From NCBI GenBank assembly GCA_022606425.2, contig JAHDVF020000890.1, positions 524,501-588,500 on the forward strand: a stretch of DNA of 64,000 nucleotides. The letters are read 5' to 3'. The position numbers and the translations under genes were made by a program. Origin of the DNA: Lepidostoma basale (lineage: Eukaryota > Arthropoda > Insecta > Trichoptera > Lepidostomatidae). Below, piece after piece: positions 1 to 64,000 of the stretch. The notes beneath the pieces were generated by a model. The model did not search any database and was not told the origin of the DNA. It was given only the letters and a program-made list of their open reading frames with translations. Every line of letters starts with the position of its first letter. The first letter of the stretch is position 1.

Positions 1-678
1 ATTTCTTAAATATTTAACGAGGTAAAATTATCTTTATATGCTTCTGTTGACAAAATTTAAATATTTAAACAAACAAGTTTTTAATACATACGTACGTAGT
101 TATAAAATCACAATTTGAAAAAAGAACACAGAACGAACTGTAATAACAGTAATTTGAAGCCCATCTAATGACGTTCCCGGTCACTGGTAGCTGATGGTAG
201 ATACCGCCCGACTACATGATCGGTAATGGTATTAGAATCGTTAATTTTTTATAACTCCATGTTTGAATGGAGGAAGTTATCCGTCAAAAACAAATAACTG
301 AATTCGTAAAACTAGGTGGGCGCCTACTGTTTGTTAATGTATCCACACACACTCTTCTCAAAAAGAGGAAAAATCTTTTTTTTTTTTATGTTATAAAAAT
401 CTGTTTTTTTTCTATTTATTGTATATTCCCCATGTCATTAAATTTAGCAGGACCAAATATACTGAGAAAAACGTACGTTTTATGGAAGTTATATTATTAT
501 GTATGAACATTTGAAAATACCCTGGTATTTATAGGCGATTTAAAACATAAGTTTACCTCAAAATGGCTACGATATTATCCAAGTAAATAAACAAATTAAT
601 TATTTAACAAAACTCATTTTTATTACTAATATTATATTTAAAAAAATGCATATGGCGCCAGGTAGAATAATTTGGATA
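1..678. other. AT-rich unique DNA, no gene seen
   Basis: This is low-complexity AT-rich sequence. The one open frame over 60 codons (267-506, plus) is rich in Phe, Lys and Leu from T and A runs and shows no recognisable domain. I see no repeat shared with the rest of the window. Confidence 0.6.
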
Positions 679-679
679 A

Positions 680-810
680 TAATTAAATAAAACGATGTTT
701 TTTAATAACTACTTTCACTTTTTGTCTTTATTTCGACAGCGACCGGTTTCGCGAAGCTAGCTGGCCTTGACACCCCTGATCTGTGTGTAAATACATACAG
801 ATCAGGGGTG
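680..810 (-). repeat. HH-C element, single decayed arm plus hairpin
   Basis: The arm matches HH-C at 26.9 and 55.2 kb: an AAATAAAACGAT leader, ACTTTTTGTCTTTATTTCGAC, then the reverse of GAAACCGGTC at 741-750. The hammerhead-like stem II is damaged in this copy. Next to it lies a near-perfect hairpin with arms 771-789 and 792-810 (ACCCCTGATCTG...CAGATCAGGGGT). The second HH-C arm is missing, so the element is truncated or rearranged. Confidence 0.65.
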
Positions 811-2325
811 GTAAACAAGATTTTATACAAAAAATAATATTAAAATAATTATGTAAAATTTACTAAATTGAAATAATCATGTGATTATTTTTTTATAAGT
901 ACATTTGATGTACAGCAATATGTTATTATGAATTTTAAATATAATACTAATTTAGGTTGAACATTTTTAATTATCTTTTTTTGTACATTAAAATTTAGTA
1001 TTATGCGAAATATGTCATTTTCTATTTCTATATTTCATTCTTATAACAGGAAATAAAATAGATTATTATTGCGGTGTCAAAAATGTTATTTGAATCATCA
1101 TAAAATGCATGTTGTAGTTTTCTCTACAATCGATATTTCAAATAACGTTGCAGTGTTCGAATTTTGAGTAATTGATCATTACGCTCCTCCGAACCGACCA
1201 CACACGTCACTTAAACGCCGGTCTAAACGAAAACACAAAACCCAAGATTTAAAGAATCAAAACAGATTTTAGTTTACATTCGTGTAAATTTCCCCCTTTT
1301 TAAATATAAATATGCTACACATTAATGAAACGTTTTCAAAAACATCACTCTTGCATAGATTGTGAGTTAAACGGATATACATTTCAAACGATAACTTCCG
1401 TAGCATGTTTAACTGCACGATTGGATTGTTTGAACTCGTTTAACCACTCAGAAGTGTAAACCGATGACTTGTTGATGCAAAATATTATCATGGACCACCT
1501 AAGATGTAAAGAAATGCAAAATTAATTCCAAGAAGTGTGATACGGTGAAATATACAGTTTCTCATAATAGATTAATAAATAATGTTCATTCTGTTTCTTG
1601 ACAACTAGAATTTAAGATATTAAATGAAGTTTTATTGGAAAAACCCTTTTGGGTTATAAAATACAACGATATTTACATCTTACATGCTAATATTATATAT
1701 GATTTCAGAAGTTTATTTTAAAGTTATTATTTTGTAAGTCTTTTAGTTTCAATGGTAGGTTGTTGTATTGTCCTGTATTTGACCGTGCTTTTGGTGAGTG
1801 ATATCTGAGTTTTTTATTACTTTTTAGGTACTGTCTGTTATATCTTCCGTGATCACTCTGTATACTATTTTCAAGGTCTCAAATTTGTTCAGATCTGATA
1901 TGTCTAGTTGTTTTGTTTGTTTAAATACTTGTGTGATTTGGGTCAATTACTTAATGTTATAAGCTAGTTTTACAATTTTTTGTTGGCTTTGAAGTATGGA
2001 AATATCCGAATAAGTTTCCTAACCTAAAGTGGAACATATGTGTGAGTCGGTTTTGATGTAAGCTTCATACATGAGGATTTTCACTTTTTTGATATGTAAT
2101 CATCAATTTTGTGGAAGAGAGAGTGTAGTGATGCTAATGAGATAGTAGTTTGATATTTATTTCTTCTTAATATTTAAAAAGTCTAAGACCATTGATTTTT
2201 AAGTTTTAATACAATCCATTATGTGAAAATAAACAATACTTTCCATCCACTAACCCCTTATGCGCGGCTTGCTTCATTTTAGAAAAAAACGCGTTTGCGA
2301 CTATTGTATGAAAGTGTAGCAAAGA
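811..2325. other. AT-rich DNA, possible very old retroelement trace
   Basis: No gene is supported. On the minus strand around 1740-2160 a readable stretch includes RYNRQYLKSNKK and RYHSPKARS, which has the feel of a retrotransposon ORF end but is interrupted by stops and not assignable. A TTAA-type repeat end similar to family F (CCCCTTATGCGCGGC) occurs near 2253. Confidence 0.35.
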
Positions 2326-2329
2326 ACTG

Positions 2330-2680
2330 TGAATAGAAGGATAAACATATAATAGAATAAATGCAGTTTATCTCATATCTCTTAGACGAATGTGTACTAA
2401 ATATGTATAAGATGAAATGTCAAATACAAATGTAAGAAATGAATGCAGGGCGAATTAAAGTGTTATGAACAAAATAATGAAAGGATAATTAAAATGATCT
2501 GGACACATGGAAAGAATGAATGAAGAAAGAAATAGAGAAAGACCTAGGAAAACGTGGCACGATCAAACCAATAAAATATGAAATATCGGCCACGTGAGGA
2601 GTCGGAGAAATCGACATGCGTGCATGACACAATGTATCAATGTTGAGGAATCGAGAAGTTCATTATTTCTGCCTACGTTC
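2330..2680 (+). mobile_element. T1 non-LTR retrotransposon 3' tail, decayed
   Basis: The T1 landmarks are in order: remnants of MRSLRRMCGK, then the LRWFGHMERMNEER segment (2490-2530), the RPRKTWHDQ segment (2540-2570), the ATCGGCCACGTGAGGAGTCG motif, and the start of the CATTATTTCTGCCTAC tail. This is the C-terminal end of an endonuclease-RT polyprotein. Frameshifts and stops make it a fossil, and it breaks off before the GGGGAGACGGCGTGATGG tail. Confidence 0.75.
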
Positions 2681-4426
2681 GCAAGTTAGTTACGAATGTA
2701 TTAATATTTTTAATAATTTTGCAAAAATGGGTGATGCAAATTTTCTCCATTAGGGATGTAGTACCAATTCTAAAGCAGTGTATTATCTCAGCTGGCTGTA
2801 CAACTGATCCGAGCCCCTTTCGCCGCAGACCTGACATTTCCCTTTGAATACATTTGCACTTGAATTTCAAATGAACTGTAATTCCACGACTAATGTTGTA
2901 TCTCTCGTCTCCATCTTGCCACCCTCTCTTATAGTTGAGATTATTTTCCAAATCTGAATTTCTCGGAACGCGTCTTCTGAGAATATTTATCCAGTAAATT
3001 TTATCAAAAAATCTTTTAAAAAAACACGACAGGAATACATCTAACAGCTCTTATCTCGAGACTTTTTAAGCCCTTGGACTTTGAAGAAGGAATCTTTAAA
3101 AATTGGTAAATATCCTTTTTTGTCAATTTGTATACTCGTACGTACGAAAATGTCAGTGAGTCAACGGAAAAATAAATCATTGGTAGAACAAATTAATGCT
3201 GTCGTGTAGAATTTGTTATTTGAGTGTGTGTTTTCTAATTTCGAGTATAACAACAACAAACCATCCAAAATTCAGAGAGAATGATTGCAGTGTCAACTTA
3301 TTATATATGATAATATACATAATATACATTTGTGACAACTACAAGTATTTTGGAGACATCGATGTTTTCCACTTGAACGAACGAAACTTCAAAAAAGCGA
3401 TAGGAGCAACCTTTCGGCGTGGATGAGACCATAATGTTACATGATTTTATAATATGTTACTTTTATTTTTACTTTTATTTATAATTTTTATTATGTTATT
3501 ATTTCTACTACTATTATTATGTTTAACTCTCAATCATTTTGTTTGACCGTATTTTGCCTTAGCTTAAATTCAATTAATTGTATTTGTGGTAGCATGTAAT
3601 TGGCTTTATTTTTTATTTTTTTCTTAATGTTTCTTAATTAATATATTGATATCGCTGTATGCTGCCCTTACTGAATAAATAAATAAATAAGTAAATAAAA
3701 CACTGTTTTTTTTCATTCGAAACGATCAATCGAGCCCCGTTACATGCCAAAGTTTCGCTTTGATAACCACGGACATTCCTGCTAGCAGCGAGGCAGACAA
3801 CTAAATTGATAAGCAAGTGAGAGACAAATCCGTTTCGAAACAGGCGAGAACAAAGCACTAGGTTATCAGTACAAGCCAGGCTGTATGTGTGGTGGGCAGA
3901 TTCCGACAGACAATGGCATTTTCAAAATATCTATAGCAAGTAACTGTACCAGAAATATCAGTTTAGGAACATGTTTTGCAAAATAATCAATTATTAAAAA
4001 CAATATCTAGTGTTTTTGTCTGCGTATACCGTACAGAATACTAAAGGTGTGGCATAAAACTCAAAGTAAAATTATGAACTTTGTAAATATTCAAATAATG
4101 TACTTTATTAAAAACGTATGTATTAACTTTGATTTAACATGTTTTATTCTAATCATTACGACAGCTCGTTGCCATCATCTGATGTTATGGCAAAAAAATA
4201 AGGAAAACGTAGAAATATAATTTTCAAATGTTTTTTTTTTCAAATGCATTTTTTTTTTTTATTCACTGGTATATAATTGAAACCACAACTGATAATGCCT
4301 TAGAAAGGCGGAATGTGTTAAGATTCCTTAAAAATGATGAAACATTTAAGTGATTTGAGGAGAGTTTTTAATCAATTAATAAACCAAACAACTTGAAAAA
4401 AAATTGTAGTACTTGGACTTGGACTT
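2681..4426. other. Unique DNA with no supported gene
   Basis: Open frames at 2673-2951 (minus), 3196-3426 (plus) and 3634-3858 (minus) have no recognisable domain and contain the simple-sequence bias of the region. A short TAAATAAATAAATAAG run lies near 3674. Two worn hammerhead-like traces occur: an HH-B trace (minus, about 4155-4195) and an HH-A trace with CTGATAA at 4289-4295 followed by a GCCTT/AAGGC stem and GGAAT. Confidence 0.5.
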
Positions 4427-5135
4427 GGATCTTCTGGCTTACAGGGGTTCAGCTCATGTGGCTTTTCCTCTTACGTCTGATGGGAGCATTGTTGGAAGGT
4501 GATTTAGTGGGTTGTTAGATTATGCGGGGGCATAATTTGTGGGGCCCGGAGTGTTCCTCTGAAGGAGGATCGATTTTGGGCGCTTGTGGCGGCTGGAGGT
4601 GTTTGGGTCATAATTTGAGAGGTATTTTATTGTGGGGTTAGGATGTGAAGGTTGTCCTTTGTAAAAACGTTCGGCAAGTTTCAGAATGAATTCATCTATC
4701 ATCGGGATTCCCGATTCTAGGTGCAGTTATGTGATCCTGGTCCATGAAGGCGCACCAAGCGATTAACGGATAGCCTTATTTTGCAGGATTTGGAGTTTTT
4801 GTATGTGACTCGAAGCTGCATAGTCCCAGATTGGGGCTGCGTAAGTGAAGATCGGTTTATTATTTCTAGCTAACATTAGGTAGAAGGCTGAGATTTCTCT
4901 TGACGCGGCTTTGACTTTATTTGTAATGTGTGGCCTCCATGTCAGCTTAGAATCCAAGGTAACCCCAAGGTATTTGATTGTTTTGGTCTAAGAAACGTCT
5001 TGGCCGAACATTTTTATGTTGGGAATGTTTGGAGGAATGTGTATTTTACTGAAAGGGTCGCTGCGCTTTTACTCGGGTTTGATGGTAATGTGCGAGTTTC
5101 TGCACCACACCTCTAACACATCGGCCTGTAAAATT
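4427..5135 (-). pseudogene. J1 Jockey-like retrotransposon ORF2, C-terminal remnant
   Basis: Read on the minus strand this is the RT thumb and C-terminal region of a Jockey-type non-LTR element. It runs from NPSKSAATLF remnants through KYLGVTLDSKLTWRPH, then KVKAASREIS, FTYAAPIWDYAASSH and QKLQILQNKAIR, and on into the MIDEFILKLAERFY segment (4520-4702). It parallels the copy at 42518-43324 but continues further 3'. About 15 residues between LARN and PIFTYAAP are missing in frame, and there are stops and a frameshift. The 3' end reads CCAAGTCCAAGTCC-like on the minus strand. It is a dead 5'-truncated copy. Confidence 0.85.
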
Positions 5136-5625
5136 CATGAATACTCTACTAGAAATTTATTCAAATACTTGAACTTAATTTAAGTCTATCATATTAAAAT
5201 GCCTATGAGGACATTCGTCTATAATGATTATTGATCAATAAATCATAATTCCTTTACTAGGAGCTATTTTTAAGTGACGTTTCACAGACGACTGGCACTC
5301 ATGTCCAATTAAGGAGTGTTAAAGTATACCTATTATTCAACTGATTGAAAACTAGCATGAATCATAAGAAAGATAAGAGTAATCGAACATTTGACACACA
5401 TATGTCAGTAGCATATATTTTATGGGTTGTTATTTTAAATGAGATAAACTTCATAAATACTTGGTTGTAAAAACAATATAGTATAGAGTAAAAGATGCGT
5501 ACAAGAAATATCTCTCACCTAATAAAAAAAAGGGTAGAAAAACATTAAATTATACCATGGTTTCATGAGGTCTATAAGTGAATTTGTCTATTCGTATTTC
5601 ATGCATAAAACATAAAAGTAACTTT
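5136..5625. other. AT-rich DNA, nothing recognised
   Basis: No repeat or coding signature was found. Confidence 0.5.
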
Positions 5626-5627
5626 GG

Positions 5628-6145
5628 ATGCAACTTAGAGACTCGACATACTCGCAATTATTGAGCCTACAATATATAAATATATATATTCTTGTACCGA
5701 CCCTTATGTATGAAAGCGAAGCGTGGAACTGGCAAAAGAAGAATGAAAGTAGAATAAATTCAGTAGAAATGAGATCTCTTGGACGAATGTGTGGAAAATC
5801 TCTGTATGATAGTGTCGGATGAAAATATAAAAAGTGAATACGGTGCAAAAGATAGTATTATGAACAAATTAATGAAAGGATTATTGAGATGGTTTGGACA
5901 CATGGAAAGAATGAATGAAGAAAGGATGGTAAAAAAGTATATGTTAACGATGTAAATGGAACAAGAAATAGACCGAAGAAAACGTGGCACGATCAAAAAA
6001 ATCAATTATTGAATTTCGGCCACGCGAGGAGTCGGAGAAATCGACGTGCGTGCATGACACGATGTATGAATGTCGAAGAATCGAGAGAAGTATGTCAGGA
6101 ATAGAAAAGTGCGGCAGTCCATTTTTTCTGAAGTTTCATTATTTA
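5628..6145 (+). pseudogene. T1 non-LTR retrotransposon C-terminal region
   Basis: This is one of the longest T1 copies. Translated in pieces it gives ILVPTLMYESEAWNWQKKN, SRINSVEMRSLGRMCGKSLY, then (frameshifted) NKLMKGLLRWFGHMERMNEE, RMVKKYMLTM, NRPKKTWHDQKN, and the cysteine-bearing ACMTRCMNVEESREVCQE. The order matches the C-terminal end of insect endonuclease-RT proteins downstream of the RT fingers and palm. At least two frameshifts separate the pieces. The tail motif stops at GTGCGGCAGTCCATTTTTTCTG without a GTTA repeat. Confidence 0.85.
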
Positions 6146-7020
6146 CGAAGTGATGGTTAGATAGTTTATTCATCCACAAATAAAACAATATGTACAATTT
6201 AACTTGAATTTAACGAAAATAATGAAAACCGTCAAAACTTTAAGGGGTTATAACACAAATGACGTCATAGCAGTGTGAAAACAAATGGAAACACTATCAG
6301 CAAATAAAGGTAATCACCAGAATCAAATATTCAACAATGGGAACATATTCCGTGTTTCCTTTAAATGGCTATAATTTTGTATCGCCCATACGATATAAGC
6401 AGCTAACAATTTATTCAGTAAACAAAATATTACAGCAATGGTAACGGTTTTTGTCGGTCCGTAAACCCGCTGGCCAAGTATATCGGTTGGCCATTTACTG
6501 CCCCCTTAATTGCGACCTTTAAGAGGAAAAATCAACAAAAGGGCACATGTCACGTATACACAGCGTTTTATCGGTCACACGATTGAAATGGCACATTCCG
6601 CGCCGAACGACTCTGTACACAAAAGTTTACAAATTTAATTTACCTATAAAACGTCTTATCGATGGAAGATCATTTTGTATTCCATACATACAAAAGTGGT
6701 TAGTGTAAATCCTAATTCTAAGCACGGCATTACTATCAAAAAGAGAAAAAAATGCTGTTTTATTTACTAATACAAAATCGTTTTATTGTATAAATACACA
6801 GCGAATTAAATTATTGCCCTGTATCCCTTATAAAAATTACCTCTACCCCTGGAAGACTGTCTGCACCACGTTTTATTATGTATATAAGTAACGACATTAT
6901 ACCATACTATCGTTTAAAATTGTACACCAAAGAAGGATGAAAAATATCCAAAACATGTCTATGAAGATTATGTGTTGTAAAAACAACGTTTTAGAAAAAA
7001 AAATATACCAGTATACTTTT
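6146..7020. other. Unique DNA, with one hammerhead-like fossil
   Basis: No gene was seen. At 6927-6959 (plus) there is a worn relative of the HH-E core: CCAAAGA, one extra A, GGAT/ATCC stem II, then AAAAC and ATGTC. The stem is intact but C3-U4-G5 and the G of GAAA are lost, so it should not be active. The sequence 7024-7040 begins the next repeat. Confidence 0.5.
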
Positions 7021-7021
7021 G

Positions 7022-7328
7022 TAAAACTAACTAACTAACTAACCATCACGCCGTCTCACACTTTTCAAACTGCTACAATTTTCTCTACTGACATATTTCT
7101 CTCGATTCCTCAACATTCATACATCGTGTCATGCACGCGCGTCGATTTCTCTGACTCCTCACATGGCCAACATTCAATATTTATGATCATGCCACGTTTT
7201 CCTCGGTCTTCCTCTATTTCTGGTTCCATTTACATCATTAACATATCATTTTTTTACCATTATTTCTTCATTCATTCTTTCCATATGTCCAAACCATCTT
7301 AATGATGCTTTCATTACTTTTGTATTAT
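7022..7328 (-). mobile_element. T1 retrotransposon 3' end with (GTTA)n tail
   Basis: On the minus strand the element ends in GACGGCGTGATGG followed by four GTTA units (CTAACTAACTAACTAACC on plus). Upstream on minus are the CGCGCGTGCATGACACGATG segment, the CCGAGGAAAACGTGGCATGATC (RPRKTWHDQ) coding stretch and the WFGHMER stretch. It is a 5'-truncated copy. Confidence 0.85.
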
Positions 7329-7399
7329 TTTACAAATAATAAATTACACGTATTTTATCGTTTGAACGCAATTACTGTGAAAACTGTGTTTTTAGCTAT

Positions 7400-7545
7400 A
7401 TTATTGATTCTCGTGACAAGTGATAGGTAGTTAATGTATCTCCATTTTATTGTCACGTGAATTCTACACCCGACCAAAGACAGTGTGACAATCACACAGC
7501 CATCATCGGGTATTGAACCCGAATTACGTTTTCAAACACGAATTT
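7400..7545 (-). mobile_element. tRNA-derived SINE (family S1), truncated
   Basis: The minus strand carries a B-box-like GGTTCAATACC (7508-7519). It continues into the shared S1 body: GTGTGATTGTCACACTGTC, TTTGGTC, TGTAGAATTCACGTGA, and ATAAAATGG(A/C)GATA. The A-box region has decayed. Better copies are at 46372 and 11278. Confidence 0.7.
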
Positions 7546-7574
7546 GAATTTATCAACATTAGTTAAATATTACC

Positions 7575-7975
7575 TGCGTAAGGCCTATACTGACATATAG
7601 CATTGAGACCAGAGCTGACACCACAAGAACGAAGGCTTAAGTACGGGTGGCAGAAATGAGGACGCTGAGGATGATAGCAGGAAGGACTATTCGCGATAGG
7701 GTGACGAACACGGCCATCCGCGAGATCTGCAAGGTGGAGGATGTCGTGAGATGGGGCAGACAACGCAGAAGATACTGGAATGCGCACGTGCAGAGGATGG
7801 ATCCCCCCAGAATCCCACACGTTGTGACGCATCAGATTCCTGCCGGCTGCCGTCCCCCTGGAAGACCGCCGAAGAGATGGAGAGAAAGCTGGGAGTCAAG
7901 CTCCCAAGAGAGGCCATCCTGATTTCAGGAACAGACCAAAGGTCTATACGGAGAAGAAGAAGACGAAGAATTTAA
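7575..7975 (+). pseudogene. T2 non-LTR retrotransposon C-terminal tail
   Basis: An open stretch at 7647-7922 encodes MAEMRTLRMIAGRTIRDRV, TAIREICKVEDVVRWGRQRR, YWNAHVQRMDPPRIPHV and GRPPKRWRESWE. This is the family-typical end of an RT polyprotein (the segment after the YGAET motif, here TYSIETRAD upstream with one frameshift). It ends in a GAAGAAGAAGACGAAGAA simple repeat, which seems to be the 3' tail of T2 and T3. Similar copies lie at 15110, 28010 and 33960. It is truncated and non-functional. Confidence 0.85.
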
Positions 7976-8140
7976 ATATTGTCTCTTGAACAATGATGTA
8001 GAAATACACATTAAATAATTAATAAGAAAGAAAACGTCTGTTTTCTAGAAGTATTATTATATTTTATGTAAGTTACGTGTTTTGCCTGTCTAATGAATTA
8101 TCAAGGCAAACAATAAACAGACGCTTTCATTCGTGTAAGT
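7976..8140. repeat. HH-A palindromic element, worn
   Basis: It carries HH-A hallmarks: GTCTCTTGAACAATGATGTA, GAAAACGTCTGTTTTCTAGAAG, TTATTATATTTTATGTAAG, and the inner GTTTTGCCTGTCTAATG with a short partner arm CAAGGCAAAC and AACAGACGCTTTCATTCG. The hammerhead-like core is lost. Confidence 0.7.
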
Positions 8141-8738
8141 AAACATTAGTTGGGTTATAAATTTAATTAAAATTTGAATTAACAAACAATCAAAAATGTT
8201 ATGGGAATGATATACGCGGAATATTTGAAAAATATGGTCCAGGTTCGATATCCAGATTTAATTTGCTAATGCGAATATGTGATCTCAGTAATTCAAGATT
8301 AATTTCGTTCTTTGACTCAAATCTAGGTCCTAATCTGAATTAATGCCGAGCCACCCGACCCAATTGAGACATATTATACAAACCTGTATCCTAAAGATTT
8401 CAAATATCCTATTAGCTAATGAAAATCAAGATGTTCCGGCCCTTTAACGCGTTTGCACTCACGCTTATTGTAGACAAAACAAAGTTCTAAAGAACTACTT
8501 CAAAATTTCATAAAAAGTTACAGTGTCGAAACCGATAAACAAAATGTAACAGTAATTACATCAAAATCACATATGACTGAAAAACTAAGGAAACTTTAAT
8601 AATGTTGTTTCTATTTAAGCATTAAACTAAATACCTAATAAATACTACCCATTAAAACAATGAAGATAATGTAAATTTGTGTTATTTGTTGTTTCTATGT
8701 AAAAATTATGTAAAAATCCATAGTAAATATTTAGTGCT
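8141..8738. other. Unique AT-rich DNA, nothing recognised
   Basis: No coding or repeat signature is visible apart from ordinary AT-rich sequence. Confidence 0.5.
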
Positions 8739-8870
8739 AATGAAAACGTCTGTTTTCTTTAAGTTTTGTTTTATGGGAATGCCATGTTTCGCCTTTCTAA
8801 GACATTATCAAATGTTTTAGAAAGGCGAAACATGTCATTTCCATAAAACGTAATATAATAATCACAGATC
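8739..8870. repeat. HH-A palindromic element, inverted arms
   Basis: Two arms are present: TTATGGGAATGCCATGTTTCGCCT on the left and its near reverse complement AGGCGAAACATGTCATTTCCAT on the right. The minus-strand arm (8781-8811) reads TTGATAA, one T, a short GTCTT..AGGC stem, then GAAACATGGC. The right arm has lost the TGATAA box. Only the left GAAAACGTCTGTTTTC flank is kept. Confidence 0.75.
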
Positions 8871-9689
8871 TTGTACGACGATAGAATATACAAAAAAATG
8901 CTTAAAATTACTTTTAAAAGAAAGTACTGAGATCTTTCTTAAAAATACACTTTAAAACATTGCATGATTGCATATCAAATCTTCAATGTAAAGCGGATGA
9001 AAACTATAAGTATAAAATAATAATAAAAAACAATTACAAAATGATTTACAGGTACAAGCATAAAAAAAGGTTAAGAAAGTATATTTGAACGTTGTGGATG
9101 TAGCAAAAAATCGATGATTATTAAATAAATTGACTCAGATACGAAAATTCAGAAGTATTGACACTTTAAACGCTTCAAGATAAAATGGTACGATTCATCA
9201 TCTTCGTTTACCCCAACGAGGAAAAATGCGTTTTAATAGTTGTCAACAAAACAAATACACAAATTAAAGATGCTTTTGTTTGATGCTAGAAATATTTACA
9301 CACAACATAGAACAAGAGAGATTTTATAGAATAGCTCTACTAGCGGTAGCAGCACATAAGACATTATTACGTCATATAAGAAACTCCCAAGCAGCCCGCA
9401 TACACAATACAGACATCTAATGGAACCGAACTAAATTTATTAGGACGTAAAGTGGTGATGTTGTGCCCCCCCACCGAGTTATAATTATTTATACACACTT
9501 GAATAAACTTACAAAAGGCATGAACCAATATATCATTCAAAGAAATCATTAATATTTGACTCTTAAAGGGTGATGGATTGGACAATTTTTTTTAACGATT
9601 TTTGTCTTTTTATTCTGCCATCGCAAAAAGCACAAAGTAAACTTTTTCTTAGAGTGTATATTTCGTAAATGAGAACTTCACTTAAATTA
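8871..9689. other. Unique AT-rich DNA, nothing recognised
   Basis: The open frame 9367-9585 (minus) has no recognisable domain. A GTGCCCCCCCACCGAG patch near 9464 is the only GC-rich point. Confidence 0.5.
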
Positions 9690-9785
9690 GAACCAAAGAC
9701 AGGGTGACAAACACACTGCCGTCACCGAGAATTGAACCTGGGATTTTCGGTATGGCTGTCAGAGCTCTTACCACTCTGCCACGAA
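9690..9785 (-). mobile_element. tRNA-derived SINE S1, 5' part
   Basis: On the minus strand an A-box TGGCAGAGTGG (9771-9781) is followed by a B-box GGTTCAATTC (9729-9738) and then the S1 body start (GTGTTTGTCACCCTGTCTTTGG). The box order and roughly 45-base spacing fit a tRNA-derived pol III promoter. Confidence 0.75.
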
Positions 9786-9854
9786 GGATACAATTCATTC
9801 TGTTTATTCAGAAAAATCGGAATAAACGGAATGAATGTAATATTAAAAGTATTA

Positions 9855-10015
9855 TTTATAAATTAAGACACTGTTTTTCACACTTTTGAGTTTATTTTTC
9901 TCGTCATGATTCGAAGGCTTTACAACTTTATCATTGCATCAAGCATTCGAAGCATGTCGAGAAAAATAAACTCAAAAGTGGAAAAAACAGTGTTTTAATT
10001 TATTTAAAAAAAATA
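9855..10015. repeat. HH-D palindromic element, hammerhead-like remnants
   Basis: The inverted arms are ACACTTTTGAGTTTATTTTTCTCG with its partner CGAGAAAAATAAACTCAAAAG, ending in AACACTGTTTTT-type flanks. The inner ends carry TTCGAATCATGACG (minus) and TTCGAAGCATGTCGAG (plus), a worn GAAACATGTC. The CTGANGA box cannot be aligned well. Related copies lie at 18630, 48760 and 49160. Confidence 0.65.
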
Positions 10016-10684
10016 CTGTTTTCTCTTTAATACAATGCGAAAATACAAAAAAATTCACTGTGTTAATTTTGAAAAATACTACAGTGAAATAAAAAACTAC
10101 GCTTTTAATTATGAAGTAATAAAAAAATCACTATTCACGTCTACAAAAATAGACGTCCTATTTAATATATTTATTTATATTGTGATAAAATCAAATGAAT
10201 TAGAATCCCTAGTTTGAAGTTTATGTTTAATTATCTTATTTCACGTCAAAACGTTATTATCAAAAGTGGTTGAATCAAAACACAGGTTAGGCGAAATAAT
10301 TTTAATATTCAATATCTTTTGGTTTAGAATCAAAGGATGAACAATTTCGATAAATGTTCTTAGAATTATGTTATTACTATATAATTAAAGCAAAATACAA
10401 TTATTAAGAACACATTTTGTTAACGTTACGATGTTAATAAAAAAATAAAAAAATTGTTGCTCTACAATTTATAACTTTTACTACCTACCGGTGTCGACAC
10501 TATCCGTATATTTTTTATTATCCGTTATTTTCGCGCTATGTTAAAAAAATGTGTGTTATATTTATTTTGTAATGGGGAAATCAAAACTAGAGATTGCAAA
10601 AATAAGGGCTTGAAACCGGTGACCCCGGTGATCAAAGGATCACAGCTTTTTTCTTTTACTTATTGTTATGTTTTATGCAAAAAT
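10016..10684. other. Unique AT-rich DNA, nothing recognised
   Basis: The small open frame at 10035-10217 is Lys/Asn/Ile-rich, as expected from composition. A sequence TGAAACCGGTGAC near 10613 resembles a hammerhead stem III but has G at the cleavage position and no partner motifs. Confidence 0.5.
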
Positions 10685-11270
10685 CTTAGTAGATTCAGTG
10701 CGATGTAGGTACTAATGGTTGTTCAATATATACGTATAAAAGAACTAGAAAGAATAAGCTGGTACCAAGATAAACGATATATATCCGTCAGCAGTTTGCT
10801 GTATGCAGACGATGCTGTTTTATTCACTGACAATATGAAAGATCTGCAAGTCTTAGTATCAAGAATGTACGAAGTTTGCAATAAAAGGACCTTGTGATGG
10901 ATGTGTCTAATTGTAAGACTAATGCTATGATTTGAGAAGGAAGTGGAAGCGGCGATAAACTGAAGCGAGTTTTCAAGTTTATCTATGAGGGAAGCTTGTT
11001 CATAAGAGAAAAATTAAGAAAGACATCAAAATAAGGATCGGTGTTAAGTACAAAATATAATCATCAATATATCAACTGAAGCAAGTATTGTAGTACATAA
11101 TGGATTTCTAGTATTAATCCTTATGTATGGAAGTAAAGCTTGGAAATGCCAGAAGAAATCAAGTAGGATAAATGCTGTAGAAATGAGATCGCTTAGAAGA
11201 ATGTGCGGAAAAACAATGTATTATATGATTGAATACCAAACGAAAAAATAAGAAAGGAATTTATAACAGA
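10685..11270 (+). pseudogene. T1-type reverse transcriptase fragment with YADD box
   Basis: This is the only T1 copy here that reaches the RT palm. The segment SSLLYADDAVLFTDNMKDLQ (10785-10845) contains the RT motif C. It is followed after stops by KFIYEGSLFI and KLRKTSKIRIGVKYK, then LMYGSKAWKCQKK and INAVEMRSLRRMCGKTMYY (to about 11225). The order (YADD, thumb, YGSxAW, MRSLRRMCGK) links the tail family seen elsewhere to a real RT. Several stops and frameshifts make it a fossil. It is followed directly by a SINE. Confidence 0.85.
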
Positions 11271-11277
11271 TGAATAA

Positions 11278-11460
11278 CGATCTTCGAAGGACAGTGGCAA
11301 GTCGACTGCCACACCGAAGACCCCAGGTTCGATTCAGGGCGATATGGCGGTGTGATTGTCACACTATCTTTGGTCTGGTGTAGAATTCACATTACCTACA
11401 ATAAAATGGCGATAGATTAGCTACCTTTCACATGTCACAATCAACATAATAAATTAAATT
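11278..11460 (+). mobile_element. tRNA-derived SINE S1
   Basis: The tRNA-like head has a weak A-box (ACAGTGGCAAG) and a good B-box GGTTCGATTCA (11326-11336). The S1 body follows: GGTGTGATTGTCACACTATC, TTTGGTCTGGTGTAGAATTC, AATAAAATGGCGATAG and TTTCACATGTCACAATC. It agrees with the copy at 46372 over most of its length. Confidence 0.8.
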
Positions 11461-11592
11461 TTAGTGACAATTAAGTGACATTCTAGATACTTCTCTCCCT
11501 TAACACTTCATAAGGAGGGTAAGAGAAATGCAAATGAATAAATATATATTTTTTTTTTAAAAGAATATATTACTTGGTGGTTTGACATATTT

Positions 11593-11648
11593 AAAATTAG
11601 AATTAAACACTTTTATTCAACGTTTTAAAAGTGTTTAATTCTAATTTT
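11593..11648. repeat. Perfect 22-bp inverted repeat
   Basis: Arms 11593-11614 and 11627-11648 are exact reverse complements (AAAATTAGAATTAAACAC... and back), with a 12-base loop. The element is not seen elsewhere in the window. It could be a hairpin terminator-like or cruciform sequence, or a remnant MITE. Confidence 0.8.
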
Positions 11649-11899
11649 GAATAAATACATGTTTAAATAAATATATAAATATTGTTTTAAACTTTACTTA
11701 AGAGAAATCATTTCTAACCATTTATATACAATAAAAACATATTTTATATATATAGTACTTATTTGAATATTACATTTAAAATGCAAAACAAAATTTATTG
11801 AAAACCATAATATATTTTATTTGAACAACCAAAACTGTTCACTGGGGGAGGGAAAACGTTTGCGCTTATTTTTAGAAAAAATATTTTAAAAACATTCAA

Positions 11900-12075
11900 T
11901 ATAAAAATATTGAATGTCGGCCACGTGAGGAATCAGAGAAATCGGCGCGCGTGCACGACACGATGTATGAATGTTGAGGAACCGAGAGAAATATGTCATG
12001 AAAGAAAAGTGTGGCAGTCCATTCTTTCTGCCTACCCCTTCGGGGAGACGGCGTGATGGTTAATTAGTTCGTTTA
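11900..12075 (+). mobile_element. T1 retrotransposon 3' end
   Basis: The copy runs from TGAATGTCGGCCACGTGAGG through GCGCGTGCACGACACGATG, the AGTGTGGCAGTCCATTC motif, CTGCCTACCCCTTCGGGG, and AGACGGCGTGATGG to a degenerate GTTAATTAGTT tail. It is a complete 3' terminus of a short copy. Confidence 0.85.
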
Positions 12076-12149
12076 AAAAAAATGATAAACCTAATTGTAT
12101 ACAGTAATTGGGTTGAAACGACCCGCTGTATACAACAAAATACGTTTTA

Positions 12150-12385
12150 AATATAATGAAGAAAAGGTCACTAAGATGGTTCGGATATATTGAACGAATG
12201 GATCAGGAAAGAATGGGCAAAAAGATCGAAGTCGAGGGAGGCCGAGATAATCGCGGCATAATTGAACTGAGTAGGAAAAGTGGGCTACGTTTAAAATCGG
12301 AAAATCGAACGAGATTGCGTGTCATCTTTTGCGTATGAATATAGGGGAACCCGAGAGGTGTGTAAGAAGACAAGAGCGTGATAGT
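12150..12385 (+). pseudogene. T1-related retrotransposon tail fragment
   Basis: A 60-codon open stretch (12156-12338) begins MKKRSLRWFGYIERMDQERM, followed by KKIEVEGGRDNRG, which is the RWFGHMERM segment of the T1 family. The RPRKTWHDQ part has been altered. It may belong to a diverged subfamily. Confidence 0.7.
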
Positions 12386-12820
12386 TGGTTAGTTTGTTAA
12401 GTACCATTACTCTTTCTCCATTTATCTTCTCTTGAAACGTATCGTACAAAATCCTTTCAAGGTGAAAGTAAACAAATAATTAAATTGGTTTCCGTGTGAT
12501 TGGTTAGAATTGCTTATCTTCAGCGGAACTGGGTACATTAATACATCAACGCCTAAATGAGTAAGCTGTTGATGGCGAATGCTAGATGCGGAAAGTCCTA
12601 ATCGATAATTCAAAGATACTCTCGCTCGGAACGATTTATCAAAGCTTCGAGTTGAGCTGTGGAAGTAGTTAAACTTCTAATTGATCCGCATGCAGAACTA
12701 TATAAACACTCAACAGTGAGAATTATGGTATATCCGACTATTAAATCATATCCGACAACATATGTGCATTCGTTCATGCGAAATAATTAAAATTGTATAC
12801 ACATAGTGCCGCGCTGCAGA
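12386..12820. other. Unique DNA, nothing recognised
   Basis: The open frame at 12422-12613 (minus) has no recognisable domain. Confidence 0.5.
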
Positions 12821-12943
12821 ACCAACCTGCCAATGGTTATGCCTGTGGGTAGAGCAATCTTATTGCTTAATCGGGTCGCCTCGGAGGTCGACATATTTCG
12901 TGATAGTGTGAGTTGCCTCAGGGATGCAATATCAATGTTGTGA
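12821..12943 (+). pseudogene. J2 retrotransposon ORF2, last 40 codons
   Basis: An uninterrupted stretch of 40 codons reads TNLPMVMPVGRA, LLLNRVASEVDIFRDS and LRDAISML, then stops (TGA 12941-12943). The same peptide pattern, TNLPLVxPVGRAI then LLN, ASEIDVF and a final hydrophobic end, occurs on the minus strand at 24485-24691 and 38428-38600. The DNA copies differ while the peptide is kept, so this is the genuine C-terminus of a non-LTR ORF2, probably of the Jockey/CR1 group. The upstream part is missing. Confidence 0.75.
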
Positions 12944-13159
12944 TTGTTATCTCTGATGCCGTAGTATTTATATTTTTACGTGGTATATTTTTATTTTATT
13001 ATTTTGGTATATTTTTACATGTTATTTTGAAAATATGTATATCTAATTATGTAATTTTAAGGCTGTAGACGACTTGGACGCATCTGTAATGTTTATAATC
13101 TTTATAAATAAATAAATGAAAATGAAATAAAATATTTTTGTGCGTTTTACTTATTTTTT

Positions 13160-13225
13160 CGTCATTATAGAATTTCATGGAAGCGGATCGGCGACCCCAA
13201 GTAAATGGGACAAGAAAGAAGAAGA
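13160..13225 (-). repeat. Short dispersed repeat with GGGGTCG core
   Basis: On the minus strand TGTCCCATTTACTTGGGGTC is followed by GCCGATCCGC. It resembles CCCCTTTATTTGGGGTCGGC at 25785 (plus). Two copies are too few to classify it. Confidence 0.45.
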
Positions 13226-13890
13226 AATTTGGAATCTTCATAATTAAATCATTACGTCACAAATCTCAGACGTTTGGTAAATAAAATGCTACGTGTTCTA
13301 CATTTTGTATATTAGAATTTTACGTAGATGAATCTGTGCTACATTAAAATGTGGTTTTAGACTAGTTTGCGGCTATCCGCAATTGCTTAGGAAACCATTA
13401 AAACCTTGTGAATTATGCTGCAGAATTTAAATTACATATTTTCCCAAGCTTTAATTATGTTCTCTTATTATTTCCCTGCGATATAAAATCTTATCTTAAC
13501 ACATTGTTTGCGGATAATTCTTGGAAGCAGAAGCTTAAGAATGTTCGCGAAATATCACGTGTTCACTTGATTGAAGGTTAAGGCTTTAACACTGTGGAAA
13601 TGCATCGTAATAACCTAAATATATAGTATATATTTACGGAGGTCACCTCCGAAATATATATTATAGTATTTTTAATATTTAATTTAATAAATAAAGTGGA
13701 ATAAAAAACAACGTTATTTATTCAATTGCAAGGTTAATAAGAACTTTTTTGATAGTGGCTTTATTTTTCAAGATTAAATGTAAAATGAAAAATATTATAT
13801 CAAAATTCGACCAGAAGAAGTCCAACTAAATGCAAATTCAAATTTTCCAATTAAAAAAAAAATGAGAAAAAAGTACAAATATTTCAACAA
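13226..13890. other. Unique DNA with a compact palindrome at 13628-13659
   Basis: No gene was seen. The palindrome is CGGAGGTCACCTCCG flanked by matching AT arms (TATATATTTA on the left, AAATATATA on the right). It would form a 16-bp stem with one short interruption. Confidence 0.6.
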
Positions 13891-13894
13891 AATT

Positions 13895-14085
13895 TTACAA
13901 TAATTATTGTTACCAAGCTCGCTGACTAGTATGTTGATGCCAGCGAGCCTGGCGAAACCGGTCGCTGTCGAAATAAAGACAAAAGTGGAAGTAGTTAAAA
14001 AACATCGTTTTATTTCATTATTATTTTAAATGAACTTCCATCAAGAGATTTCTGAAAATCATTTGATTATCTTAAAAATAAAGCT
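13895..14085 (+). repeat. HH-C element, one arm with hammerhead-like core
   Basis: The plus-strand core is at 13931-13963: ATGTTGA, one T, stem II GCCAG/CTGGC, GAAA, then CCGGTC. It is followed by the HH-C flank GACAAAAGTGGAAGTAG, AACATCGTTTTATTTCA and the one-sided tail TTCCATCAAGAGATTTCTG. The left arm is absent. HH-C copies have T where hammerheads need A6, so activity is doubtful. Confidence 0.75.
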
Positions 14086-14810
14086 TTTCTTAATATAAAA
14101 TTTGGTGTTTTATTCCATGGATCTAACAATAATTAATAGGCATTTTTTACGTTTCCCGCACACAACGTGTTAATCTCTACCTCTATATTTTGAGATTTAA
14201 CCACGAAAAAGGAATCCAAGGATAGGAAACCTCTTCCACTTAGCCCTTAATTACCATGATTTAGATGTGAAGTTCTTATTGGCCGTTTTCAAATTAAAAC
14301 CAGGATATAAACAAGGTAAACGAGACGTTGTTTGTTATTTTCTAACAATGACTCGGTCAAGGCGGGGAGAGCCGAACCGGCGGATTATCCCAATTTAAAT
14401 TGCTCCCATTGTTCACCCTTATCTCTTACGGGTATCTTGATTTGTATATCGAATCAAACTGATTTACCACCTTTTGCGATACCGATTCTGAGGAACCTTG
14501 AACCTCGGCGAATTATCGGAAAATAAATCGAATGAAAACGAATTACGAATAATATAATTCGCACAATTCGACGGCTCAGACTGCGAATAACCGAACGGGG
14601 GTAGCGGAAACTTAATTTGGCAGGTTTGCAGAGTTGTGTAATTTCGGTAAAGGCTGCTTTCACAATCGAATATTACGTTACGTTATCACGAGAACACGAA
14701 GAGAATATGCGGTTCAAATCTGTACATTGGACTTGGACCTGACCTGACCTTTTCCAAAACACCCAAAAAACGTAACTTGTCTGTAAAGAACCAAACCACA
14801 GGTCAGAACC
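14086..14810. other. Unique DNA, nothing recognised
   Basis: Mixed-composition sequence including overlapping open frames at 14332-14526 (plus) and 14454-14663 (minus), neither with a recognisable domain. It is less AT-rich than its surroundings and not repeated in this window, so it may be host non-coding DNA. Confidence 0.4.
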
Positions 14811-14814
14811 TTCA

Positions 14815-15105
14815 AATCAAATCAGTTTATTTCATCAATAGACATTTCAAAATTAAGGTCTATTAAGAACAGGTAAAATAATATATTGTATATAGTATAA
14901 TGGAGGAGCCCTTTGTCCAGGAATGGACGTGAATAGGCTGAGGAAGAAGAAGAAGAAGAAGTATAATACCAGAAACGCATGAGCGATGGTTCAACATTAG
15001 GAAAACAAGATATATCTCTTAAATCAAGAGTATTTCGCCTTCTGAACGCACATTCTCTAATATGAAAGACGTCGATCTCCGTCGATCAAGTATATAGGCA
15101 TAGTA
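14815..15105 (-). mobile_element. J2 retrotransposon 3' end, with T3 3' end inserted
   Basis: The plus strand begins AAATCAAATCAGTTTATTTC, the J2 3' terminus with its (TGATT)n tail read in reverse. It resumes with ACGCATGAGCGATGGTTC, CAAGAGTATTT and GACGTCGATCTCCG, matching 24.4 and 38.4 kb. Between them, 14900-14960 carries the T3 3' end (GAGGAGCCCTTTGTCCAGGA, then a GAAGAAGAAGAAGAA tail), so a T3 piece sits inside or joins a J2 piece. Confidence 0.65.
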
Positions 15106-15109
15106 ATAA

Positions 15110-15545
15110 ATCCACAATATGAAAGAACACAGTCATGGCCATTTAGAGTACAATGAGAATCTATTTAGCATGCGTAAGACCCATAATAACATATGGCGTT
15201 GAGGCAATGGTAGATAGTCAGGACCAAACAATTCTGAGGACTTCCGAGATGAAGACACTGAGGACGAAAGCAAGCAGAACACTGAGAGATCGAGTGATGA
15301 ACACCAGAATAAAAAATATATATGAGGTTGAGGATATTATAAGATGGAGTAGACAGCGAAGGAGGGACTGTAGAGTCATGTCCAAAGAATGGACATCACC
15401 AGTCTCCCCTATATTGCATAACATAATCACCATCACGGGATTCGTCCTTGTGGAAGACCTCATAAAATATGGAATGACAGCTGGGAATCCACCACACAGG
15501 AGGAACAACCCTCTGGTGATCAGACTACAAATATCTACAAAATGA
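15110..15545 (+). pseudogene. T2 non-LTR retrotransposon C-terminal tail
   Basis: A 130-codon open frame (15153-15545) gives MRIYLACVRPIITYGVEAM, then EMKTLRTKASRTLRDRVMNT, NIYEVEDIIRWSRQRRRD and, out of register, the RTPPDSPILH region. This follows the T2 pattern: RPIxTYGxE, MRTLR, RDRVxNTxIR, EVEDxxRWxRQRRR. It is a better 5' extension than 7575. It ends in a short GAAAAAAGAAGAAG tail. Frame disruption after RRRD destroys the last third. Confidence 0.85.
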
Positions 15546-15552
15546 AAAAAGA

Positions 15553-15665
15553 AGAAGGGCTTGGACCTAGATCTTATTACAGAGGTTCAACTCTGATGGC
15601 TGTTCCTCTTACGTCTGCTGGAAATATTGTTGGAAATGTGATTTAGTGGTGATACTTTTCCATAA
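15553..15665 (-). mobile_element. J1 retrotransposon 3' terminal fragment
   Basis: The plus strand reads GGGCTTGGACCTAGATCTT, then ACAGAGGTTCAACTCTGATG and GTTCCTCTTACGTCTGCTGG. This matches the 3' end of the J1 copies at 4427, 35405 and 47975. Only about 110 bases remain. Confidence 0.7.
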
Positions 15666-16065
15666 TTTTGAAAAAACGATACCGTAATAACCCTTGCTTC
15701 ATCGGCAAATGAGGGTCCTTTGAGCCATTTCGTAACCAAGATTAAAAATTCATACGTTGATTAACCACAGAATTAATTGAAGCATTTCATATCTAAATGA
15801 GTTATTTCTTATCCAAATGAAAGATTTCATATCGAAATGTAATTGCACAATTATTTTAGTTTCTAAATTGATTAAGTAAAATTATGTGGCAATCGGAGTT
15901 TGGATTAAATGATATCAAAACCTGATATGATAAATAAATCAATCAGGCCAAATGTATTTATAACCGAGTAGTAGCGAGCTACAAAAATACTATCTTAAGA
16001 TAAAGTTATCAAAAAATATATATTTTTATTATTTTCATGCTTATTTTGTGGTCAATAAATTTGAT
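15666..16065. other. Unique AT-rich DNA, nothing recognised
   Basis: It includes a loose triplet of ATTTCATATC(T/C)AAATG-like units around 15783-15840. No gene was seen. Confidence 0.5.
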
Positions 16066-16069
16066 AATT

Positions 16070-16290
16070 CATAATAATAGTCAATTTTTTGGCCGAAACA
16101 CTATGAAACTTCAACATTTTTAACTGTTTAATTTACACCACAATAATATCGCATTTTTTTTGTTACAAGCTTTTAAAGAATGTAGCAACAGCTGTTTCGC
16201 CAACTGATGTTGCCATCATCAAGTATTACAAACAGTTGTTTGACATTTTCAAAAAGTGTATAATAAAAATTGTGATATTATTATATAACA
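16070..16290 (-). repeat. HH-B element with decayed hammerhead-like core
   Basis: The HH-B flank GGCCGAAACACTATGAAACT is followed by AACTGTTTAA and the minus-strand core TTGATGA, one T, GGCAAC/GTTGGC with one mismatched pair, then GAAACAGCTGTTG. The single-base changes fall in C3 and stem II. The opposite arm is missing. Confidence 0.7.
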
Positions 16291-16393
16291 GTCTCGTACG
16301 AGTAAATTTGACCGTTAACAACTAATAATAATTTTAAAAATTAATATAGAAAGTGTAATGTAATTCCTTTTGTATCAAAAAATTGTTTTTTCA

Positions 16394-16715
16394 TGAGATC
16401 ACTGTGAAGAATCTGCGGAAAAAAGCTATATGAATAAATACCAAACGTCGAAATAAGTAAAAAAAAATGTAAGGCAGAAGGATCCTTGAGATGGTTAGGA
16501 CACACAGAACGAATGGATGAGAGAAGAATGGTTAAAAAGTTGCATACATTTAGTGTGAGTGAAAAGAGAAGCCGTGGATGACCAAGGAAAACATAGCATG
16601 ACCGAATTAATAAATTATTAAAAGACGACTATATTTAATAGAGCAGTGTGGCGGTCCATTCTCTCTGCCTACCCCTCCGTGGAAATGTCGTGATGGTTAA
16701 TTAGTAAGTTAGTAG
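16394..16715 (+). mobile_element. T1 retrotransposon tail with internal deletion
   Basis: The pieces follow T1 order: RICGKKLYE, CKAEGSLRWLGHTERMDERR, KLHTFSVSEKRS, then RPRKT*HDRINKL. The deleted middle jumps to GAGCAGTGTGGCGGTCC and the CTGCCTACCCCTCCG tail ending GTTAATTAGTAAGTTAG. The subfamily resembles the 35240 copy (VSxKRS instead of NDVNGTRNR). Confidence 0.8.
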
Positions 16716-16964
16716 TTTTTAAGCTACGTTTATGACGTGAAATCTAACGCATCCATAACACGCTTTATTAGACAATCAAGTATATTGCGACTAGACGGGT
16801 TTATAGTTCCATTAAAAAAATCCCGCATGAAAAAGCTCATAAATGAATTATTTAACGACAGTTTCATTTGAATAAAGTGATTTATTCAAATTGTCGCTGT
16901 AATTAAGGGCTATACGAGATACTTACATTCTCAAGGGGCTACTGACTAGACATAGATAATATGT

Positions 16965-17440
16965 ATAAAACTAACTAACTAACCATCACGCCATCTCCCC
17001 GAAGGGGTAAGCAGAAAGAATGGACTGCACCACATGTCTTTCCTAGCATATTTATCTCGCTTCCTCAACATTCATACATCATGTCATGCCCGCGCGCCGA
17101 TTTCTCTGACTCCTCACTTGGCCGACATTCAATATTTGATTTATTTGATCGTGCCACGTTTTCCTCGGTCTTCCTCTATTTCTATTTCCATTTACATCGT
17201 TAACATATATTTTTTTTACCATTCATTCTTTCCATGTGTCCAAACCATCTTAATGATCCTTTCATTATTAACACGATCATTCGCACCGCATTCACTTTTT
17301 ACATTTTCATTCGACACTATCATACACAGAGTATCTACACATTCATCTAAGAGATCTCATTTCTACTGCATTTATTCTACTTTCATCCTTCTTTTACCAG
17401 TTCCATGCTTCGCTTCCATACATAAGGAATAATATATGTA
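16965..17440 (-). pseudogene. T1 non-LTR retrotransposon C-terminal region
   Basis: On the minus strand this starts near FLIHKGSEAWNW-like remnants and passes MRSLRxMCRYSV, NVKSECGANDRV, KGSLRWFGHMERM and RGRPRKTWHDQINQ. It ends with CATCACGCCATC preceded by the CTAACTAAC (GTTA)n tail (16971-16985). The long plus-strand open frame over this interval is an antisense shadow. Frameshifts are present. Confidence 0.85.
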
Positions 17441-18619
17441 CCAAAAAAAATTTTTTTTTAATTTCTACTATTAATTAAATGGATTATTTGTAAATTCTAA
17501 TTATTTTCTGCTTTAACAATGTAATACATTATAAGTATAAACCATTATACTATGAATTATAAGTATAAACCCATGTCAAACTGACTACCCTAAATACTAC
17601 TTCATTTGGAAAGTTTGTGGTTTTAGTTCAGAATCAATTAATATTGTTAATGCTTATGAAACTAATATCAATGACAATATTGGATTTTTTTTTACTAAAT
17701 GATTGACATAAAATAAAACATATAAAAGTTTTTTATCATTAATTTGACCAATTGTATTGAAACTAATAATAATTGCATAAAAAAAACTCACATCCTTACA
17801 ACGATGCAGATATGCTATATCATAAGATGATAAATTAAATTACGAAAGAAGCACGCAAAAGACATTTTGAAAGATTAAGAGAGGAGCTTCCAGCGTATTT
17901 TTAATTTCCAACGTAATGTTGTACACTAAAACTCTTTCAGCAAGTTGATAATAATGTCTCAGAAAGCGTTCAATCTTCGTCACAAAAGATTTATCATTTT
18001 ACTGCCCTTCTAATTTCAAACTTGATTCATCTATTGGACAGGAGGATGTTCTAAACTCAAACCAGCCTGTAGCAGACGGGCAAACTTTAAACAAATGCAA
18101 ACGGAAAAGAGCCTCTTTCTAGAGGCAAAAAATCTCGTATACCGTGACCGAGCCCCGGCGGAGTTACCTGCCGAGGACGGCCGAAGATATCCGAACGATC
18201 CCGAAGATCCCCGAGCACCCGGAGAGGTCGATAACCGAACAACGCAAGGATCGAGTGACCGGCGCATAATGGATCTGCCTACATACATCTCATGTACGGA
18301 CGGAGCAAAATGGTGATTATGCGACTCTAAATGGTTTATGGTCGCCAGTTATATCACGGTTTTTGGAAGTGTGTATTCAAAATCGTGCGCCATCTTTTAT
18401 GCTCAACCGTCTTTTTGCTAGCACGGTTACCTGACCAATCATAGATTCGTAGAACGGACAGGCAAACACGATGGGTTTATTCAAATTTTATATCTAATAA
18501 CGACATAAATCAGAATGACACAACTTAAAATGTAAATATATTTTTAAATCTTACTAATAAATATTTCATAAACAAAATGATAAATTTAAGGCGTTAACAC
18601 CGTGGAATTCCACAATTAA
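17441..18619. other. Unique DNA; GC-richer island at 18060-18330
   Basis: Most of this is AT-rich without features. The island 18060-18330 has many CG dinucleotides and an open 73-codon plus frame (18095-18316) with an acidic, Pro/Arg-rich product including RAPAELPAEDGRR. I recognise no family and see no clear splice context. It could be a host exon or a GC-rich repeat fragment. Confidence 0.4.
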
Positions 18620-18690
18620 GATGTTTTATGAATTAAAACAGTATTTTCCACTTTTGAGCTTATTCTTCGAGGCGTGTTTCGCCTCACTTA
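18620..18690 (-). repeat. HH-D remnant
   Basis: AAACAGTATTTTCCACTTTT, then GAGCTTATTCTTCGAGGCG and GTTTCGCC match the HH-D outer arm. On minus it reads GGCGAAACACGCCTCG. There is no partner arm. Confidence 0.55.
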
Positions 18691-19604
18691 AAAACTCCCA
18701 TTTAAAAAATATTTTCAAAGCATAATATATAAATTTATTAAGCTCTTCGTAATGTCTGTCCCTGGTACCTACTCTGTCTAATTTTAATTGCGTATAACAT
18801 ACGTTTAAAATATGTTTGGTTAATTTATATCATCATCCCTATGATCTCCGTGTAAAACCTTCTAAACATGAAAAAAAATGTTTTTTAATAAAAATCTATT
18901 TCGACTTGATTATTTAATTTGACATTTTTTTAACATGTTTATCAGCGTATATTATTAGTGCAAAACAAAAACTATATAAAACAGCCCTAATAATAATTAC
19001 AGTGCATTCATGACCATTTAAAAAAATGAATATAGAATCTAATACGTACCAATCGAGCAAAAAGTATCCGTATGGGATTTCATTTCGCGTTGGAAATATT
19101 ATTTGTTTGGAAGAAACGGTTTTTTTGTACAATCAGAAATTGGTTCGTGGGATGCCCACATTTTTCAGAACCCACGATACGCCCCTTGTGATGATAATAA
19201 TGAAAATCCATAAAATAGGCAGAATTTATCGAAAGTTCACTTGAACCAAAGAACTAGTGAGAAATGAAAGAGCAGAGCGTAGTAGAAAAGCAATTTACAC
19301 CAAGAAAACATGTTTTCATCATCTGACGCTTTGTATGTGCCCTATTAATATTCATAAAGTCGATTTACAAACAGTATAGCTACCCGCTTCGAGTTTTTAC
19401 CTGAGCTCCAAAACAAATGGTTCAATTTTCTTAAAAACTTGGCATGTTTTCACGACTATTTGCTGTGTTTTGCTTCGGTAGACATAACTCACTCTGTGGA
19501 AGCACGAACAAAGGAAAAAGTAAGTATTACAGTTTGTAATAGTTCAGGTAATGATTTACATAGATACAATTATCATTGAAACAACACGATTGCTTAACCC
19601 TATA
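18691..19604. other. Unique DNA, nothing recognised
   Basis: The overlapping frames 18914-19132 (minus) and 19026-19244 (plus) give products without known domains. I see no repeat structure. Confidence 0.45.
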
Positions 19605-20045
19605 AGGCGGATGGCTACATTTGCAGTAACAATTAAGGTTCGAATTGTGGCAGACTATAATTACAGCTTTAGTTTCAATGTATCTTATAAATAATTAACA
19701 TGAATAAAACGTCTGTTTTCTAGAAGTTTTATTATAATTCGTGGGAAGGACATGTTTCACCTATCAAGTATAATAAATATTCTAGAAAACAGACGTTTTC
19801 TTTTGTATTAACTATATTATATAATTAAATAATATTAATTATATAATAAGGAGTTTCGTATCATAGTTCAAGAAACAATACACAAGTATCTTATAAATAT
19901 TTTTACTTGAGCTCCCTTACTTCTAAATTTAACGTAAAGTTATAATGAAATAGGACTGTCTGTCTGAACTGTAAATGTAGTTAACCGTAGTTCGGGACCA
20001 ATTTTTCTACTGCAAATGAAGCCAGCCGCACAATGGGGGTTAAAT
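19605..20045. mobile_element. F inverted-repeat element, split by an HH-A insertion
   Basis: The left end TTAACCCTATAAGGCGG and the right end CCGCACAATGGGGGTTAA are inverted. Inner inverted matches include TACATTTGCAGT on the left and CTGTAAATGTAGT/ACTGCAAATGAAG on the right. The TTAA at each end suggests a piggyBac-like target site. The intact sister is at 29141-29400. HH-A interrupts it at 19694-19885. Confidence 0.7.
19694..19885. repeat. HH-A element nested in F, with 14-bp duplication
   Basis: The insert carries AAAACGTCTGTTTTCTAGAA, the inner GACATGTTTCACC, CTAGAAAACAGACGTTTTC, and the one-sided tail GGAGTTTCGTATCATAGTTC. It is flanked by two copies of GTATCTTATAAATA (19680-19693 and 19886-19899). 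Removing the insert and one flank restores the F sequence order. The inner hammerhead region is deleted in this copy. Confidence 0.8.
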
Positions 20046-20195
20046 AATGTGATCAATATAAAACGGATTCATGAATGAAGTGATAGCCCATTGCTAAACC
20101 AAAGAAGAGTTTTTATCGGTGATATTAAAGGCAAATTAGAAAGTGTATAGAATAAAATCCAAGAACCTCCATTAACCTTAAACGGAAGGAGTTAG

Positions 20196-20730
20196 ACTAA
20201 TGCGTCCTACCGGTGTTATTGTATGAGTTTGAAACTATAACATTGTCTCAGAAAAGCGCAAATAAATTGAGAATTGTCCAAAGACCTATGGACAGAGCAA
20301 AGTTGGAGATCCTTACCCGAAGCTGATATAGGCGTTACGGCGCCTTTCGTCAGCTTCGCTCTTTCAATCCCTAGACCCGTCCCTTGATTACAGCGGACAG
20401 GGTGAGAAACGCCACTATTAAGGTCAGAACACGAGTTTCGGATATCATCGAGAGAGTGGCAGCGCTTTTATGGTCCTGAGCAGGCCATGTCGCTCGAAGC
20501 TCAGACGAAAGATTGACAAAACGCCTCATTTGCCGGTGTCCTAAAACTGAGACCCGAAACCCAGGATTTCCCCAACTTCGATTGAGGGACGACATTAAAG
20601 AGAACGCAGGTACGACATGGATGCGTGTTGCCCAGGATCGACAGATATGGAAGCAGATGGAGGAGGTCCACGTCCAGGAATCGGCGGATATGACTGAAGA
20701 TGATAAAAGGCAAATAAGAATGAGAAATAA
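20196..20730 (+). pseudogene. T3 non-LTR retrotransposon C-terminal region
   Basis: The translation runs VLPVLLYEFETITLSQKSAN, KLRIVQRPMDRAKLEIL, then after a foreign stretch (about 20310-20395) RVRNATIKVRTRVSDIIERV, AGHVARSSDERLTKRL and WMRVAQDRQIWKQMEEVHVQ. This is the YGxET, then MERAMLG, IIERV, WAGHVAR, DRxxW order of an RT polyprotein end. The 80-90 base interruption contains GGCGCCTTTCGTCAGCTTCG. It ends in a GATAAAAGG-like tail rather than (GAA)n. Frameshifts are present. Confidence 0.8.
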
Positions 20731-21399
20731 GCTGAAGTTAAAAAAAATACACTTTACAAAGTCATCATTATTCTATGGTTATAGATCGAGACTAGCGTAA
20801 AGTTTTAATATTATACTCCAACTTTACCTATTGACCCGCCTACAGAACTTAAACCTAACAATTTCAGCGTTAATTCCGACGTCTGCACGCATTTTACAAG
20901 TTTCAACCGAAAATAGTCCCCCAGATTACAGAGTGCCGCAAGGAAAAAGTTCGTCAAATAATTTATTAAAAGTGTTAAGTAATTCTTGGTAAAAGTCATC
21001 GTAAATCTTCAAAGAAAAACAATCCGGCGTTTCTTTCGATGTTCCGTTGTACTAAACTTTCGTGCGCGCCACGGAGTTCAAGGGTAATTTATTTTGGTTT
21101 GTTTATTTATTTATTATACAAACAAACCTTCAATTATATGTTTATAGTGGAATAATATGCCATCCATCATTTCCCGGTGACGTATTACACCACCCCTGGC
21201 CCATGAACGGCCAGATTTAACGATCACGCGAAGTGTAAAATAAACATATTATCACAAATTACAGACATAATGAGGAGTTAAAATGTCAAAGTTTCTATAG
21301 GCGAAAATACAAATGTGTATCGAGAAACACGCAACTAAAGGATATCCAAAAATGCTAAGATTGCAGTGAACAACGGTATTAAAAATTATAATATTAATA
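20731..21399. other. Unique DNA, nothing recognised
   Basis: No coding family or repeat was identified. A TTTATTTATTTATTATAC run lies near 21100. Confidence 0.5.
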
Positions 21400-21665
21400 T
21401 TAAATAGTCCATTGCTTTGGCCGAAACACTACCATTCTTCAACATTTTTGTTGTTAAAATTTAAAACACTGTTATAATATCACAATTTATTTTTATTCAC
21501 TGAGAGCTGTTTCGCCGTTATTTTTAGTTTATTCGCTTTTGTTTTTAGTTTATTGTAACACCTAATGATGCCAAAATCGGTTGGTGAAACAACTGTCGCG
21601 ACACTCTCAGTGAATAAAAAGAAATTGTGATAACAGTGTTTTAAATTTTAACAGTAATATAATTA
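21400..21665 (+). repeat. HH-B element with hammerhead-like core
   Basis: It has both HH-B flanks (GGCCGAAACACTACCATTCT; AAATTGTGATAACAGTGTTTT). The plus core at 21562-21597 reads CTAATGA, one T, a GCCAA/TTGGT stem, GAAAC, AACTGTC. G5 is A here, so the core is probably dead. The left arm keeps AGAGCTGTTTCGCCGTTA only. Confidence 0.75.
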
Positions 21666-21834
21666 TTAGTTAGAAATTTGTTTCATCTTGCGAGGGCATT
21701 TTTGTTTCGTAGAACTCCATTCCAATTCATAATGTAGTTCTACAAAACAAAAATCTCAACCACCAATGGTGTTCTTGGACAAACCCTTATAACCTGCAAA
21801 TCTTTTTTTATAAATATTGTTGAATGTGTTAAAC

Positions 21835-22225
21835 TAACTTACTAACCAACATGCCATTTCGTAGGAAGGGTAGGCAGAGAGGAAGGACTGCCACACTGCT
21901 TTGTCCTGTGCTATTCCTCTACATTCATACATCGTAACCCGCACGCTCGTTTATTTTTCCGACTTCAAATGTGGCTGTCTTTTATTAAATTATTAATTTG
22001 GTCATGCCATGTTTTCCTCGGCTTCTTTTTATTTCACATACTTTTTAACCATTCTTCTCTCATCCATTCGTTCCATATGTCCAAACCATCTCAAAGTGAT
22101 CATTTTTTTTAATTTTACTTGGAATGCAATCATTTGCTTTACATTTCTTCTTTATTTCGTCGTTTGATATTCAATCATACATCGTTTTCATGCACATTCT
22201 TCTCAATGATTTCAATATTTAATTT
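21835..22225 (-). mobile_element. T1 retrotransposon C-terminal region
   Basis: Minus-strand order is LRRMCMKTMYD, NDEIKKKCKANDCIP, then KMITLRWFGHMERMDERRMV, KKPRKTWHDQINNLIKDSH, and the GTGTGGCAGTCC tail. The 3' end is degenerate (AGTAAGTTAGTTT). It belongs with the 35240 subfamily. Confidence 0.8.
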
Positions 22226-24154
22226 TCGTACTAAAATTTTGCATAAACTTTTCACTTATAAACAGTCATAAATTTTGTAGCTGTATAAAACGATACTAGT
22301 TTCGAAAATAATAATGTAATTATTCATGGCAACCGGCAAGAAGGGAAGGTAAAATACGTCATTGATGCTGTACATAAAATAGATCAAACATCAGACCACC
22401 ATTGATTGACCACATCTAAGCGTATAATGTTACATCGACCACAGATGTCAGCTCAATCAAAACACAATCGGACTAACTTTAATAATAATACATCATCACC
22501 GGAATCTTTACGCCTATCCCGGTCCGCCATCTTACCGAACGCGGTGTCGGTTACAAAATAAAAACAAAGAAACAAGACTCCATCGGTTTACAATCAAATC
22601 TTGACAGCTCCTCCGCTTGCATTCGAAATTCGAATAACAAAGCGCGCGGCCACTCGGCCAGTACAACTCCCGCCATATTAGCGTTGATATCCAGCGGCCA
22701 ATCAAAACGCGAGCGGCAAGTCGAGCGTCCAATCTCGGCTACCGTTCCTCTCATCAAATCAAAGAAACAATAGAGCCGTTTGACGGTTGGTAAGGCTTCG
22801 TTCGAAATTCAAACGGATGAATAACTTTGATTAAGGGGTCTTAAAAAACCCTCTTTTTATGTTACACCCGGTTCAAGTTAAGTAATTTTATCTTCGGTAA
22901 ATTGAGTAGGAAAAAAATTGATTGTTAATAATAATATATTATATATTAAGCTTAAAACGTTTTTTCTTTAATATTTGTTTTTTGACTAATAGGCTCTGGA
23001 TAAATATTTTAATAATATCGACGGATTAAATCATAAACAAAACATAAAATAACAGATCTTTCGAGAAAAATAATTAGCCGTACGCTAGCCCGTTTCGATC
23101 GTTTTGATCGATGGCTTTATTAAAGTGAAAATAGGTGATTAACGAATTTTTCGGAGATTTTGTAATATAAGATTTAAAATACCATCATTTCAGAAGTCTG
23201 AATATTTCGTTTTTCGGATTTTAAGCTCTGAAATGTGTAGTAACTACACAACACCGTTACATGCGGATTTTTTCGCATAATAAAAGAAAAGTTAATACCA
23301 AATGCATCCAAGGTAGTAGAGATTCTGTGGTATACATCACATATCATTAAAATACATTTGTGTACACAATTAACTCATTAAGAATCCGAGTAATGACGTG
23401 TGAACGAGCCCATTAAACATCAAATTATTCACAATGCCGTACGGAAGGCGTTTCTAGCATGAGTACATTTGTTACTGTAATCGAAATTAATTTTTCTTCT
23501 CGCTTATTAATATTCAAGGGAAATACACGTGAAAAGTCTTCAGAAAATTTATTTACGGTTTAGTATGATCATTATTCTTCGGCAAACAAGAAATTGTAAG
23601 TCGTTATTTACATTTTTGCCATGTTCTCCCTTTCATAAACTTTCATCCGGCAGAACTAAAAGGAAATTAAATATTCGGTTTATAACTTTATTATGTTCAC
23701 AATTGTAATATTGTACGTCAGTATTAAATTTGTTTTTATAATGATGCTGATTTTATCTAAGCTGCTGCCGGTCCTATACTCTGACAAAGGAGGAGGGTTC
23801 ATCGCAGGGCTTATCACCCAGCATGGTAAAAAAACAAATGATTATGAATAACACCACAATCGCCTCAGAACTCGGACTCCCTATTAACAACGACCTAGGC
23901 AAAAACATAAGGACAAATGATTGGAGAAAACTGGAAAGACCCAAAGAATGGATGGGGTTGCCCAGAGATAGGAGCCCGTGAAGCACTGTTGTGCAAGAGG
24001 CCAAATCCCACACCGATATGTAGCGCTGAGAAGAAATAGAAGAATGATTACTGGAAAATTCTATTAAAATACCCAAAATAATATTATATAAAAATAAAAC
24101 CTCCACAAAATGAATGCAATAGTAATACTCGTAGCTAGGAACTCAGCAGTACCG
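22226..24154. other. Unique DNA; CpG-richer patch 22490-22800; unresolved 23760-24110
   Basis: No gene is supported. The patch 22490-22800 is relatively GC/CpG rich and has two CCAAT boxes (GCGGCCAATC near 22696, GTCCAATCTC near 22728), which could mark a promoter, but no start site or ORF can be tied to it. The minus open frame 23774-24106 (110 codons) is hydrophobic and Ser-rich with no recognisable domain. On plus the same region reads like decayed coding sequence and may be an old retroelement. Confidence 0.4.
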
Positions 24155-24300
24155 TTAATAAGTTCTTAATATATAAAACGATCATAAAGCCAATATTCAA
24201 TTACGCATCTGCTTCTGGGGTTACGGAGATTCGAATCACATACGAAAACTCCAGCTCTAACAAAAAAAGGCCATTATGTCGCTGGTATTGCCTTTATGAA
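24155..24300 (+). pseudogene. J1 RT thumb fragment
   Basis: Frames in succession give IYKTIIKPIFNYAS, then WGYGDSNHIRKLQL and QKKAIMSLVL. This is the J1 segment IYKTVIRPIFTYAAPIWGYA, SSHIRKLQILQNKAIR, with one frameshift and one stop. It sits directly upstream of a J2 piece on the other strand. Confidence 0.75.
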
Positions 24301-24345
24301 CCAGAATCACACAATTGAAACGCTAGAAACGGGAATCCTCATTAT

Positions 24346-24700
24346 CAAATCAAATCAAATCAAATCAGTTTATTAACTCAAAAGACATTACAAACAGGAA
24401 AATGTTTAAGGCATCTATTGAGTACAGGTAAAATATTATAAAAATACAACAAAGTACCATGAACGCATTAGAGATGGTTAGACATTAGGAAGACAACATA
24501 CTTTCTAAAGTCAAGAGTATTTGTCCCCTGAACGTACCTTCACTAATATAAAAGACGTCGATCTCCGAGGAGACCGCGTTCAGCAGACTAATTGCTCTTC
24601 CCACCGGTGTCACCAGAGGCAGATTGGTTCTGGTGGCCGGTTGGTGCCGGTTTCTTATTCCGTTTACATCGTTAGCATATACTATCTTCATTTATTATTT
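24346..24700 (-). pseudogene. J2 retrotransposon C-terminus and 3' end with (TGATT)n tail
   Basis: The minus strand encodes RHQPATRTNLPLVTPVG, RAISLLNAVSSEIDVFY and FRGQILLTLESM (24485-24691), followed by a 3' untranslated stretch. It ends in four TGATT units (plus-strand TCAAATCAAATCAAATCAAA, 24346-24368). The simple-repeat 3' terminus and coding polarity agree that this is the end of a LINE copy, truncated 5'. Confidence 0.8.
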
Positions 24701-25340
24701 CCATAAATAAAAAGTTATTAAATAAACAAACCAAATCCTACAATAACTATCGCTAGTACGAAGTATAATTTTCGATATTCTCTAAAATAATATTTATTGA
24801 ACTTCTGCTCTATTAATACGGACATTTAATTCAAGGTCTACTCAAGACCGTCTGCTGTTGGCAATGTGAATAGGAGAATAGCCAGCAGAGAGCGGGTGAG
24901 AGGGACAGGGAGTGTAACACGTGACCAAACTAACTACCGGTTTTCAAAAGCTCCACCAGACACTCGAGACCCGACAACAGAGCAGGCCCGTATGATTAAA
25001 CAATGAACTGGAAATGTTTCCCCATACAAAAAAAAAAATACACAAGTTTAACCCTATAGAACATAAAGAGTGACGATGTATAAAGAAAAAAAGTTTATCG
25101 AGTATATTTGTTTTCGATGATTGAACTAACGATAACATATAAAATAAATTCCAAGCAATTTTATCAAAACAATGGGCAGAGAAGACCTGGACTTAGACAC
25201 TTTGAAACCGGTGGAGGGTGTTAAAAACGAAGTAAAGTGGTATTTAAACAATAATACGTACAAGTGTTTCATTATAAATTAAAATTAAAAATTTGATAAC
25301 ATTTTGAATTGGATTATTTTGAGTGTCTAATTACAGTTAT
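24701..25340. other. Unique AT-rich DNA, nothing recognised
   Basis: No repeat match within the window and no domain in the small open frame at 24944-25138 (minus). Confidence 0.5.
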
Positions 25341-25344
25341 TTAA

Positions 25345-25628
25345 AAGAACAGTGGATACGTGGAATATAAATTTAAAAAAAAAACACAAAAGTCCGGATC
25401 GTCCAGCCTAAAACATGGGCACCATCTAAAAGAACATTAGGTATGTGTTATATTTTTTTTATTTTTTTATTATATTTTAACTAACTTACTTATATTTTAT
25501 ATTATTTACACCGCGTCTCCCGCGAGGGCGAAAAGAGAAGGATGGGGTGCTGCATCGGTTAAAGTGTGGCAGTCCTTTCTTTCTACCTACCCCTTCGGAG
25601 AGACAACGTGATGGTTAGTTAGTTAGTG
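25345..25628 (+). mobile_element. L non-autonomous retroposon, short copy
   Basis: It contains the L body marks GAACAGTGGATACGTGGAA, CACAAAAGTCCGGATCGTCC, AACATGGGC and ACCGCGTCTCCCGCGAGG, then GCATCGGTTAAAGTGTGGC. It ends with the T1-type terminus CTACCCCTTCGGAGAGACAA, CGTGATGG and GTTAGTTAGTTAGT. No ORF is kept. The T1-like 3' end suggests mobilisation by the T1 RT. Confidence 0.8.
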
Positions 25629-25784
25629 TTTCATTAATTCGTAAAAGAAATAAGTTAGAAGTCTCCACGTAAAGAATAACGTTAAACTGTGATACACTTT
25701 CTTGAAAAAGTAGAAAAAATGTTACGTTCACGTTGAATGTGTTGAATAGACGAATAAGAAAAGTAAGCAAACATTTTTTATCAT

Positions 25785-25965
25785 CGCTTTTCCCCTTTAT
25801 TTGGGGTCGGCTTTTCTATCACTTGGCACCAGGTGTTTCACTGGCAGGCGTACTCCTTAAAGCCAAGGGTCTTCATATCCCTTTGCACATTCATCAACCA
25901 CGTGGTTTAGGATCATCCTCTCATTTTTTGTTCGTGAATGCAACCTTGAAACTCCCTTACATATT
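25785..25965 (+). repeat. Dispersed repeat with TTTGGGGTCGGC core
   Basis: The sequence CCCCTTTATTTGGGGTCGGC, followed by TTCTATCACTTGGCACCAGG and later TTCATCAACCACGTGG, resembles a spread insect repeat in style, and its core recurs at 13160-13225 (minus). The overlapping 87-codon plus frame (25733-25996) has no known domain and probably arises by chance. Confidence 0.4.
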
Positions 25966-26927
25966 CGTTAGAATAGTAAAGAAAACATTTTTTTAATGTA
26001 CATTTCTTCAACTAATGTCCACGGGATGCCACTGTTCGTGGTGCTCGTAAGAACAAAGGTGCAAGATCGTTGTAAAAGTTGGGTAATTTCTAAACACGGT
26101 AAGGGCCGTTATGGATGATGCTGGTAGTGAATACACGATGTAGCCTCATCCCACTTTAATATTATATCAAGGGATCTTGTATACCATTTACTGCGTCACT
26201 AAATATGCAGGTTGCATCGTGACATCAACTGAATAACAATGCTTGAGTGTTTATTTTGGAAAGATAACTAAACTATGCAAAAAAAAAAAAACACCCATTA
26301 TTATTATTGTTTAACATGGACCAAATATCGTATGACATAATTTCCTTTTTTCAAGTAGTAATAACATAATTAGTTACAAAATATCTTCAAAACCAGTATC
26401 TCAATCGAGTGAAAGTTCTACAATTGATTATCCAAGATAAAATTGAAGGAAGACGAATAAAAAAAAGTGTACAGGGAAGAAAATCCTGGCTAAAAAATCA
26501 TCAAGAATAGTTCAATTGCAGCACAACATGCGTATTTAAAACTGCTAAAGAAAAGTGAAAATAGGCATTGTGATGTCCAATCTCCGATAGAAGAGGAAAA
26601 AGAAAGTCGAGAATATTTTAAATACAAGAGAGCGAGTAAGGAATACTTTGATACTCTCCGAAAGTAATTCGAAATGCACGCGATACGCATCCCCGTGAAC
26701 GTTTCTGGATTACTTCAAAAATTTGTTCTGATTATTGTTCTATGGCAGTAGTGTAGAATCGAAAGGAAAACAATTTAATGTTCTTAAATGTAAAATTGTT
26801 ATTAAAATATAAAACATATTACTGATCGCGATTGTACCGTGAACCAAGTTTTATATAGTAGAAAATCATTACTTCCGTGATTATTTCACAGGTTGCATCT
26901 AGTTGTTAAAAAATCATTATTATATTT
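25966..26927. other. Unique DNA, nothing recognised
   Basis: No domain in the open frame at 26490-26690 (minus), and no repeat was identified. Confidence 0.5.
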
Positions 26928-27195
26928 TTTAGATAATCAAATGATTTTACTGAAATCTCTTGATGTAAGTTCATTTTATATAATAATTAAATAAAACGAT
27001 ATTTTTTCACTAATTCCACTTTTGTCTATATTTCGACAGCGACCGGTTTCGCCAGGCTCGCTGGCAACGACAGACTAGTATCTGTCACCAGTCTGTCGAT
27101 GCCAGCGAGCCTGCCGAAACCGGCCGCTGCCGAAATAAAGACAAAAGTGGAAGTAGTTAAAAAAAAACATCGTTTTATTTAATTATTATATTTCT
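26928..27195. repeat. HH-C element, both arms
   Basis: The one-sided tail GATAATCAAATGATTTTACT leads into outer arms AATTAAATAAAACGAT and ATCGTTTTATTTAATTATTA, then the inner inverted cores. The minus core (27041-27075) has GCCAG/CTGGC stem II and GAAACCGGTC. The plus core (27093-27125) has CTGTCGA, T, GCCAGCGAGCCTG, CCGAAACCGGCC. The plus copy lost the T before the cleavage base, and the minus copy reads CTGTCGT. Both are probably inactive. Confidence 0.8.
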
Positions 27196-28005
27196 TTTAC
27201 AAAAGGGCACGTTAATTAATTAGATACTTAAAAGTGTGACAATCTCAGTCAGCTTCATGCATTACCTGCATTCGTTACATTTAAAATAAGCAAAAAATAT
27301 GTTTAATAATCAATCCGAAGAAAATAATTGATACCGAGAGTGTAAATGGACTAGATCTTCAACAAATAGTTCGTGGTATGATCTCGTAACTCGCGATCGG
27401 AACCCGTCCGGCCGATGTAACCGGTGATTATTGGGCAATTTTAACATCAAAATAAGACCCCGACCCATAATTAAATTTAAACAGTGTGAAATAAGTACTT
27501 CCGTATAATTAAAGACCATTTTAAAACACTATCAAATAAAAGATGTATTCTACCTGTGATTTCACGTCAAAATTTTCAATTACGAAATAATTAATTAGAT
27601 GTTTTACTTACTACACTACGCATTTTTTGTGAAAGAATGATGTAAAGATAACAAATGTATAAAAAAAATATTAAAGTTAATAATTGAAATTTACTAGTAG
27701 AAGTTATCACCATAAAACCAGATACATACGAGTACATCAACGTTTGTTAGGTAGGTACCAAAAGATGACAGCGAGCTTTTGAAATCGGTTAAAGCTATCA
27801 AGTGGAATAAAACTAAATACATGTTATGAAATAATATTTTATAGTTTTTTTTTTTGCATAAAAATGAATGCGTGGAAAGTACGTGAATTCGGTGCCCCTA
27901 ACGAAAATACTGTGCAGAAACCGGTTAGTTAAAATTGTTAAAACTGTTTATAAAACATATAGATATAAAAATAATTCTAATATTATAATCCAAATTATTC
28001 AATTA
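27196..28005. other. Unique DNA with HH-G trace near 27760
   Basis: No gene is seen. About 27760-27830 resembles the HH-G element at 47330: AAAAGATGACAGCGAGC, TTTTGAAATCGGTTAAAG, AAGTGGAATAAAAC. The core bases are too changed to be a ribozyme. Confidence 0.45.
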
Positions 28006-28009
28006 CTTT

Positions 28010-28300
28010 TTTCTCGAAAATTCAAAAAAATAGCAAGACACTGAGAGATTGCGTGAGGAACACCAGAATAAGATAGATATGTGAGGTTGAGGATATTATA
28101 AGATGGATCAGACAGCAAAAAAGGGACTGATACGATCATGTTCAAAGAATAGACACCACCAGACTCCCCTATATTGCATTGCATAAACAGCCTCATGGGA
28201 CTCGTCCACGTGGAAGACCTAAAAGATAGAAGGACAGCTGGGAATCTACCTCACAGGAGGAGCAACACTCTGGAGAACAGACCACATAGGTCTACAACAA
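28010..28300 (+). pseudogene. T2 retrotransposon tail
   Basis: The pieces ARHxEIA*GTPE and ICEVEDIIRWIRQQKRD, then HVQRIDTTRLPYIALHKQPHGTR and RRPKR*KDSWEST follow the T2 order seen at 7575. Several frameshifts and stops are present. It ends just before a CTAACTAACTAACTAACTAA run that belongs to the next element. Confidence 0.75.
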
Positions 28301-28305
28301 GTAAC

Positions 28306-28990
28306 TAAACTAACTAACTAACTAACTAACTAACCATCACGCCGTCTCCCCGAAAGGGTAGGCAGAAAGAATGGACTGTCACACTTTTACTAATGCGGTA
28401 CTCCATCCTTCTCTTTTCGCTCCGCGGGAGACGCGGTGTGATGGGTTGCGAACCTCATCGCCACCAATAGGCATCTCCCGCGCACACTTCGATCGTCCAA
28501 CACCCACAAAATAAATCTAAAACAAATAATATAAAATACAATGATATAAAATAAAATAACAAAATAAAAATAATTTAACACAAAATGTTCTTTTTAGATG
28601 GTGCACATATTGTTTATTTAATTTATGTTCCACGAATCCACCGTTTTTTAATTTAGCACATAATGTAATAACACATAATGTTTTTTTCGATGTTGCACAT
28701 GTTGACATGGACGATCCGGACTTTTGTGTTTATTTAATTTATGTTACAGGTATCCACCGTTTTTTTAAATTAGCTGTAATTAGGCACTTAACCAGCAAGA
28801 ACTTTAAAATAATATTGAAGAAATTATTCAAATTGTCATTGGAACAAATGAAAAATATATTTTTACACCTGTCAAAATTCTTTATAAAAACGAAAAAACT
28901 AAGAAGAAGAAGAAGACATAATATGTACAGAACGAATAAATATATGGTAAATAAATATCTAAAACGCAGTAGACTTCTTGATTCGTAAAT
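28306..28990 (-). mobile_element. L non-autonomous retroposon, long copy
   Basis: On minus it ends in GGCGTGATGG and five GTTA units (28306-28334 on plus). Upstream are the T1-like CTGCCTACCCTTTCGGGG, the GCGGAGCGAAAAGAGAAGG/ATCACACCGCGTCTCCCGCG block, the GAAGTGTGCGCGGGAGATGC block and an AT-rich body with GGTGGATTCGTGGAAC. The outer 5' part (28740-28990) recurs at 37250-37400. No ORF has a recognisable domain, so it depends on another element. Confidence 0.8.
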
Positions 28991-29140
28991 AAAACACGTG
29001 TAACTTCCACCGTCTGAATACGTAATCAAATATAGAAAAAAAACAAATACCTTCAGGCTTCCAAGAAATCTAGTGTGCATACACAGTTTTAAATTTTAAC
29101 AAGTCTGTACAAGGCAAGTACTAGTACGCATGCGGTAGCT

Positions 29141-29400
29141 TCTTTAACCACTATTGCGCGGCTGGCTACATTAGCAGTCCACAAAAATTGGTTTCGAACT
29201 GCGGCAGACCACATATGCAGCTCATTTATGAATTTATCTTGTTAACCTTTACTAATACTTAAGTACCTAAGTACGAATTTGTGGGTAGTATTATAATGAA
29301 TAAGGGCACTCCGTCTGAACTGCAAATGTAGTCGGCTGCAGTTTGAGATCATTTTTATATTACTGCTTATGAAGCCAGCCGCACAATGATGGTTAAGGGT
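29141..29400. mobile_element. F inverted-repeat element, intact copy
   Basis: The termini TTAACCACTATTGCGCGG and CCGCACAATGATGGTTAA are imperfect inverted repeats continuing about 80 bases inward (GGCTACATTAGCAG left; CTGCTTATGAAGCC right). The length is about 257 bp with no ORF. The TTAA at both ends could be the target duplication, which would fit a piggyBac-type MITE. It sits midway between two inverted L copies. Confidence 0.75.
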
Positions 29401-29479
29401 GTGAAACACATTTATTCTCGGGAACTTATTTAGAAATTTATAATATACAAATTGTGGAACATTAATTAAATCATATAAC

Positions 29480-29920
29480 AGCTAATTTAAAAAACGGCGG
29501 ATACGTGTAACATAAATTAAAGAAACACAAAAGTCCGGATTGTCCATGTCAACATGTGCAACATCGGAAAAACATTATGTGTTATTACATTATGTGCTAA
29601 ATTTAAAAAAAACGGTGGATTCGTGGAACTTAAATTAAATAGACAAATGTGCCCCATCTAAAAATAACATTTTGTATTAAATTATTTTTATTTTGTTATT
29701 TTATTTTATATCATTGTATTTTATATTATTTGTTTTAGATTTATTTGTGGATGTTGGAAGATCGAAGTGTGCGCGGGAGATGCCTATTCACACCGCGTCT
29801 CCCGCGGGGCGAAAAGAGAAGGATGGAGTGCCGCATCGGTTAAAGTGTGACAGTCCATTCTTTCTGCCTACCCTTTCGGGGAGACGGCGTGATGGTTAGT
29901 TAGTTAGTTAGTTACAAATT
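29480..29920 (+). mobile_element. L non-autonomous retroposon, near-complete copy
   Basis: The plus order is GGCGGATACGTGTAACATAA, AAAGTCCGGATTGTCC, AAAAACGGTGGATTCGTGG, an AT-rich core, GATCGAAGTGTGCGCGGGAG, CACCGCGTCTCCCGCGGGG, and GCATCGGTTAAAGTGTGAC. It ends CCTTTCGGGGAGACGGCG, TGATGG and (GTTA)4. The last 110 bases are T1-like. A 68-codon frame (29693-29899) crosses the block but does not look like a real protein. Confidence 0.85.
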
Positions 29921-30007
29921 GTGACTATCTTCTATCTATTTCCATTTTTCTTTTTTATTCACTTTGTATACACAACACTTATATTAAAAAATATATCTAT
30001 AAATGTA

Positions 30008-30038
30008 GACATGTTTCGGACAAACAGTCCTTCTTCAG
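30008..30038 (-). ncRNA. Hammerhead ribozyme core, HH-E left
   Basis: Read on minus: CTGAAGA (30038 to 30032), one extra A, stem II GGAC/GTCC with loop TGTTT, GAAA (ending 30014), CATG and TC, with cleavage expected after the C paired to 30008. All catalytic consensus bases are present: C3, U4, G5, A6, G8, A9, G12, A13, A14 and NUH. Stem III is only ACATGT, which is self-complementary. Stem I can form A-U and U-A next to the core, with AUGUA/UACAU further out. The extra A between A9 and stem II departs from the textbook core. Confidence 0.75.
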
Positions 30039-30275
30039 TAAAGATACATATTTATAAAAATATTATAAAATTGTTGTTGTTTACATGATCTGACAGATGT
30101 TATAAAGATTTATTTTGGAACGTTTATGCTTTCGTTATAACAAATATCATGATTAAATTGAATCATAATACTTGTTATAACAAAAGCATAAACGTTCCAA
30201 AATAAATCTTTATAACATCTGTCAGATCATGTAAACAACAACAATTTCATAATATTTTATAAATATGTATCATTA

Positions 30276-30306
30276 CTGAAGAAGGACTGTTTGTCCGAAA
30301 TATGTC
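30276..30306 (+). ncRNA. Hammerhead ribozyme core, HH-E right
   Basis: CTGAAGA (30276-30282), extra A, GGAC/GTCC stem II with TGTTT loop, GAAA (30297-30300), then TATGTC. It differs from the left arm by C15.2 to U, which still allows a wobble with G16.2. The catalytic consensus is otherwise complete. Confidence 0.7.
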
Positions 30307-30385
30307 TATATAATTTTAATTTTTTAATATACGAGTACCTAAGTGTTGTTTATATAAAGTGTATAAAAAATAAAAATAGAAATAA

Positions 30386-31832
30386 ACCATCATAACAACA
30401 CAAAGTATGGCGTATATAGAAGAAAATCTAATTTGAGTTTATGTATTATAGCTTAGGACAGACAGTGACAAGTTAGGCATTTTATATTAACCGTTGGATC
30501 TATACGTGGAATATGTAAATAACATTCTGCTTCAAAAAATGTCGAAACGCCTTGTGGTATTTCGTTGGATGTTATTATCAATAAAACATAATGTTAATAC
30601 GAAATAACTCAAACAGTTGATAATATTTCTATTTAGGAAAAGTACCGCCGTAAAAGTTTAAGTACGCGATCCGTATAGAGATTCAGCACATAAAAAGGCA
30701 CTCGGATACTTTTATATTTGCGATACTGACTCCAGCAATAATAAGTATTATCTCTATGCAGAGCTAATAAAATATTCCTCTCCGAGTATTTACGGCAGAA
30801 AAATGTCTAACACCCGCGGGAGATGAGAAAATTGAAACTATGAAAGCGTTTTCATTTAACCGAATAAGGATCTCCGGTACGGGCATTGTCTTTTGATAGA
30901 AAACCATCGGGAGTCACTTCCCGAGGCAAATCGAGGTGAAAGATGATACAAATAAAAACAAAGTGAGGTTTTCCGACCCTGCCTGAAGCTAAACTTCGAA
31001 CCTTTTACTTACAGCGGCCGGTCACCGGTCCGGACCATCTGTGTTTCGGGCGGTTTATCTCCGAAGCAATTCACGGAAATGTTTATCGTCTAAATATATA
31101 ACTTTTGTCCATTGATAAAAGGATACTTTGTCAGTTATGTGCGCGAGATTTTCTTTCCTCCAGAGAGATTTCTATTGGTATTCAAAAAAATATATGGAAG
31201 CGGAATAATACAATCGTAAAAAAATATACAACGCCCCTGTGCTCCCGGGCAGCGCCGTTTTCGGGATTAGCACTAAAAAGCAAAACATTTATTTCAAAGA
31301 GAACAGTTTAATCGCACTTACTGATGCCATATGATAAAAATGATAAAAGTAAAATGGGAAATGTTCCAAAACCGGGCACGGCTATTACATGCAATTGGGA
31401 CACTTGACGCGAGGAACGTGGGAGGTGAAATACGGGGGTTGTAAATTCTAAGTGAAAACTTTGTGATTCGTTTCCCATTGTGAGCGCGGGACGGTCCGTG
31501 GATCGCTGACAAATGGCGCCGGCAACTGGCAGCTACTGCCGGCAATTGGGACTCTTCTCGCTCCTCTGTCACGGCCGCATGAGCTCCGCAGTCACGTGGG
31601 CTTAAGGCAGGTGGATTTATTTCACGTGTGCATGGCTCAAGGCGCACGCGTGGAGCCGGTGGGTGTAGCAATCCGGTCACGATTTTACACTCAAATTTAC
31701 ATGGAATAAATATAACGCTTTCAATCTGAGTCTAGACTATTCGCAATTTAAAAATTCACCGCCCATTTGAAATAGATTATAAAATAAATTTAGCGCTTTA
31801 TATATGAAAACAACAGGGATCTACCACATACA
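30386..31832. other. Unique island, less AT-rich, possible host non-coding DNA
   Basis: It has no internal repeats and more even base composition than its neighbours, especially 30630-31700. It contains CACGTG-containing stretches (AGTCACGTGGGC near 31592, TTTCACGTGTGC near 31620) and a palindromic patch GCGGCCGGTCACCGGTCCGG near 31015. The open frames 31105-31311 (plus) and 31318-31680 (minus) lack known domains. It could hold enhancers or an unrecognised exon. Confidence 0.35.
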
Positions 31833-32030
31833 CCCGTATTGTGTTGATTACTACATTTGCAGTCCTAAAAAATGGTCCTGAACGGTGGATGGTTACATTT
31901 GCTGTCCATACAGCTTGTAGCGGTTATATCAGAACTATAGTGAAAAAGTTTATAAAATACATTTATATACGAACTGCAAATGCAGTCAGCCCCATTTCTT
32001 CGGACTGCAAATGTAGTTAAGTAGCACCAA
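31833..32030. repeat. F element remnant
   Basis: It carries inner F features: GATTACTACATTTGCAGTCC on the left; CGAACTGCAAATGCAGTCAG and CGGACTGCAAATGTAGTTAA on the right. The terminal TTAACCC block is degraded. Confidence 0.55.
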
Positions 32031-33104
32031 AGATTTTTTGCGAATCTTTGCTGCAAACCAATGCCTAAGATTGGAACTTAAAAAAGATGAATATTGAGAT
32101 CGAAATGTATCAACGAATTCAATGAAAATTAATACCTTATTCACAAACTGTTATTGAAGAATTCCTTTGCATTTAAAGGCATCAAAATCAAATAGCAATC
32201 CTTCAAATAAAGTCCACCAATAAAACCTTTAGCACGTGTTGTTTCTTTTGCATCGGGATTGAATATTTAAAAAAAATGATGTATTCGGAGTATGGAGCGC
32301 ACTTGATCGTTTGAGGATCACATAAACTGGCTGAAAATATTTACCCCGCGCAAATAAAAATGAAGGCTCTCCTGGGAAACATTTTGATTATTAAACGGAT
32401 ACCATTTTTTTCCGATGGAGCGTTTTTCCAACTCTCAAAGTTCAGCAACAATTTCGCACAAAGCGGCGCTTTTAATGCTGAAAATGAAAAGTGTGGGTTT
32501 TAGGGATACTGATATTATAAACTTCAAATATAATAAACGTAAAAATACCGCTCTGAAAGGGGATTTCTGAAGCTTTAATCGGGTTTCGCGTACAGCAGTA
32601 TGTTGTACAATCGATGAGAATATTATTTGTCGGAGAAAACGTTTATCGAAGTTCTTTGAAGCGATAAATGGTGGAAATCTAAATGTATTTGTTTCCCGAT
32701 TTACTTGGGAAAGTTTAAGATACGCCGAATTTGTCCATAGGCTACTCGTGACGCTTTCAAGCAGAATAAAAAAGATTGTACATACGTAAATGAATAAAAA
32801 CATAAAACTTCTGGCATATTTGACGACACGATAAAAGTAAAATCGAATATATTTTTGTGTGAAAAAATAAAAAAGTTATTTCACAATTTACAAATTTAAA
32901 AAATATCCCTAGACATTTTAAATACTGTAGTAAATATAATCATTTTCATTGAGGCGTATTATTTGTATGGACAAATAAATCCTGGATTTTTATTATTTTT
33001 CTTATATGATACCAGTAGGCTGTTTAATTTCGTCTACAAGTTGTATCAGTAGACAATAAAAAATGTAGAAAAATGTCTATAAATGTTATTTTATAAACTG
33101 TTAA
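32031..33104. other. Unique DNA, nothing recognised
   Basis: The open frame 32435-32803 (minus, 122 codons) gives a hydrophobic product without known domain. The region is not repeated in the window. Confidence 0.45.
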
Positions 33105-33152
33105 ATTAAAAAGCTTTGTTTTATATATCACAATTGTATTTTAATTTTACGC

Positions 33153-33188
33153 GACAGCTGTTTCGTCAATCTATGTTGACATCATCAG
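33153..33188 (-). ncRNA. Hammerhead ribozyme core, HH-B left arm
   Basis: Read on minus: CTGATGA, extra T, stem II GTCAA/TTGAC with an ATAG-containing loop, GAAAC, AGCTGTC. The full catalytic consensus is present. Stem III is the self-complementary ACAGCTGT, giving up to four pairs with no loop in trans. That fits cleavage as a dimer. Confidence 0.75.
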
Positions 33189-33207
33189 GTGTTACAATTT
33201 GTAACAG

Positions 33208-33243
33208 CGGATGATGTCAACATAGGTTGACGAAACAGCTGTC
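33208..33243 (+). ncRNA. Hammerhead-like core, HH-B right arm
   Basis: CGGATGA (U4 changed to G), extra T, stem II GTCAAC/GTTGAC (six pairs), GAAAC, AGCTGTC. The stem II second pair is U-A where the copy at 34659 has C-G. The U4 change should reduce or abolish activity. Confidence 0.6.
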
Positions 33244-33320
33244 GCGTAAAATAAAAATAACAGTTTATAATGTTTAAGTATCATAGTATTTCGGCCAAAA
33301 CAATAAACTATATGTTATTT

Positions 33321-33955
33321 TATATACTTAAAGATGGAGTTACGTCACAAAATTTCAATAAAAACATAAGGTTACTAAGAATAAAAGAAAATATACAAGG
33401 CACAAAGATAAAAGGCAATCCTTCAGTTTGTTTTTAAAACATCCAGGAAACATGAAACACGATTTTTTGGATCCATTAAACTGTCACAAATATAATAGTA
33501 CAAAATCGAAAATTCCGGCAATCCCATCTGTGTAGTATCATTGTTGTTCGCGTACTGTTTTGATTGGCTGTTGAAGCTTTCCAGAGGTAAAAACTGATGT
33601 AGTTCGAACACATGTCCAATCAACAGTTAAAATCACAATCAGAAAGGTGCTAATTGCCAATATGATAGTATTCTATAATACTTTTTTGGGGAGAAAAATA
33701 TTCTGAAAATATATATCTGATAAAAACTGTGTGGTTATTTAATAATTATGAATACGCCCGAGATGTATCATTATATAATTTTGTGTGTTTCAGCTTGTTA
33801 GTGCATGTCAAATTGGATTATTGGTAATATATTCTATTCTATTGTAGTATGTATTCCTTTTTATGTGCATTTATTTATTTTTCAACTAATAGATATTTGA
33901 TAATGATGTAACAAAGTTTATCCCGTTACTACCATAAAATATAATAAACCTTTTA
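33321..33955. other. Unique DNA, nothing recognised
   Basis: No coding family or repeat identified. Confidence 0.5.
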
Positions 33956-33959
33956 GAAA

Positions 33960-34325
33960 ATAGGCTTCTTCATTCAGAGAGTAAACACTGTCGGGACGAA
34001 ACATCTCCTAAGAACAGCTGAAATGAAAACATTGACCAATAGTGGGTAACCCTAAGAGTCGAAGAGATTCGCAGAACCTAACGAGGAGATTCGCAAAACT
34101 GCCAAGATTGATGACGTCGTGATATGGAGTAGCCGGAGAAAACGATTCTGGAAGGACCACATCGAGAGAATGGACACATCAAGGATTCCCAAGACCGTGA
34201 TGCACGAGACTCCGGAGGGCTATCGACCACCGAATACATGGAGACAAAGCTGAGTGTCTTCATCAATAGACCAAATTTGAAATCCTATCTAAATAGATCT
34301 ATTATAGATAAAGGAGAAGAAGCTT
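33960..34325 (+). pseudogene. T2 retrotransposon tail
   Basis: The pieces TAEMKTLTNS, then NEEIRKTAKIDDVVIWSSRR, KRFWKDHIERMDTSRIPKT and VMHETPEGYRPPNTWRQS follow T2 order. It ends with TAGATAAAGGAGAAGAAG. The initiating part is missing, and stops separate MKTL from the rest. Confidence 0.8.
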
Positions 34326-34339
34326 CTTCAATGATATTA

Positions 34340-34565
34340 AATATTCATTAATACAAATAAAAACGTCTGTTTTCAAAAAAATTGTTTATACTTTATGTGA
34401 ATGACATGTTTCACCTGTCTAAGGCATTATCAAATGTTTAATTTATCAATCAATTATCAATATCAAATATCAGATAATGTCTTAGACAGGCCCAACATGT
34501 CATTCACATAAAATATTATAAAACTTCTAGAAAACAGAAGTTCTCATTTGTATTAATTATTTAAT
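34340..34565. repeat. HH-A element, both arms
   Basis: Left AAAAACGTCTGTTTTC, TTATGTGAATGACATGTTTC, ACCTGTCTAAGGCATTATC; right AGATAATGTCTTAGACAGGC, CCAACATGTCATTCACATAA, CTTCTAGAAAACAGAAG. The plus core reads CAGATAA, T, GTCTTAGACAGGC, CCAACATGTC, so GAAA has become CCAA and it is inactive. Confidence 0.8.
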
Positions 34566-34760
34566 ATGGAATTAATTAAAAAGTCTATTGTTTTAGCCGA
34601 GACCCTATGATACTTCAACATTATTACAGTTAAAATTTAAACAAGTTTATTGTAACACCTGATGATGCCAACATCGGTTGGCGAAACAGCTGTCGCGACA
34701 CTCACAGTGAATAAAAATAAATTGTGATATTATAACAGAGTTTTAGAGAGACAATAAGAA
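34566..34760 (+). repeat. HH-B element, single arm
   Basis: It begins with the HH-B flank GCCGAGACCCTATGATACTT, AACATTATTACAGTTAAAAT, has one core, and ends TAAATTGTGATATTATAACAG. Unlike most copies it lacks the inverted arm. It abuts an HH-A element directly. Confidence 0.8.
34659..34694 (+). ncRNA. Hammerhead ribozyme core, HH-B single arm
   Basis: CTGATGA (34659-34665), extra T (34666), stem II GCCAAC/GTTGGC with ATCG loop, GAAA (34683-34686), CAGCTGTC. This is the cleanest HH-B core: all catalytic bases and six stem II pairs. Stem I is weak next to the core. The neighbouring copies at 33153 and 55066 give independent compensatory pairs. Confidence 0.78.
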
Positions 34761-35239
34761 ACAATAAATATTAAATGTGAAATTTGAAATGATCGTGCGA
34801 GAAACAACGAATATATTATCTCGAGTCGCAGCTGTACCCGAGTAAGAGAAATCAGGATAATAACGCATGGTAGGCCGGAGGAGCTAATATAAGGGCATCC
34901 ATTCGAACAAATGCGAATTTTATTTCCATACACATCCGAGCCGGGGAAGTAAAATAGGTATTCCGAAATGCTGTAGAATGTTCCTCTATCCCTTGGCTGA
35001 ATCGCCGAGCGCCGACTTGGGAGAAACTATAAAGCCGAGAAATAACAATGCCGCAGGAGGATAAAACCAAAACACGGTAAGATTATCCACATAAAAATAA
35101 TATAAAAAGATAGAATCGGCCCGAGACCCAATAATTGACCACAATAAAAATTCGGCGTGCTCGTCAAAGGGGCAGACGGAACATTAAACTAGAACCCGCG
35201 TCCGCGTCAGAAATCACTACCCTTTCTATACATACGTAC
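34761..35239. other. Unique DNA, nothing recognised
   Basis: It is less AT-rich between 34800 and 35220, with no domain in the open frames (34730-34933 and 34852-35070, minus). It may be host sequence. Confidence 0.4.
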
Positions 35240-35940
35240 CATAACTAACTGACTAACTAACCATCACGCCATTTCTCCGAAGGGGTAGGCAGAGAGGATG
35301 GATCGCCACAATGCTCTGTCCTGGTACACCTCTCGGGCAGTGGCGGTACTTCCATAGAAGCCCAGAAGCCCGGCTTGCGTATGAAATTTTTGAATTAAAA
35401 CCTCTTCTGGCTTACAAAGGTTCAGCTCTTGTGACTATTCCTCTTACGTCTGAAGGGAACATTGTTGGAAGGTGATTTGGTGGGTTGTTGGTTTATGCGG
35501 GGGCATGATTACTTAGATTTGGAGGTTTTGATTCAAGATTTCTTACGCAAGCCGGGCTTCTCTACATTCATACATCGTACCATGGACGCACGTCGATTAT
35601 TCCGACATCGAATGTGGCCGCTTTTTAGTAATTGATTAATTTGGTCATGCCATGTTTTCCTCGGTCTTCCTCGGCTTCTTTTTCCACTCACGCTGCTTGT
35701 GTACAACTTTTTAACCGTTCTACTCTCATCCATTCGTTCCATATGTCCAAAACATCTCAGGGATCCTTTATTAATTTTATCCATGATGCAGTCATCTGCC
35801 TTACATTTCTTTCTTATTTCATCGTTCGGTGTTCTATCATACAACGTTTTCCCGCACATTCTTCTTAGTGATCTAATTTCTACTGCATTCATCCTTCTTT
35901 TGCCAGCTCCAAGCTTCACTTCCATACATGAGGGTTGGCA
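35240..35940 (-). pseudogene. T1 retrotransposon C-terminal region, best-preserved frame
   Basis: The 130-codon minus frame (35533-35925) reads MEVKLGAGKRRMNAVEIRSL, RRMCGKTLYDRTPNDEIRK, KCKADDCIMDKINKGSLRCF, GHMERMDESRTVKKLYTSSV, and RGRPRKTWHDQINQLL. The conserved cysteines and the RGRPRKTW motif are those of the region after the RT thumb in insect endonuclease-RT proteins. The frame is broken by an inverted-repeat insertion at 35364-35561, and the tail resumes to the (GTTA)n terminus at 35243-35262 on plus. Confidence 0.85.
35364..35561. mobile_element. Inverted-repeat element carrying a J1 3' fragment
   Basis: The arms 35364-35404 and 35521-35561 are inverted (AGAAGCCCGGCTTGCGTA on the left, its complement on the right) for about 40 bases with few mismatches. 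The 116-base middle (CTTCTGGCTTACAAAGG to GGGGGCATGATTAC) is J1 3' sequence like 4430-4560. The element sits inside the T1 copy, and an extra CAGTGGCGGTACTTCCATAG lies outside the left arm only. Confidence 0.75.
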
Positions 35941-36907
35941 CTAGAACTCCATTGTGTACTGCCATCTTTGCTTCTGTGTACCATCTTAACACATATTAAA
36001 TAATTTATATAATAATATCATGGTGATTAATCTCAGTGCGTAAAATTTAAAATAAATATATACTCGTATTCATATAAAATAACGAAAAAATAAGAAATAT
36101 CTTTCTAATCTCAACTATACCAAAAAAAACATTACCAATAAACCAAAGTAGCTCCAGATAGCTTATGTTTATGACTTTCTGTTTTCCAGCTACTTACAGC
36201 GGTTCGAAAACACGGTATAATAAACTCGACTAAATGTACACAGTTAAATATCGATCACGTAAATAACATTAGTGAAATCCCTTAAATCACCTAAGAATTT
36301 TAGTCGAGGATACTCTACTGTACAGTTATCTTGCTTTTAGAATAAAAAAAGAAGTTTTATGATACTCTGAGATACGTGGGCGAAGGTCTAGTCTTGTAAG
36401 CTCATTTTTCAGTGAGCGTTTTATCGCCGCGGTATAGTACGCTCATCAAAAATCTCAAAGGTTTCTTATGAATTTGAAATAATAAGTCTGTTTAAATATA
36501 CTCGGTCAGAGCGATTTCGTTGATTCAAAAAAATCACTATCCTGAATCGTGGTTTTTTTGCAAGTTTTCTTGTGTGATATTCAAACCCGTGACAATTCCA
36601 AGAGTAAAAAAAAAAATGTATATACCTACACATCCAAAACGTAAATTGATACAAAAAAAAACCTACGCATGAGACGTGCGTGTATTCTTCAGGGTAGGTT
36701 TCACCGTAAATTTTACTGAAAAAAATCTACGTTAACAAAACATAAGTTGACATATTTGAATTAATCTAAATTTAAACGAAATATCTTTAAAAGCATATAT
36801 TTTAACTCGTTTAATTTAAACAATTCAAAGCTTTAAGAAATTTAATTCTAATTGTATTTTATTAGGAAAATTTATGGACAGTTTTATTATTAATTATTTT
36901 ACATGGA
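35941..36907. other. Unique AT-rich DNA, nothing recognised
   Basis: No repeat match. The open frame 36466-36654 (minus) has no recognisable domain. Confidence 0.5.
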
Positions 36908-37430
36908 TGAAACTAACTAACTAACTAACCATCACACCGTCTCTCCGAATGGGTAGGCAGAAAAAATGGACTGTCACACTTTAACCGATGCGGCACTCCA
37001 TCCTTCTCTTTTCGCCCCGCGGGAGACGCGGTGTGATTGGTTGCGAACCTCATCGCCACCAATAGGCATCTCCCGTGCACACTTCGATCGTTCAACATCC
37101 ACAAAAAAAATCTAAAACAAATAATATAAAGTACAATGATATAAAATAAAATAACAAAATAAAAATAATTTAAAACAAAATGTTATTTTTAGATGGTGCA
37201 CATATTGTCTGTTTAATTTATGTTCCACGTATCCACAGTTTTTTTTTAAATAAGTAATTTGATTGTAATTAGGCACTTAACACAAACCAACACCAGCAAG
37301 AACTTTAAAATAATATTGAAGAAATTATTCAAATTATCATTGGAACAAATGAAAATTTTATTTTTGCACCTGTCAAAATTCTTTATATAAACGAAAAAAC
37401 TTCTATAATTTTAACATCAAAACAGTACAA
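36908..37430 (-). mobile_element. L non-autonomous retroposon
   Basis: The T1-like terminus is at 36910-36990 (CTAACTAACTAACC, CATCACACCGTCTC), followed by GATGCGGCACTCCATCC, CCCGCGGGAGACGCGGTG, CATCTCCCGTGCACACTTCG and an AT-rich body. The 5' part to 37400 matches 28760-28880. No ORF. Confidence 0.8.
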
Positions 37431-38154
37431 ACGTTATTACAAAATTACGTGTCACAATAACTATTTTAAAGTGCGGCAACAATCAAATTGGCCAAAACAA
37501 TTCACTTATACACGAAATATCTCCAAATTTACGGGAGAACCACATGAACCAAACCAATTACAAGATGTTTCAAGATGTTACATGGATGAATTAATTCATA
37601 TAAACCAAATTATAATTACCGTTCACGATAAAAGTCGAAAAAAATATACATGAATCGTATTTATTGTTTCTTTAACATTGACATAAAACTCCATATTAAA
37701 TAATTGTGAAAATAAAACTCCATATTGAAAAATGTGACGGTCCATCCTCTCGAATGGAATGGATAGAAGAAACACGTAAAAACAATTATAGTTAAAATGT
37801 TTTAAAATATAAAAATCCATTCATAATTCACCCCACACCACAGTAATATAAATTGCCGTAGAAAATGATTTGTTTGCTTAAAAAAAATTAAGCACGTTGG
37901 ATGGTTATTTTCTAGAATTATCAGTGGAAATTTGGCCCTAAATTTTCTAAATTGTCGCGGATGTGGATGGAGGCTGAGGGCACCTGCTCAAAAGTGTTTG
38001 TATAACCTAATAGAGGTGTGTTTTGTGATACCCCCGGGACTTGGACGCCAACGGAGAGAGACAAACACACACGCAAAACAATCAAGGTAAAATAACAAGT
38101 TGACAGGAGGTGGCTTTAGAATCGGTTCTTCCAAATGCCACGTACTCATTTTTT
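37431..38154. other. Unique DNA with an HH-A tail trace at 37660-37735
   Basis: TTTATTGTTTC, TTTAACATTGACATAAAACT and CCATATTAAATAATTGTG resemble the HH-A one-sided tail in reverse. The rest holds no recognised feature; the open frame 37471-37653 (plus) has no domain. Confidence 0.45.
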
Positions 38155-39010
38155 TAACTAACTATAATAACTAACCATCACGCAGTCTCCCCGAAGGGGT
38201 AGGCAAAAATAATGGATCGCCACATTACACTTTCTTGACACACTTATTCTGCTTCCTCAACATTCATACATCGTCTCATGCACGCGCGCCAATTTTCTAA
38301 TCAAATCAGTTTATTTTCTCAAAAGATATTACAAACAACAATTATAGTTTAAGGCATCTATTGAGAACAGGTAAAATATAATAAATATTATATATAATAC
38401 CAGGAACGCATGAGAGATGGTTCGATGTTAGGAATACAAGATACTCTCCAAAGTCAAGAGTATTTGTCTTCTGAACGTACTTTCACGATTATGAAAGACG
38501 TCGATCTCCGAAGCGATCATGTTCAGCAGTTTGATCGCTCTCCTCACCGGCATCACCAGAGGCAGGTTGGTTCTGCATGCTGGGAGATAAAACAGTCTGT
38601 GCTGACGCTGTCGAAGATAACCATCTGGAACATAAAGATGGATAGCCTCCAAGATAACGGAGTTCTCAAAGAATCCCCTGATAAGTCTGAAGAAATAGGT
38701 AAATGTGCACCCATCTCTTCGTATGTGCAAACTATTGGACCCCAGCATGCCCAAGAGGAATGCAGTGGGAATTCTACGACTCTGAAAGCGGCCAACATTT
38801 AATGTTTGATTTTTTCGATCGTGCCACGTTATCCATGGTCTTACTTTATTTCTTTTTCCGTCTACATCTTCAACATACAATATATTTCCTTCATCGTTAT
38901 TTCATGCATTTTTTTATGAGTCCAAAGCATTTTAATGACCCACTCATTATTTTGATCATAACCCTTTCATTCGCACTGCATACACTCCATTATATACAGA
39001 TTTTTTCTTT
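38155..39010 (-). mobile_element. T1 retrotransposon copy, split by J2
   Basis: The 3' part (38170-38296) has CATCACGCAGTCTCCCCG, AAGGGGTAGGCA and GCACGCGCGCC. The 5' part resumes at about 38786 with GAAAGCGGCCAACATTTAAT, TCGTGCCACG and the reverse of the RWFGH segment (38900-38960). The two halves join in the same order as in an uninterrupted copy, so J2 inserted later. Confidence 0.8.
38297..38785 (-). pseudogene. J2 retrotransposon C-terminus and 3' end, nested in T1
   Basis: The minus strand encodes PACRTNLPLVMPVRRAIKL, LNMIASEIDVFHNREST and FRRQILLTLESILYS, with further upstream coding (SLHIRRDGCTFTYFFRLIRG, FFENSVILEAIHLYVPDG). It ends in AATAAACTGATTTGATT. AATTTTCTA beside the left edge and AATTCTACG beside the right resemble a short target duplication. 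The peptide upstream extends the J2 C-terminus by about 60 residues relative to 12821. Confidence 0.8.
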
Positions 39011-39951
39011 TTTTACAAATTTATATATATTTTCAGAGGATTTCATTTCACCCTTATTCATAATTGAATATCCGGTGGCAACCTTATTTCAGAGATATCG
39101 AGAAAACTAAATCTATACGAGGAGATAAGACTTAATTTATGTTTGTGCACGAAATAGTAAATCGAATTTATAAAACCTCTTGTGATAAGAAAAAAAATGC
39201 ATGTACAAATGTGTCAATGTACAAATGTGTAATATTTTTTTTATATAAGTCAGATTCAGTGAAGTCAGCGCGTCCTTCAAAAAAGTTTCAGCAATTTCGT
39301 GATGTACGTTATTTAAAAAATGTAAATAGTACAAATCAATTCTCAAACAACGAAAAGTTTGCATATTTTTTTGCGATTCTAACACTGGTATTCATTCGTC
39401 ATAGATAATGTCGGTATAATGTATCTAAATGAGATGAAATCTAGCTCTTATGATACAAGATTATACAATGATGGATGCACGGCGTATCAGATAAATATGA
39501 AAAACAAGAATTTGTTAGCAATATAATTCATGTTTCAGATAACGGAATGTACTCATTTTGCACGTGAATCAGGGGCACTGTAGAAAATATTTAATTTTAT
39601 GAACTAGTTAAAAATTGTAATAAAATATTTTGAATGGGGGTTGCACCTGACACTAAACGAGAATTGGATATCATATCTTTTTTTTGATAAACTGGATATA
39701 AATATCTAGAAATATACAGGGATAAGAACTATGCTTTAAATCATTTCAGAAATAAATATTTTTTAAATTTTATAAAAAAAAAGTTTATGTCAAAAGTACA
39801 TGGTGGAGGGGGTATAATTAGGATGGAGGAAAGGGGAGATGTAACGGGAAAATTTCGAACATGGGAATGAAAGTTCAATTTAACTGATTGGTTATAATAT
39901 TTTCATTATTTTTATGGCTTTTTTAATTTCTTAAATTTATAAATTATTTAA
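39011..39951. other. Unique AT-rich DNA, nothing recognised
   Basis: The small open frames at 39137-39385 (minus) and 39139-39408 (plus) are antisense to each other and lack domains. Nothing else is seen before the mariner element. Confidence 0.5.
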
Positions 39952-39953
39952 TA

Positions 39954-41239
39954 TTAGGTCCTTACATATGAAATTGGCGTTTTGCCGTACTGGCAATTTT
40001 GATCTCAAATATCTTCTCTTTGGTTAGGAATTACAAATTCAAATTTATACAGCTATTTACTCAAATATTTGTGTTTCGAAAATTATTATTCAGTTGTATT
40101 TTCCTCAATTGTTTTTTTCTTTGCGTCACTCAGTTTACAAAATGGAAAACTTGAAATATCGCGTTATTTACGAGTACGAGTTCCACCGTGGCACCAGTGC
40201 TGCAGAAACGGCTCGAAGGATTAATGATGTGTATGGCGACGGTGCCGCAAAAGAAAACACAGTGCGTTTTTGGTTCCAACGTTTTCGTTCTGGAAATTTC
40301 GACCTGCAGAACAAGCCCCGTGGACGGCCGGAGACCAAAATTGATAATGAAGAATTGAAGGCTATTGTGGAAGCGGATCCATCGCAAACCACGTCCGAGT
40401 TAGCTGCAGGCGGCGGTGTTAGTGATAAAACTGTTTTAATCCACTTGAAGCAAATTGGGAAGGTGAAAAAGCTTGAAAGGTGGGTACCTCACGAATTGAG
40501 TGAAGCAAATCAACAAACGCGCGTTGACTGCTGCGTTGCATTACTCAACCGGCACAATAATGAAGGGATTTTGAATCGAATCATTACCTGTGATGAAAAG
40601 TGGATCCTGTATGATAATCGGAAGCGCTCATCGCAATGGCTGAACCCTGCCGAACCAGCCAAACCATGCCCCAAGCGAAAATTGACTCCAAAAAAGTTAC
40701 TTGTGAGCGTTTGGTGGACTAGTGCTGGTGTCGTTCACTACAGCTTTCTTAAATCTGGCCAGACGATTACGGCAGATGTCTATTGTCAGCAACTGCGAAC
40801 CATGATGGAAAAGCTAGCTGCTAAACAACCGAGGCTGGTTAATCGCTCTAGGCCACTGCTGCTTCATGATAACGCTAGACCACACACTGCACAACAGACG
40901 GCTACCAAATTAGAAGAGCTTCAATTGGAATGTCTAAGACATCCACCGTACTCTCCGGACCTTGCCCCAACAGATTACTATTTTTTTCGAAATTTGGATA
41001 ACTTCTTGCAAGGGAAAAAATTCAACTCCGATGGGGCAGTCCAAACCGACTTCAAAGATTTTATTGATTCCCGTCCGAATGTTTTTTTTAGTAAAGGGAT
41101 CGATGAACTACCTATGAGATGGCAAAAGTGCATAGATAGCAATGGTACATACTTTGATTTAATAAATATATTATATTTAAAAAAAATCAACTTTATGTTC
41201 CTCCCATACAAAACGCCAATTTCATATGTAAGGACCTAA
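39954..41239 (+). mobile_element. Complete mariner transposon, 1286 bp
   Basis: The terminal inverted repeats are perfect for 31 bases (39954-39984 and 41209-41239), beginning TTAGGTCCTTACATATG. TA lies directly outside each end (39952-39953, 41240-41241), the normal mariner target duplication. Length, TIR size and a single open transposase fit a canonical Tc1/mariner element. No stop, frameshift or insertion is present, and the TIR identity suggests recent insertion. Confidence 0.95.
40142..41239 (+). CDS. Mariner transposase (DD34D)
   Basis: This enzyme would cut and paste the element by binding the TIRs and inserting at TA. The 365-residue frame starts at ATG 40142; an in-frame ATG at 40094 would add 16 unusual residues, and MENLKYRVIYEYEFHRG looks like a mariner N-terminus. 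The N-terminal half has the paired helix-turn-helix region (about 1-110) with the GRP linker (KPRGRPETK, 58-66). WVPHEL is at 114-119. The catalytic triad is D151 (CDEKW), D243 (LLHDNARPHT) and D278 (PDLAPTDYYFF), with 34 residues between the last two. The family's usual end, NGTYFD, is at residues 334-339. This frame then runs 26 residues further and stops with TAA formed by the last three bases of the right TIR. Motif style suggests the mellifera/cecropia side of mariner, but the subfamily is a guess. All catalytic residues are intact. Confidence 0.95.
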   Translation: MENLKYRVIYEYEFHRGTSAAETARRINDVYGDGAAKENTVRFWFQRFRSGNFDLQNKPRGRPETKIDNEELKAIVEADPSQTTSELAAGGGVSDKTVLIHLKQIGKVKKLERWVPHELSEANQQTRVDCCVALLNRHNNEGILNRIITCDEKWILYDNRKRSSQWLNPAEPAKPCPKRKLTPKKLLVSVWWTSAGVVHYSFLKSGQTITADVYCQQLRTMMEKLAAKQPRLVNRSRPLLLHDNARPHTAQQTATKLEELQLECLRHPPYSPDLAPTDYYFFRNLDNFLQGKKFNSDGAVQTDFKDFIDSRPNVFFSKGIDELPMRWQKCIDSNGTYFDLINILYLKKINFMFLPYKTPISYVRT

Positions 41240-41241
41240 TA

Positions 41242-42305
41242 TTAGGTTTTTATTATTAATATGTAAAAAAGTTAAATAAAGTTTTGTAATACTAAGCGTA
41301 ATTATATTCATTCAAATATGAATCCACAACACGAAGTGAAGGCGAATATAAACGTTTTCTTTCGTAATAATGATTTAATACCCTTTTTTATGTAGCAAAT
41401 ATATAGAACCAATACCGTTGATATTACTAGGAAATATTTCAAGAATTTTGTGGGCTTTTTTTATTACACGTTTGTAGGCAAAACAAAAGTGTGTTCTATA
41501 TATTATATATATTGAGAAAGTACTTAAGTGATAAAAAAATAAAAAAATACCCAAGAGAGAGTACGTGCTTTCGGCTCATTAGGTAGCCCGAAGGCAAAAA
41601 AAAACACTAACATAAGCTGTATTTTAATGCGTCTCCAATATGAACAACCACTTTCAAAACCTTCCATGTGAAGGTGGTATAAAAAACGTAATCACCGCCC
41701 TCCTACCCTTAGATGATTGGATAAAATTTCAAAAGGGATAAATATCCAGGTAAAAAGGTGAAGAAAAAACTAATTTGTAGTAATAAGGGGATCCTTCAGA
41801 CCTTGCGTGGCGAGGATGAGATGCTCCTACACGTAAGGTAGGCTTTGTCTAAGTTTGTGGTGGTGTATTGAAGACTTGTTTGAAATCAACCTCTGAATAA
41901 AATATGTTAGTCTTTGATTTTGTTCTAATGAAAATATCCACCTATAATAAATAGATATAGAAATAATCTCTGGGTGGTAATGGGAAACATGTCACTCCCA
42001 TATAAAGAATTTAAACTTTTAGAAAACGTACGGTTACGTCAATTTAAAGAAAACAAAAAATTTAAACGCAAATCGGTTTTTAAATAATCTAACCAAGGCA
42101 CGAAGAAACATGTCACTCTCGATGAATACGTTAAAATTGAGAGTGGAATTACATAATAAACCCACAAGGGACGTAAACCACAAAGTACTCTGTCAATAAA
42201 ATATACAAATTTGCCGATAGAATGAAAGACCTATTTTTAACAATAAATTAAAATAGTCGTTGCGGTCGTATGGTATGACATTATGAATCATGTTGAATTT
42301 TAAAG
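41242..42305. other. Unique DNA with HH-A traces
   Basis: GGGAAACATGTCACTCCCAT (41980s) and GAAGAAACATGTCACTCTCG (42105 region) look like worn HH-A inner ends. The stretch 42170-42245 (CAATAAAATATACAAATTTG, CCGATAGAATG) resembles 44265-44330. No gene is seen. Confidence 0.45.
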
Positions 42306-42307
42306 AC

Positions 42308-42352
42308 TGAGCCTACCCCTTCGGGGAGACGGCGTGATGGTTAGTTAGTTTT
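42308..42352 (+). mobile_element. T1 or L 3' terminus only
   Basis: GCCTACCCCTTCGGGGAGAC, GGCGTGATGG and GTTAGTTAG, about 45 bases, is the bare 3' end of a very short retroposed copy. Confidence 0.75.
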
Positions 42353-42517
42353 TTTAATTTTAATGTCTGTGGAATCTGTGCGTAATTACTTTGTCAGCAG
42401 AATATTACCAATGGAGCGATTAACATACACAGTGCCTTTTTAAAATTAAATATTGATAGAATAACATATACAAAAGATACAAAAGCTAGCATCCGATAAG
42501 GGTTAAAAGTTTTGAGT

Positions 42518-43335
42518 TTAGTTTATATCGTTCTTCCGATGATGAAGGTATAAAGCCTTCAGCGATAAACGGATAGCCTTATTTTGCAGAATTTGGAGTT
42601 TTCGTATGTGACTCGAAGCTGCATAGCCCCAGATTGGGGCTGCATAAGTGAAGATCGGCCTTATGACCGTTTTGTATATCAGGAGTTTATTGTCGGTGCT
42701 TAGTTTACTGTTTCTAGCTAACATTGGGTAGAGGGCTGAGATTGCTCTTGATGCGGCTTTGACTTTATTTGTAATGATTGGCTTCCATGTCAGCTTAGAA
42801 TCCAAGGTAACCCCAAGGTATTTGATTGTTTTGGTCCAAGGAACGTCTTGGCCGAACATTTTTATGTTGGGAATGTTTGGAGGAATGTGTCTTTTACTGA
42901 AAAGGGTCGCTGCGCTTTTACTCGGGTTGATGGTAATGCGCCAGTTTCTGCACCACGCCTCTAGCACATCGGCCTGTTTTTGCACCCTGCGGGTCGCGAG
43001 AAGCGGCCTTTTAGAACTGGAGATGATGCCCGTATCGTCAGCGAATCGGGCAATGTGGGTGTTCTGATCTCGGGGAAGAGGGATATCACTGCAGTAGATG
43101 TTGAACAGAGTAGGAGCCAATACTGAACCTTGGGGAACTCCTGCTCTGTCAGGGCGCACAAGGGATTTGACCTTGTTGATTTTGAGGCTGAAAAGGCGAT
43201 CGGACAGAAAGCGGGCTATGAGTTGAATCATAGGCATTGGAATGTTTGCTTTTCCCATTTTGTATAATAGGCCGGTGTGCCAAACGCGGTCAAATGCTTT
43301 ACGAACATTTAGGGAAAATAACAATTCTGGAAAGA
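42518..43335 (-). pseudogene. J1 Jockey-like reverse transcriptase, 5'-truncated, open
   Basis: The 268-codon frame covers RT motifs in order: A (FSLNVRKAFDRVWHTGLL), the IQLIARFLSDRLF helix, B (AGVPQGSVLAPTLFNIY), C (ARFADDTGII), D (WRITINPSKSAATLFSKR), E (KYLGVTLDSKLTWK), then thumb (IYKTVIRPIFTYAAPIWGYA). These are the palm and thumb of a Jockey-clade non-LTR RT. It ends abnormally at LKALYLHHRKNDIN, whereas the copy at 4427 continues. In motif A the catalytic Asp of the usual LDVxKAFD is Asn, so it would be inactive even if expressed. The fingers, endonuclease and ORF1 are absent, and the 5' truncation lies exactly before motif A. The frame has no stops, so it is fairly young. Confidence 0.9.
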
Positions 43336-44204
43336 ATACTCACTGAAGTCGAAATATTTGGGATCCTTTTGAGATACTCGTATATTATTTCCTAGTTTCA
43401 TGTCGATATTGTAATTTTGTTTACTATTTGTGTCCAAATAAGTCGCCTAAATGCTTTTCGTTTGTTATCATTAGTGTATAAGAAAAAAATCCTTATCGAT
43501 AGTTGAAACAATTAAACTTTAAATAAGTAGGTGTGTAGTTGTGTGGCCACAAACTAAATACTTGTAATATTAAACTGGTTCGCTCTATAGCAATGTCCAG
43601 TGACACCTCGGAAACAAGACCATTTGCCTCGTAAAAGCCATTTATATAGCTTTTTAGCTTGTAAATAAATTTCGTTAAAATCAGTACGATTTAACCACAT
43701 TCCGTAGAGCACGATAAACTTAAAATTACAAATTATACAGCCCAACTTGTTGACCAATCAATTCATACAAAAGCGATAATTAAAAATGTTAATTTACGGC
43801 GGAGAGGAAATTTTCGTATGCTGAGGTCGTTGAAACGTGGCTACAGCATAAAATTTAATATCTCCATATAAAATTTGTTTTACATAGTAATTCAAAAAAC
43901 AAACGGCCCATAATTTATCACAGAGTGACCGAACATATTATTCTATGTAGTAGCTACCGAACTGGGCTAACTGATTTTATTGTATGAATCGCGATGTCAT
44001 GTTAAATGGGTGTAAATGAAAACTTCACGCAAAACAGTGATGTTAGAGAAGGGGTCAATATTTTCGTGGATTAAATAACAAATAGAGAAAAAAACGGAAT
44101 TTAAATTCAAAACCGAGCAAGAAGTTTGCTTATTATTTAAAAATGAAGAAAACGTACATTTAAGAGGCATCATCATATCTAAATTTGATTCGATCATTGT
44201 TATG
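43336..44204. other. Unique AT-rich DNA, nothing recognised
   Basis: Open frames 43554-43757 and 43997-44197 (minus) have no domains. No repeat match within the window. Confidence 0.5.
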
Positions 44205-44620
44205 CCATTTTAACCCTTAATAGTATCGAATGAAAGTTTACCATGTTCATTTAGATACAGGCTAGTATTACCCACAAAATATTATGTGAATAAAATGAAC
44301 ACATTTGTCGATAGAAGGAAAAACTAATTTTAATGGTCGGGCATGTTAGAAGTTGGGAGAATAAACGACAACGTGTATGACTCACTGTATGAATGTGGAG
44401 GAAACTACAGACCTGTCAGAATCGAGAAGTGTGTCTGTGCATTCTCTCTGCCTACTCATTCGGAAAACGGCGCGATTGTATGTTATTGTATGAAAATAAT
44501 AACAATTCAGAAGAAGTACGTTAAGATGCTATTTTGTGGTTCAAAATTTAATGCGTCTCCATTGAGAACGATATTATTTAACAATATCAGTTTCCTATAG
44601 CCTAATTAAGGGTTAAACGA
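44205..44620. repeat. TTAACCCTTAA-ended element split by a T1 piece
   Basis: The outer ends TTTTAACCCTTAATAG and CTAATTAAGGGTTAAA are inverted. An internal stretch (ATTACCCACAAAATATTATG, TGTCGATAGAAGG) recurs in altered form at 42165-42230 and 52600-52665. T1 tail (GACTCACTGTATGAATGTGG, then GTGTCTGTGCATTCTCTCTG) lies inside at about 44335-44480. Confidence 0.5.
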
Positions 44621-44689
44621 GCTTTCATGACAATAAATATCAATTCGTTTTTTTCCAGAAATCTAAATCAATAAATAGAATTAAATCGG

Positions 44690-44995
44690 AGAATAAGCCT
44701 AAGAGACAGTCAGAAACGATACGGTGAGAGAAAAAGCAAAGGTTACTGGCATGGCAATGGGCAGGTCACGTAGCCAGAAGCTCAGACGAAAAATGGACAA
44801 GAAGACTGCTGACTTGGAGACCTTTAGCAGGGCGACCGCAACTACGGTGGAAGGATGATCTGAACAGATATCTCGGAATAACCTGAATGCAATCTACACA
44901 AGACAGAGTGACATGGAAGCGAATGAAGGAGGCCTTTGTCCAGAAGTGGACGGGAATAGGCTGAGGAAGAGGAAGAAGAAGAAATCGGAAATTCA
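44690..44995 (+). pseudogene. T3 retrotransposon C-terminal tail
   Basis: RLLAWQWAGHVARSSDEKWT, RRLLTWRPLAGRPQLRWKDD, LNRYLGIT, then (after a stop) TQDRVTWKRMKEAFVQKWTG. This is the WQWAGHVAR to EAxVQ end of the T3 family. It finishes with a GAAGAGGAAGAAGAAGAA tail. A 76-codon minus frame over it is a shadow. Confidence 0.85.
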
Positions 44996-46085
44996 AAACT
45001 AATAAACTGAATGTTTAAGTATTTTCAGATAAAATTGTAGTTTGTGTTGTTGTTGTTTTTTAACAACTTTTGAAAAACTGAATCACACTCATCACACTTA
45101 ACATATTTATTTACATCTTATTATTTCAGATGGTACTCTTTCTTTCTATTTAGTATTAAATTTTTAACAATAAAATGATACAAAATCATTAATTATCAAC
45201 TAAATATACTAAATAAAAGTGGGTGTAGATATATTTTTAGAAGTATATGTATAAAAAGATTAGGATTGTAAGGCAAAGCGAACATATTATATATTAGATT
45301 TTTTATGGAATTGAAGTCCATTTTTTGGTGGTATATTTTATTTATTAATTAATTATTCTTAAGTTTAATCCGATTAATTTCAATTCAATTCATGATTATT
45401 AAATTTTAATTTTGTATAATATGTTTTCATTCCATTCAGTATTTTCTAGATTTTGCGAAAGTAGTTATTCTAAAAATATATTTTTTAATAATAATTTGTG
45501 ACCCATATGGAATAAAAACAAAAAAAGTATTTTTATCCACGTTGACTATAAGTACCATTCAGTTTCCACAAGAAAATTGGTCACGCCTTATACATAGTTG
45601 GCCAAAAATAAAAAGGTGCTTTTCACTGTCGTTAAAGAGAATTTAGTATAAAATAAAGTTCGCGCAATCGGCTGTGCAGCAATAACTCAGTCAGATTATT
45701 TCATCTTATCGGTGATCGGGGGATATTTATTTTGACGTTACTTCTTAATTTCCTCTCGCGTCACGGAGGGTTGATTAATCAAACGGCAGAACACGGATCC
45801 CTGTAGGGATATATTATTCCCTTTACACCCAGAACTGAAATAAATTTCGCGAGCTGCTGCAGTGGCAAAAGTGACATTTTTATGAAGTGCCACACTGAAT
45901 TACTGAACGTCATAACGCACAACGTTCCGTACTGATTAGGGACAAAATACGAGTATAAATACGTTGATTTACTTTTTTTTTTGTTAAGAACACTGATCAC
46001 TTTTACTGTCAAATTACATATTCTAAAATAATCACAATTGAAAAAAATCACAGGCATATGTATTATATTACACACAAATAAATTA
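44996..46085. other. Unique AT-rich DNA, nothing recognised
   Basis: The open frame 45779-46075 (minus, 98 codons) has no recognisable domain. A GGTGATCGGGGGATATTTATT patch near 45710 and the following bases are less AT-rich. Confidence 0.5.
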
Positions 46086-46089
46086 ATAA

Positions 46090-46245
46090 ATGAAATCGCT
46101 GAGTCGGAGAAATCGACGTGCGTGTGTGATAAGATATATGAATGTAGAGGAACGAGAGAAGTATGTCAGGACAGAACAGTGTGGCGGTCCACTATTTCTG
46201 CCTACCCCTCCGGGGAGACAGCGTGATGGGGAGTTAGTTAGTTAA
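46090..46245 (+). mobile_element. T1 retrotransposon 3' end
   Basis: GAGTCGGAGAAATCGACGTG, TATGAATGTAGAGGAACG, GTGTGGCGGTCC, CTGCCTACCCCTCCGGGG, and a GAGTTAGTTAGTTAA tail. It is about 150 bases long and non-coding. Confidence 0.85.
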
Positions 46246-46371
46246 ATTAATAAATATAATACGAACAATAATTTATTTTAATAAATAGCAGTAATAAAAA
46301 AAAGATAAAATTTATAATCATTGAACAGTTTTTTCAATCAAAGATTTTTTAAACTAGTTGATAATATGTCT

Positions 46372-46545
46372 ATGACCTTCGTGGCCGAGTGGCAAGCGCT
46401 ATGACTGTCACACCGAAGGTCTGGGTTCGATTCCCGGCGATGAGAGTGTGATTGTCACACTGTCGTTGATCTGATGTAGAATTCACGTGATAATAAAATG
46501 GCAATAGATACCTACCTATCACATGTCACAAAAATCAATATGATA
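46372..46545 (+). mobile_element. tRNA-derived SINE S1, best copy
   Basis: The tRNA-like head has A-box TGGCCGAGTGG (46382-46392) and B-box GGTTCGATTCC (46424-46434), spaced as in a class with a normal-length variable region. It cannot close an acceptor stem, so it is not a working tRNA. The body is GAGTGTGATTGTCACACTGT, TTGATCTGATGTAGAATTC, ACGTGATAATAAAATGGCA and CTATCACATGTCACAAAAA. It shares no 3' tail with T1, so its LINE partner is not evident. Confidence 0.85.
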
Positions 46546-47040
46546 GCTATACCCTTTACTCACACTGGAATGAAGTAAAGAGCGATTCAACAAGGTAATA
46601 AATAATAATAAAATTTAATAAGTGTGGTAAAAAAAAACGACGTGGAATGATAGATTGCATATATAATTATCGCATCTCTTTAAATATGGTAGTTAATAAA
46701 TTTACAAAATATAAGGGAAAAAGACAAGTACTCACTTAGAAAAAATGGTCCCCAGTTCTTAATTTAATGAAATGAAGGCGTGCCTTACCTGAAAGAGAAA
46801 CAAAATTAATTAAGGATACTTCAAAAATAAAAATGAGTGTTTGTAAGATTTATAACAAGATGAAAGAATGCTTGATTCTTAATTCACAGTATATAAGATC
46901 GATTCTGGAGAATGACTATTTCTTCACAAAATTGAACTATGATCAAAGCTTACACGAGGAATATCTAAATTACGTATAATTAATATCTTTAATTGAATTT
47001 TCTTGGTAGAAGATCATTTTAAAAAATGAAAACAAAGTAA
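46546..47040. other. Unique AT-rich DNA, nothing recognised
   Basis: No coding family or repeat identified. Confidence 0.5.
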
Positions 47041-47044
47041 AAAT

Positions 47045-47300
47045 TATACATAATTTATTTATTGTATCTTAAACAATGATGTAAAACTCCATATTAAATA
47101 ATTAATACGAATGAAAAAGTCAGTTTTCTAGAAGTTATTATATTACGTTACTTTATTATATTTAATGGGAATGACATGTTTGTGATCATGATTACAAATG
47201 TGATTATGATTTTTGCATATAATGCCTTAGAAGGGCGAAACATATCATTCCCATAAAATATAATAAAACTTCTTCATTCGTATTAATGATAGAAACTTTC
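47045..47300. repeat. HH-A element, inverted arms
   Basis: The one-sided tail comes first in reverse (TTATTGTATCTTAAACAATG, TAAAACTCCATATTAAAT), then the left arm AAAAAGTCAGTTTTCTAGAAG and GGGAATGACATGTTTGTG, and the right arm AATGCCTTAGAAGGGCGAAA, CATATCATTCCCATAAAAT. The right core reads TATAATGCC, so the TGATAA box is damaged. Confidence 0.8.
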
Positions 47301-47341
47301 TTTATTATTAGGAATATATTAAAGGTGGTTCTTCTGGTCAC

Positions 47342-47373
47342 CAGAAGATGGCAGCAAGTTGCCGAAACCGTTC
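47342..47373 (+). ncRNA. Hammerhead-like core, HH-G
   Basis: CAGAAGA, extra T, stem II GGCA/TGCC with loop GCAAGT, GAAA (47364-47367), CCGTTC. C3, G5, A6, G8 and A9 and GAAA are kept, but U4 is A and stem III is damaged (CCGTT instead of CCGGT), so it is probably inactive. The flank AAACGCAAGTGGAAGCACAC is HH-C-like in style. Confidence 0.55.
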
Positions 47374-47599
47374 GATGTTAAACGCAAGTGGAAGCACACG
47401 GAATTAATAGAGAAATTTAGTATTTATTGTTTTTTTTTGTTTTCATTATTTAAATTACTTATGCTTTGACTGACCAAATAAAATGTATTGTTCTTGTTTT
47501 ACTATATAAAATTATCCGATAATCTTTTGATTTGGCCAATTTTATGATATGTCAAAATTATTAATTGGTTAATTTGAAACACTTAATATTATTATAAAA

Positions 47600-47745
47600 A
47601 GGGTAATGAAATTTATGTCCAGATGGGTGCCACGCGAAAAGAGACCAAGAAGAAGACCAAGAAAATGATGGGCGGACTGCGTGGCAGAGGACTGGGAGAA
47701 ATTAGAAAGATCTGGAGGAAAGAAATAAGTGCAGAGTATCATAGA
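47600..47745 (+). pseudogene. Retrotransposon tail remnant
   Basis: SRWVPREKRPRRRPRK followed by a stop and WADCVAEDWEKLERSGG resembles the RGRPxxRW ... DW segment of RT polyprotein ends. It is too short to assign to T1-T5. Confidence 0.4.
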
Positions 47746-47749
47746 TTTA

Positions 47750-48285
47750 ACAAACCGCTTCCTATATATTCATAAATCGTAAAAATTTTAGAAATCGATT
47801 AATTTAATCATGCCACATTTAACTTGACCTTCCTCGATTAATCCATTCATACTGCTTGCATACAAGTTCTTAATCATTCTTCACTTATCAATTCGTGATA
47901 AATATCCAAACCATTTTTATTATATAAGTAAGGACGCACTCGCCCTCTTTCGGAGAGACACTCCGGGCCATACATTTAGTCCCATTATAAAACAACTACC
48001 AAATCACATTTCCAACGATTTTTCCTACAGACGTAAGAGGAATAGCCATTAGAGCTGAACCTCCGTTAGCCAGAAGATCCAAGTCCAAGTTCATCTACCG
48101 TAATTCTCTAGCTTTTTTCTTGGCTCGGTGTTCTACCATACATCGTCTTTCTGTACATAATAAATTGTGATCTCATTTCAACAGCATTTATCATACTTTC
48201 ATCCTGCCAGCTTCAATCTTCAGTTCCATACACGTGAGTAGGTACTAGAACTTCATATTATCTACTGCCTTCTTTAGTTGATATT
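47750..48285 (-). mobile_element. T1 retrotransposon copy, split by a J1 fragment
   Basis: The minus-strand T1 text is worn: the KxCGTxMIKLIDF stretch and the WIFITN region (47810-47930) are one half. After the insert, the LGTLPFWQDESMINAVEMRS and CGSTKPxRAP region (48110-48260) is the other. The halves are in normal order. Confidence 0.65.
47975..48105 (+). mobile_element. J1 3' terminal fragment nested in T1
   Basis: AAAACAACTACCAAATCACA, TTTCCAACGAT, CAGACGTAAGAGGAATAGCC, CTGAACCTCCGTTAGCCAG and AAGATCCAAGTCCAAG match J1 3' ends at 4430 and 15555. The terminal CCAAGTCCAAG is the 3' end. It is truncated to about 130 bases. Confidence 0.7.
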
Positions 48286-48815
48286 GTCGATATAAACAAG
48301 CGTACCCTGTATCATATTTCACACAATTTGAAGTTAAAAGTTATTTAAAACGATCGGTCTGAAACGTGAAACGCACCCTTTATAATCAGTAACATAGTTT
48401 TTGAGAGTTAAAAACACCGACGTCGCTGGAGTTTTGTATACGTTGGTAGGCATTGGCATACGAAGTACTGCTTTAAAGTGAAATCCCTATAGAAGAGATA
48501 TGTTTAAAACGGCACTCTGAAAAAGTTAAAATATACGTGAGTCCTGAAAAGGTGTTTATTCCCGCAGGAAGCTGTAGCGACAGGCGGAGCCGCGTCATCC
48601 ATTACTCCGAGGGCCTGCCTCTACTCCTATAGAGCGACCCAATAAATTGTATATTTCCTTTCCAACACAAACTCAAAAAGGCAACACCAGCAGAAGTCAT
48701 TTCGTCATTAAATAAATAAATAAAGTATCATGTAAAACATATTTTTAAAAAAATAGAAACTACAGGTAAAACCTTCAAAACATGCCGAGAAAAATGAACC
48801 CAAATATGAAAAAAA
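48286..48815. other. Unique DNA; HH-D trace at 48755-48815
   Basis: The middle (48400-48640) is less AT-rich and non-repetitive. AACCTTCAAAACATGCCGAG near 48770 is a worn HH-D inner end. Confidence 0.45.
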
Positions 48816-48827
48816 AAACTTGGTCTA

Positions 48828-49040
48828 TTGGGTCATGTACTAAAGAGAGAAAAATACCACCTCCTTCGACTAATATTAATGGGTGAAGTGGAAGGACGTC
48901 GGGGAGTTGGTAGAAGGCAACTGTCGTGGCTGCAGAACATCAAAGAGTGGACAGGAATAACGAGAGTTCAAAACCTGTTCCAAGTGGCGCAGGATAGAGA
49001 TGTGTTCGCTGTAGTGATCGTCAACGTTGGGGGGACCTGA
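48828..49040 (+). pseudogene. T4 retrotransposon C-terminal tail
   Basis: A 70-codon open frame reads MGHVLKREKYHLLRLILMGE, VEGRRGVGRRQLSWLQNIKE, WTGITRVQNLFQVAQDRDVF and AVVIVNVGGT. This is the standard end of another insect non-LTR RT polyprotein (GHVLRxEKYxLLRLI ... GRRRxSWLxNLxxW). The frame is clean here, but everything upstream is missing, and a T-rich low-complexity stretch precedes it. Confidence 0.85.
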
Positions 49041-49159
49041 CACGGTACCGAAAGACTAAGAATTGTGGGTAGTGTAAAGGCGAAACGGCGTTTTTTAAAA
49101 TATTCGCATTACACAATAATAATGTGGAGAAAACAACGTTAATAGTGGAGTCACTATTG

Positions 49160-49370
49160 ACGATTTTTTTATGAATTAAAACACTGTTTTATTTCCACTT
49201 TTGAGCTCATTTTTCTTCACATATTCAAAAAATTTATCAGGAGAACAATATAATCGTTTATTTCTATCTCCAGGCGATGAAAGTGTAAGACTTTCGAAGC
49301 ATGTCGATTTTACAATAATAACTAATAAGCGGAAAAAACAGTGTATTAGTTGAAAAAAAAACATTTCCTT
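49160..49370. repeat. HH-D element, both arms
   Basis: Left arm AAACACTGTTTTATTTCCAC, TTTTGAGCTCATTTTTC; right arm GATTTTACAATAATAACTAA and AAAAAACAGTGTATTA. The plus core at 49274-49305 reads GCGATGA, a 5-base AAAGT/ACTTT stem, CGAAGC, ATGTC. C3 and U4 are changed and GAAAC is GAAGC. Confidence 0.6.
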
Positions 49371-49839
49371 GAAATTCTACATTGATAATGCTATACGTTT
49401 ATTAACAATACGAGTATACCCACTATTATTCGTTTTTTAAATATATTTTTGTAAAGACAAGATTCAAGAGAACTTCTCAAAGCATTTAAAAATACAATAT
49501 AAATCATGTTTAAGAATATGTTGTTGAACGCTATTTTCATGATTAATATCAAAGAGCCTGTTATAATTGAAATAATAATGAATATATCATTCAATTAAAG
49601 CGATTGCTAGTTTTGGGACTTATTAAAAACTCATTTCATATACTATGAATACTTAAAAAACTTTTGAACCCTTAAAAGTAAACAGTATTTTTAATAAGAA
49701 TATTCAATTTCATCATCTCTACTGGAGTGGGATGACTAGGTTTTAAATACGCTTGATCGTTTGAATATACAATCCTATAGAACTTGTGAAATACTCGTAA
49801 AACAATAAAAGTCTTTATAATTTTAGCAATATCAGTTCA
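49371..49839. other. Unique AT-rich DNA, nothing recognised
   Basis: No domain in the open frame 49391-49594 (minus); no repeat match. Confidence 0.5.
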
Positions 49840-50345
49840 CCAAAGAAATGAAAACGTTTTAAACAAGATAATGAAAGATTCATTAAGATGGTTCGACACA
49901 TGGAAAAAATAATAAAGAAAGTATATGTTAACAATGAGAATGGAGCAATAAACAAAACACTTCCAAATAAATCAAATTTTAAATGTCGACCAGATAGAGT
50001 AATCGAATATCGACTTGCATGTATGTATGAGATTATGTTTAAATGTTGAGGAAGGAGTGAAATATATCAAAATAAAACAGCTTAACGGTGTATCCTTTCT
50101 GCCTACCCCTTTGGAGAAAAGTTATGGTTATTTAGTTAATTCATATGTTCAATAATTAATACATTTAATTGGACTAGAATTTCTACCGGCACAGGTGAAA
50201 TCGTATTATTTAAAAATGTTAATAACTTTACAAAAAAAAAGCTAAAACAGCAGTGCACAGTGATATTCTTGTACCGAGCCTTATGTAGCAAAGTGAAGCA
50301 TAGAACTGGCAAAAGAAGGATAAAAGTGGAATATAATAAGTGGAA
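49840..50345 (+). mobile_element. T1 retrotransposon fragments, strongly decayed
   Basis: 49850-50150 holds the FKQDNERFIKMVRHMEKI-like stretch, the NKTLPNKSNFKCRPD region and the TTTCTGCCTACCCCTTTGG tail with TTATGGTTATTTAGTTAA. 50265-50345 holds LVPSLM*QSEA*NWQKKDKS, an upstream T1 segment out of order. The two may be separate copies. Confidence 0.65.
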
Positions 50346-50690
50346 TATATAAAGTGGCGCTTAAATTTTCTTGGGGCACTCGGTGCGTAACAAATTTGCA
50401 TGCTCCCAAGGAAAATTATCGCAATTTGTCATACGATCATCAGCCGGGCCCACTTCCTTACACACGTATCGGATAGTGCCGGGCCTGTTACGAAATTGCC
50501 TTTCATTTTATTAGACACCGCTTATTACAGATAATTTATTGCAGTTTGTGCTTCTGCATGCGCCCGCCACCCGCTTTACCTTGGGAGGATGTGAGAGTAT
50601 TATTTCGTAACCATTTTGGTCTGTGGTATAGGCAACAAGAACAGCAATACAATTTATGTCTACTTGGAACAAAACCATAAATATTTAAAC
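50346..50690. other. Unique GC-richer DNA, possible host regulatory sequence
   Basis: A block of even base composition with octamer-like ATTTGCATGC (50394 region), GCCGGGCCCACTTCC, and GCATGCGCCCGCCACCCGC is neither repeated nor coding. I infer only that it may be host DNA kept by selection. Confidence 0.35.
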
Positions 50691-50724
50691 CTATTCAAAT
50701 ATCAAATAAAAAAACCCGTTTACA

Positions 50725-50757
50725 CTGATGAAGGGCTTATGTGTCTCGAAACATGTT
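50725..50757 (+). ncRNA. Hammerhead ribozyme core, HH-E-like solo
   Basis: CTGATGA (50725-50731), extra A, stem II GGG/CTC (three pairs, one G-U), GAAA (50748-50751), CATGTT. The cleavage base is U, allowed by the NUH rule. All core bases are present. The 5' flank GTTTACA and 3' flank TTTTTGTAAA can pair (TTTACA/TGTAAA) and extend stem I. No partner arm is evident downstream. Confidence 0.65.
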
Positions 50758-51044
50758 TTTGTAAATTATAATAAAATTTATGATAATATAATATATTTTT
50801 TAAATATTATTCAAAAACAACTGCTAAAAAAATTAAGAATGACATTTTGTAATACTGTACAAAAAATTATTCCGAATATTTTGTATTTAACATTTGTTTG
50901 GACGTCCTTCTGCATTGTGAATTAGAAATAACTGAAAAAATAACCGAGTTGAGTATAAAACAAGAATTTAAATGGTTAGATCGAAAGATTTAAAATACTC
51001 ATAGAATAAAATTTGTACTGAAAATATATAATATCTATGAAGCA

Positions 51045-51230
51045 ACAACAAAAACAAACCATCACGTCGTTTCCCCGGAGGGGTAGACAGAGAGAATGGA
51101 CAGCCATACTACTCGATCCTCGCACACCTCTCTAGATTCCTCCACATTCATACAGCTAGTCATGCACGCACGTCGGTTCTTCTCACTTCTAACATGGTCG
51201 AACTTTAAAACACGTCGAGAAAGAATTCAT
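51045..51230 (-). mobile_element. T1 retrotransposon 3' region
   Basis: CCATCACGTCGTTTCCCCGG, AGGGGTAGACAGAGAG, CCTCCACATTCATAC, GCACGCACGTCGG is the T1 3' tail in reverse. The (GTTA)n is replaced by AACAAAAACAAACC. Confidence 0.8.
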
Positions 51231-51699
51231 AAGTGTCACACACATTGTTTCAATCCATAAAAAAACATGAATATTTATAAAAAAAATATTTTAAAATATT
51301 ACATATTTCCCTAGATATACGAGATGTGATGTGTTTAAGCACGCGTAAAACCAAATAAACACTTTCCTCTATATTCACTTTTTCTTTGTATTGTAAATCC
51401 ACATTTAGATTTAAATAAAAAAAACTTTATTTTTATAGCACTCACTTTTTTTTTTAAATATATTCCATACTTAACAAACATGCTCCAGGCGAATACTATT
51501 ATTGTTGAGTTTTTTTAGCTCATAAAAAAATCTTAATAAAAATATGTTTTGTAAAAAAAGTATTTATTATTCCGACGTGATTCAAAGGTAGTATTATATA
51601 ACTTCATATAACAAAGAACGAATTCCATAGTGTCTTGAGTTTATCAAAAATCGCAAGTGTTAACTGTTCTATATTCACAATCTCTTTGAGCTGTGTGTT

Positions 51700-51910
51700 C
51701 ACATTTGAATGATTTATTTGAAAATGTTTTTCTGTACAATTTTTTTTTTACTTTTCACATATATGTTTCGGGCCACAGACGCCCCTTCCTCTGTGTAGAA
51801 AAATGTCTACACTGAAAAAGCACGTCTGTAGCTCGAAACAGGTTTGTGAAAAGTGCAAAAAAAGTTTTGTTTAATAGAATGTTTTCAAAAAATCATTCAA
51901 ATGTTTTAAC
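51700..51910. repeat. HH-E2 palindrome with two divergent cores
   Basis: The outer arms are CATTTGAATGATTTATTTG and AAATCATTCAAATG, the inner CTTTTCACATATATGTTTCG and CGAAACAGGTTTGTGAAAAG. The minus core (about 51760-51794) reads CAGAGGA, A, GGGGC..GGCCC, GAAACATATATG. The plus core (51813-51845) reads CTGAAAA, A, GCAC..AGCTC, GAAACAGGTT. Each has at least one core change. Confidence 0.75.
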
Positions 51911-52289
51911 TGTATTTCTGTGCATAAATATAAATTATATCGTAATATAAAGTAATGTCTATAAATCTATGTACAGTTCTCGGTATTCTGGGCGAGTATG
52001 AGGCCCGAGGTTACGGATTATTAAAATACGGAGTCTGCAAAAAACGTTTACAGTTATGACACTATTACATTCGTTGGTGTTCAGAAGTTCAAATTGCGTT
52101 GCTCGTATGGGTTATTTTTTAGTCATTTAGACACCTATAGAAGACTTTAATTGTTGGTACAAGTAAGAAAATAAAAATGTTTTGAATTTATTTGTTTCTT
52201 TGATTTTAAAAATACCTTTTCAATATAAGCTTATCGAACTTATACAAAATAAGATTCGTAAGACGATAAGAGTATTATAACCTATTATA
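51911..52289. other. Unique DNA, nothing recognised
   Basis: A modestly GC-richer patch (TCGGTATTCTGGGCGAGTAT, GAGGCCCGAGGTTACGG near 51980-52020) is not assignable. Confidence 0.45.
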
Positions 52290-52565
52290 ATATTTAATAC
52301 GATAAGACAATTATAACTTTATAACATATGGAACGAACAGTGTGAGTGGAAAGAGAAGCCATGGCAGACCAATGTAAGCATAGCATGACCAAATTAACAA
52401 AATACTAAAAGACAGCCTCATTCGAAGTCGGAAAAATCGACAAGCGTGCATATTACGACGTATGAACGTACAGGAATCTCGAGAGGTATGTCAGGACAGA
52501 GCAGTTTGGAGGTTCTTACTCTCTGCCTACCTCAATGTGAAATGGCATGATGGTTAATTAGTTAC
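52290..52565 (+). mobile_element. T1 retrotransposon 3' region
   Basis: It has the VSGKRSHGRPM subfamily remnant (GTGAGTGGAAAGAGAAGCC), then CAKHSMTKLTKY, AKSDKRACIxRRMNVQESRE and the AGCAGTTTGGAGGTTC, CTCTCTGCCTACCTC tail ending GTTAATTAGTTA. Confidence 0.8.
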
Positions 52566-53078
52566 TTTAAACAATTTTAAAAGAAGTCATTATTCACGTT
52601 CCTATGGTTAATACTACCTACAAAATTTTATACAAATAACATGAACATATCTGTCGATGGAATAAAAATTATAATAATACAGAAAAAATTAGGTTAATTC
52701 TTTTTTGCATATTTTTGTACCTCTCAATTGAAAATAAGAGTAATATTATATGGCATGATCAATTTTCCAGCACCCAAATAAGGGTTAAAGTGTAAACATA
52801 AATAATAGGTACTATTTACTAAATTTCAAATAAAACCATTTTTTCTTTGAAAACGTACTTGTATAAAAAAAAAACGATAGTAAAAAGCATTTAAGGCACT
52901 GGAATACAACTCTTTCGTTCTTTATAATTTAATGAATTACATATTATTTCGTTTAAATCTACATTTGATTATAGTTTATAATAAAAAAACATCTTTTGTT
53001 TGCAAATGTAGTACTTTTGTAAAAATAAATTGTGTAATTTTTTATTTAACAATAATGAAAAGCTTTTAAGACCCTAAT
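52566..53078. other. Unique AT-rich DNA with a 44.2-kb-type repeat trace
   Basis: GGTTAATACTACCTACAAAA, ATAACATGAACATATCTGTC and GATGGAATAAAAAT match the inner part of 44260-44330 at low identity. No gene is seen. Confidence 0.45.
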
Positions 53079-53391
53079 AGGCGGGCCACACTGTGATAAA
53101 CAAACTGGTTTGAAACCAAAATTTGTATACTGAATGTTATTACTCAAACTTAAACCATGTTCTAGTCGTAGTAAAAACGTCGATTTTAGTAAACCATGAG
53201 TTAAACCGCGGATGTTTCTGCATACGGTTATCCTTTCAAACTATTCAACAAACATGGTACGTTTATCTCTCTTCCTCGCATTATTTTACCCGGCGTAGAA
53301 TGAGATAGAAGCCCTATACAAGACAAATTTTATGTTTGTTCTAGTCTGGCTCGTTGGTGGAAACCGATGTTTATCACAGTGTGGCCCGCCT
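53079..53391. mobile_element. MITE-1 with about 25-bp terminal inverted repeats
   Basis: The ends AGGCGGGCCACACTGTGATA (left) and TATCACAGTGTGGCCCGCCT (right) are perfect inverted repeats extended by AACA/TGTT. The 313-bp body has no transposase. The small open frame inside (53123-53308) is not significant. The outer bases are TAAT on the left and TTAA on the right, so a TTAA target is possible but not shown. Confidence 0.85.
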
Positions 53392-54063
53392 TTAAGTAAC
53401 AAACATTTCGTTTTACATCGTTTTATGAATTTTCTGTAAATTTAATCGACATTTAATTGCGGCTTTAATTTGAAACTCATTAATTAACAGTTGTCAAATA
53501 GTCTCATTTGAAAACAAAATGGCGCATGGCGTTAACAATAAGCGATACTATGACGTAATCCATTTTGAGAAACGATACTTTTCAATTTCTTAACACGGCG
53601 CAAAATTCGAGTTGCCCGAGGCAATATATTCGCCGGTCAATACATCACGGGTCAGATCTGGACGGATATTGGGACTGGGTGATGAATGGACCGAGGCAGG
53701 GGTCAAGCAGTTGTGTGGTCACTTCTCGCACACACATGCACCGTGTAGTCAGCTGCAGCGAATTGAGAGGTCACGAACTCTTAAAGCACGATCCTTGCGA
53801 AGTTCTTACCCGGGTTGAAAAAAGGATCGTATTCATGGACACCTCTGTTTTACCCTCTGCCTGCTACGACTGACATTAGTCAGATTAATAAGTCGTGCGC
53901 ATCGGGATCTCGAATGCGTGTTCATTGATTCTTAAGAAAATACTGATATTATTAATTTTTGCTGTAATGATTTCGTTTGTAAGAAAATAACGAATTAAAA
54001 GTGACATTTTAATCAAAATACGTCGAGTTGAGACGATAAATTATTATGTAAGGTTAGAAGTCT
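53392..54063. other. Unique DNA; GC-richer 53510-53900
   Basis: The patch contains overlapping plus frames (53565-53873, 53612-53818) without recognisable domains. It could be host sequence. Confidence 0.4.
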
Positions 54064-54338
54064 TAAAGCCGTGCCACAATGTTTTAAACAAGCTCTCCAC
54101 CGGCGGTTTAAAACTGTGTAGACACTTGTTTGAAACCAAAATTCGTTTGACATTCAACAAACTTTGTGGACGGACCCGCATAGTATGCGTGTGGATCCAC
54201 CGTTTAAACACGCATTCCACATATGGAGAGCTTGTTTACAACAGTATGTGGACGCTACACCAACCGTGGGCTCCACAGCTCTCCTCCAAGGTCACCCCTG
54301 TGGAGAGCTTGTTTCAAACAGTGTGGCACGGCCTTTAG
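54064..54338. mobile_element. MITE-2 with about 37-bp terminal inverted repeats
   Basis: The left end TTAAAGCCGTGCCACAATG and the right end CAGTGTGGCACGGCCTTTAG pair over about 37 bases with few mismatches, including the inner AACAAGCTCTCCAC/GTGGAGAGCTTGTT. A third GGAGAGCTTGTTTAC lies mid-element (54225). The end motif GxGCCACACTGT is shared with MITE-1, suggesting related transposases. Non-coding. Confidence 0.85.
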
Positions 54339-54409
54339 CATTTATTATACTTTACAACTAAAACATATCGAGCATAAAACGTGAAAAAAACACAGCACAA
54401 ATATCGATA

Positions 54410-54610
54410 TAGTTAATTAATACGAACGAAAACGTCTGTTTTCTAGTTTGTTTTCATGTTTCGCCTGTATAAGGCATTATAAAATATGATAATGCCTTAG
54501 ACAGGCGAAACATATCATCCACATTAAATATAATAAAACTTCTAGAAAACAGACGTTTTCATTCGTATAAATTATTTAATATGGAATTTTAAATCATTGT
54601 TTAAGAAGCA
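54410..54610. repeat. HH-A element, both arms
   Basis: GAAAACGTCTGTTTTCTAG, CATGTTTCGCCTGTATAAGG, TATGATAATGCCTTAGACAG, GCGAAACATATCATCC, CTTCTAGAAAACAGACG, TTCATTCGTATAAATTAT. The plus core (54486-54516) reads ATGATAA, T, GCCT/AGGC with TTAGAC loop, GAAAC, ATATC. Position 3 is A opposite A8, so the core is probably weak. Confidence 0.8.
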
Positions 54611-54959
54611 ATAAATATATCGATAAATTATAGTTTGTTAAAATTTCTATAAAACGGACGTTTTCACCAATATAAAATACCAAAAAAATACATACGTATA
54701 AAGTAAATATAGTTTACTTTACATGATTTATATGTTAAAGAGATATTATGTTTAGAATTCCCTCATACAGCTACTATTTGAAATGACTTGTACTTAATTG
54801 AATAATGAGATGTAGAAGGAAATAAATTCTCTAAGGCATTATCAAATGTAGCGAAAAATCGAACGCGTTGCTCTTGATATATATAAGAAAAGGAGCAGAA
54901 TACGACAGTTAAGTTTTTTATGTGCCCCAATACATTGTTTAACTTTTATTTGATAGATG

Positions 54960-55200
54960 ATCCATTTTTTTGGGCGGAAACACTTTGATATTTCAACATT
55001 ATTAACTGTTTAAATAAAAACACTGTTATAAAATATCACGATTTTATTCCTTTCGAAATTTTCGCGACAGCTGTTTCGCTAACCGATGTTAGCATCGTCA
55101 GGTGTTACAATCAACTGGTTACGATGCTAACGTCGGTTAGCAAAGCAGCTGTCGCGACAATTTCGAAATAAATCGAATAAATTGTAATATTTTACTTGAT
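54960..55200. repeat. HH-B element, both arms
   Basis: The HH-B flank GGCGGAAACACTTTGATATT leads into inverted arms around TGTTACAATCAACTGGTTAC. The left arm keeps a perfect core (below). The right arm is worn (GTTACGA, and GAAAC changed to AAAGC). Confidence 0.85.
55066..55101 (-). ncRNA. Hammerhead ribozyme core, HH-B
   Basis: Read on minus: CTGACGA, extra T, stem II GCTAAC/GTTAGC with ATCG loop, GAAAC, AGCTGTC. Every catalytic position matches consensus. Stem II has U-A at the third pair where 34659 has C-G, a compensatory double change. Confidence 0.78.
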
Positions 55201-55317
55201 AATAATTAGATAATCAAATGATTTTACTGAAATCTCTTGATGGAAGTTCATTTTAAATAATAATTAAATAAAACGATGATTTTTAACTACTTCCACTTTG
55301 GTCTTTATTTCGACAGC

Positions 55318-55350
55318 GACCGGTTTCGCCAGGCTCGCTGGCATCGACAG
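55318..55350 (-). ncRNA. Hammerhead-like core, HH-C left
   Basis: CTGTCGA, extra T, GCCAG/CTGGC, GAAA, CCGGTC. Its only conserved-core deviation is A6 to T, which is fixed in the better HH-C copies. Stem I pairs CAGT with GCTG. Confidence 0.6.
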
Positions 55351-55391
55351 ACTGGTCAAACTCTTAAAAAACAGACTGGTCACAAACCAGT

Positions 55392-55424
55392 CTGTCGATG
55401 CCAGCGAGCCTGGCGAAACCGGTC
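55392..55424 (+). ncRNA. Hammerhead-like core, HH-C right
   Basis: CTGTCGA (55392-55398), T, GCCAG/CTGGC, GAAA, CCGGTC. Stem I is formed by CAGT (55388-55391) with GCTG (55425-55428): three Watson-Crick pairs and one G-U. Stem III is the self-complementary ACCGGT. The three-way junction is complete, but A6 is T. Confidence 0.6.
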
Positions 55425-55499
55425 GCTGCCGAAATAAAGACAAAAGTGGAAGTCGTTAAAAAAACATCGTTTTATTTAATTATTATAATATAATATGAT

Positions 55500-55640
55500 A
55501 ATTAGATTTTGTAAAATATGTCATTTACATAAAATATATTAAAACTTCTAAAAAACAGACGTTTCCATTCGTATTAATTATTTAATATGGAGTTTTACAT
55601 CATTGTTCAAGAAACAATAAATGATCTCTTTTAATATATT
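55500..55640 (+). repeat. HH-A right arm and tail
   Basis: GTAAAATATGTCATTTACAT, AAAACTTCTAAAAAACAGAC, GTTTCCATTCGTATTAATTA, TTTAATATGGAGTTTTACAT and CATTGTTCAAGAAACAATAA. The core is missing; this is the outer part only. Confidence 0.75.
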
Positions 55641-56004
55641 CATATTCCTTCGCTTGTAGAACTGAGATAAAAATAGGCTAGCCAAGTTTTGTACCGCAAT
55701 ATTAGTTTAGTTGGAGGAAAAAGGAATCCAACTTTATTGCTCTACCTTGCATGTGTCGCCCGTCTAACCGCCATTTTTTCTCACCGCCTCACAAAGGAAG
55801 CTATTACACCGTCTTATTTTAAAAGCATTGTTTTTATTAACCACACATTGAACATGTTAGTTCATTTCCACATCACTAATAATAATCCCCTTTGAAATAA
55901 ATAACTTTCTCCAGTAAACCATAGAGAAATATGTATTTTTCGTGCATTAACTGTGTTTCTATTGGTGTACTAAGCACATTGAAACAATGTATTTACTAAT
56001 TTAT
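55641..56004. other. Unique DNA, nothing recognised
   Basis: The open frame 55689-55895 (plus) has no recognisable domain. Confidence 0.45.
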
Positions 56005-56255
56005 TTATCGATGTAGGGATATGCATTGCGAGGATGAAGTGGCAGTGGGCTGGTCACGTGTATCGACGGGATGATGGAAGATGGAGCCAGTGGGTTACTG
56101 AATGGAGGCCAAGGTTGGGCCGGAGAAGTATCGGGAGACAGCCAACCAGCTGGAGCGATGATATTTTGCGGATGGCGGGAAGGGCCTGGAGAACACTGGC
56201 GAGAGACCGAGAGGGATGGCGTTGGGGTAGAGAGGCTTACGTCCAGCAGTGAATG
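56005..56255 (+). pseudogene. T3 retrotransposon C-terminal tail, open frame
   Basis: The 72-codon frame reads MKWQWAGHVYRRDDGRWSQW, VTEWRPRLGRRSIGRQPTSW, SDDILRMAGRAWRTLARDRE and GWRWGREAYVQQ, then stops. This is a clean T3 C-terminus and defines the natural end of the protein (EAYVQQ). The upstream part is missing, and no GAA tail follows. Confidence 0.85.
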
Positions 56256-56579
56256 GAGACAAGCTGACGAAATTTACGACAAAGATACGATATTGCATAC
56301 GATTATTTTTTTCGGCATAAGTTTCACCTTATATGACATAATTAGAAATACGGATCTGTGGAATTTTAACATTTTTAAAATTATATTATAAGATACGATA
56401 CGTGTATTCTAAAAATATATCACAATATTTGGTTTACCCCATTCACAAATAAATGTTTTCGTTAACCCTGCGTGGACAGGGGACGGACGGAAAAATGCTA
56501 GAATGAAACAATTTTATTTTTACCAATATTTTTTTTACATCACAGATCTACCATGAGAAAAAAATTATCGTCATATTAA

Positions 56580-56860
56580 ATAGTTCATTGTGTTGACCGA
56601 AACACTACGATACATCATTATAAACTGTTAAAAATCTAAACGCTGTTACCGTATCACAATTTTTTTTACAACTGCTGTTTCGCCAATCGATGTTGTCATC
56701 AGCAGGTGTAACAATAATCTCTACATATACGAAAAAAAAATTGTTACACCTAATGATGTCAACATCGGTTGGCGAAACAGCTGTCGCGAAAAATAAAAAA
56801 ATAAAAAATAAATTGTGATACAATAACAGCGTTTTAAATTTTAACAGTTGAGGTCGTTAA
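56580..56860. repeat. HH-B element, both arms
   Basis: Flank TTGACCGAAACACTACGATA; left minus core CTGATGA with a broken stem; right plus core at 56750-56785: CTAATGA, T, GTCAAC/GTTGGC (one U-G), GAAAC, AGCTGTC. G5 to A makes the right core inactive. Its U-G pair is the intermediate between the C-G and U-A states seen elsewhere. Confidence 0.8.
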
Positions 56861-58329
56861 TTATTTAAAACATTTATAATTCGTAAAATATAAATGTTCC
56901 TCGTTTTTAAAATCTTTCATATTTAAAAATAGAATACCTGCACTTAATTGATTAGTTATCCGACACCATTCGTTCTTTATATCTTTTGATCACACTATAA
57001 AACGTAACAAAGTAAAATCAACTCTTTAAAATGACTGTGTAATAGGCGCATACGACCGAAAGCGTAACGAAATAACACAAAGCACTTTAGCAAGTGGCTT
57101 TATTATCCACGTACGTACGTGTAAATATGTAAAATAACAGTAAAGCGAACTGGGACCGCCGCGACCTGCAAACGGAAAACGCCATTTTGTTTAGATCCTT
57201 TGCATAAGAAATCAGAAATGCCAAGGGATCGAAAATACGCGATACGGAAACCTCAGCATTTTTCTAAATAAAACGAATACTAAGTGAAACATTAAAAAGG
57301 ATCAAAAGCATTACTCATCAAATTATTGAACATATCTCCGACATGTATGTATACAGAATGAACAAATTGTTTGTGTGGGCATTTAAGAGAAAAAAATAAT
57401 TACACCTGAGCCGTTCGTTACTTTTGAATGTGGAATAAGTCCACTTTTGAAAAAAAAATATGTAATAGTAATTTTGGAAAGTTATTGATAATTAATTATT
57501 CCTGACATATTTCTCTCGCTTCCTCTTTTTATGTTTATAATTATACTTTCAATAGACCACGACTTCTTCTATGAATTAATCAATTAAAAAAACGTGTAAA
57601 ATGTAAAGCCAAAGTACGAGTATATAAAATGTGGACAAATTCTCCTCTTGTTTTTATTACTATATTTATTGAAAGTAGAATAAGTCCATTAGGAGTTAAA
57701 CTTTCATTTTGTTTAATCATCACAATCATCATTATTACATTTTAAAGTTTAACAAAATAATAGTGGTAAAAACATCATTCGAATGTTGAACATTTTTATT
57801 ATTTTTTTAATATGAAGTCTCCGAGGAGGTAAAAAATTACATTGAATACTGATTTCCACAAAATTTCGTAACGTTAATTCAACAAAGAAATGACAAATTA
57901 CACTCAATTACGAGTAGGGAGGAACATTTTTATAATAATTACATACAAATTTCGTGCCTAAATTAGGAAAAGATAAAAAAAAATATAATTTCATTGAATT
58001 GCCCTGAATAGTAAAATCTATTATATAATACCATATTTTCGTGGGTAAAACACAGACTAATTCCGTAATTTTTAGATTGCCTACCAAGGTAGACTAATAG
58101 CATGTATTTAGATTATCGATTTGATAAGTATTATAGATTTGTGTACAAAGAAAATAGATTATATAAATAAATGTGAACCAATCAACAAACGTGTTCGTGT
58201 GAAATAACCATCAAGTTTCTAAATTATTAGACTAATTTACTAGAAAATGGACATTTAGATGTTACAGTAAAATTTACCCCAAACAATATTTAACCCCGAT
58301 AAGTTCAAAATAAACCAAACAAAAAATAT
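56861..58329. other. Unique DNA, nothing recognised
   Basis: It includes GTACGTACGTG near 57110 and a non-repetitive patch 57040-57300. A short TTCCTGACATATTTCTCTCG fragment near 57500 is T1-like. No gene is seen. Confidence 0.45.
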
Positions 58330-58405
58330 CGCAATCACGCCGTTTCCCCGAAGGGGTTGGCATTTAGAAGAAACACGATGCTCTTCTATTCTAACATACT
58401 TGAGA
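58330..58405 (-). mobile_element. T1 3' tail fragment
   Basis: GCAATCACGCCGTTTCCCCG, AAGGGGTTGGCA and GATGCTCTTCTATTC match the T1 terminus in reverse. Only about 75 bases remain. Confidence 0.65.
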
Positions 58406-58429
58406 AGATTTATACGATTGGTATTAATA

Positions 58430-58660
58430 TGTTTTTTGGGATCTTGGGTATATCCGTGTAACTTGTCATTCTCGACCAACGATTCGAAGATCGTTGCAGT
58501 CTCCATTTTCAGGGTTATTACATAAGTGTGGTCGGTGGATGCTTAACTCAAGTTAAGCATTATAACAACACTGAAGATGGAGACTTCAACAATCTTCGAA
58601 ACGTCGGTCAAGGACAAGTTACACGGATATACACAAGATCCCAAAAAAACATCTAAAATG
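58430..58660. repeat. HH-H palindrome with divergent cores
   Basis: The outer arms are TGTTTTTTGGGATCTTGGGT, ATATCCGTGTAACTTGTC and their near complements GACAAGTTACACGGATATAC, ATCCCAAAAAAACA. A second perfect hairpin ATGCTTAACT/AGTTAAGCAT (58539-58560) sits at the centre. The mirrored peptides KLHGYTQDPKK in both orientations are an artefact of the palindrome, not genes. Confidence 0.8.
58571..58605 (+). ncRNA. Hammerhead ribozyme core, HH-H right
   Basis: CTGAAGA (58571-58577), extra T, stem II GGAGA/TCTTC (five pairs, one G-U) with a nine-base loop, GAAA (58598-58601), CGTC. Stem III is only ACGT, two pairs with no loop, so any cleavage should need dimerisation. All core bases match. The left arm (minus, about 58478-58512) reads CTGAAAA and GAATC and is worn. 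Confidence 0.68.
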
Positions 58661-59384
58661 GTTCTCTTGGCTCTGAAACAACGAATGTGTGGTACCACCG
58701 TACGAAGGTCGAATATTGTATTTTTCAATTATTATATAATTTCGTTTTTCGGAGAGTAGACGAAGATAAAAATTACAGCAAAAATAAAATCTGAAAGAAG
58801 GAAATCATAAAACAAAAAAGTAAATATTTTGCCGCTGATCGATTTTCCAATTAAGAAGCTTAAAAAACAAATTTTCGAAATCGAGATTTTTTTGCTTGAA
58901 AAGTATCATAATTAACTGTTTTTATTCCCGACATGGCCTCTTCGGGCGGCAATTGTTTCTTTGTATCCGCAGAACTTCAAGTTTATCAGTAAAACACGTG
59001 GATTTTTTATCATAAAATAAACAAAAGCCAACAAAAAAGGGGTTAGGTCACAAAAGAACGGAAAAGTCCTTCAGTTCGCGGGAAACAGGTAAACCAAACG
59101 ACAACTCGGAGGCAGAGGTGCTGCGTGACAATTATATAATATTATAATACAATGCTAAAGTAAATACAAGAAATAATTTAAAGAATATAATTGGAAACAA
59201 TTATTGCGATACGGAAAAGAAAGAAACACCTCGTAAAAGTAACATTTAAATACCATTTTAGTTAGCATAAGAAATTTGAGTTAATTATGGATATGTTTTA
59301 CTTAAAATAAAATACATTATTTAGTTTAATTATTATTATTATTTATAATTTGCACAAAACAGAGATTTCATAAAATCCTTTCAA
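58661..59384. other. Unique DNA, nothing recognised
   Basis: No coding family or repeat identified. Confidence 0.5.
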
Positions 59385-59590
59385 CCCATATAGTGCTACA
59401 TTTGAAGCTCATATATACTCGTAAATGTATATTTTAAACAATTTTACGTTAGTACCTAACAACTTATTTGTAATATTATGATGAACCGGGACTATACGAG
59501 TATGTCTGGGCTGTAAATGTTACCAACTGCAGTAAGAGACCATATTTTTATATTGCAAAAAATGTCAGCCAACAATGAGGTAAAACTCTA
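59385..59590. repeat. F element remnant
   Basis: CAACCCATATAGTGCTACAT, TTGAAGCTC on the left; CTGGGCTGTAAATGTTACCA, GCAAAAAATGTCAGCCAAC on the right are worn F ends and subterminal repeats. The TTAA ends are gone. Confidence 0.5.
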
Positions 59591-60669
59591 TACTAACTAA
59601 TTAATAAGAATAAAAATGTATATTTTCTATTAGTTTTATACAAGATTTTGAATGTAGACAAATACTTGTAGACAAATACTGGATTTAACCCATTGCCAGT
59701 CAGTCATTTTTAAGGATTTATTTTATCTCAATAAAGACGAAGATGTAAATTGTTATTTTTTATTTTTTGGAAACAGAATATGGTGGTCGAGGCATTTACA
59801 GGACTTATGACCTGTCATTGGTTGGGTTAAGCGATCACTTTATGTAATACAACATTCCCCATTTCTCCCACGACCACCACGTCTGACAAATTTTTGAAAG
59901 ATGTATATATGCTAATATGTTGAGGAACACTTCACATATTTTTGTTTAATCTACACTAGCGCCATCTATTAAGTAAGTTTTATTATATTTTATGTGAATG
60001 TCATGTTTCGCTTGTGTAAGGCATTATCAAATGTATCAAAGGCTTTAATTTGTATTGACTAAACAAAATATAATTTAAAAAAATATGTGAAGAGTTTATT
60101 TTTTGTAGTTTGTATCGATTTTGAAGCAAGTACAGTTTTATGCAATGTGTGTGTATTGTATTTTTTTATCATTAATTATCTTATTCAGCACTTCACTGAC
60201 CACAGAACCCGCCAAGGAAGAAGCGGGGACGCGCGCCGCCCCTGGACAGCGATGATTTGTGAACGCGTAAACAAAACCAGAATTTTTAATCATACAAAAG
60301 CGCTTTATTCTGTGAATACAAAATGGCATCCTCCGCGCCATATTCGCGTAGAGCGTTATTTTTTGACGCACTTAATTTTTACCTTTACCGCAAACATGGT
60401 TCTTAATAAAACGTGGTTTCGTAAACCGATGTGCTTTTGACTGAGTATCCGCCAGTGAAAGCTCGTGATATATATTTTTACCTTGCCAAGCGCAGGAATA
60501 TTCAAACATATTTTTATGATAGTGTTAGAAAATGTTAAAATTTACTCAGTAACCACACATAGAAAAATTGCTAAGACAGAGAAATAATTAAGGTGAAATC
60601 GGAGACATTTTAGGGAAAGGTTATAAAGGTTAAAAGTTAAAACAAAACAAAAAGTTTTTTAATTATACT
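59591..60669. other. Unique DNA; HH-A trace at 59985-60030
   Basis: The minus trace reads TTGATAA, T, GCC-type stem, GAAACATGAC, like other HH-A arms. The 117-codon frame 60087-60440 contains a GC-rich patch but no known domain. Bases 59700-59990 are non-repetitive here. Confidence 0.45.
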
Positions 60670-60710
60670 ATACGAGATTAATACGAGATTATACGAGATT
60701 ATACGAGATT
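60670..60710. repeat. Tandem repeat, 10-bp unit ATACGAGATT, four copies
   Basis: Four units with one extra base between the first and second. Flanked on both sides by AATTATACTA. Confidence 0.9.
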
Positions 60711-61609
60711 AATTATACTATCGTATATGGGAATGTGAGAGATTTCTCGTAATTAATACTCCACTTATTAATAAAGATATATTAATACTCCAATGGAGAC
60801 TAGGAATGTGCCACCATGTGTGGTATTACTCTAATTACCGGTGTCCCTGGAAACGACATAAAGTCGGTCAAACCTTCCACCACAATGGCCATAGAAGAGA
60901 ACAGAAATGATTTAGATAGACCATGAAATATCAAATAACGTCATTAATAAATAACAATAACTTTTTAAATATTACATTCAAAATTGATGAAAACAGGTTA
61001 CACGTTTCGCCTTGTTACTTATTGTCTCATATGACAATTTCATATAAAATCAAAAATAATTGGATTTTTATATCATCGTTCAAGCAGCAACAAAACACTT
61101 ATTAAAATTTGAATCGCGTAAACTTCACAAAACGCTACTGTGAATTGCTTGAATAAATTCCAAATATGATTTGAAGAAAATAATATTTCACTCAGTATTA
61201 AATAAAATGTTTCATGTCTGAATTGTATATTTTATTAACGAATCTAAAGTGCTTGGTGCTGGGTAAGCATCTTATCTTTTAAAAAAAGAGTGTATTGTCA
61301 ATTTATGTTTTCGACTATAAGGTATGTTTTTGCGGCTCGCGTTCATTTACTTATTCAAATCTCCTTTTTGTATACACGTGCTTACAAACATGCTAAACGT
61401 AAACCAACTCGACAAACAACTTAACGAAAAAATACATTCAAACCATCAAAATATTCATAACATAAATGAAAGCCAAAAAAATCAACACACGCGTCAAAAC
61501 TGTATGTACTCGTATACTGAAATCTGTTACTCATTCTCAACAAATATCGACATACTGTAGCCTTGCTAGTCAAGAAGGATGGACTATTCATGTATCCCAG
61601 TGTTTCTTA
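60711..61609. other. Unique AT-rich DNA, nothing recognised
   Basis: Open frames 60923-61105, 61324-61560 and 61466-61708 (plus) lack domains. CAGTGTTTCTTAACC at 61598-61612 looks like a hAT-type terminus, but no matching right end is seen. Confidence 0.45.
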
Positions 61610-61612
61610 ACC

Positions 61613-62260
61613 GCATTAAAAGAATCGCCCCCTTTACCGGGTGGTGGTCTAGGGCAGAGGTCGGCAAAGTGCGGCTCCGGAGCCGCATGCGGCTCTTTAG
61701 CCTCTTAAGTGCGGCTCCGGCACAAATGTTCACGGACAGGCGCGCAAGACGCGCCGATGGTATCGGCGGGTGACGACTGCGGGGTGCGCGGTGCGAGGGA
61801 GACTCTTCTCGCGTTTCAATAAGTCTGGTTGGCGTTGGATAGCAGTCACCTCGCCAGTCGCGTTGTTAAGGTCGCGGTGGTCGGCGTTTGTCGTGTTTGC
61901 AAGTCGCGCACATGTTACAAGGGTTTTTTTTCCATGATTTTTGAATAAGATGTCTCATTATGGATTCCTTAATTATATATTATTTTTTTATCAATGAATA
62001 AAATGTTTATTAAATATGATATCAAGTTTTATTCAGCGTAGGTAGCCATAATTTAATAAAGTGCTGAAATTATAATAAATGTTTGCTAAATCAAAAAAAC
62101 AGAATTGGCTATAATTTTTTTTAAATCGTTGTAATGTACATATTTGGCTCTTTGGCAAATAAGTTTGCGACCTCTGGTCTAGGGGATAGAACGCTTGGCT
62201 CCTGATCCAGGGGACATGGGTTCATGCCTGGACACGATCAGATTCCTTCTTCATAATAAT
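61613..62260 (+). mobile_element. tRNA-derived SINE S2, split by a hAT element
   Basis: Removing 61655-62176 and one 8-bp flank restores GGGTGGTGGTCTAGGGGATA, GAACGCTTGGCTCCTGATC, CAGGGGACATGGGTTCATGC, CTGGACA. That has an A-box TGGTCTAGGGG and a B-box GGTTCATGCCT, like a tRNA head. The 3' part (GAGCTATTTTCTGCTCACAT, TGAAGATTGTAAAATAAATT) follows. Only one copy is seen, so the S2 family is tentative. Confidence 0.6.
61655..62176. mobile_element. Non-autonomous hAT element, 522 bp
   Basis: It begins CAGAGGTCGGCAAAGTGCGG and ends TTTGCGACCTCTG (reverse CAGAGGTCGCAAACTTATTT), with subterminal AGAGCC/GGCTCT. The exact 8-bp duplication GTCTAGGG flanks it (61647-61654 and 62177-62184). TIR type and duplication length are diagnostic of hAT. 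The left third is CpG-rich (GCGGCTCCGGAGCCGCATGC), the right AT-rich. There is no transposase. Confidence 0.92.
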
Positions 62261-62509
62261 GAGCTATTTTCTGCTCACATTGAAGATTGTAAAATAAATT
62301 CTAATATCATTGATTAAAATCCTTGGTATTAGTCTTTTTAAAATAAAATAAAAAAAACTTAAGCTCAAGAACCTCCCCTCTTTAAAACTCTAAATTTAAA
62401 ATTTACATTTTTCTCTATGTGGGTACGTATTTTATGCAATGGATTTCCTACAACAAATAAAAAATGATGAGAAGCATAAATAAAACATGCGCTTATATTC
62501 TTTTGCTTG

Positions 62510-62690
62510 TGAAAGTGGAAGAAACTGAGGACGGCTGAGGAAAATATGACGTGACCAAATTAATAAATTACTAGAAGGCACCCACATTCAAATCTATGTA
62601 CTCGTATATATAGGAAGCTCGTGAGGTATGCCAGAATAGAGCAATATAACAGTCCATCAGGCGCGGTCTAAATGACGTTTAGTTAGATAA
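62510..62690 (+). mobile_element. T1 retrotransposon 3' region, decayed
   Basis: GGAAGAAACTGAGGACGGCT, GAGGAAAATATGACGTGACC, AAATTAATAAATTACTAG, GAAGCTCGTGAGGTATGCC and AGCAATATAACAGTCCATC follow T1 order. The conserved tail is lost after CCATC. Confidence 0.7.
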
Positions 62691-62835
62691 TTAAACATTT
62701 GATAATGCCTTAGAAGGGCGAAACATGTCATTCCATAAAAAAACTTAATAAAACTCCTAGAAGACATGCGTTTTCATTTATATTAATTATTTAATATGGA
62801 GTTTTACATCATTGTTCAAGAAACAATAAATAGTT
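62691..62835 (+). repeat. HH-A right half with core and tail
   Basis: The core at 62699-62729 reads TTGATAA, T, GCC/GGC stem (TTAGAAG loop), GAAAC, ATGTC. The outer arm is CTCCTAGAAGACATGCGTTT, then TTTAATATGGAGTTTTACAT and TTGTTCAAGAAACAATAAAT. Positions 3 and 8 are U and A instead of C and G, so they can still pair. Confidence 0.8.
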
Positions 62836-63662
62836 AGTTAGACATTCCTTACAAGCCCCGATTACGTTTACAGCGTATAGAGTCGTTTTTTTAGTACATC
62901 GTCAATTCACGTCGATATAAAGTATAATTTTCTGACACTATTTTCTCCTTCAAACAAAAAAGTAACAACACAAAATCACAAGCAGTGCCGTTCGATGAAG
63001 TTTTTAAGTGTATTTACTTTTTTAAAATCAAAATTATGTTAGCCAGTGGCAACCAACGCGAATTGTGGAATTTGATTCTAGACGATTATGATTAATCTGG
63101 TAGGGAGTTCATATTAAATTTGCCAACGATCAGAATATTTTATTTATATAGCTAATAATGTATTCATATAATATTATAAATTAATTACAATATATTACGT
63201 ACATATATTAGCAAAAATCATTTCCTACATGGATACTTATGCAAATTTTAATGATTTATTTATACCATAAAAAGTATGTAACGAGCCACTGTACTCAATA
63301 TTTTAAACGAACATAAATATTCAAATTAATCACATACAGTTTTACGATCAACCATTATGGAGATCATATATTACGAGGTGAAACGATTTTTTGTCTTTGA
63401 CATTAGTACTCCAGCGGACTCAATAAAATACAAAATTTACTGGGAGAAAGGCTTTTTAATAATGCGTACTACACGGCTTAATTACTTTTGCTTTACGATG
63501 TTACCATTAAACCGGGTAAATCTGATATCCTCTAAAATAAATATTTATAAGGAAAATCAATATGTTCAACGTTTTCGTATGCCCAAATAACCAGGATAAC
63601 CTATGCACAAATTTTAATTTGTCTCAAAAAATATTTAACAAAAATAGACAAACAGTTAGATA
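62836..63662. other. Unique AT-rich DNA, nothing recognised
   Basis: The 77-codon frame 63357-63590 (plus) has no recognisable domain. No repeat match. Confidence 0.5.
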
Positions 63663-63665
63663 TAG

Positions 63666-64000
63666 CTGGTCATTGAAAGGAAGGTGTTCAGAAAAATCTT
63701 TGGGCCTCTCTGTAAAGGTGGAGTGTGGAGAGTGAGGTATAACCAAGAGCTGGAAGGACTGTACAACGAGCCCAACTTAGTGAAGTTTATACAAATACAG
63801 CGTCTAAGATGGTTGGGACAACTCCAGCGAATGGAAGAAGATCGAATCCCATGGAAGATTCTCAATACACGACCAGATGGAAAGCGAAGTGTGGGAGGAT
63901 CGAAACTAAGGTGGATGGATGATGTGGAAGGGGACCTCATAGCAATTGGTGTTACAAACTGGAGAATGCAGACGATGGAACGGGGAGAATGGAGAAAAAT
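63666..64000 (+). pseudogene. T5 retrotransposon C-terminal region, runs off the window
   Basis: The frame is open from 63666 to the end: LVIERKVFRKIFGPLCKG, GVWRVRYNQELEGLYNEP, LVKFIQIQRLRWLGQLQRME, EDRIPWKILNTRPDGKRS, GGSKLRWMDDVEGDLIAIG, VTNWRMQTMERGEWRK. This is the ERKVLRxIxGP ... RLRWxGHxxRM ... WxxxVExDLxxLGV pattern of another insect endonuclease-RT end. A stop at 63663 closes the upstream side, so the copy is truncated or frameshifted there. It is one of the few T copies with no internal damage. Confidence 0.85.

Follow-up and report, generated by a model that had tools for sequence, protein, structure and literature searches.

Short hammerhead-bearing repeats of Lepidostoma basale as probable pseudo-LTR remnants of Penelope-like elements

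The short palindromic repeats in a 64,000-nucleotide stretch of Lepidostoma basale DNA (the window) are very probably short remnants, namely pseudo-LTRs, of several families of Penelope-like elements (PLEs), each pseudo-LTR carrying a minimal type I hammerhead motif. Families C and F match pseudo-LTRs that flank GIY-YIG open reading frames (ORFs) in the same genome, and are therefore taken as PLE remnants; families A and B are assigned to PLEs by layout and motif, and family D by layout, motif and a reading frame that begins at the stem II ATG in both arms. Mobilisation of F and C by PLE enzymes is well supported, and self-cleavage may have had a role in it.

The first-pass annotation had reported seven hammerhead motifs in at least three unrelated families. 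All seven were located at the coordinates and on the strands given, each with CTGANGA, GAAA, a self-complementary stretch and then UH, which confirms the observation; they sort into four repeat families (A-D), and the window holds a fifth, F, that had been missed (Table 1). A strict descriptor (exact CTGANGA, 0-1 extra base, four or more contiguous pairs in stem II, GAA, a palindromic or hairpin stem III, and H) matched the 64-kb window seven times, where 200 first-order Markov sequences averaged 0.05 matches, or 0.025 when only a palindromic stem III is counted. Six of these matches are motifs reported earlier, including the core at 30276, which is counted via a hairpin parse because its palindrome contains a G-U pair; the remaining match, at 23543 with a 29-base loop, is probably due to chance. 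The core at 50725 fails the descriptor, since fewer than 4 contiguous pairs form in its own stem II, and the one-mismatch search picked it up solely via another parse. That search gave 12 window matches against 0.96 expected from 25 random sequences, the match at 4179 again being probably fortuitous. On the strict and one-mismatch comparisons, a chance origin of the motifs was rejected. An Rfam search of the window returned no hammerhead at the gathering score, nor any among the 18 matches found when it was relaxed to E=10. Repeats likely to be classed as MITEs, and overlooked by Rfam hammerhead models in the window, can be retroelement hammerheads.

Table 1. Repeat elements and hammerhead cores in the window, by family.
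Feature	Position	Strand	Basis
Family A palindromic element, two outward arms, a hammerhead core in each	29934..30394	.	nhmmer arms, self-match
Family A core, left arm	30008..30038	-	motif reading and strict descriptor
Family A core, right arm; stem III with one G-U	30276..30306	+	motif reading and strict/one-mismatch descriptors
Family B arm, core decayed (TTGATGA); weak partner on other strand	16122..16232	-	arm search
Family B inverted pair, core decayed (CTAATGA)	21452..21656	.	self-match and arm search
Family B inverted pair; core 33153-33188(-) intact, partner 33208(+) decayed (CGGATGA)	33097..33305	.	
Family B element; core 34659-34694(+), 6-bp stem II, CAGCTG stem III; weak partner arm	34550..34755	+	
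Family B inverted pair; core 55066-55101(-)	54970..55191	.	self-match and arm search
Family B inverted pair, decayed cores (CTAATGA, CTGCTGA)	56586..56849	.	arm search
Family C single arm; core 50725-50757(+), imperfect stem II	50712..50828	+	motif and arm search
Family C inverted pair, decayed cores; absent from the first-pass annotation	51692..51904	.	self-match and arm search
Family D inverted pair; core 58571-58605(+)	58402..58678	.	arm search
Family F arm, core decayed	676..780	-	arm search
Family F arm with one-sided tail (about 14025-14080), core decayed	13923..14080	+	arm search
Family F inverted pair, tail on left end	26923..27189	.	arm search
Family F inverted pair, tail on left end; cores 55350(-) and 55392(+)	55208..55487	.	

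Nine of the 14 window loci are clear inverted pairs pointing outward. The arms of the family A element (30156-29934(-) and 30158-30394(+) in the nhmmer search) match each other at 86.6% over 417 columns. Core positions do decay in family B, where five of the eight aligned window copies have a substitution in CTGA, as does a ninth arm left out of that alignment. Covariation in B stem II is modest (score 0.269 versus 0.163; 3 of 500 shuffles attain the former), and the two pairs changed on both sides were reached by 134 of 500 shuffles. The 89-base arm of the element at 34550..34755 has at least 64 matches in the genome, with 40 of 918 first-look candidates scored. Among viral contigs a B-specific pattern had no matches and a D-like pattern 21. 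Of at least 263 matches to a jockey reverse transcriptase, 120 were listed; those with names come from spiders, butterflies, moths, beetles, bugs and aphids, and three carry a bacterial label, which suggests an arthropod source.

The link to PLEs comes from loci elsewhere in the genome. A GIY-YIG search returned at least 150 matches from 541 candidates, 12 of which share one score, 29.6 bits. At one locus, L050, an ORF of 758 aa holds an RVT_1 domain (302-478) followed by a GIY-YIG domain (651-734) and is flanked on both sides by outward-pointing F-type hammerheads, while at L058 a GIY-YIG ORF lies between C-type hammerheads. Elements sharing the repeats of family F thus encode the reverse transcriptase and C-terminal GIY-YIG endonuclease that define PLEs, and for family C the GIY-YIG domain only was found (L058). 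The PLE layout, in which pseudo-LTRs are often paired in inverted orientation and a tail may be added on one side, is likewise present: the arms of locus L051 are 99.6% identical over 453 bp, with the match ending where the tail begins, one-sided tails occur at the F loci 13923, 26923 and 55208, and outward pairs recur. Window F arms were matched in 23 of the 40 partly overlapping loci L030-L069, the best matches being 92-96% identical to PLE-locus pseudo-LTRs, with one listed match (L068) at 76%. Against L051, identity is 94.9% over 157 columns for the arm at 13923..14080, and 93.7% and 96.2%, each over 158 columns, for the left arms of the pairs at 26923..27189 and 55208..55487. Family C is 72-79% identical to L058, and its pair at 51692..51904 is akin to repeats in L058/L059; family D had no matches in L030-L069. 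L050 and L051 share a 5.3-kb match at 98.8% that extends into the flanks, and they may therefore represent either a pair of alleles or a single insertion that was duplicated. None of the seven window ORFs scanned with Pfam gave a PLE coding match, and a DNA search with F, of a kind that skips very common words, found no matches.

The cores agree in their spacing. Among 31 distinct strict cores, all of which have the invariant type I core CUGANGA / GAAA / UH for which they were selected, exactly one extra base precedes stem II in every case (0-3 allowed), so that stem II is not directly adjacent to A9 as in type I hammerheads; in B, D and F it is this base that makes up an ATG where stem II begins. 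Across the 769-Mb genome, for one stem type, exactly one extra base stands ahead of stem II at 6,047 places and none at 5, and the reversed-pattern control gave 0. These observations bear on whether the families are ordinary DNA-transposon MITEs whose hairpin ends resemble a hammerhead by accident. In favour of this, the families are short AT-rich palindromes, and A, B and D have short stems I and no established coding partner; against it, the motif lies far above chance, recurs with the same one-base spacing in unrelated families, and in F and C belongs to repeats that match PLE pseudo-LTRs. A plain MITE origin was rejected on these grounds and is considered improbable.

The arrangement of the copies argues against a second alternative, that these are small metazoan retrozymes, that is, tandem hammerhead units spreading via circular RNA. 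Type I hammerheads with a weak stem III do occur in small elements (PMC7229834, PMC7761336), and the repeats described here share all of these traits with retrozymes. Metazoan retrozymes, however, are tandem repeats of 150-450 bp (PMC7229834), whereas here inverted pairs that face outward predominate. The first 100 of the 6,047 places include 15 pairs of neighbours no more than 1 kb apart, of which 14 are outward (-,+), one is (+,+) and none is inward. In the window, Tandem Repeats Finder detected no tandem array whose period exceeds 29 bases. With no 150-450 bp tandem array there and with inverted pairs, the retrozyme origin was rejected and is considered very unlikely.

Whether the hammerheads cleave is a separate matter. 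The first-pass annotation had proposed mobilisation through self-cleaving RNAs; a reading as Penelope-kind hammerhead repeats is supported, with the PLE ORF link for F and C, while the self-cleavage part is weakened by the changed core of F, the family that has the long ORFs, and by short stems I in A, B and D. The F core reads CTGTCGA, an A6 to U change that departs from the invariant type I core and is found in 32 of 32 otherwise exact F copies from 19 partly overlapping loci; at 55208..55487 these cores have 4 pairs in stem I, 5 in stem II and ACCGGT as stem III. Contiguous stem I pairs in the 31 distinct cores number 0 in 5, 1 in 13, 2 in 6, 3 in 2, 4 in 1, 5 in 2 and 6 in 2, and hence do not exceed two in 24; in the window, both A copies have 2 such pairs adjoining the core, the three strict B copies have 1 and D has 0. 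It is a serious possibility, at somewhat less than even odds, that the hammerhead in these PLE remnants is vestigial or otherwise used, as an RNA structure for the PLE protein or as start-codon context, with little or no cleavage, a view that agrees with the preferred one on the identity of the elements and differs on the ribozyme alone. It draws support from the F substitution and the short stems I, from a viroid hammerhead reported to be weakened by an extra core base (PMC11014351), and from PLE hammerhead mutants that still insert in vitro (PMC11167929). On the other side, the hammerhead block is better conserved than the DNA after it in all five families (percent, block/following: A 89/65, B 85/46, C 71/54, D 85/65, F 84/79), and some cores, such as L041, L047 and L056, have 4-6 contiguous stem I pairs that differ in sequence. 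Folding predicted all three stems in none of seven monomers; in dimer MFE structures they formed for the L041 core alone (one of seven tried), as a predicted double hammerhead.

If the PLE reading is right, the PLE reverse transcriptase/endonuclease would act in trans to copy repeat RNAs, and the palindromes would arise from insertions that were truncated or self-primed. The palindromic stem III would form well solely between two copies, stem I being variable in quality, and, with less confidence, paired hammerheads helped by PLE protein might cleave transcripts that are paired or in tandem. PLE hammerheads that are minimal and act as dimers have been described before, reportedly in Cervera and de la Pena 2014 and Lunse, Weinberg and Breaker 2017, and the point of interest is the uniform extra nucleotide. 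PLE anatomy includes inverted pseudo-LTRs and an optional tail (PMC3846280), and the pseudo-LTRs carry minimal hammerheads in thousands per genome (PMC7761336). With such hammerhead PLEs, the elements here share the pseudo-LTR location, a stem III that is almost lacking and would suit dimers, dispersal in thousands of copies, the ORF with reverse transcriptase and C-terminal GIY-YIG, inverted pseudo-LTRs and the tail. They differ in that the window copies lack an ORF, the F core has A6U and the extra base is present in all 31 strict cores, a feature that the published consensus may share.

In the plus-strand hammerhead of the chrysanthemum chlorotic mottle viroid, an extra A sits between A9 and stem II. 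This hammerhead is natural and has one extra core nucleotide (PMC3705267); that nucleotide is the shared feature, and the viroid context is unrelated. One speculative and rather unlikely proposal is a PLE-hammerhead lineage in which the extra nucleotide between A9 and stem II (the U of AUG in several families) is fixed and tunes the ribozyme down, so that cleavage would take place solely as a PLE-protein-held dimer at the start codon. RNA processing would in this way be coupled to translation or to the choice of template. With thousands of intact-pattern copies, ORF-bearing PLEs that share the pseudo-LTR and a near-uniform extra base, this genome is well suited to testing the importance of cleavage.

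A further close comparison is Poseidon PAc of Anolis carolinensis, whose ORF starts at stem II, the cut lying 26 bp further along, whose hammerhead cleavage has been demonstrated and requires protein, and whose hammerhead mutations had no effect on insertion in vitro (PMC11167929). From the A of the stem II ATG to the predicted cut there are 27 (F), 29 (D) and 30 (B) bases, against the 26 bp of PAc. The stem II ATG of L050 reaches a stop after 11 codons and is therefore not the start of the 758-aa ORF there, unlike in PAc. On visual inspection the insertion ends fall within AT-rich or microsatellite sequence, where no clear target-site duplication, of variable length as in PLEs or of fixed length as in MITEs, was assigned, and AT-rich insertion surroundings are shared with PAc.

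All seven hammerhead cores that the first-pass annotation had listed from sequence alone were present at their positions on re-reading. A strict descriptor matched 7 sites in the window, where 200 Markov sequences averaged 0.05; six are listed cores, including that at 30276 via a hairpin parse, and the match at 23543 is probably due to chance. The listed core at 50725 was rejected because its own stem II falls short. Allowing one mismatch gave 12 matches (0.96 expected, from 25 sequences), which take in decayed copies of family B and a fifth family, F, absent from the earlier list. Rfam models searched against the window did not detect its hammerheads.

Clear pairs of outward-pointing arms are found at 9 of the 14 loci (A, four of B, one of C, D and two of F), and the remaining five consist of one arm alone or of an arm with a weak partner. 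An intact core reads CTGANGA (in F, CTGTCGA), a single extra base, stem II, GAAA and then stem III, which is palindromic (ACATGT, ACAGCTGT, ACGT or ACCGGT). In families B, D and F the extra base supplies the T of an ATG, and in D the frame from the stem II ATG is open in both arms.

Hammerhead-bearing families of the window, with limits set by nhmmer and blastn, and the reading frames of D
Feature	Position	Strand	Basis
Family A	29934-30394		nhmmer/blastn
Family B	six loci in window		nhmmer/blastn
Family C	two loci in window		nhmmer/blastn
Family D	58402-58678		nhmmer/blastn
Family F	four loci in window		nhmmer/blastn
D reading frame, minus arm (METATIFES...)	58258-58542	-	frame translation
D reading frame, plus arm (METSTIFETS...)		+	read from sequence

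Exactly one extra base was present in 31/31 strict cores when 0 to 3 inserted bases were scanned, in a non-random set (the window plus 48 own-genome loci picked via B and GIY-YIG searches; 289 kb with overlaps; identical core-plus-flank strings counted once). Across the whole genome, for the single stem type GGAC..GTCC with ACATGT, 6,047 cores have one extra base versus 5 without, and the reversed pattern gave 0. A similar test on phage contigs found both forms, so it can pick up the ordinary form too. Among the listings and passages covered by a literature search there was no mention of an extra base for hammerheads of Penelope-like elements (PLEs), which is weak evidence as to their published consensus.

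Among IMG/VR viral contigs, L005-L011, L013, L015, L016, L018, L020 and L021 carry hammerhead-like motifs in which one additional T separates CTGATGA from stem II, together with ACGTC; stem II is 5-7 bp in 12 of these 13 and 2 bp in L008. By eye, several show an apparent stem III hairpin and stem I, and in some contigs the ATG of the motif appears to start a short reading frame. Rfam at gathering score found no hammerhead in the six contigs tried; L005 reached 16.2 bits with Hammerhead_II, under the cut-off of 37. In L070-L088 the motif lacks the extra base.

In the 768.8-Mb assembly, an 89-base B arm had 64 matches at 79-100% identity (40 scored of 918 first-look candidates), and a GIY-YIG search had 150 matches scored of 541 candidates, 20 of these places being retrieved. 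Two loci, L050 and L051, each contain a 758-aa ORF, in L050 with RVT_1 followed by GIY-YIG, flanked on both sides by outward-pointing F hammerheads. The two may represent a single insertion, since their 98.8% match over 5.3 kb extends into flanking DNA; independently, 12 of the 150 GIY-YIG matches share a single score. The L051 arms (453 bp) are 99.6% identical, with a tail on the direct arm only. At L058, a GIY-YIG ORF lies between two outward-pointing C-type hammerheads. F arms of the window match PLE pseudo-LTRs (pLTRs) at 92-96% identity at best (one listed match is 76%), and C matches L058 at 72-79%. Family A has 75-86% matches in PLE-bearing loci such as L058, which may or may not be part of the PLE itself. 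Layout and motif are the sole grounds for assigning A and B to PLEs; for D there is also the reading frame. The first- and third-ranked GIY-YIG matches in the assembly lie in ORFs of 623 aa (L052) and 621 aa (L053), which had no match near them in a hammerhead scan and could be bacterial-type genes.

Published PLEs are described with inverted pLTRs, 5′-truncated copies between inverted pLTRs and, in some cases, a tail of 30-40 bp (PMC3846280, PMC11167929). The inverted pLTR and tail layout here agrees with these accounts; the F tail measures ~50 bp. Minimal PLE hammerheads, their proposed action as dimers and their abundance are in print (PMC7761336), so the kind of element is already known.

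On balance, a PLE origin is very likely, as is mobilisation by PLE enzymes; current or past cleavage by these candidate ribozymes is slightly more likely than not. In favour, the core block is more conserved than the following DNA in 5/5 families, a contrast exaggerated by AT-rich, indel-prone downstream DNA and measured with a few rows trimmed out of register by 1-3 bases and with one arm of B omitted. Stem II of B has 90.7% paired cells and two compensated pairs in 9 rows, those of the same inverted pair not being independent; shuffles equalled the compensated-pair count in 134/500 and the covariation score in 3/500. In some cores stem I has 4-6 contiguous pairs, which differ in sequence between cores, and the predicted minimum free energy fold of an L041 dimer is a double hammerhead, all three stems being predicted in 1 of 7 cores tried. 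Against cleavage, most copies have a short stem I, CTGA is mutated in 5 of 8 window B copies, and U replaces A6 in 32/32 otherwise exact F copies. A viroid hammerhead is reportedly weakened by an extra base in its core (PMC11014351), and for a reptile PLE, cleavage is described as requiring the PLE protein and as dispensable for in vitro insertion (PMC11167929).

The window also holds a Mariner/Mos1-type transposase ORF with HTH_48 and Transposase_1 (40142-41203, +) and a Jockey-like reverse transcriptase fragment (42518-43339, -), among whose listed matches are jockey elements of arthropods and three records with a bacterial label, perhaps contamination. A further palindromic family (34347-34557, 7977-8104, 54487-54613, 62699-62828 and others) had no hammerhead match in the one-mismatch window scan. 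Many related copies of another repeat (29842-29918, 25563-25627, 28320-28388, 36912-36982 and others), one of which precedes a GTTAGTTAGTTAG tail, probably represent a LINE 3′ end.
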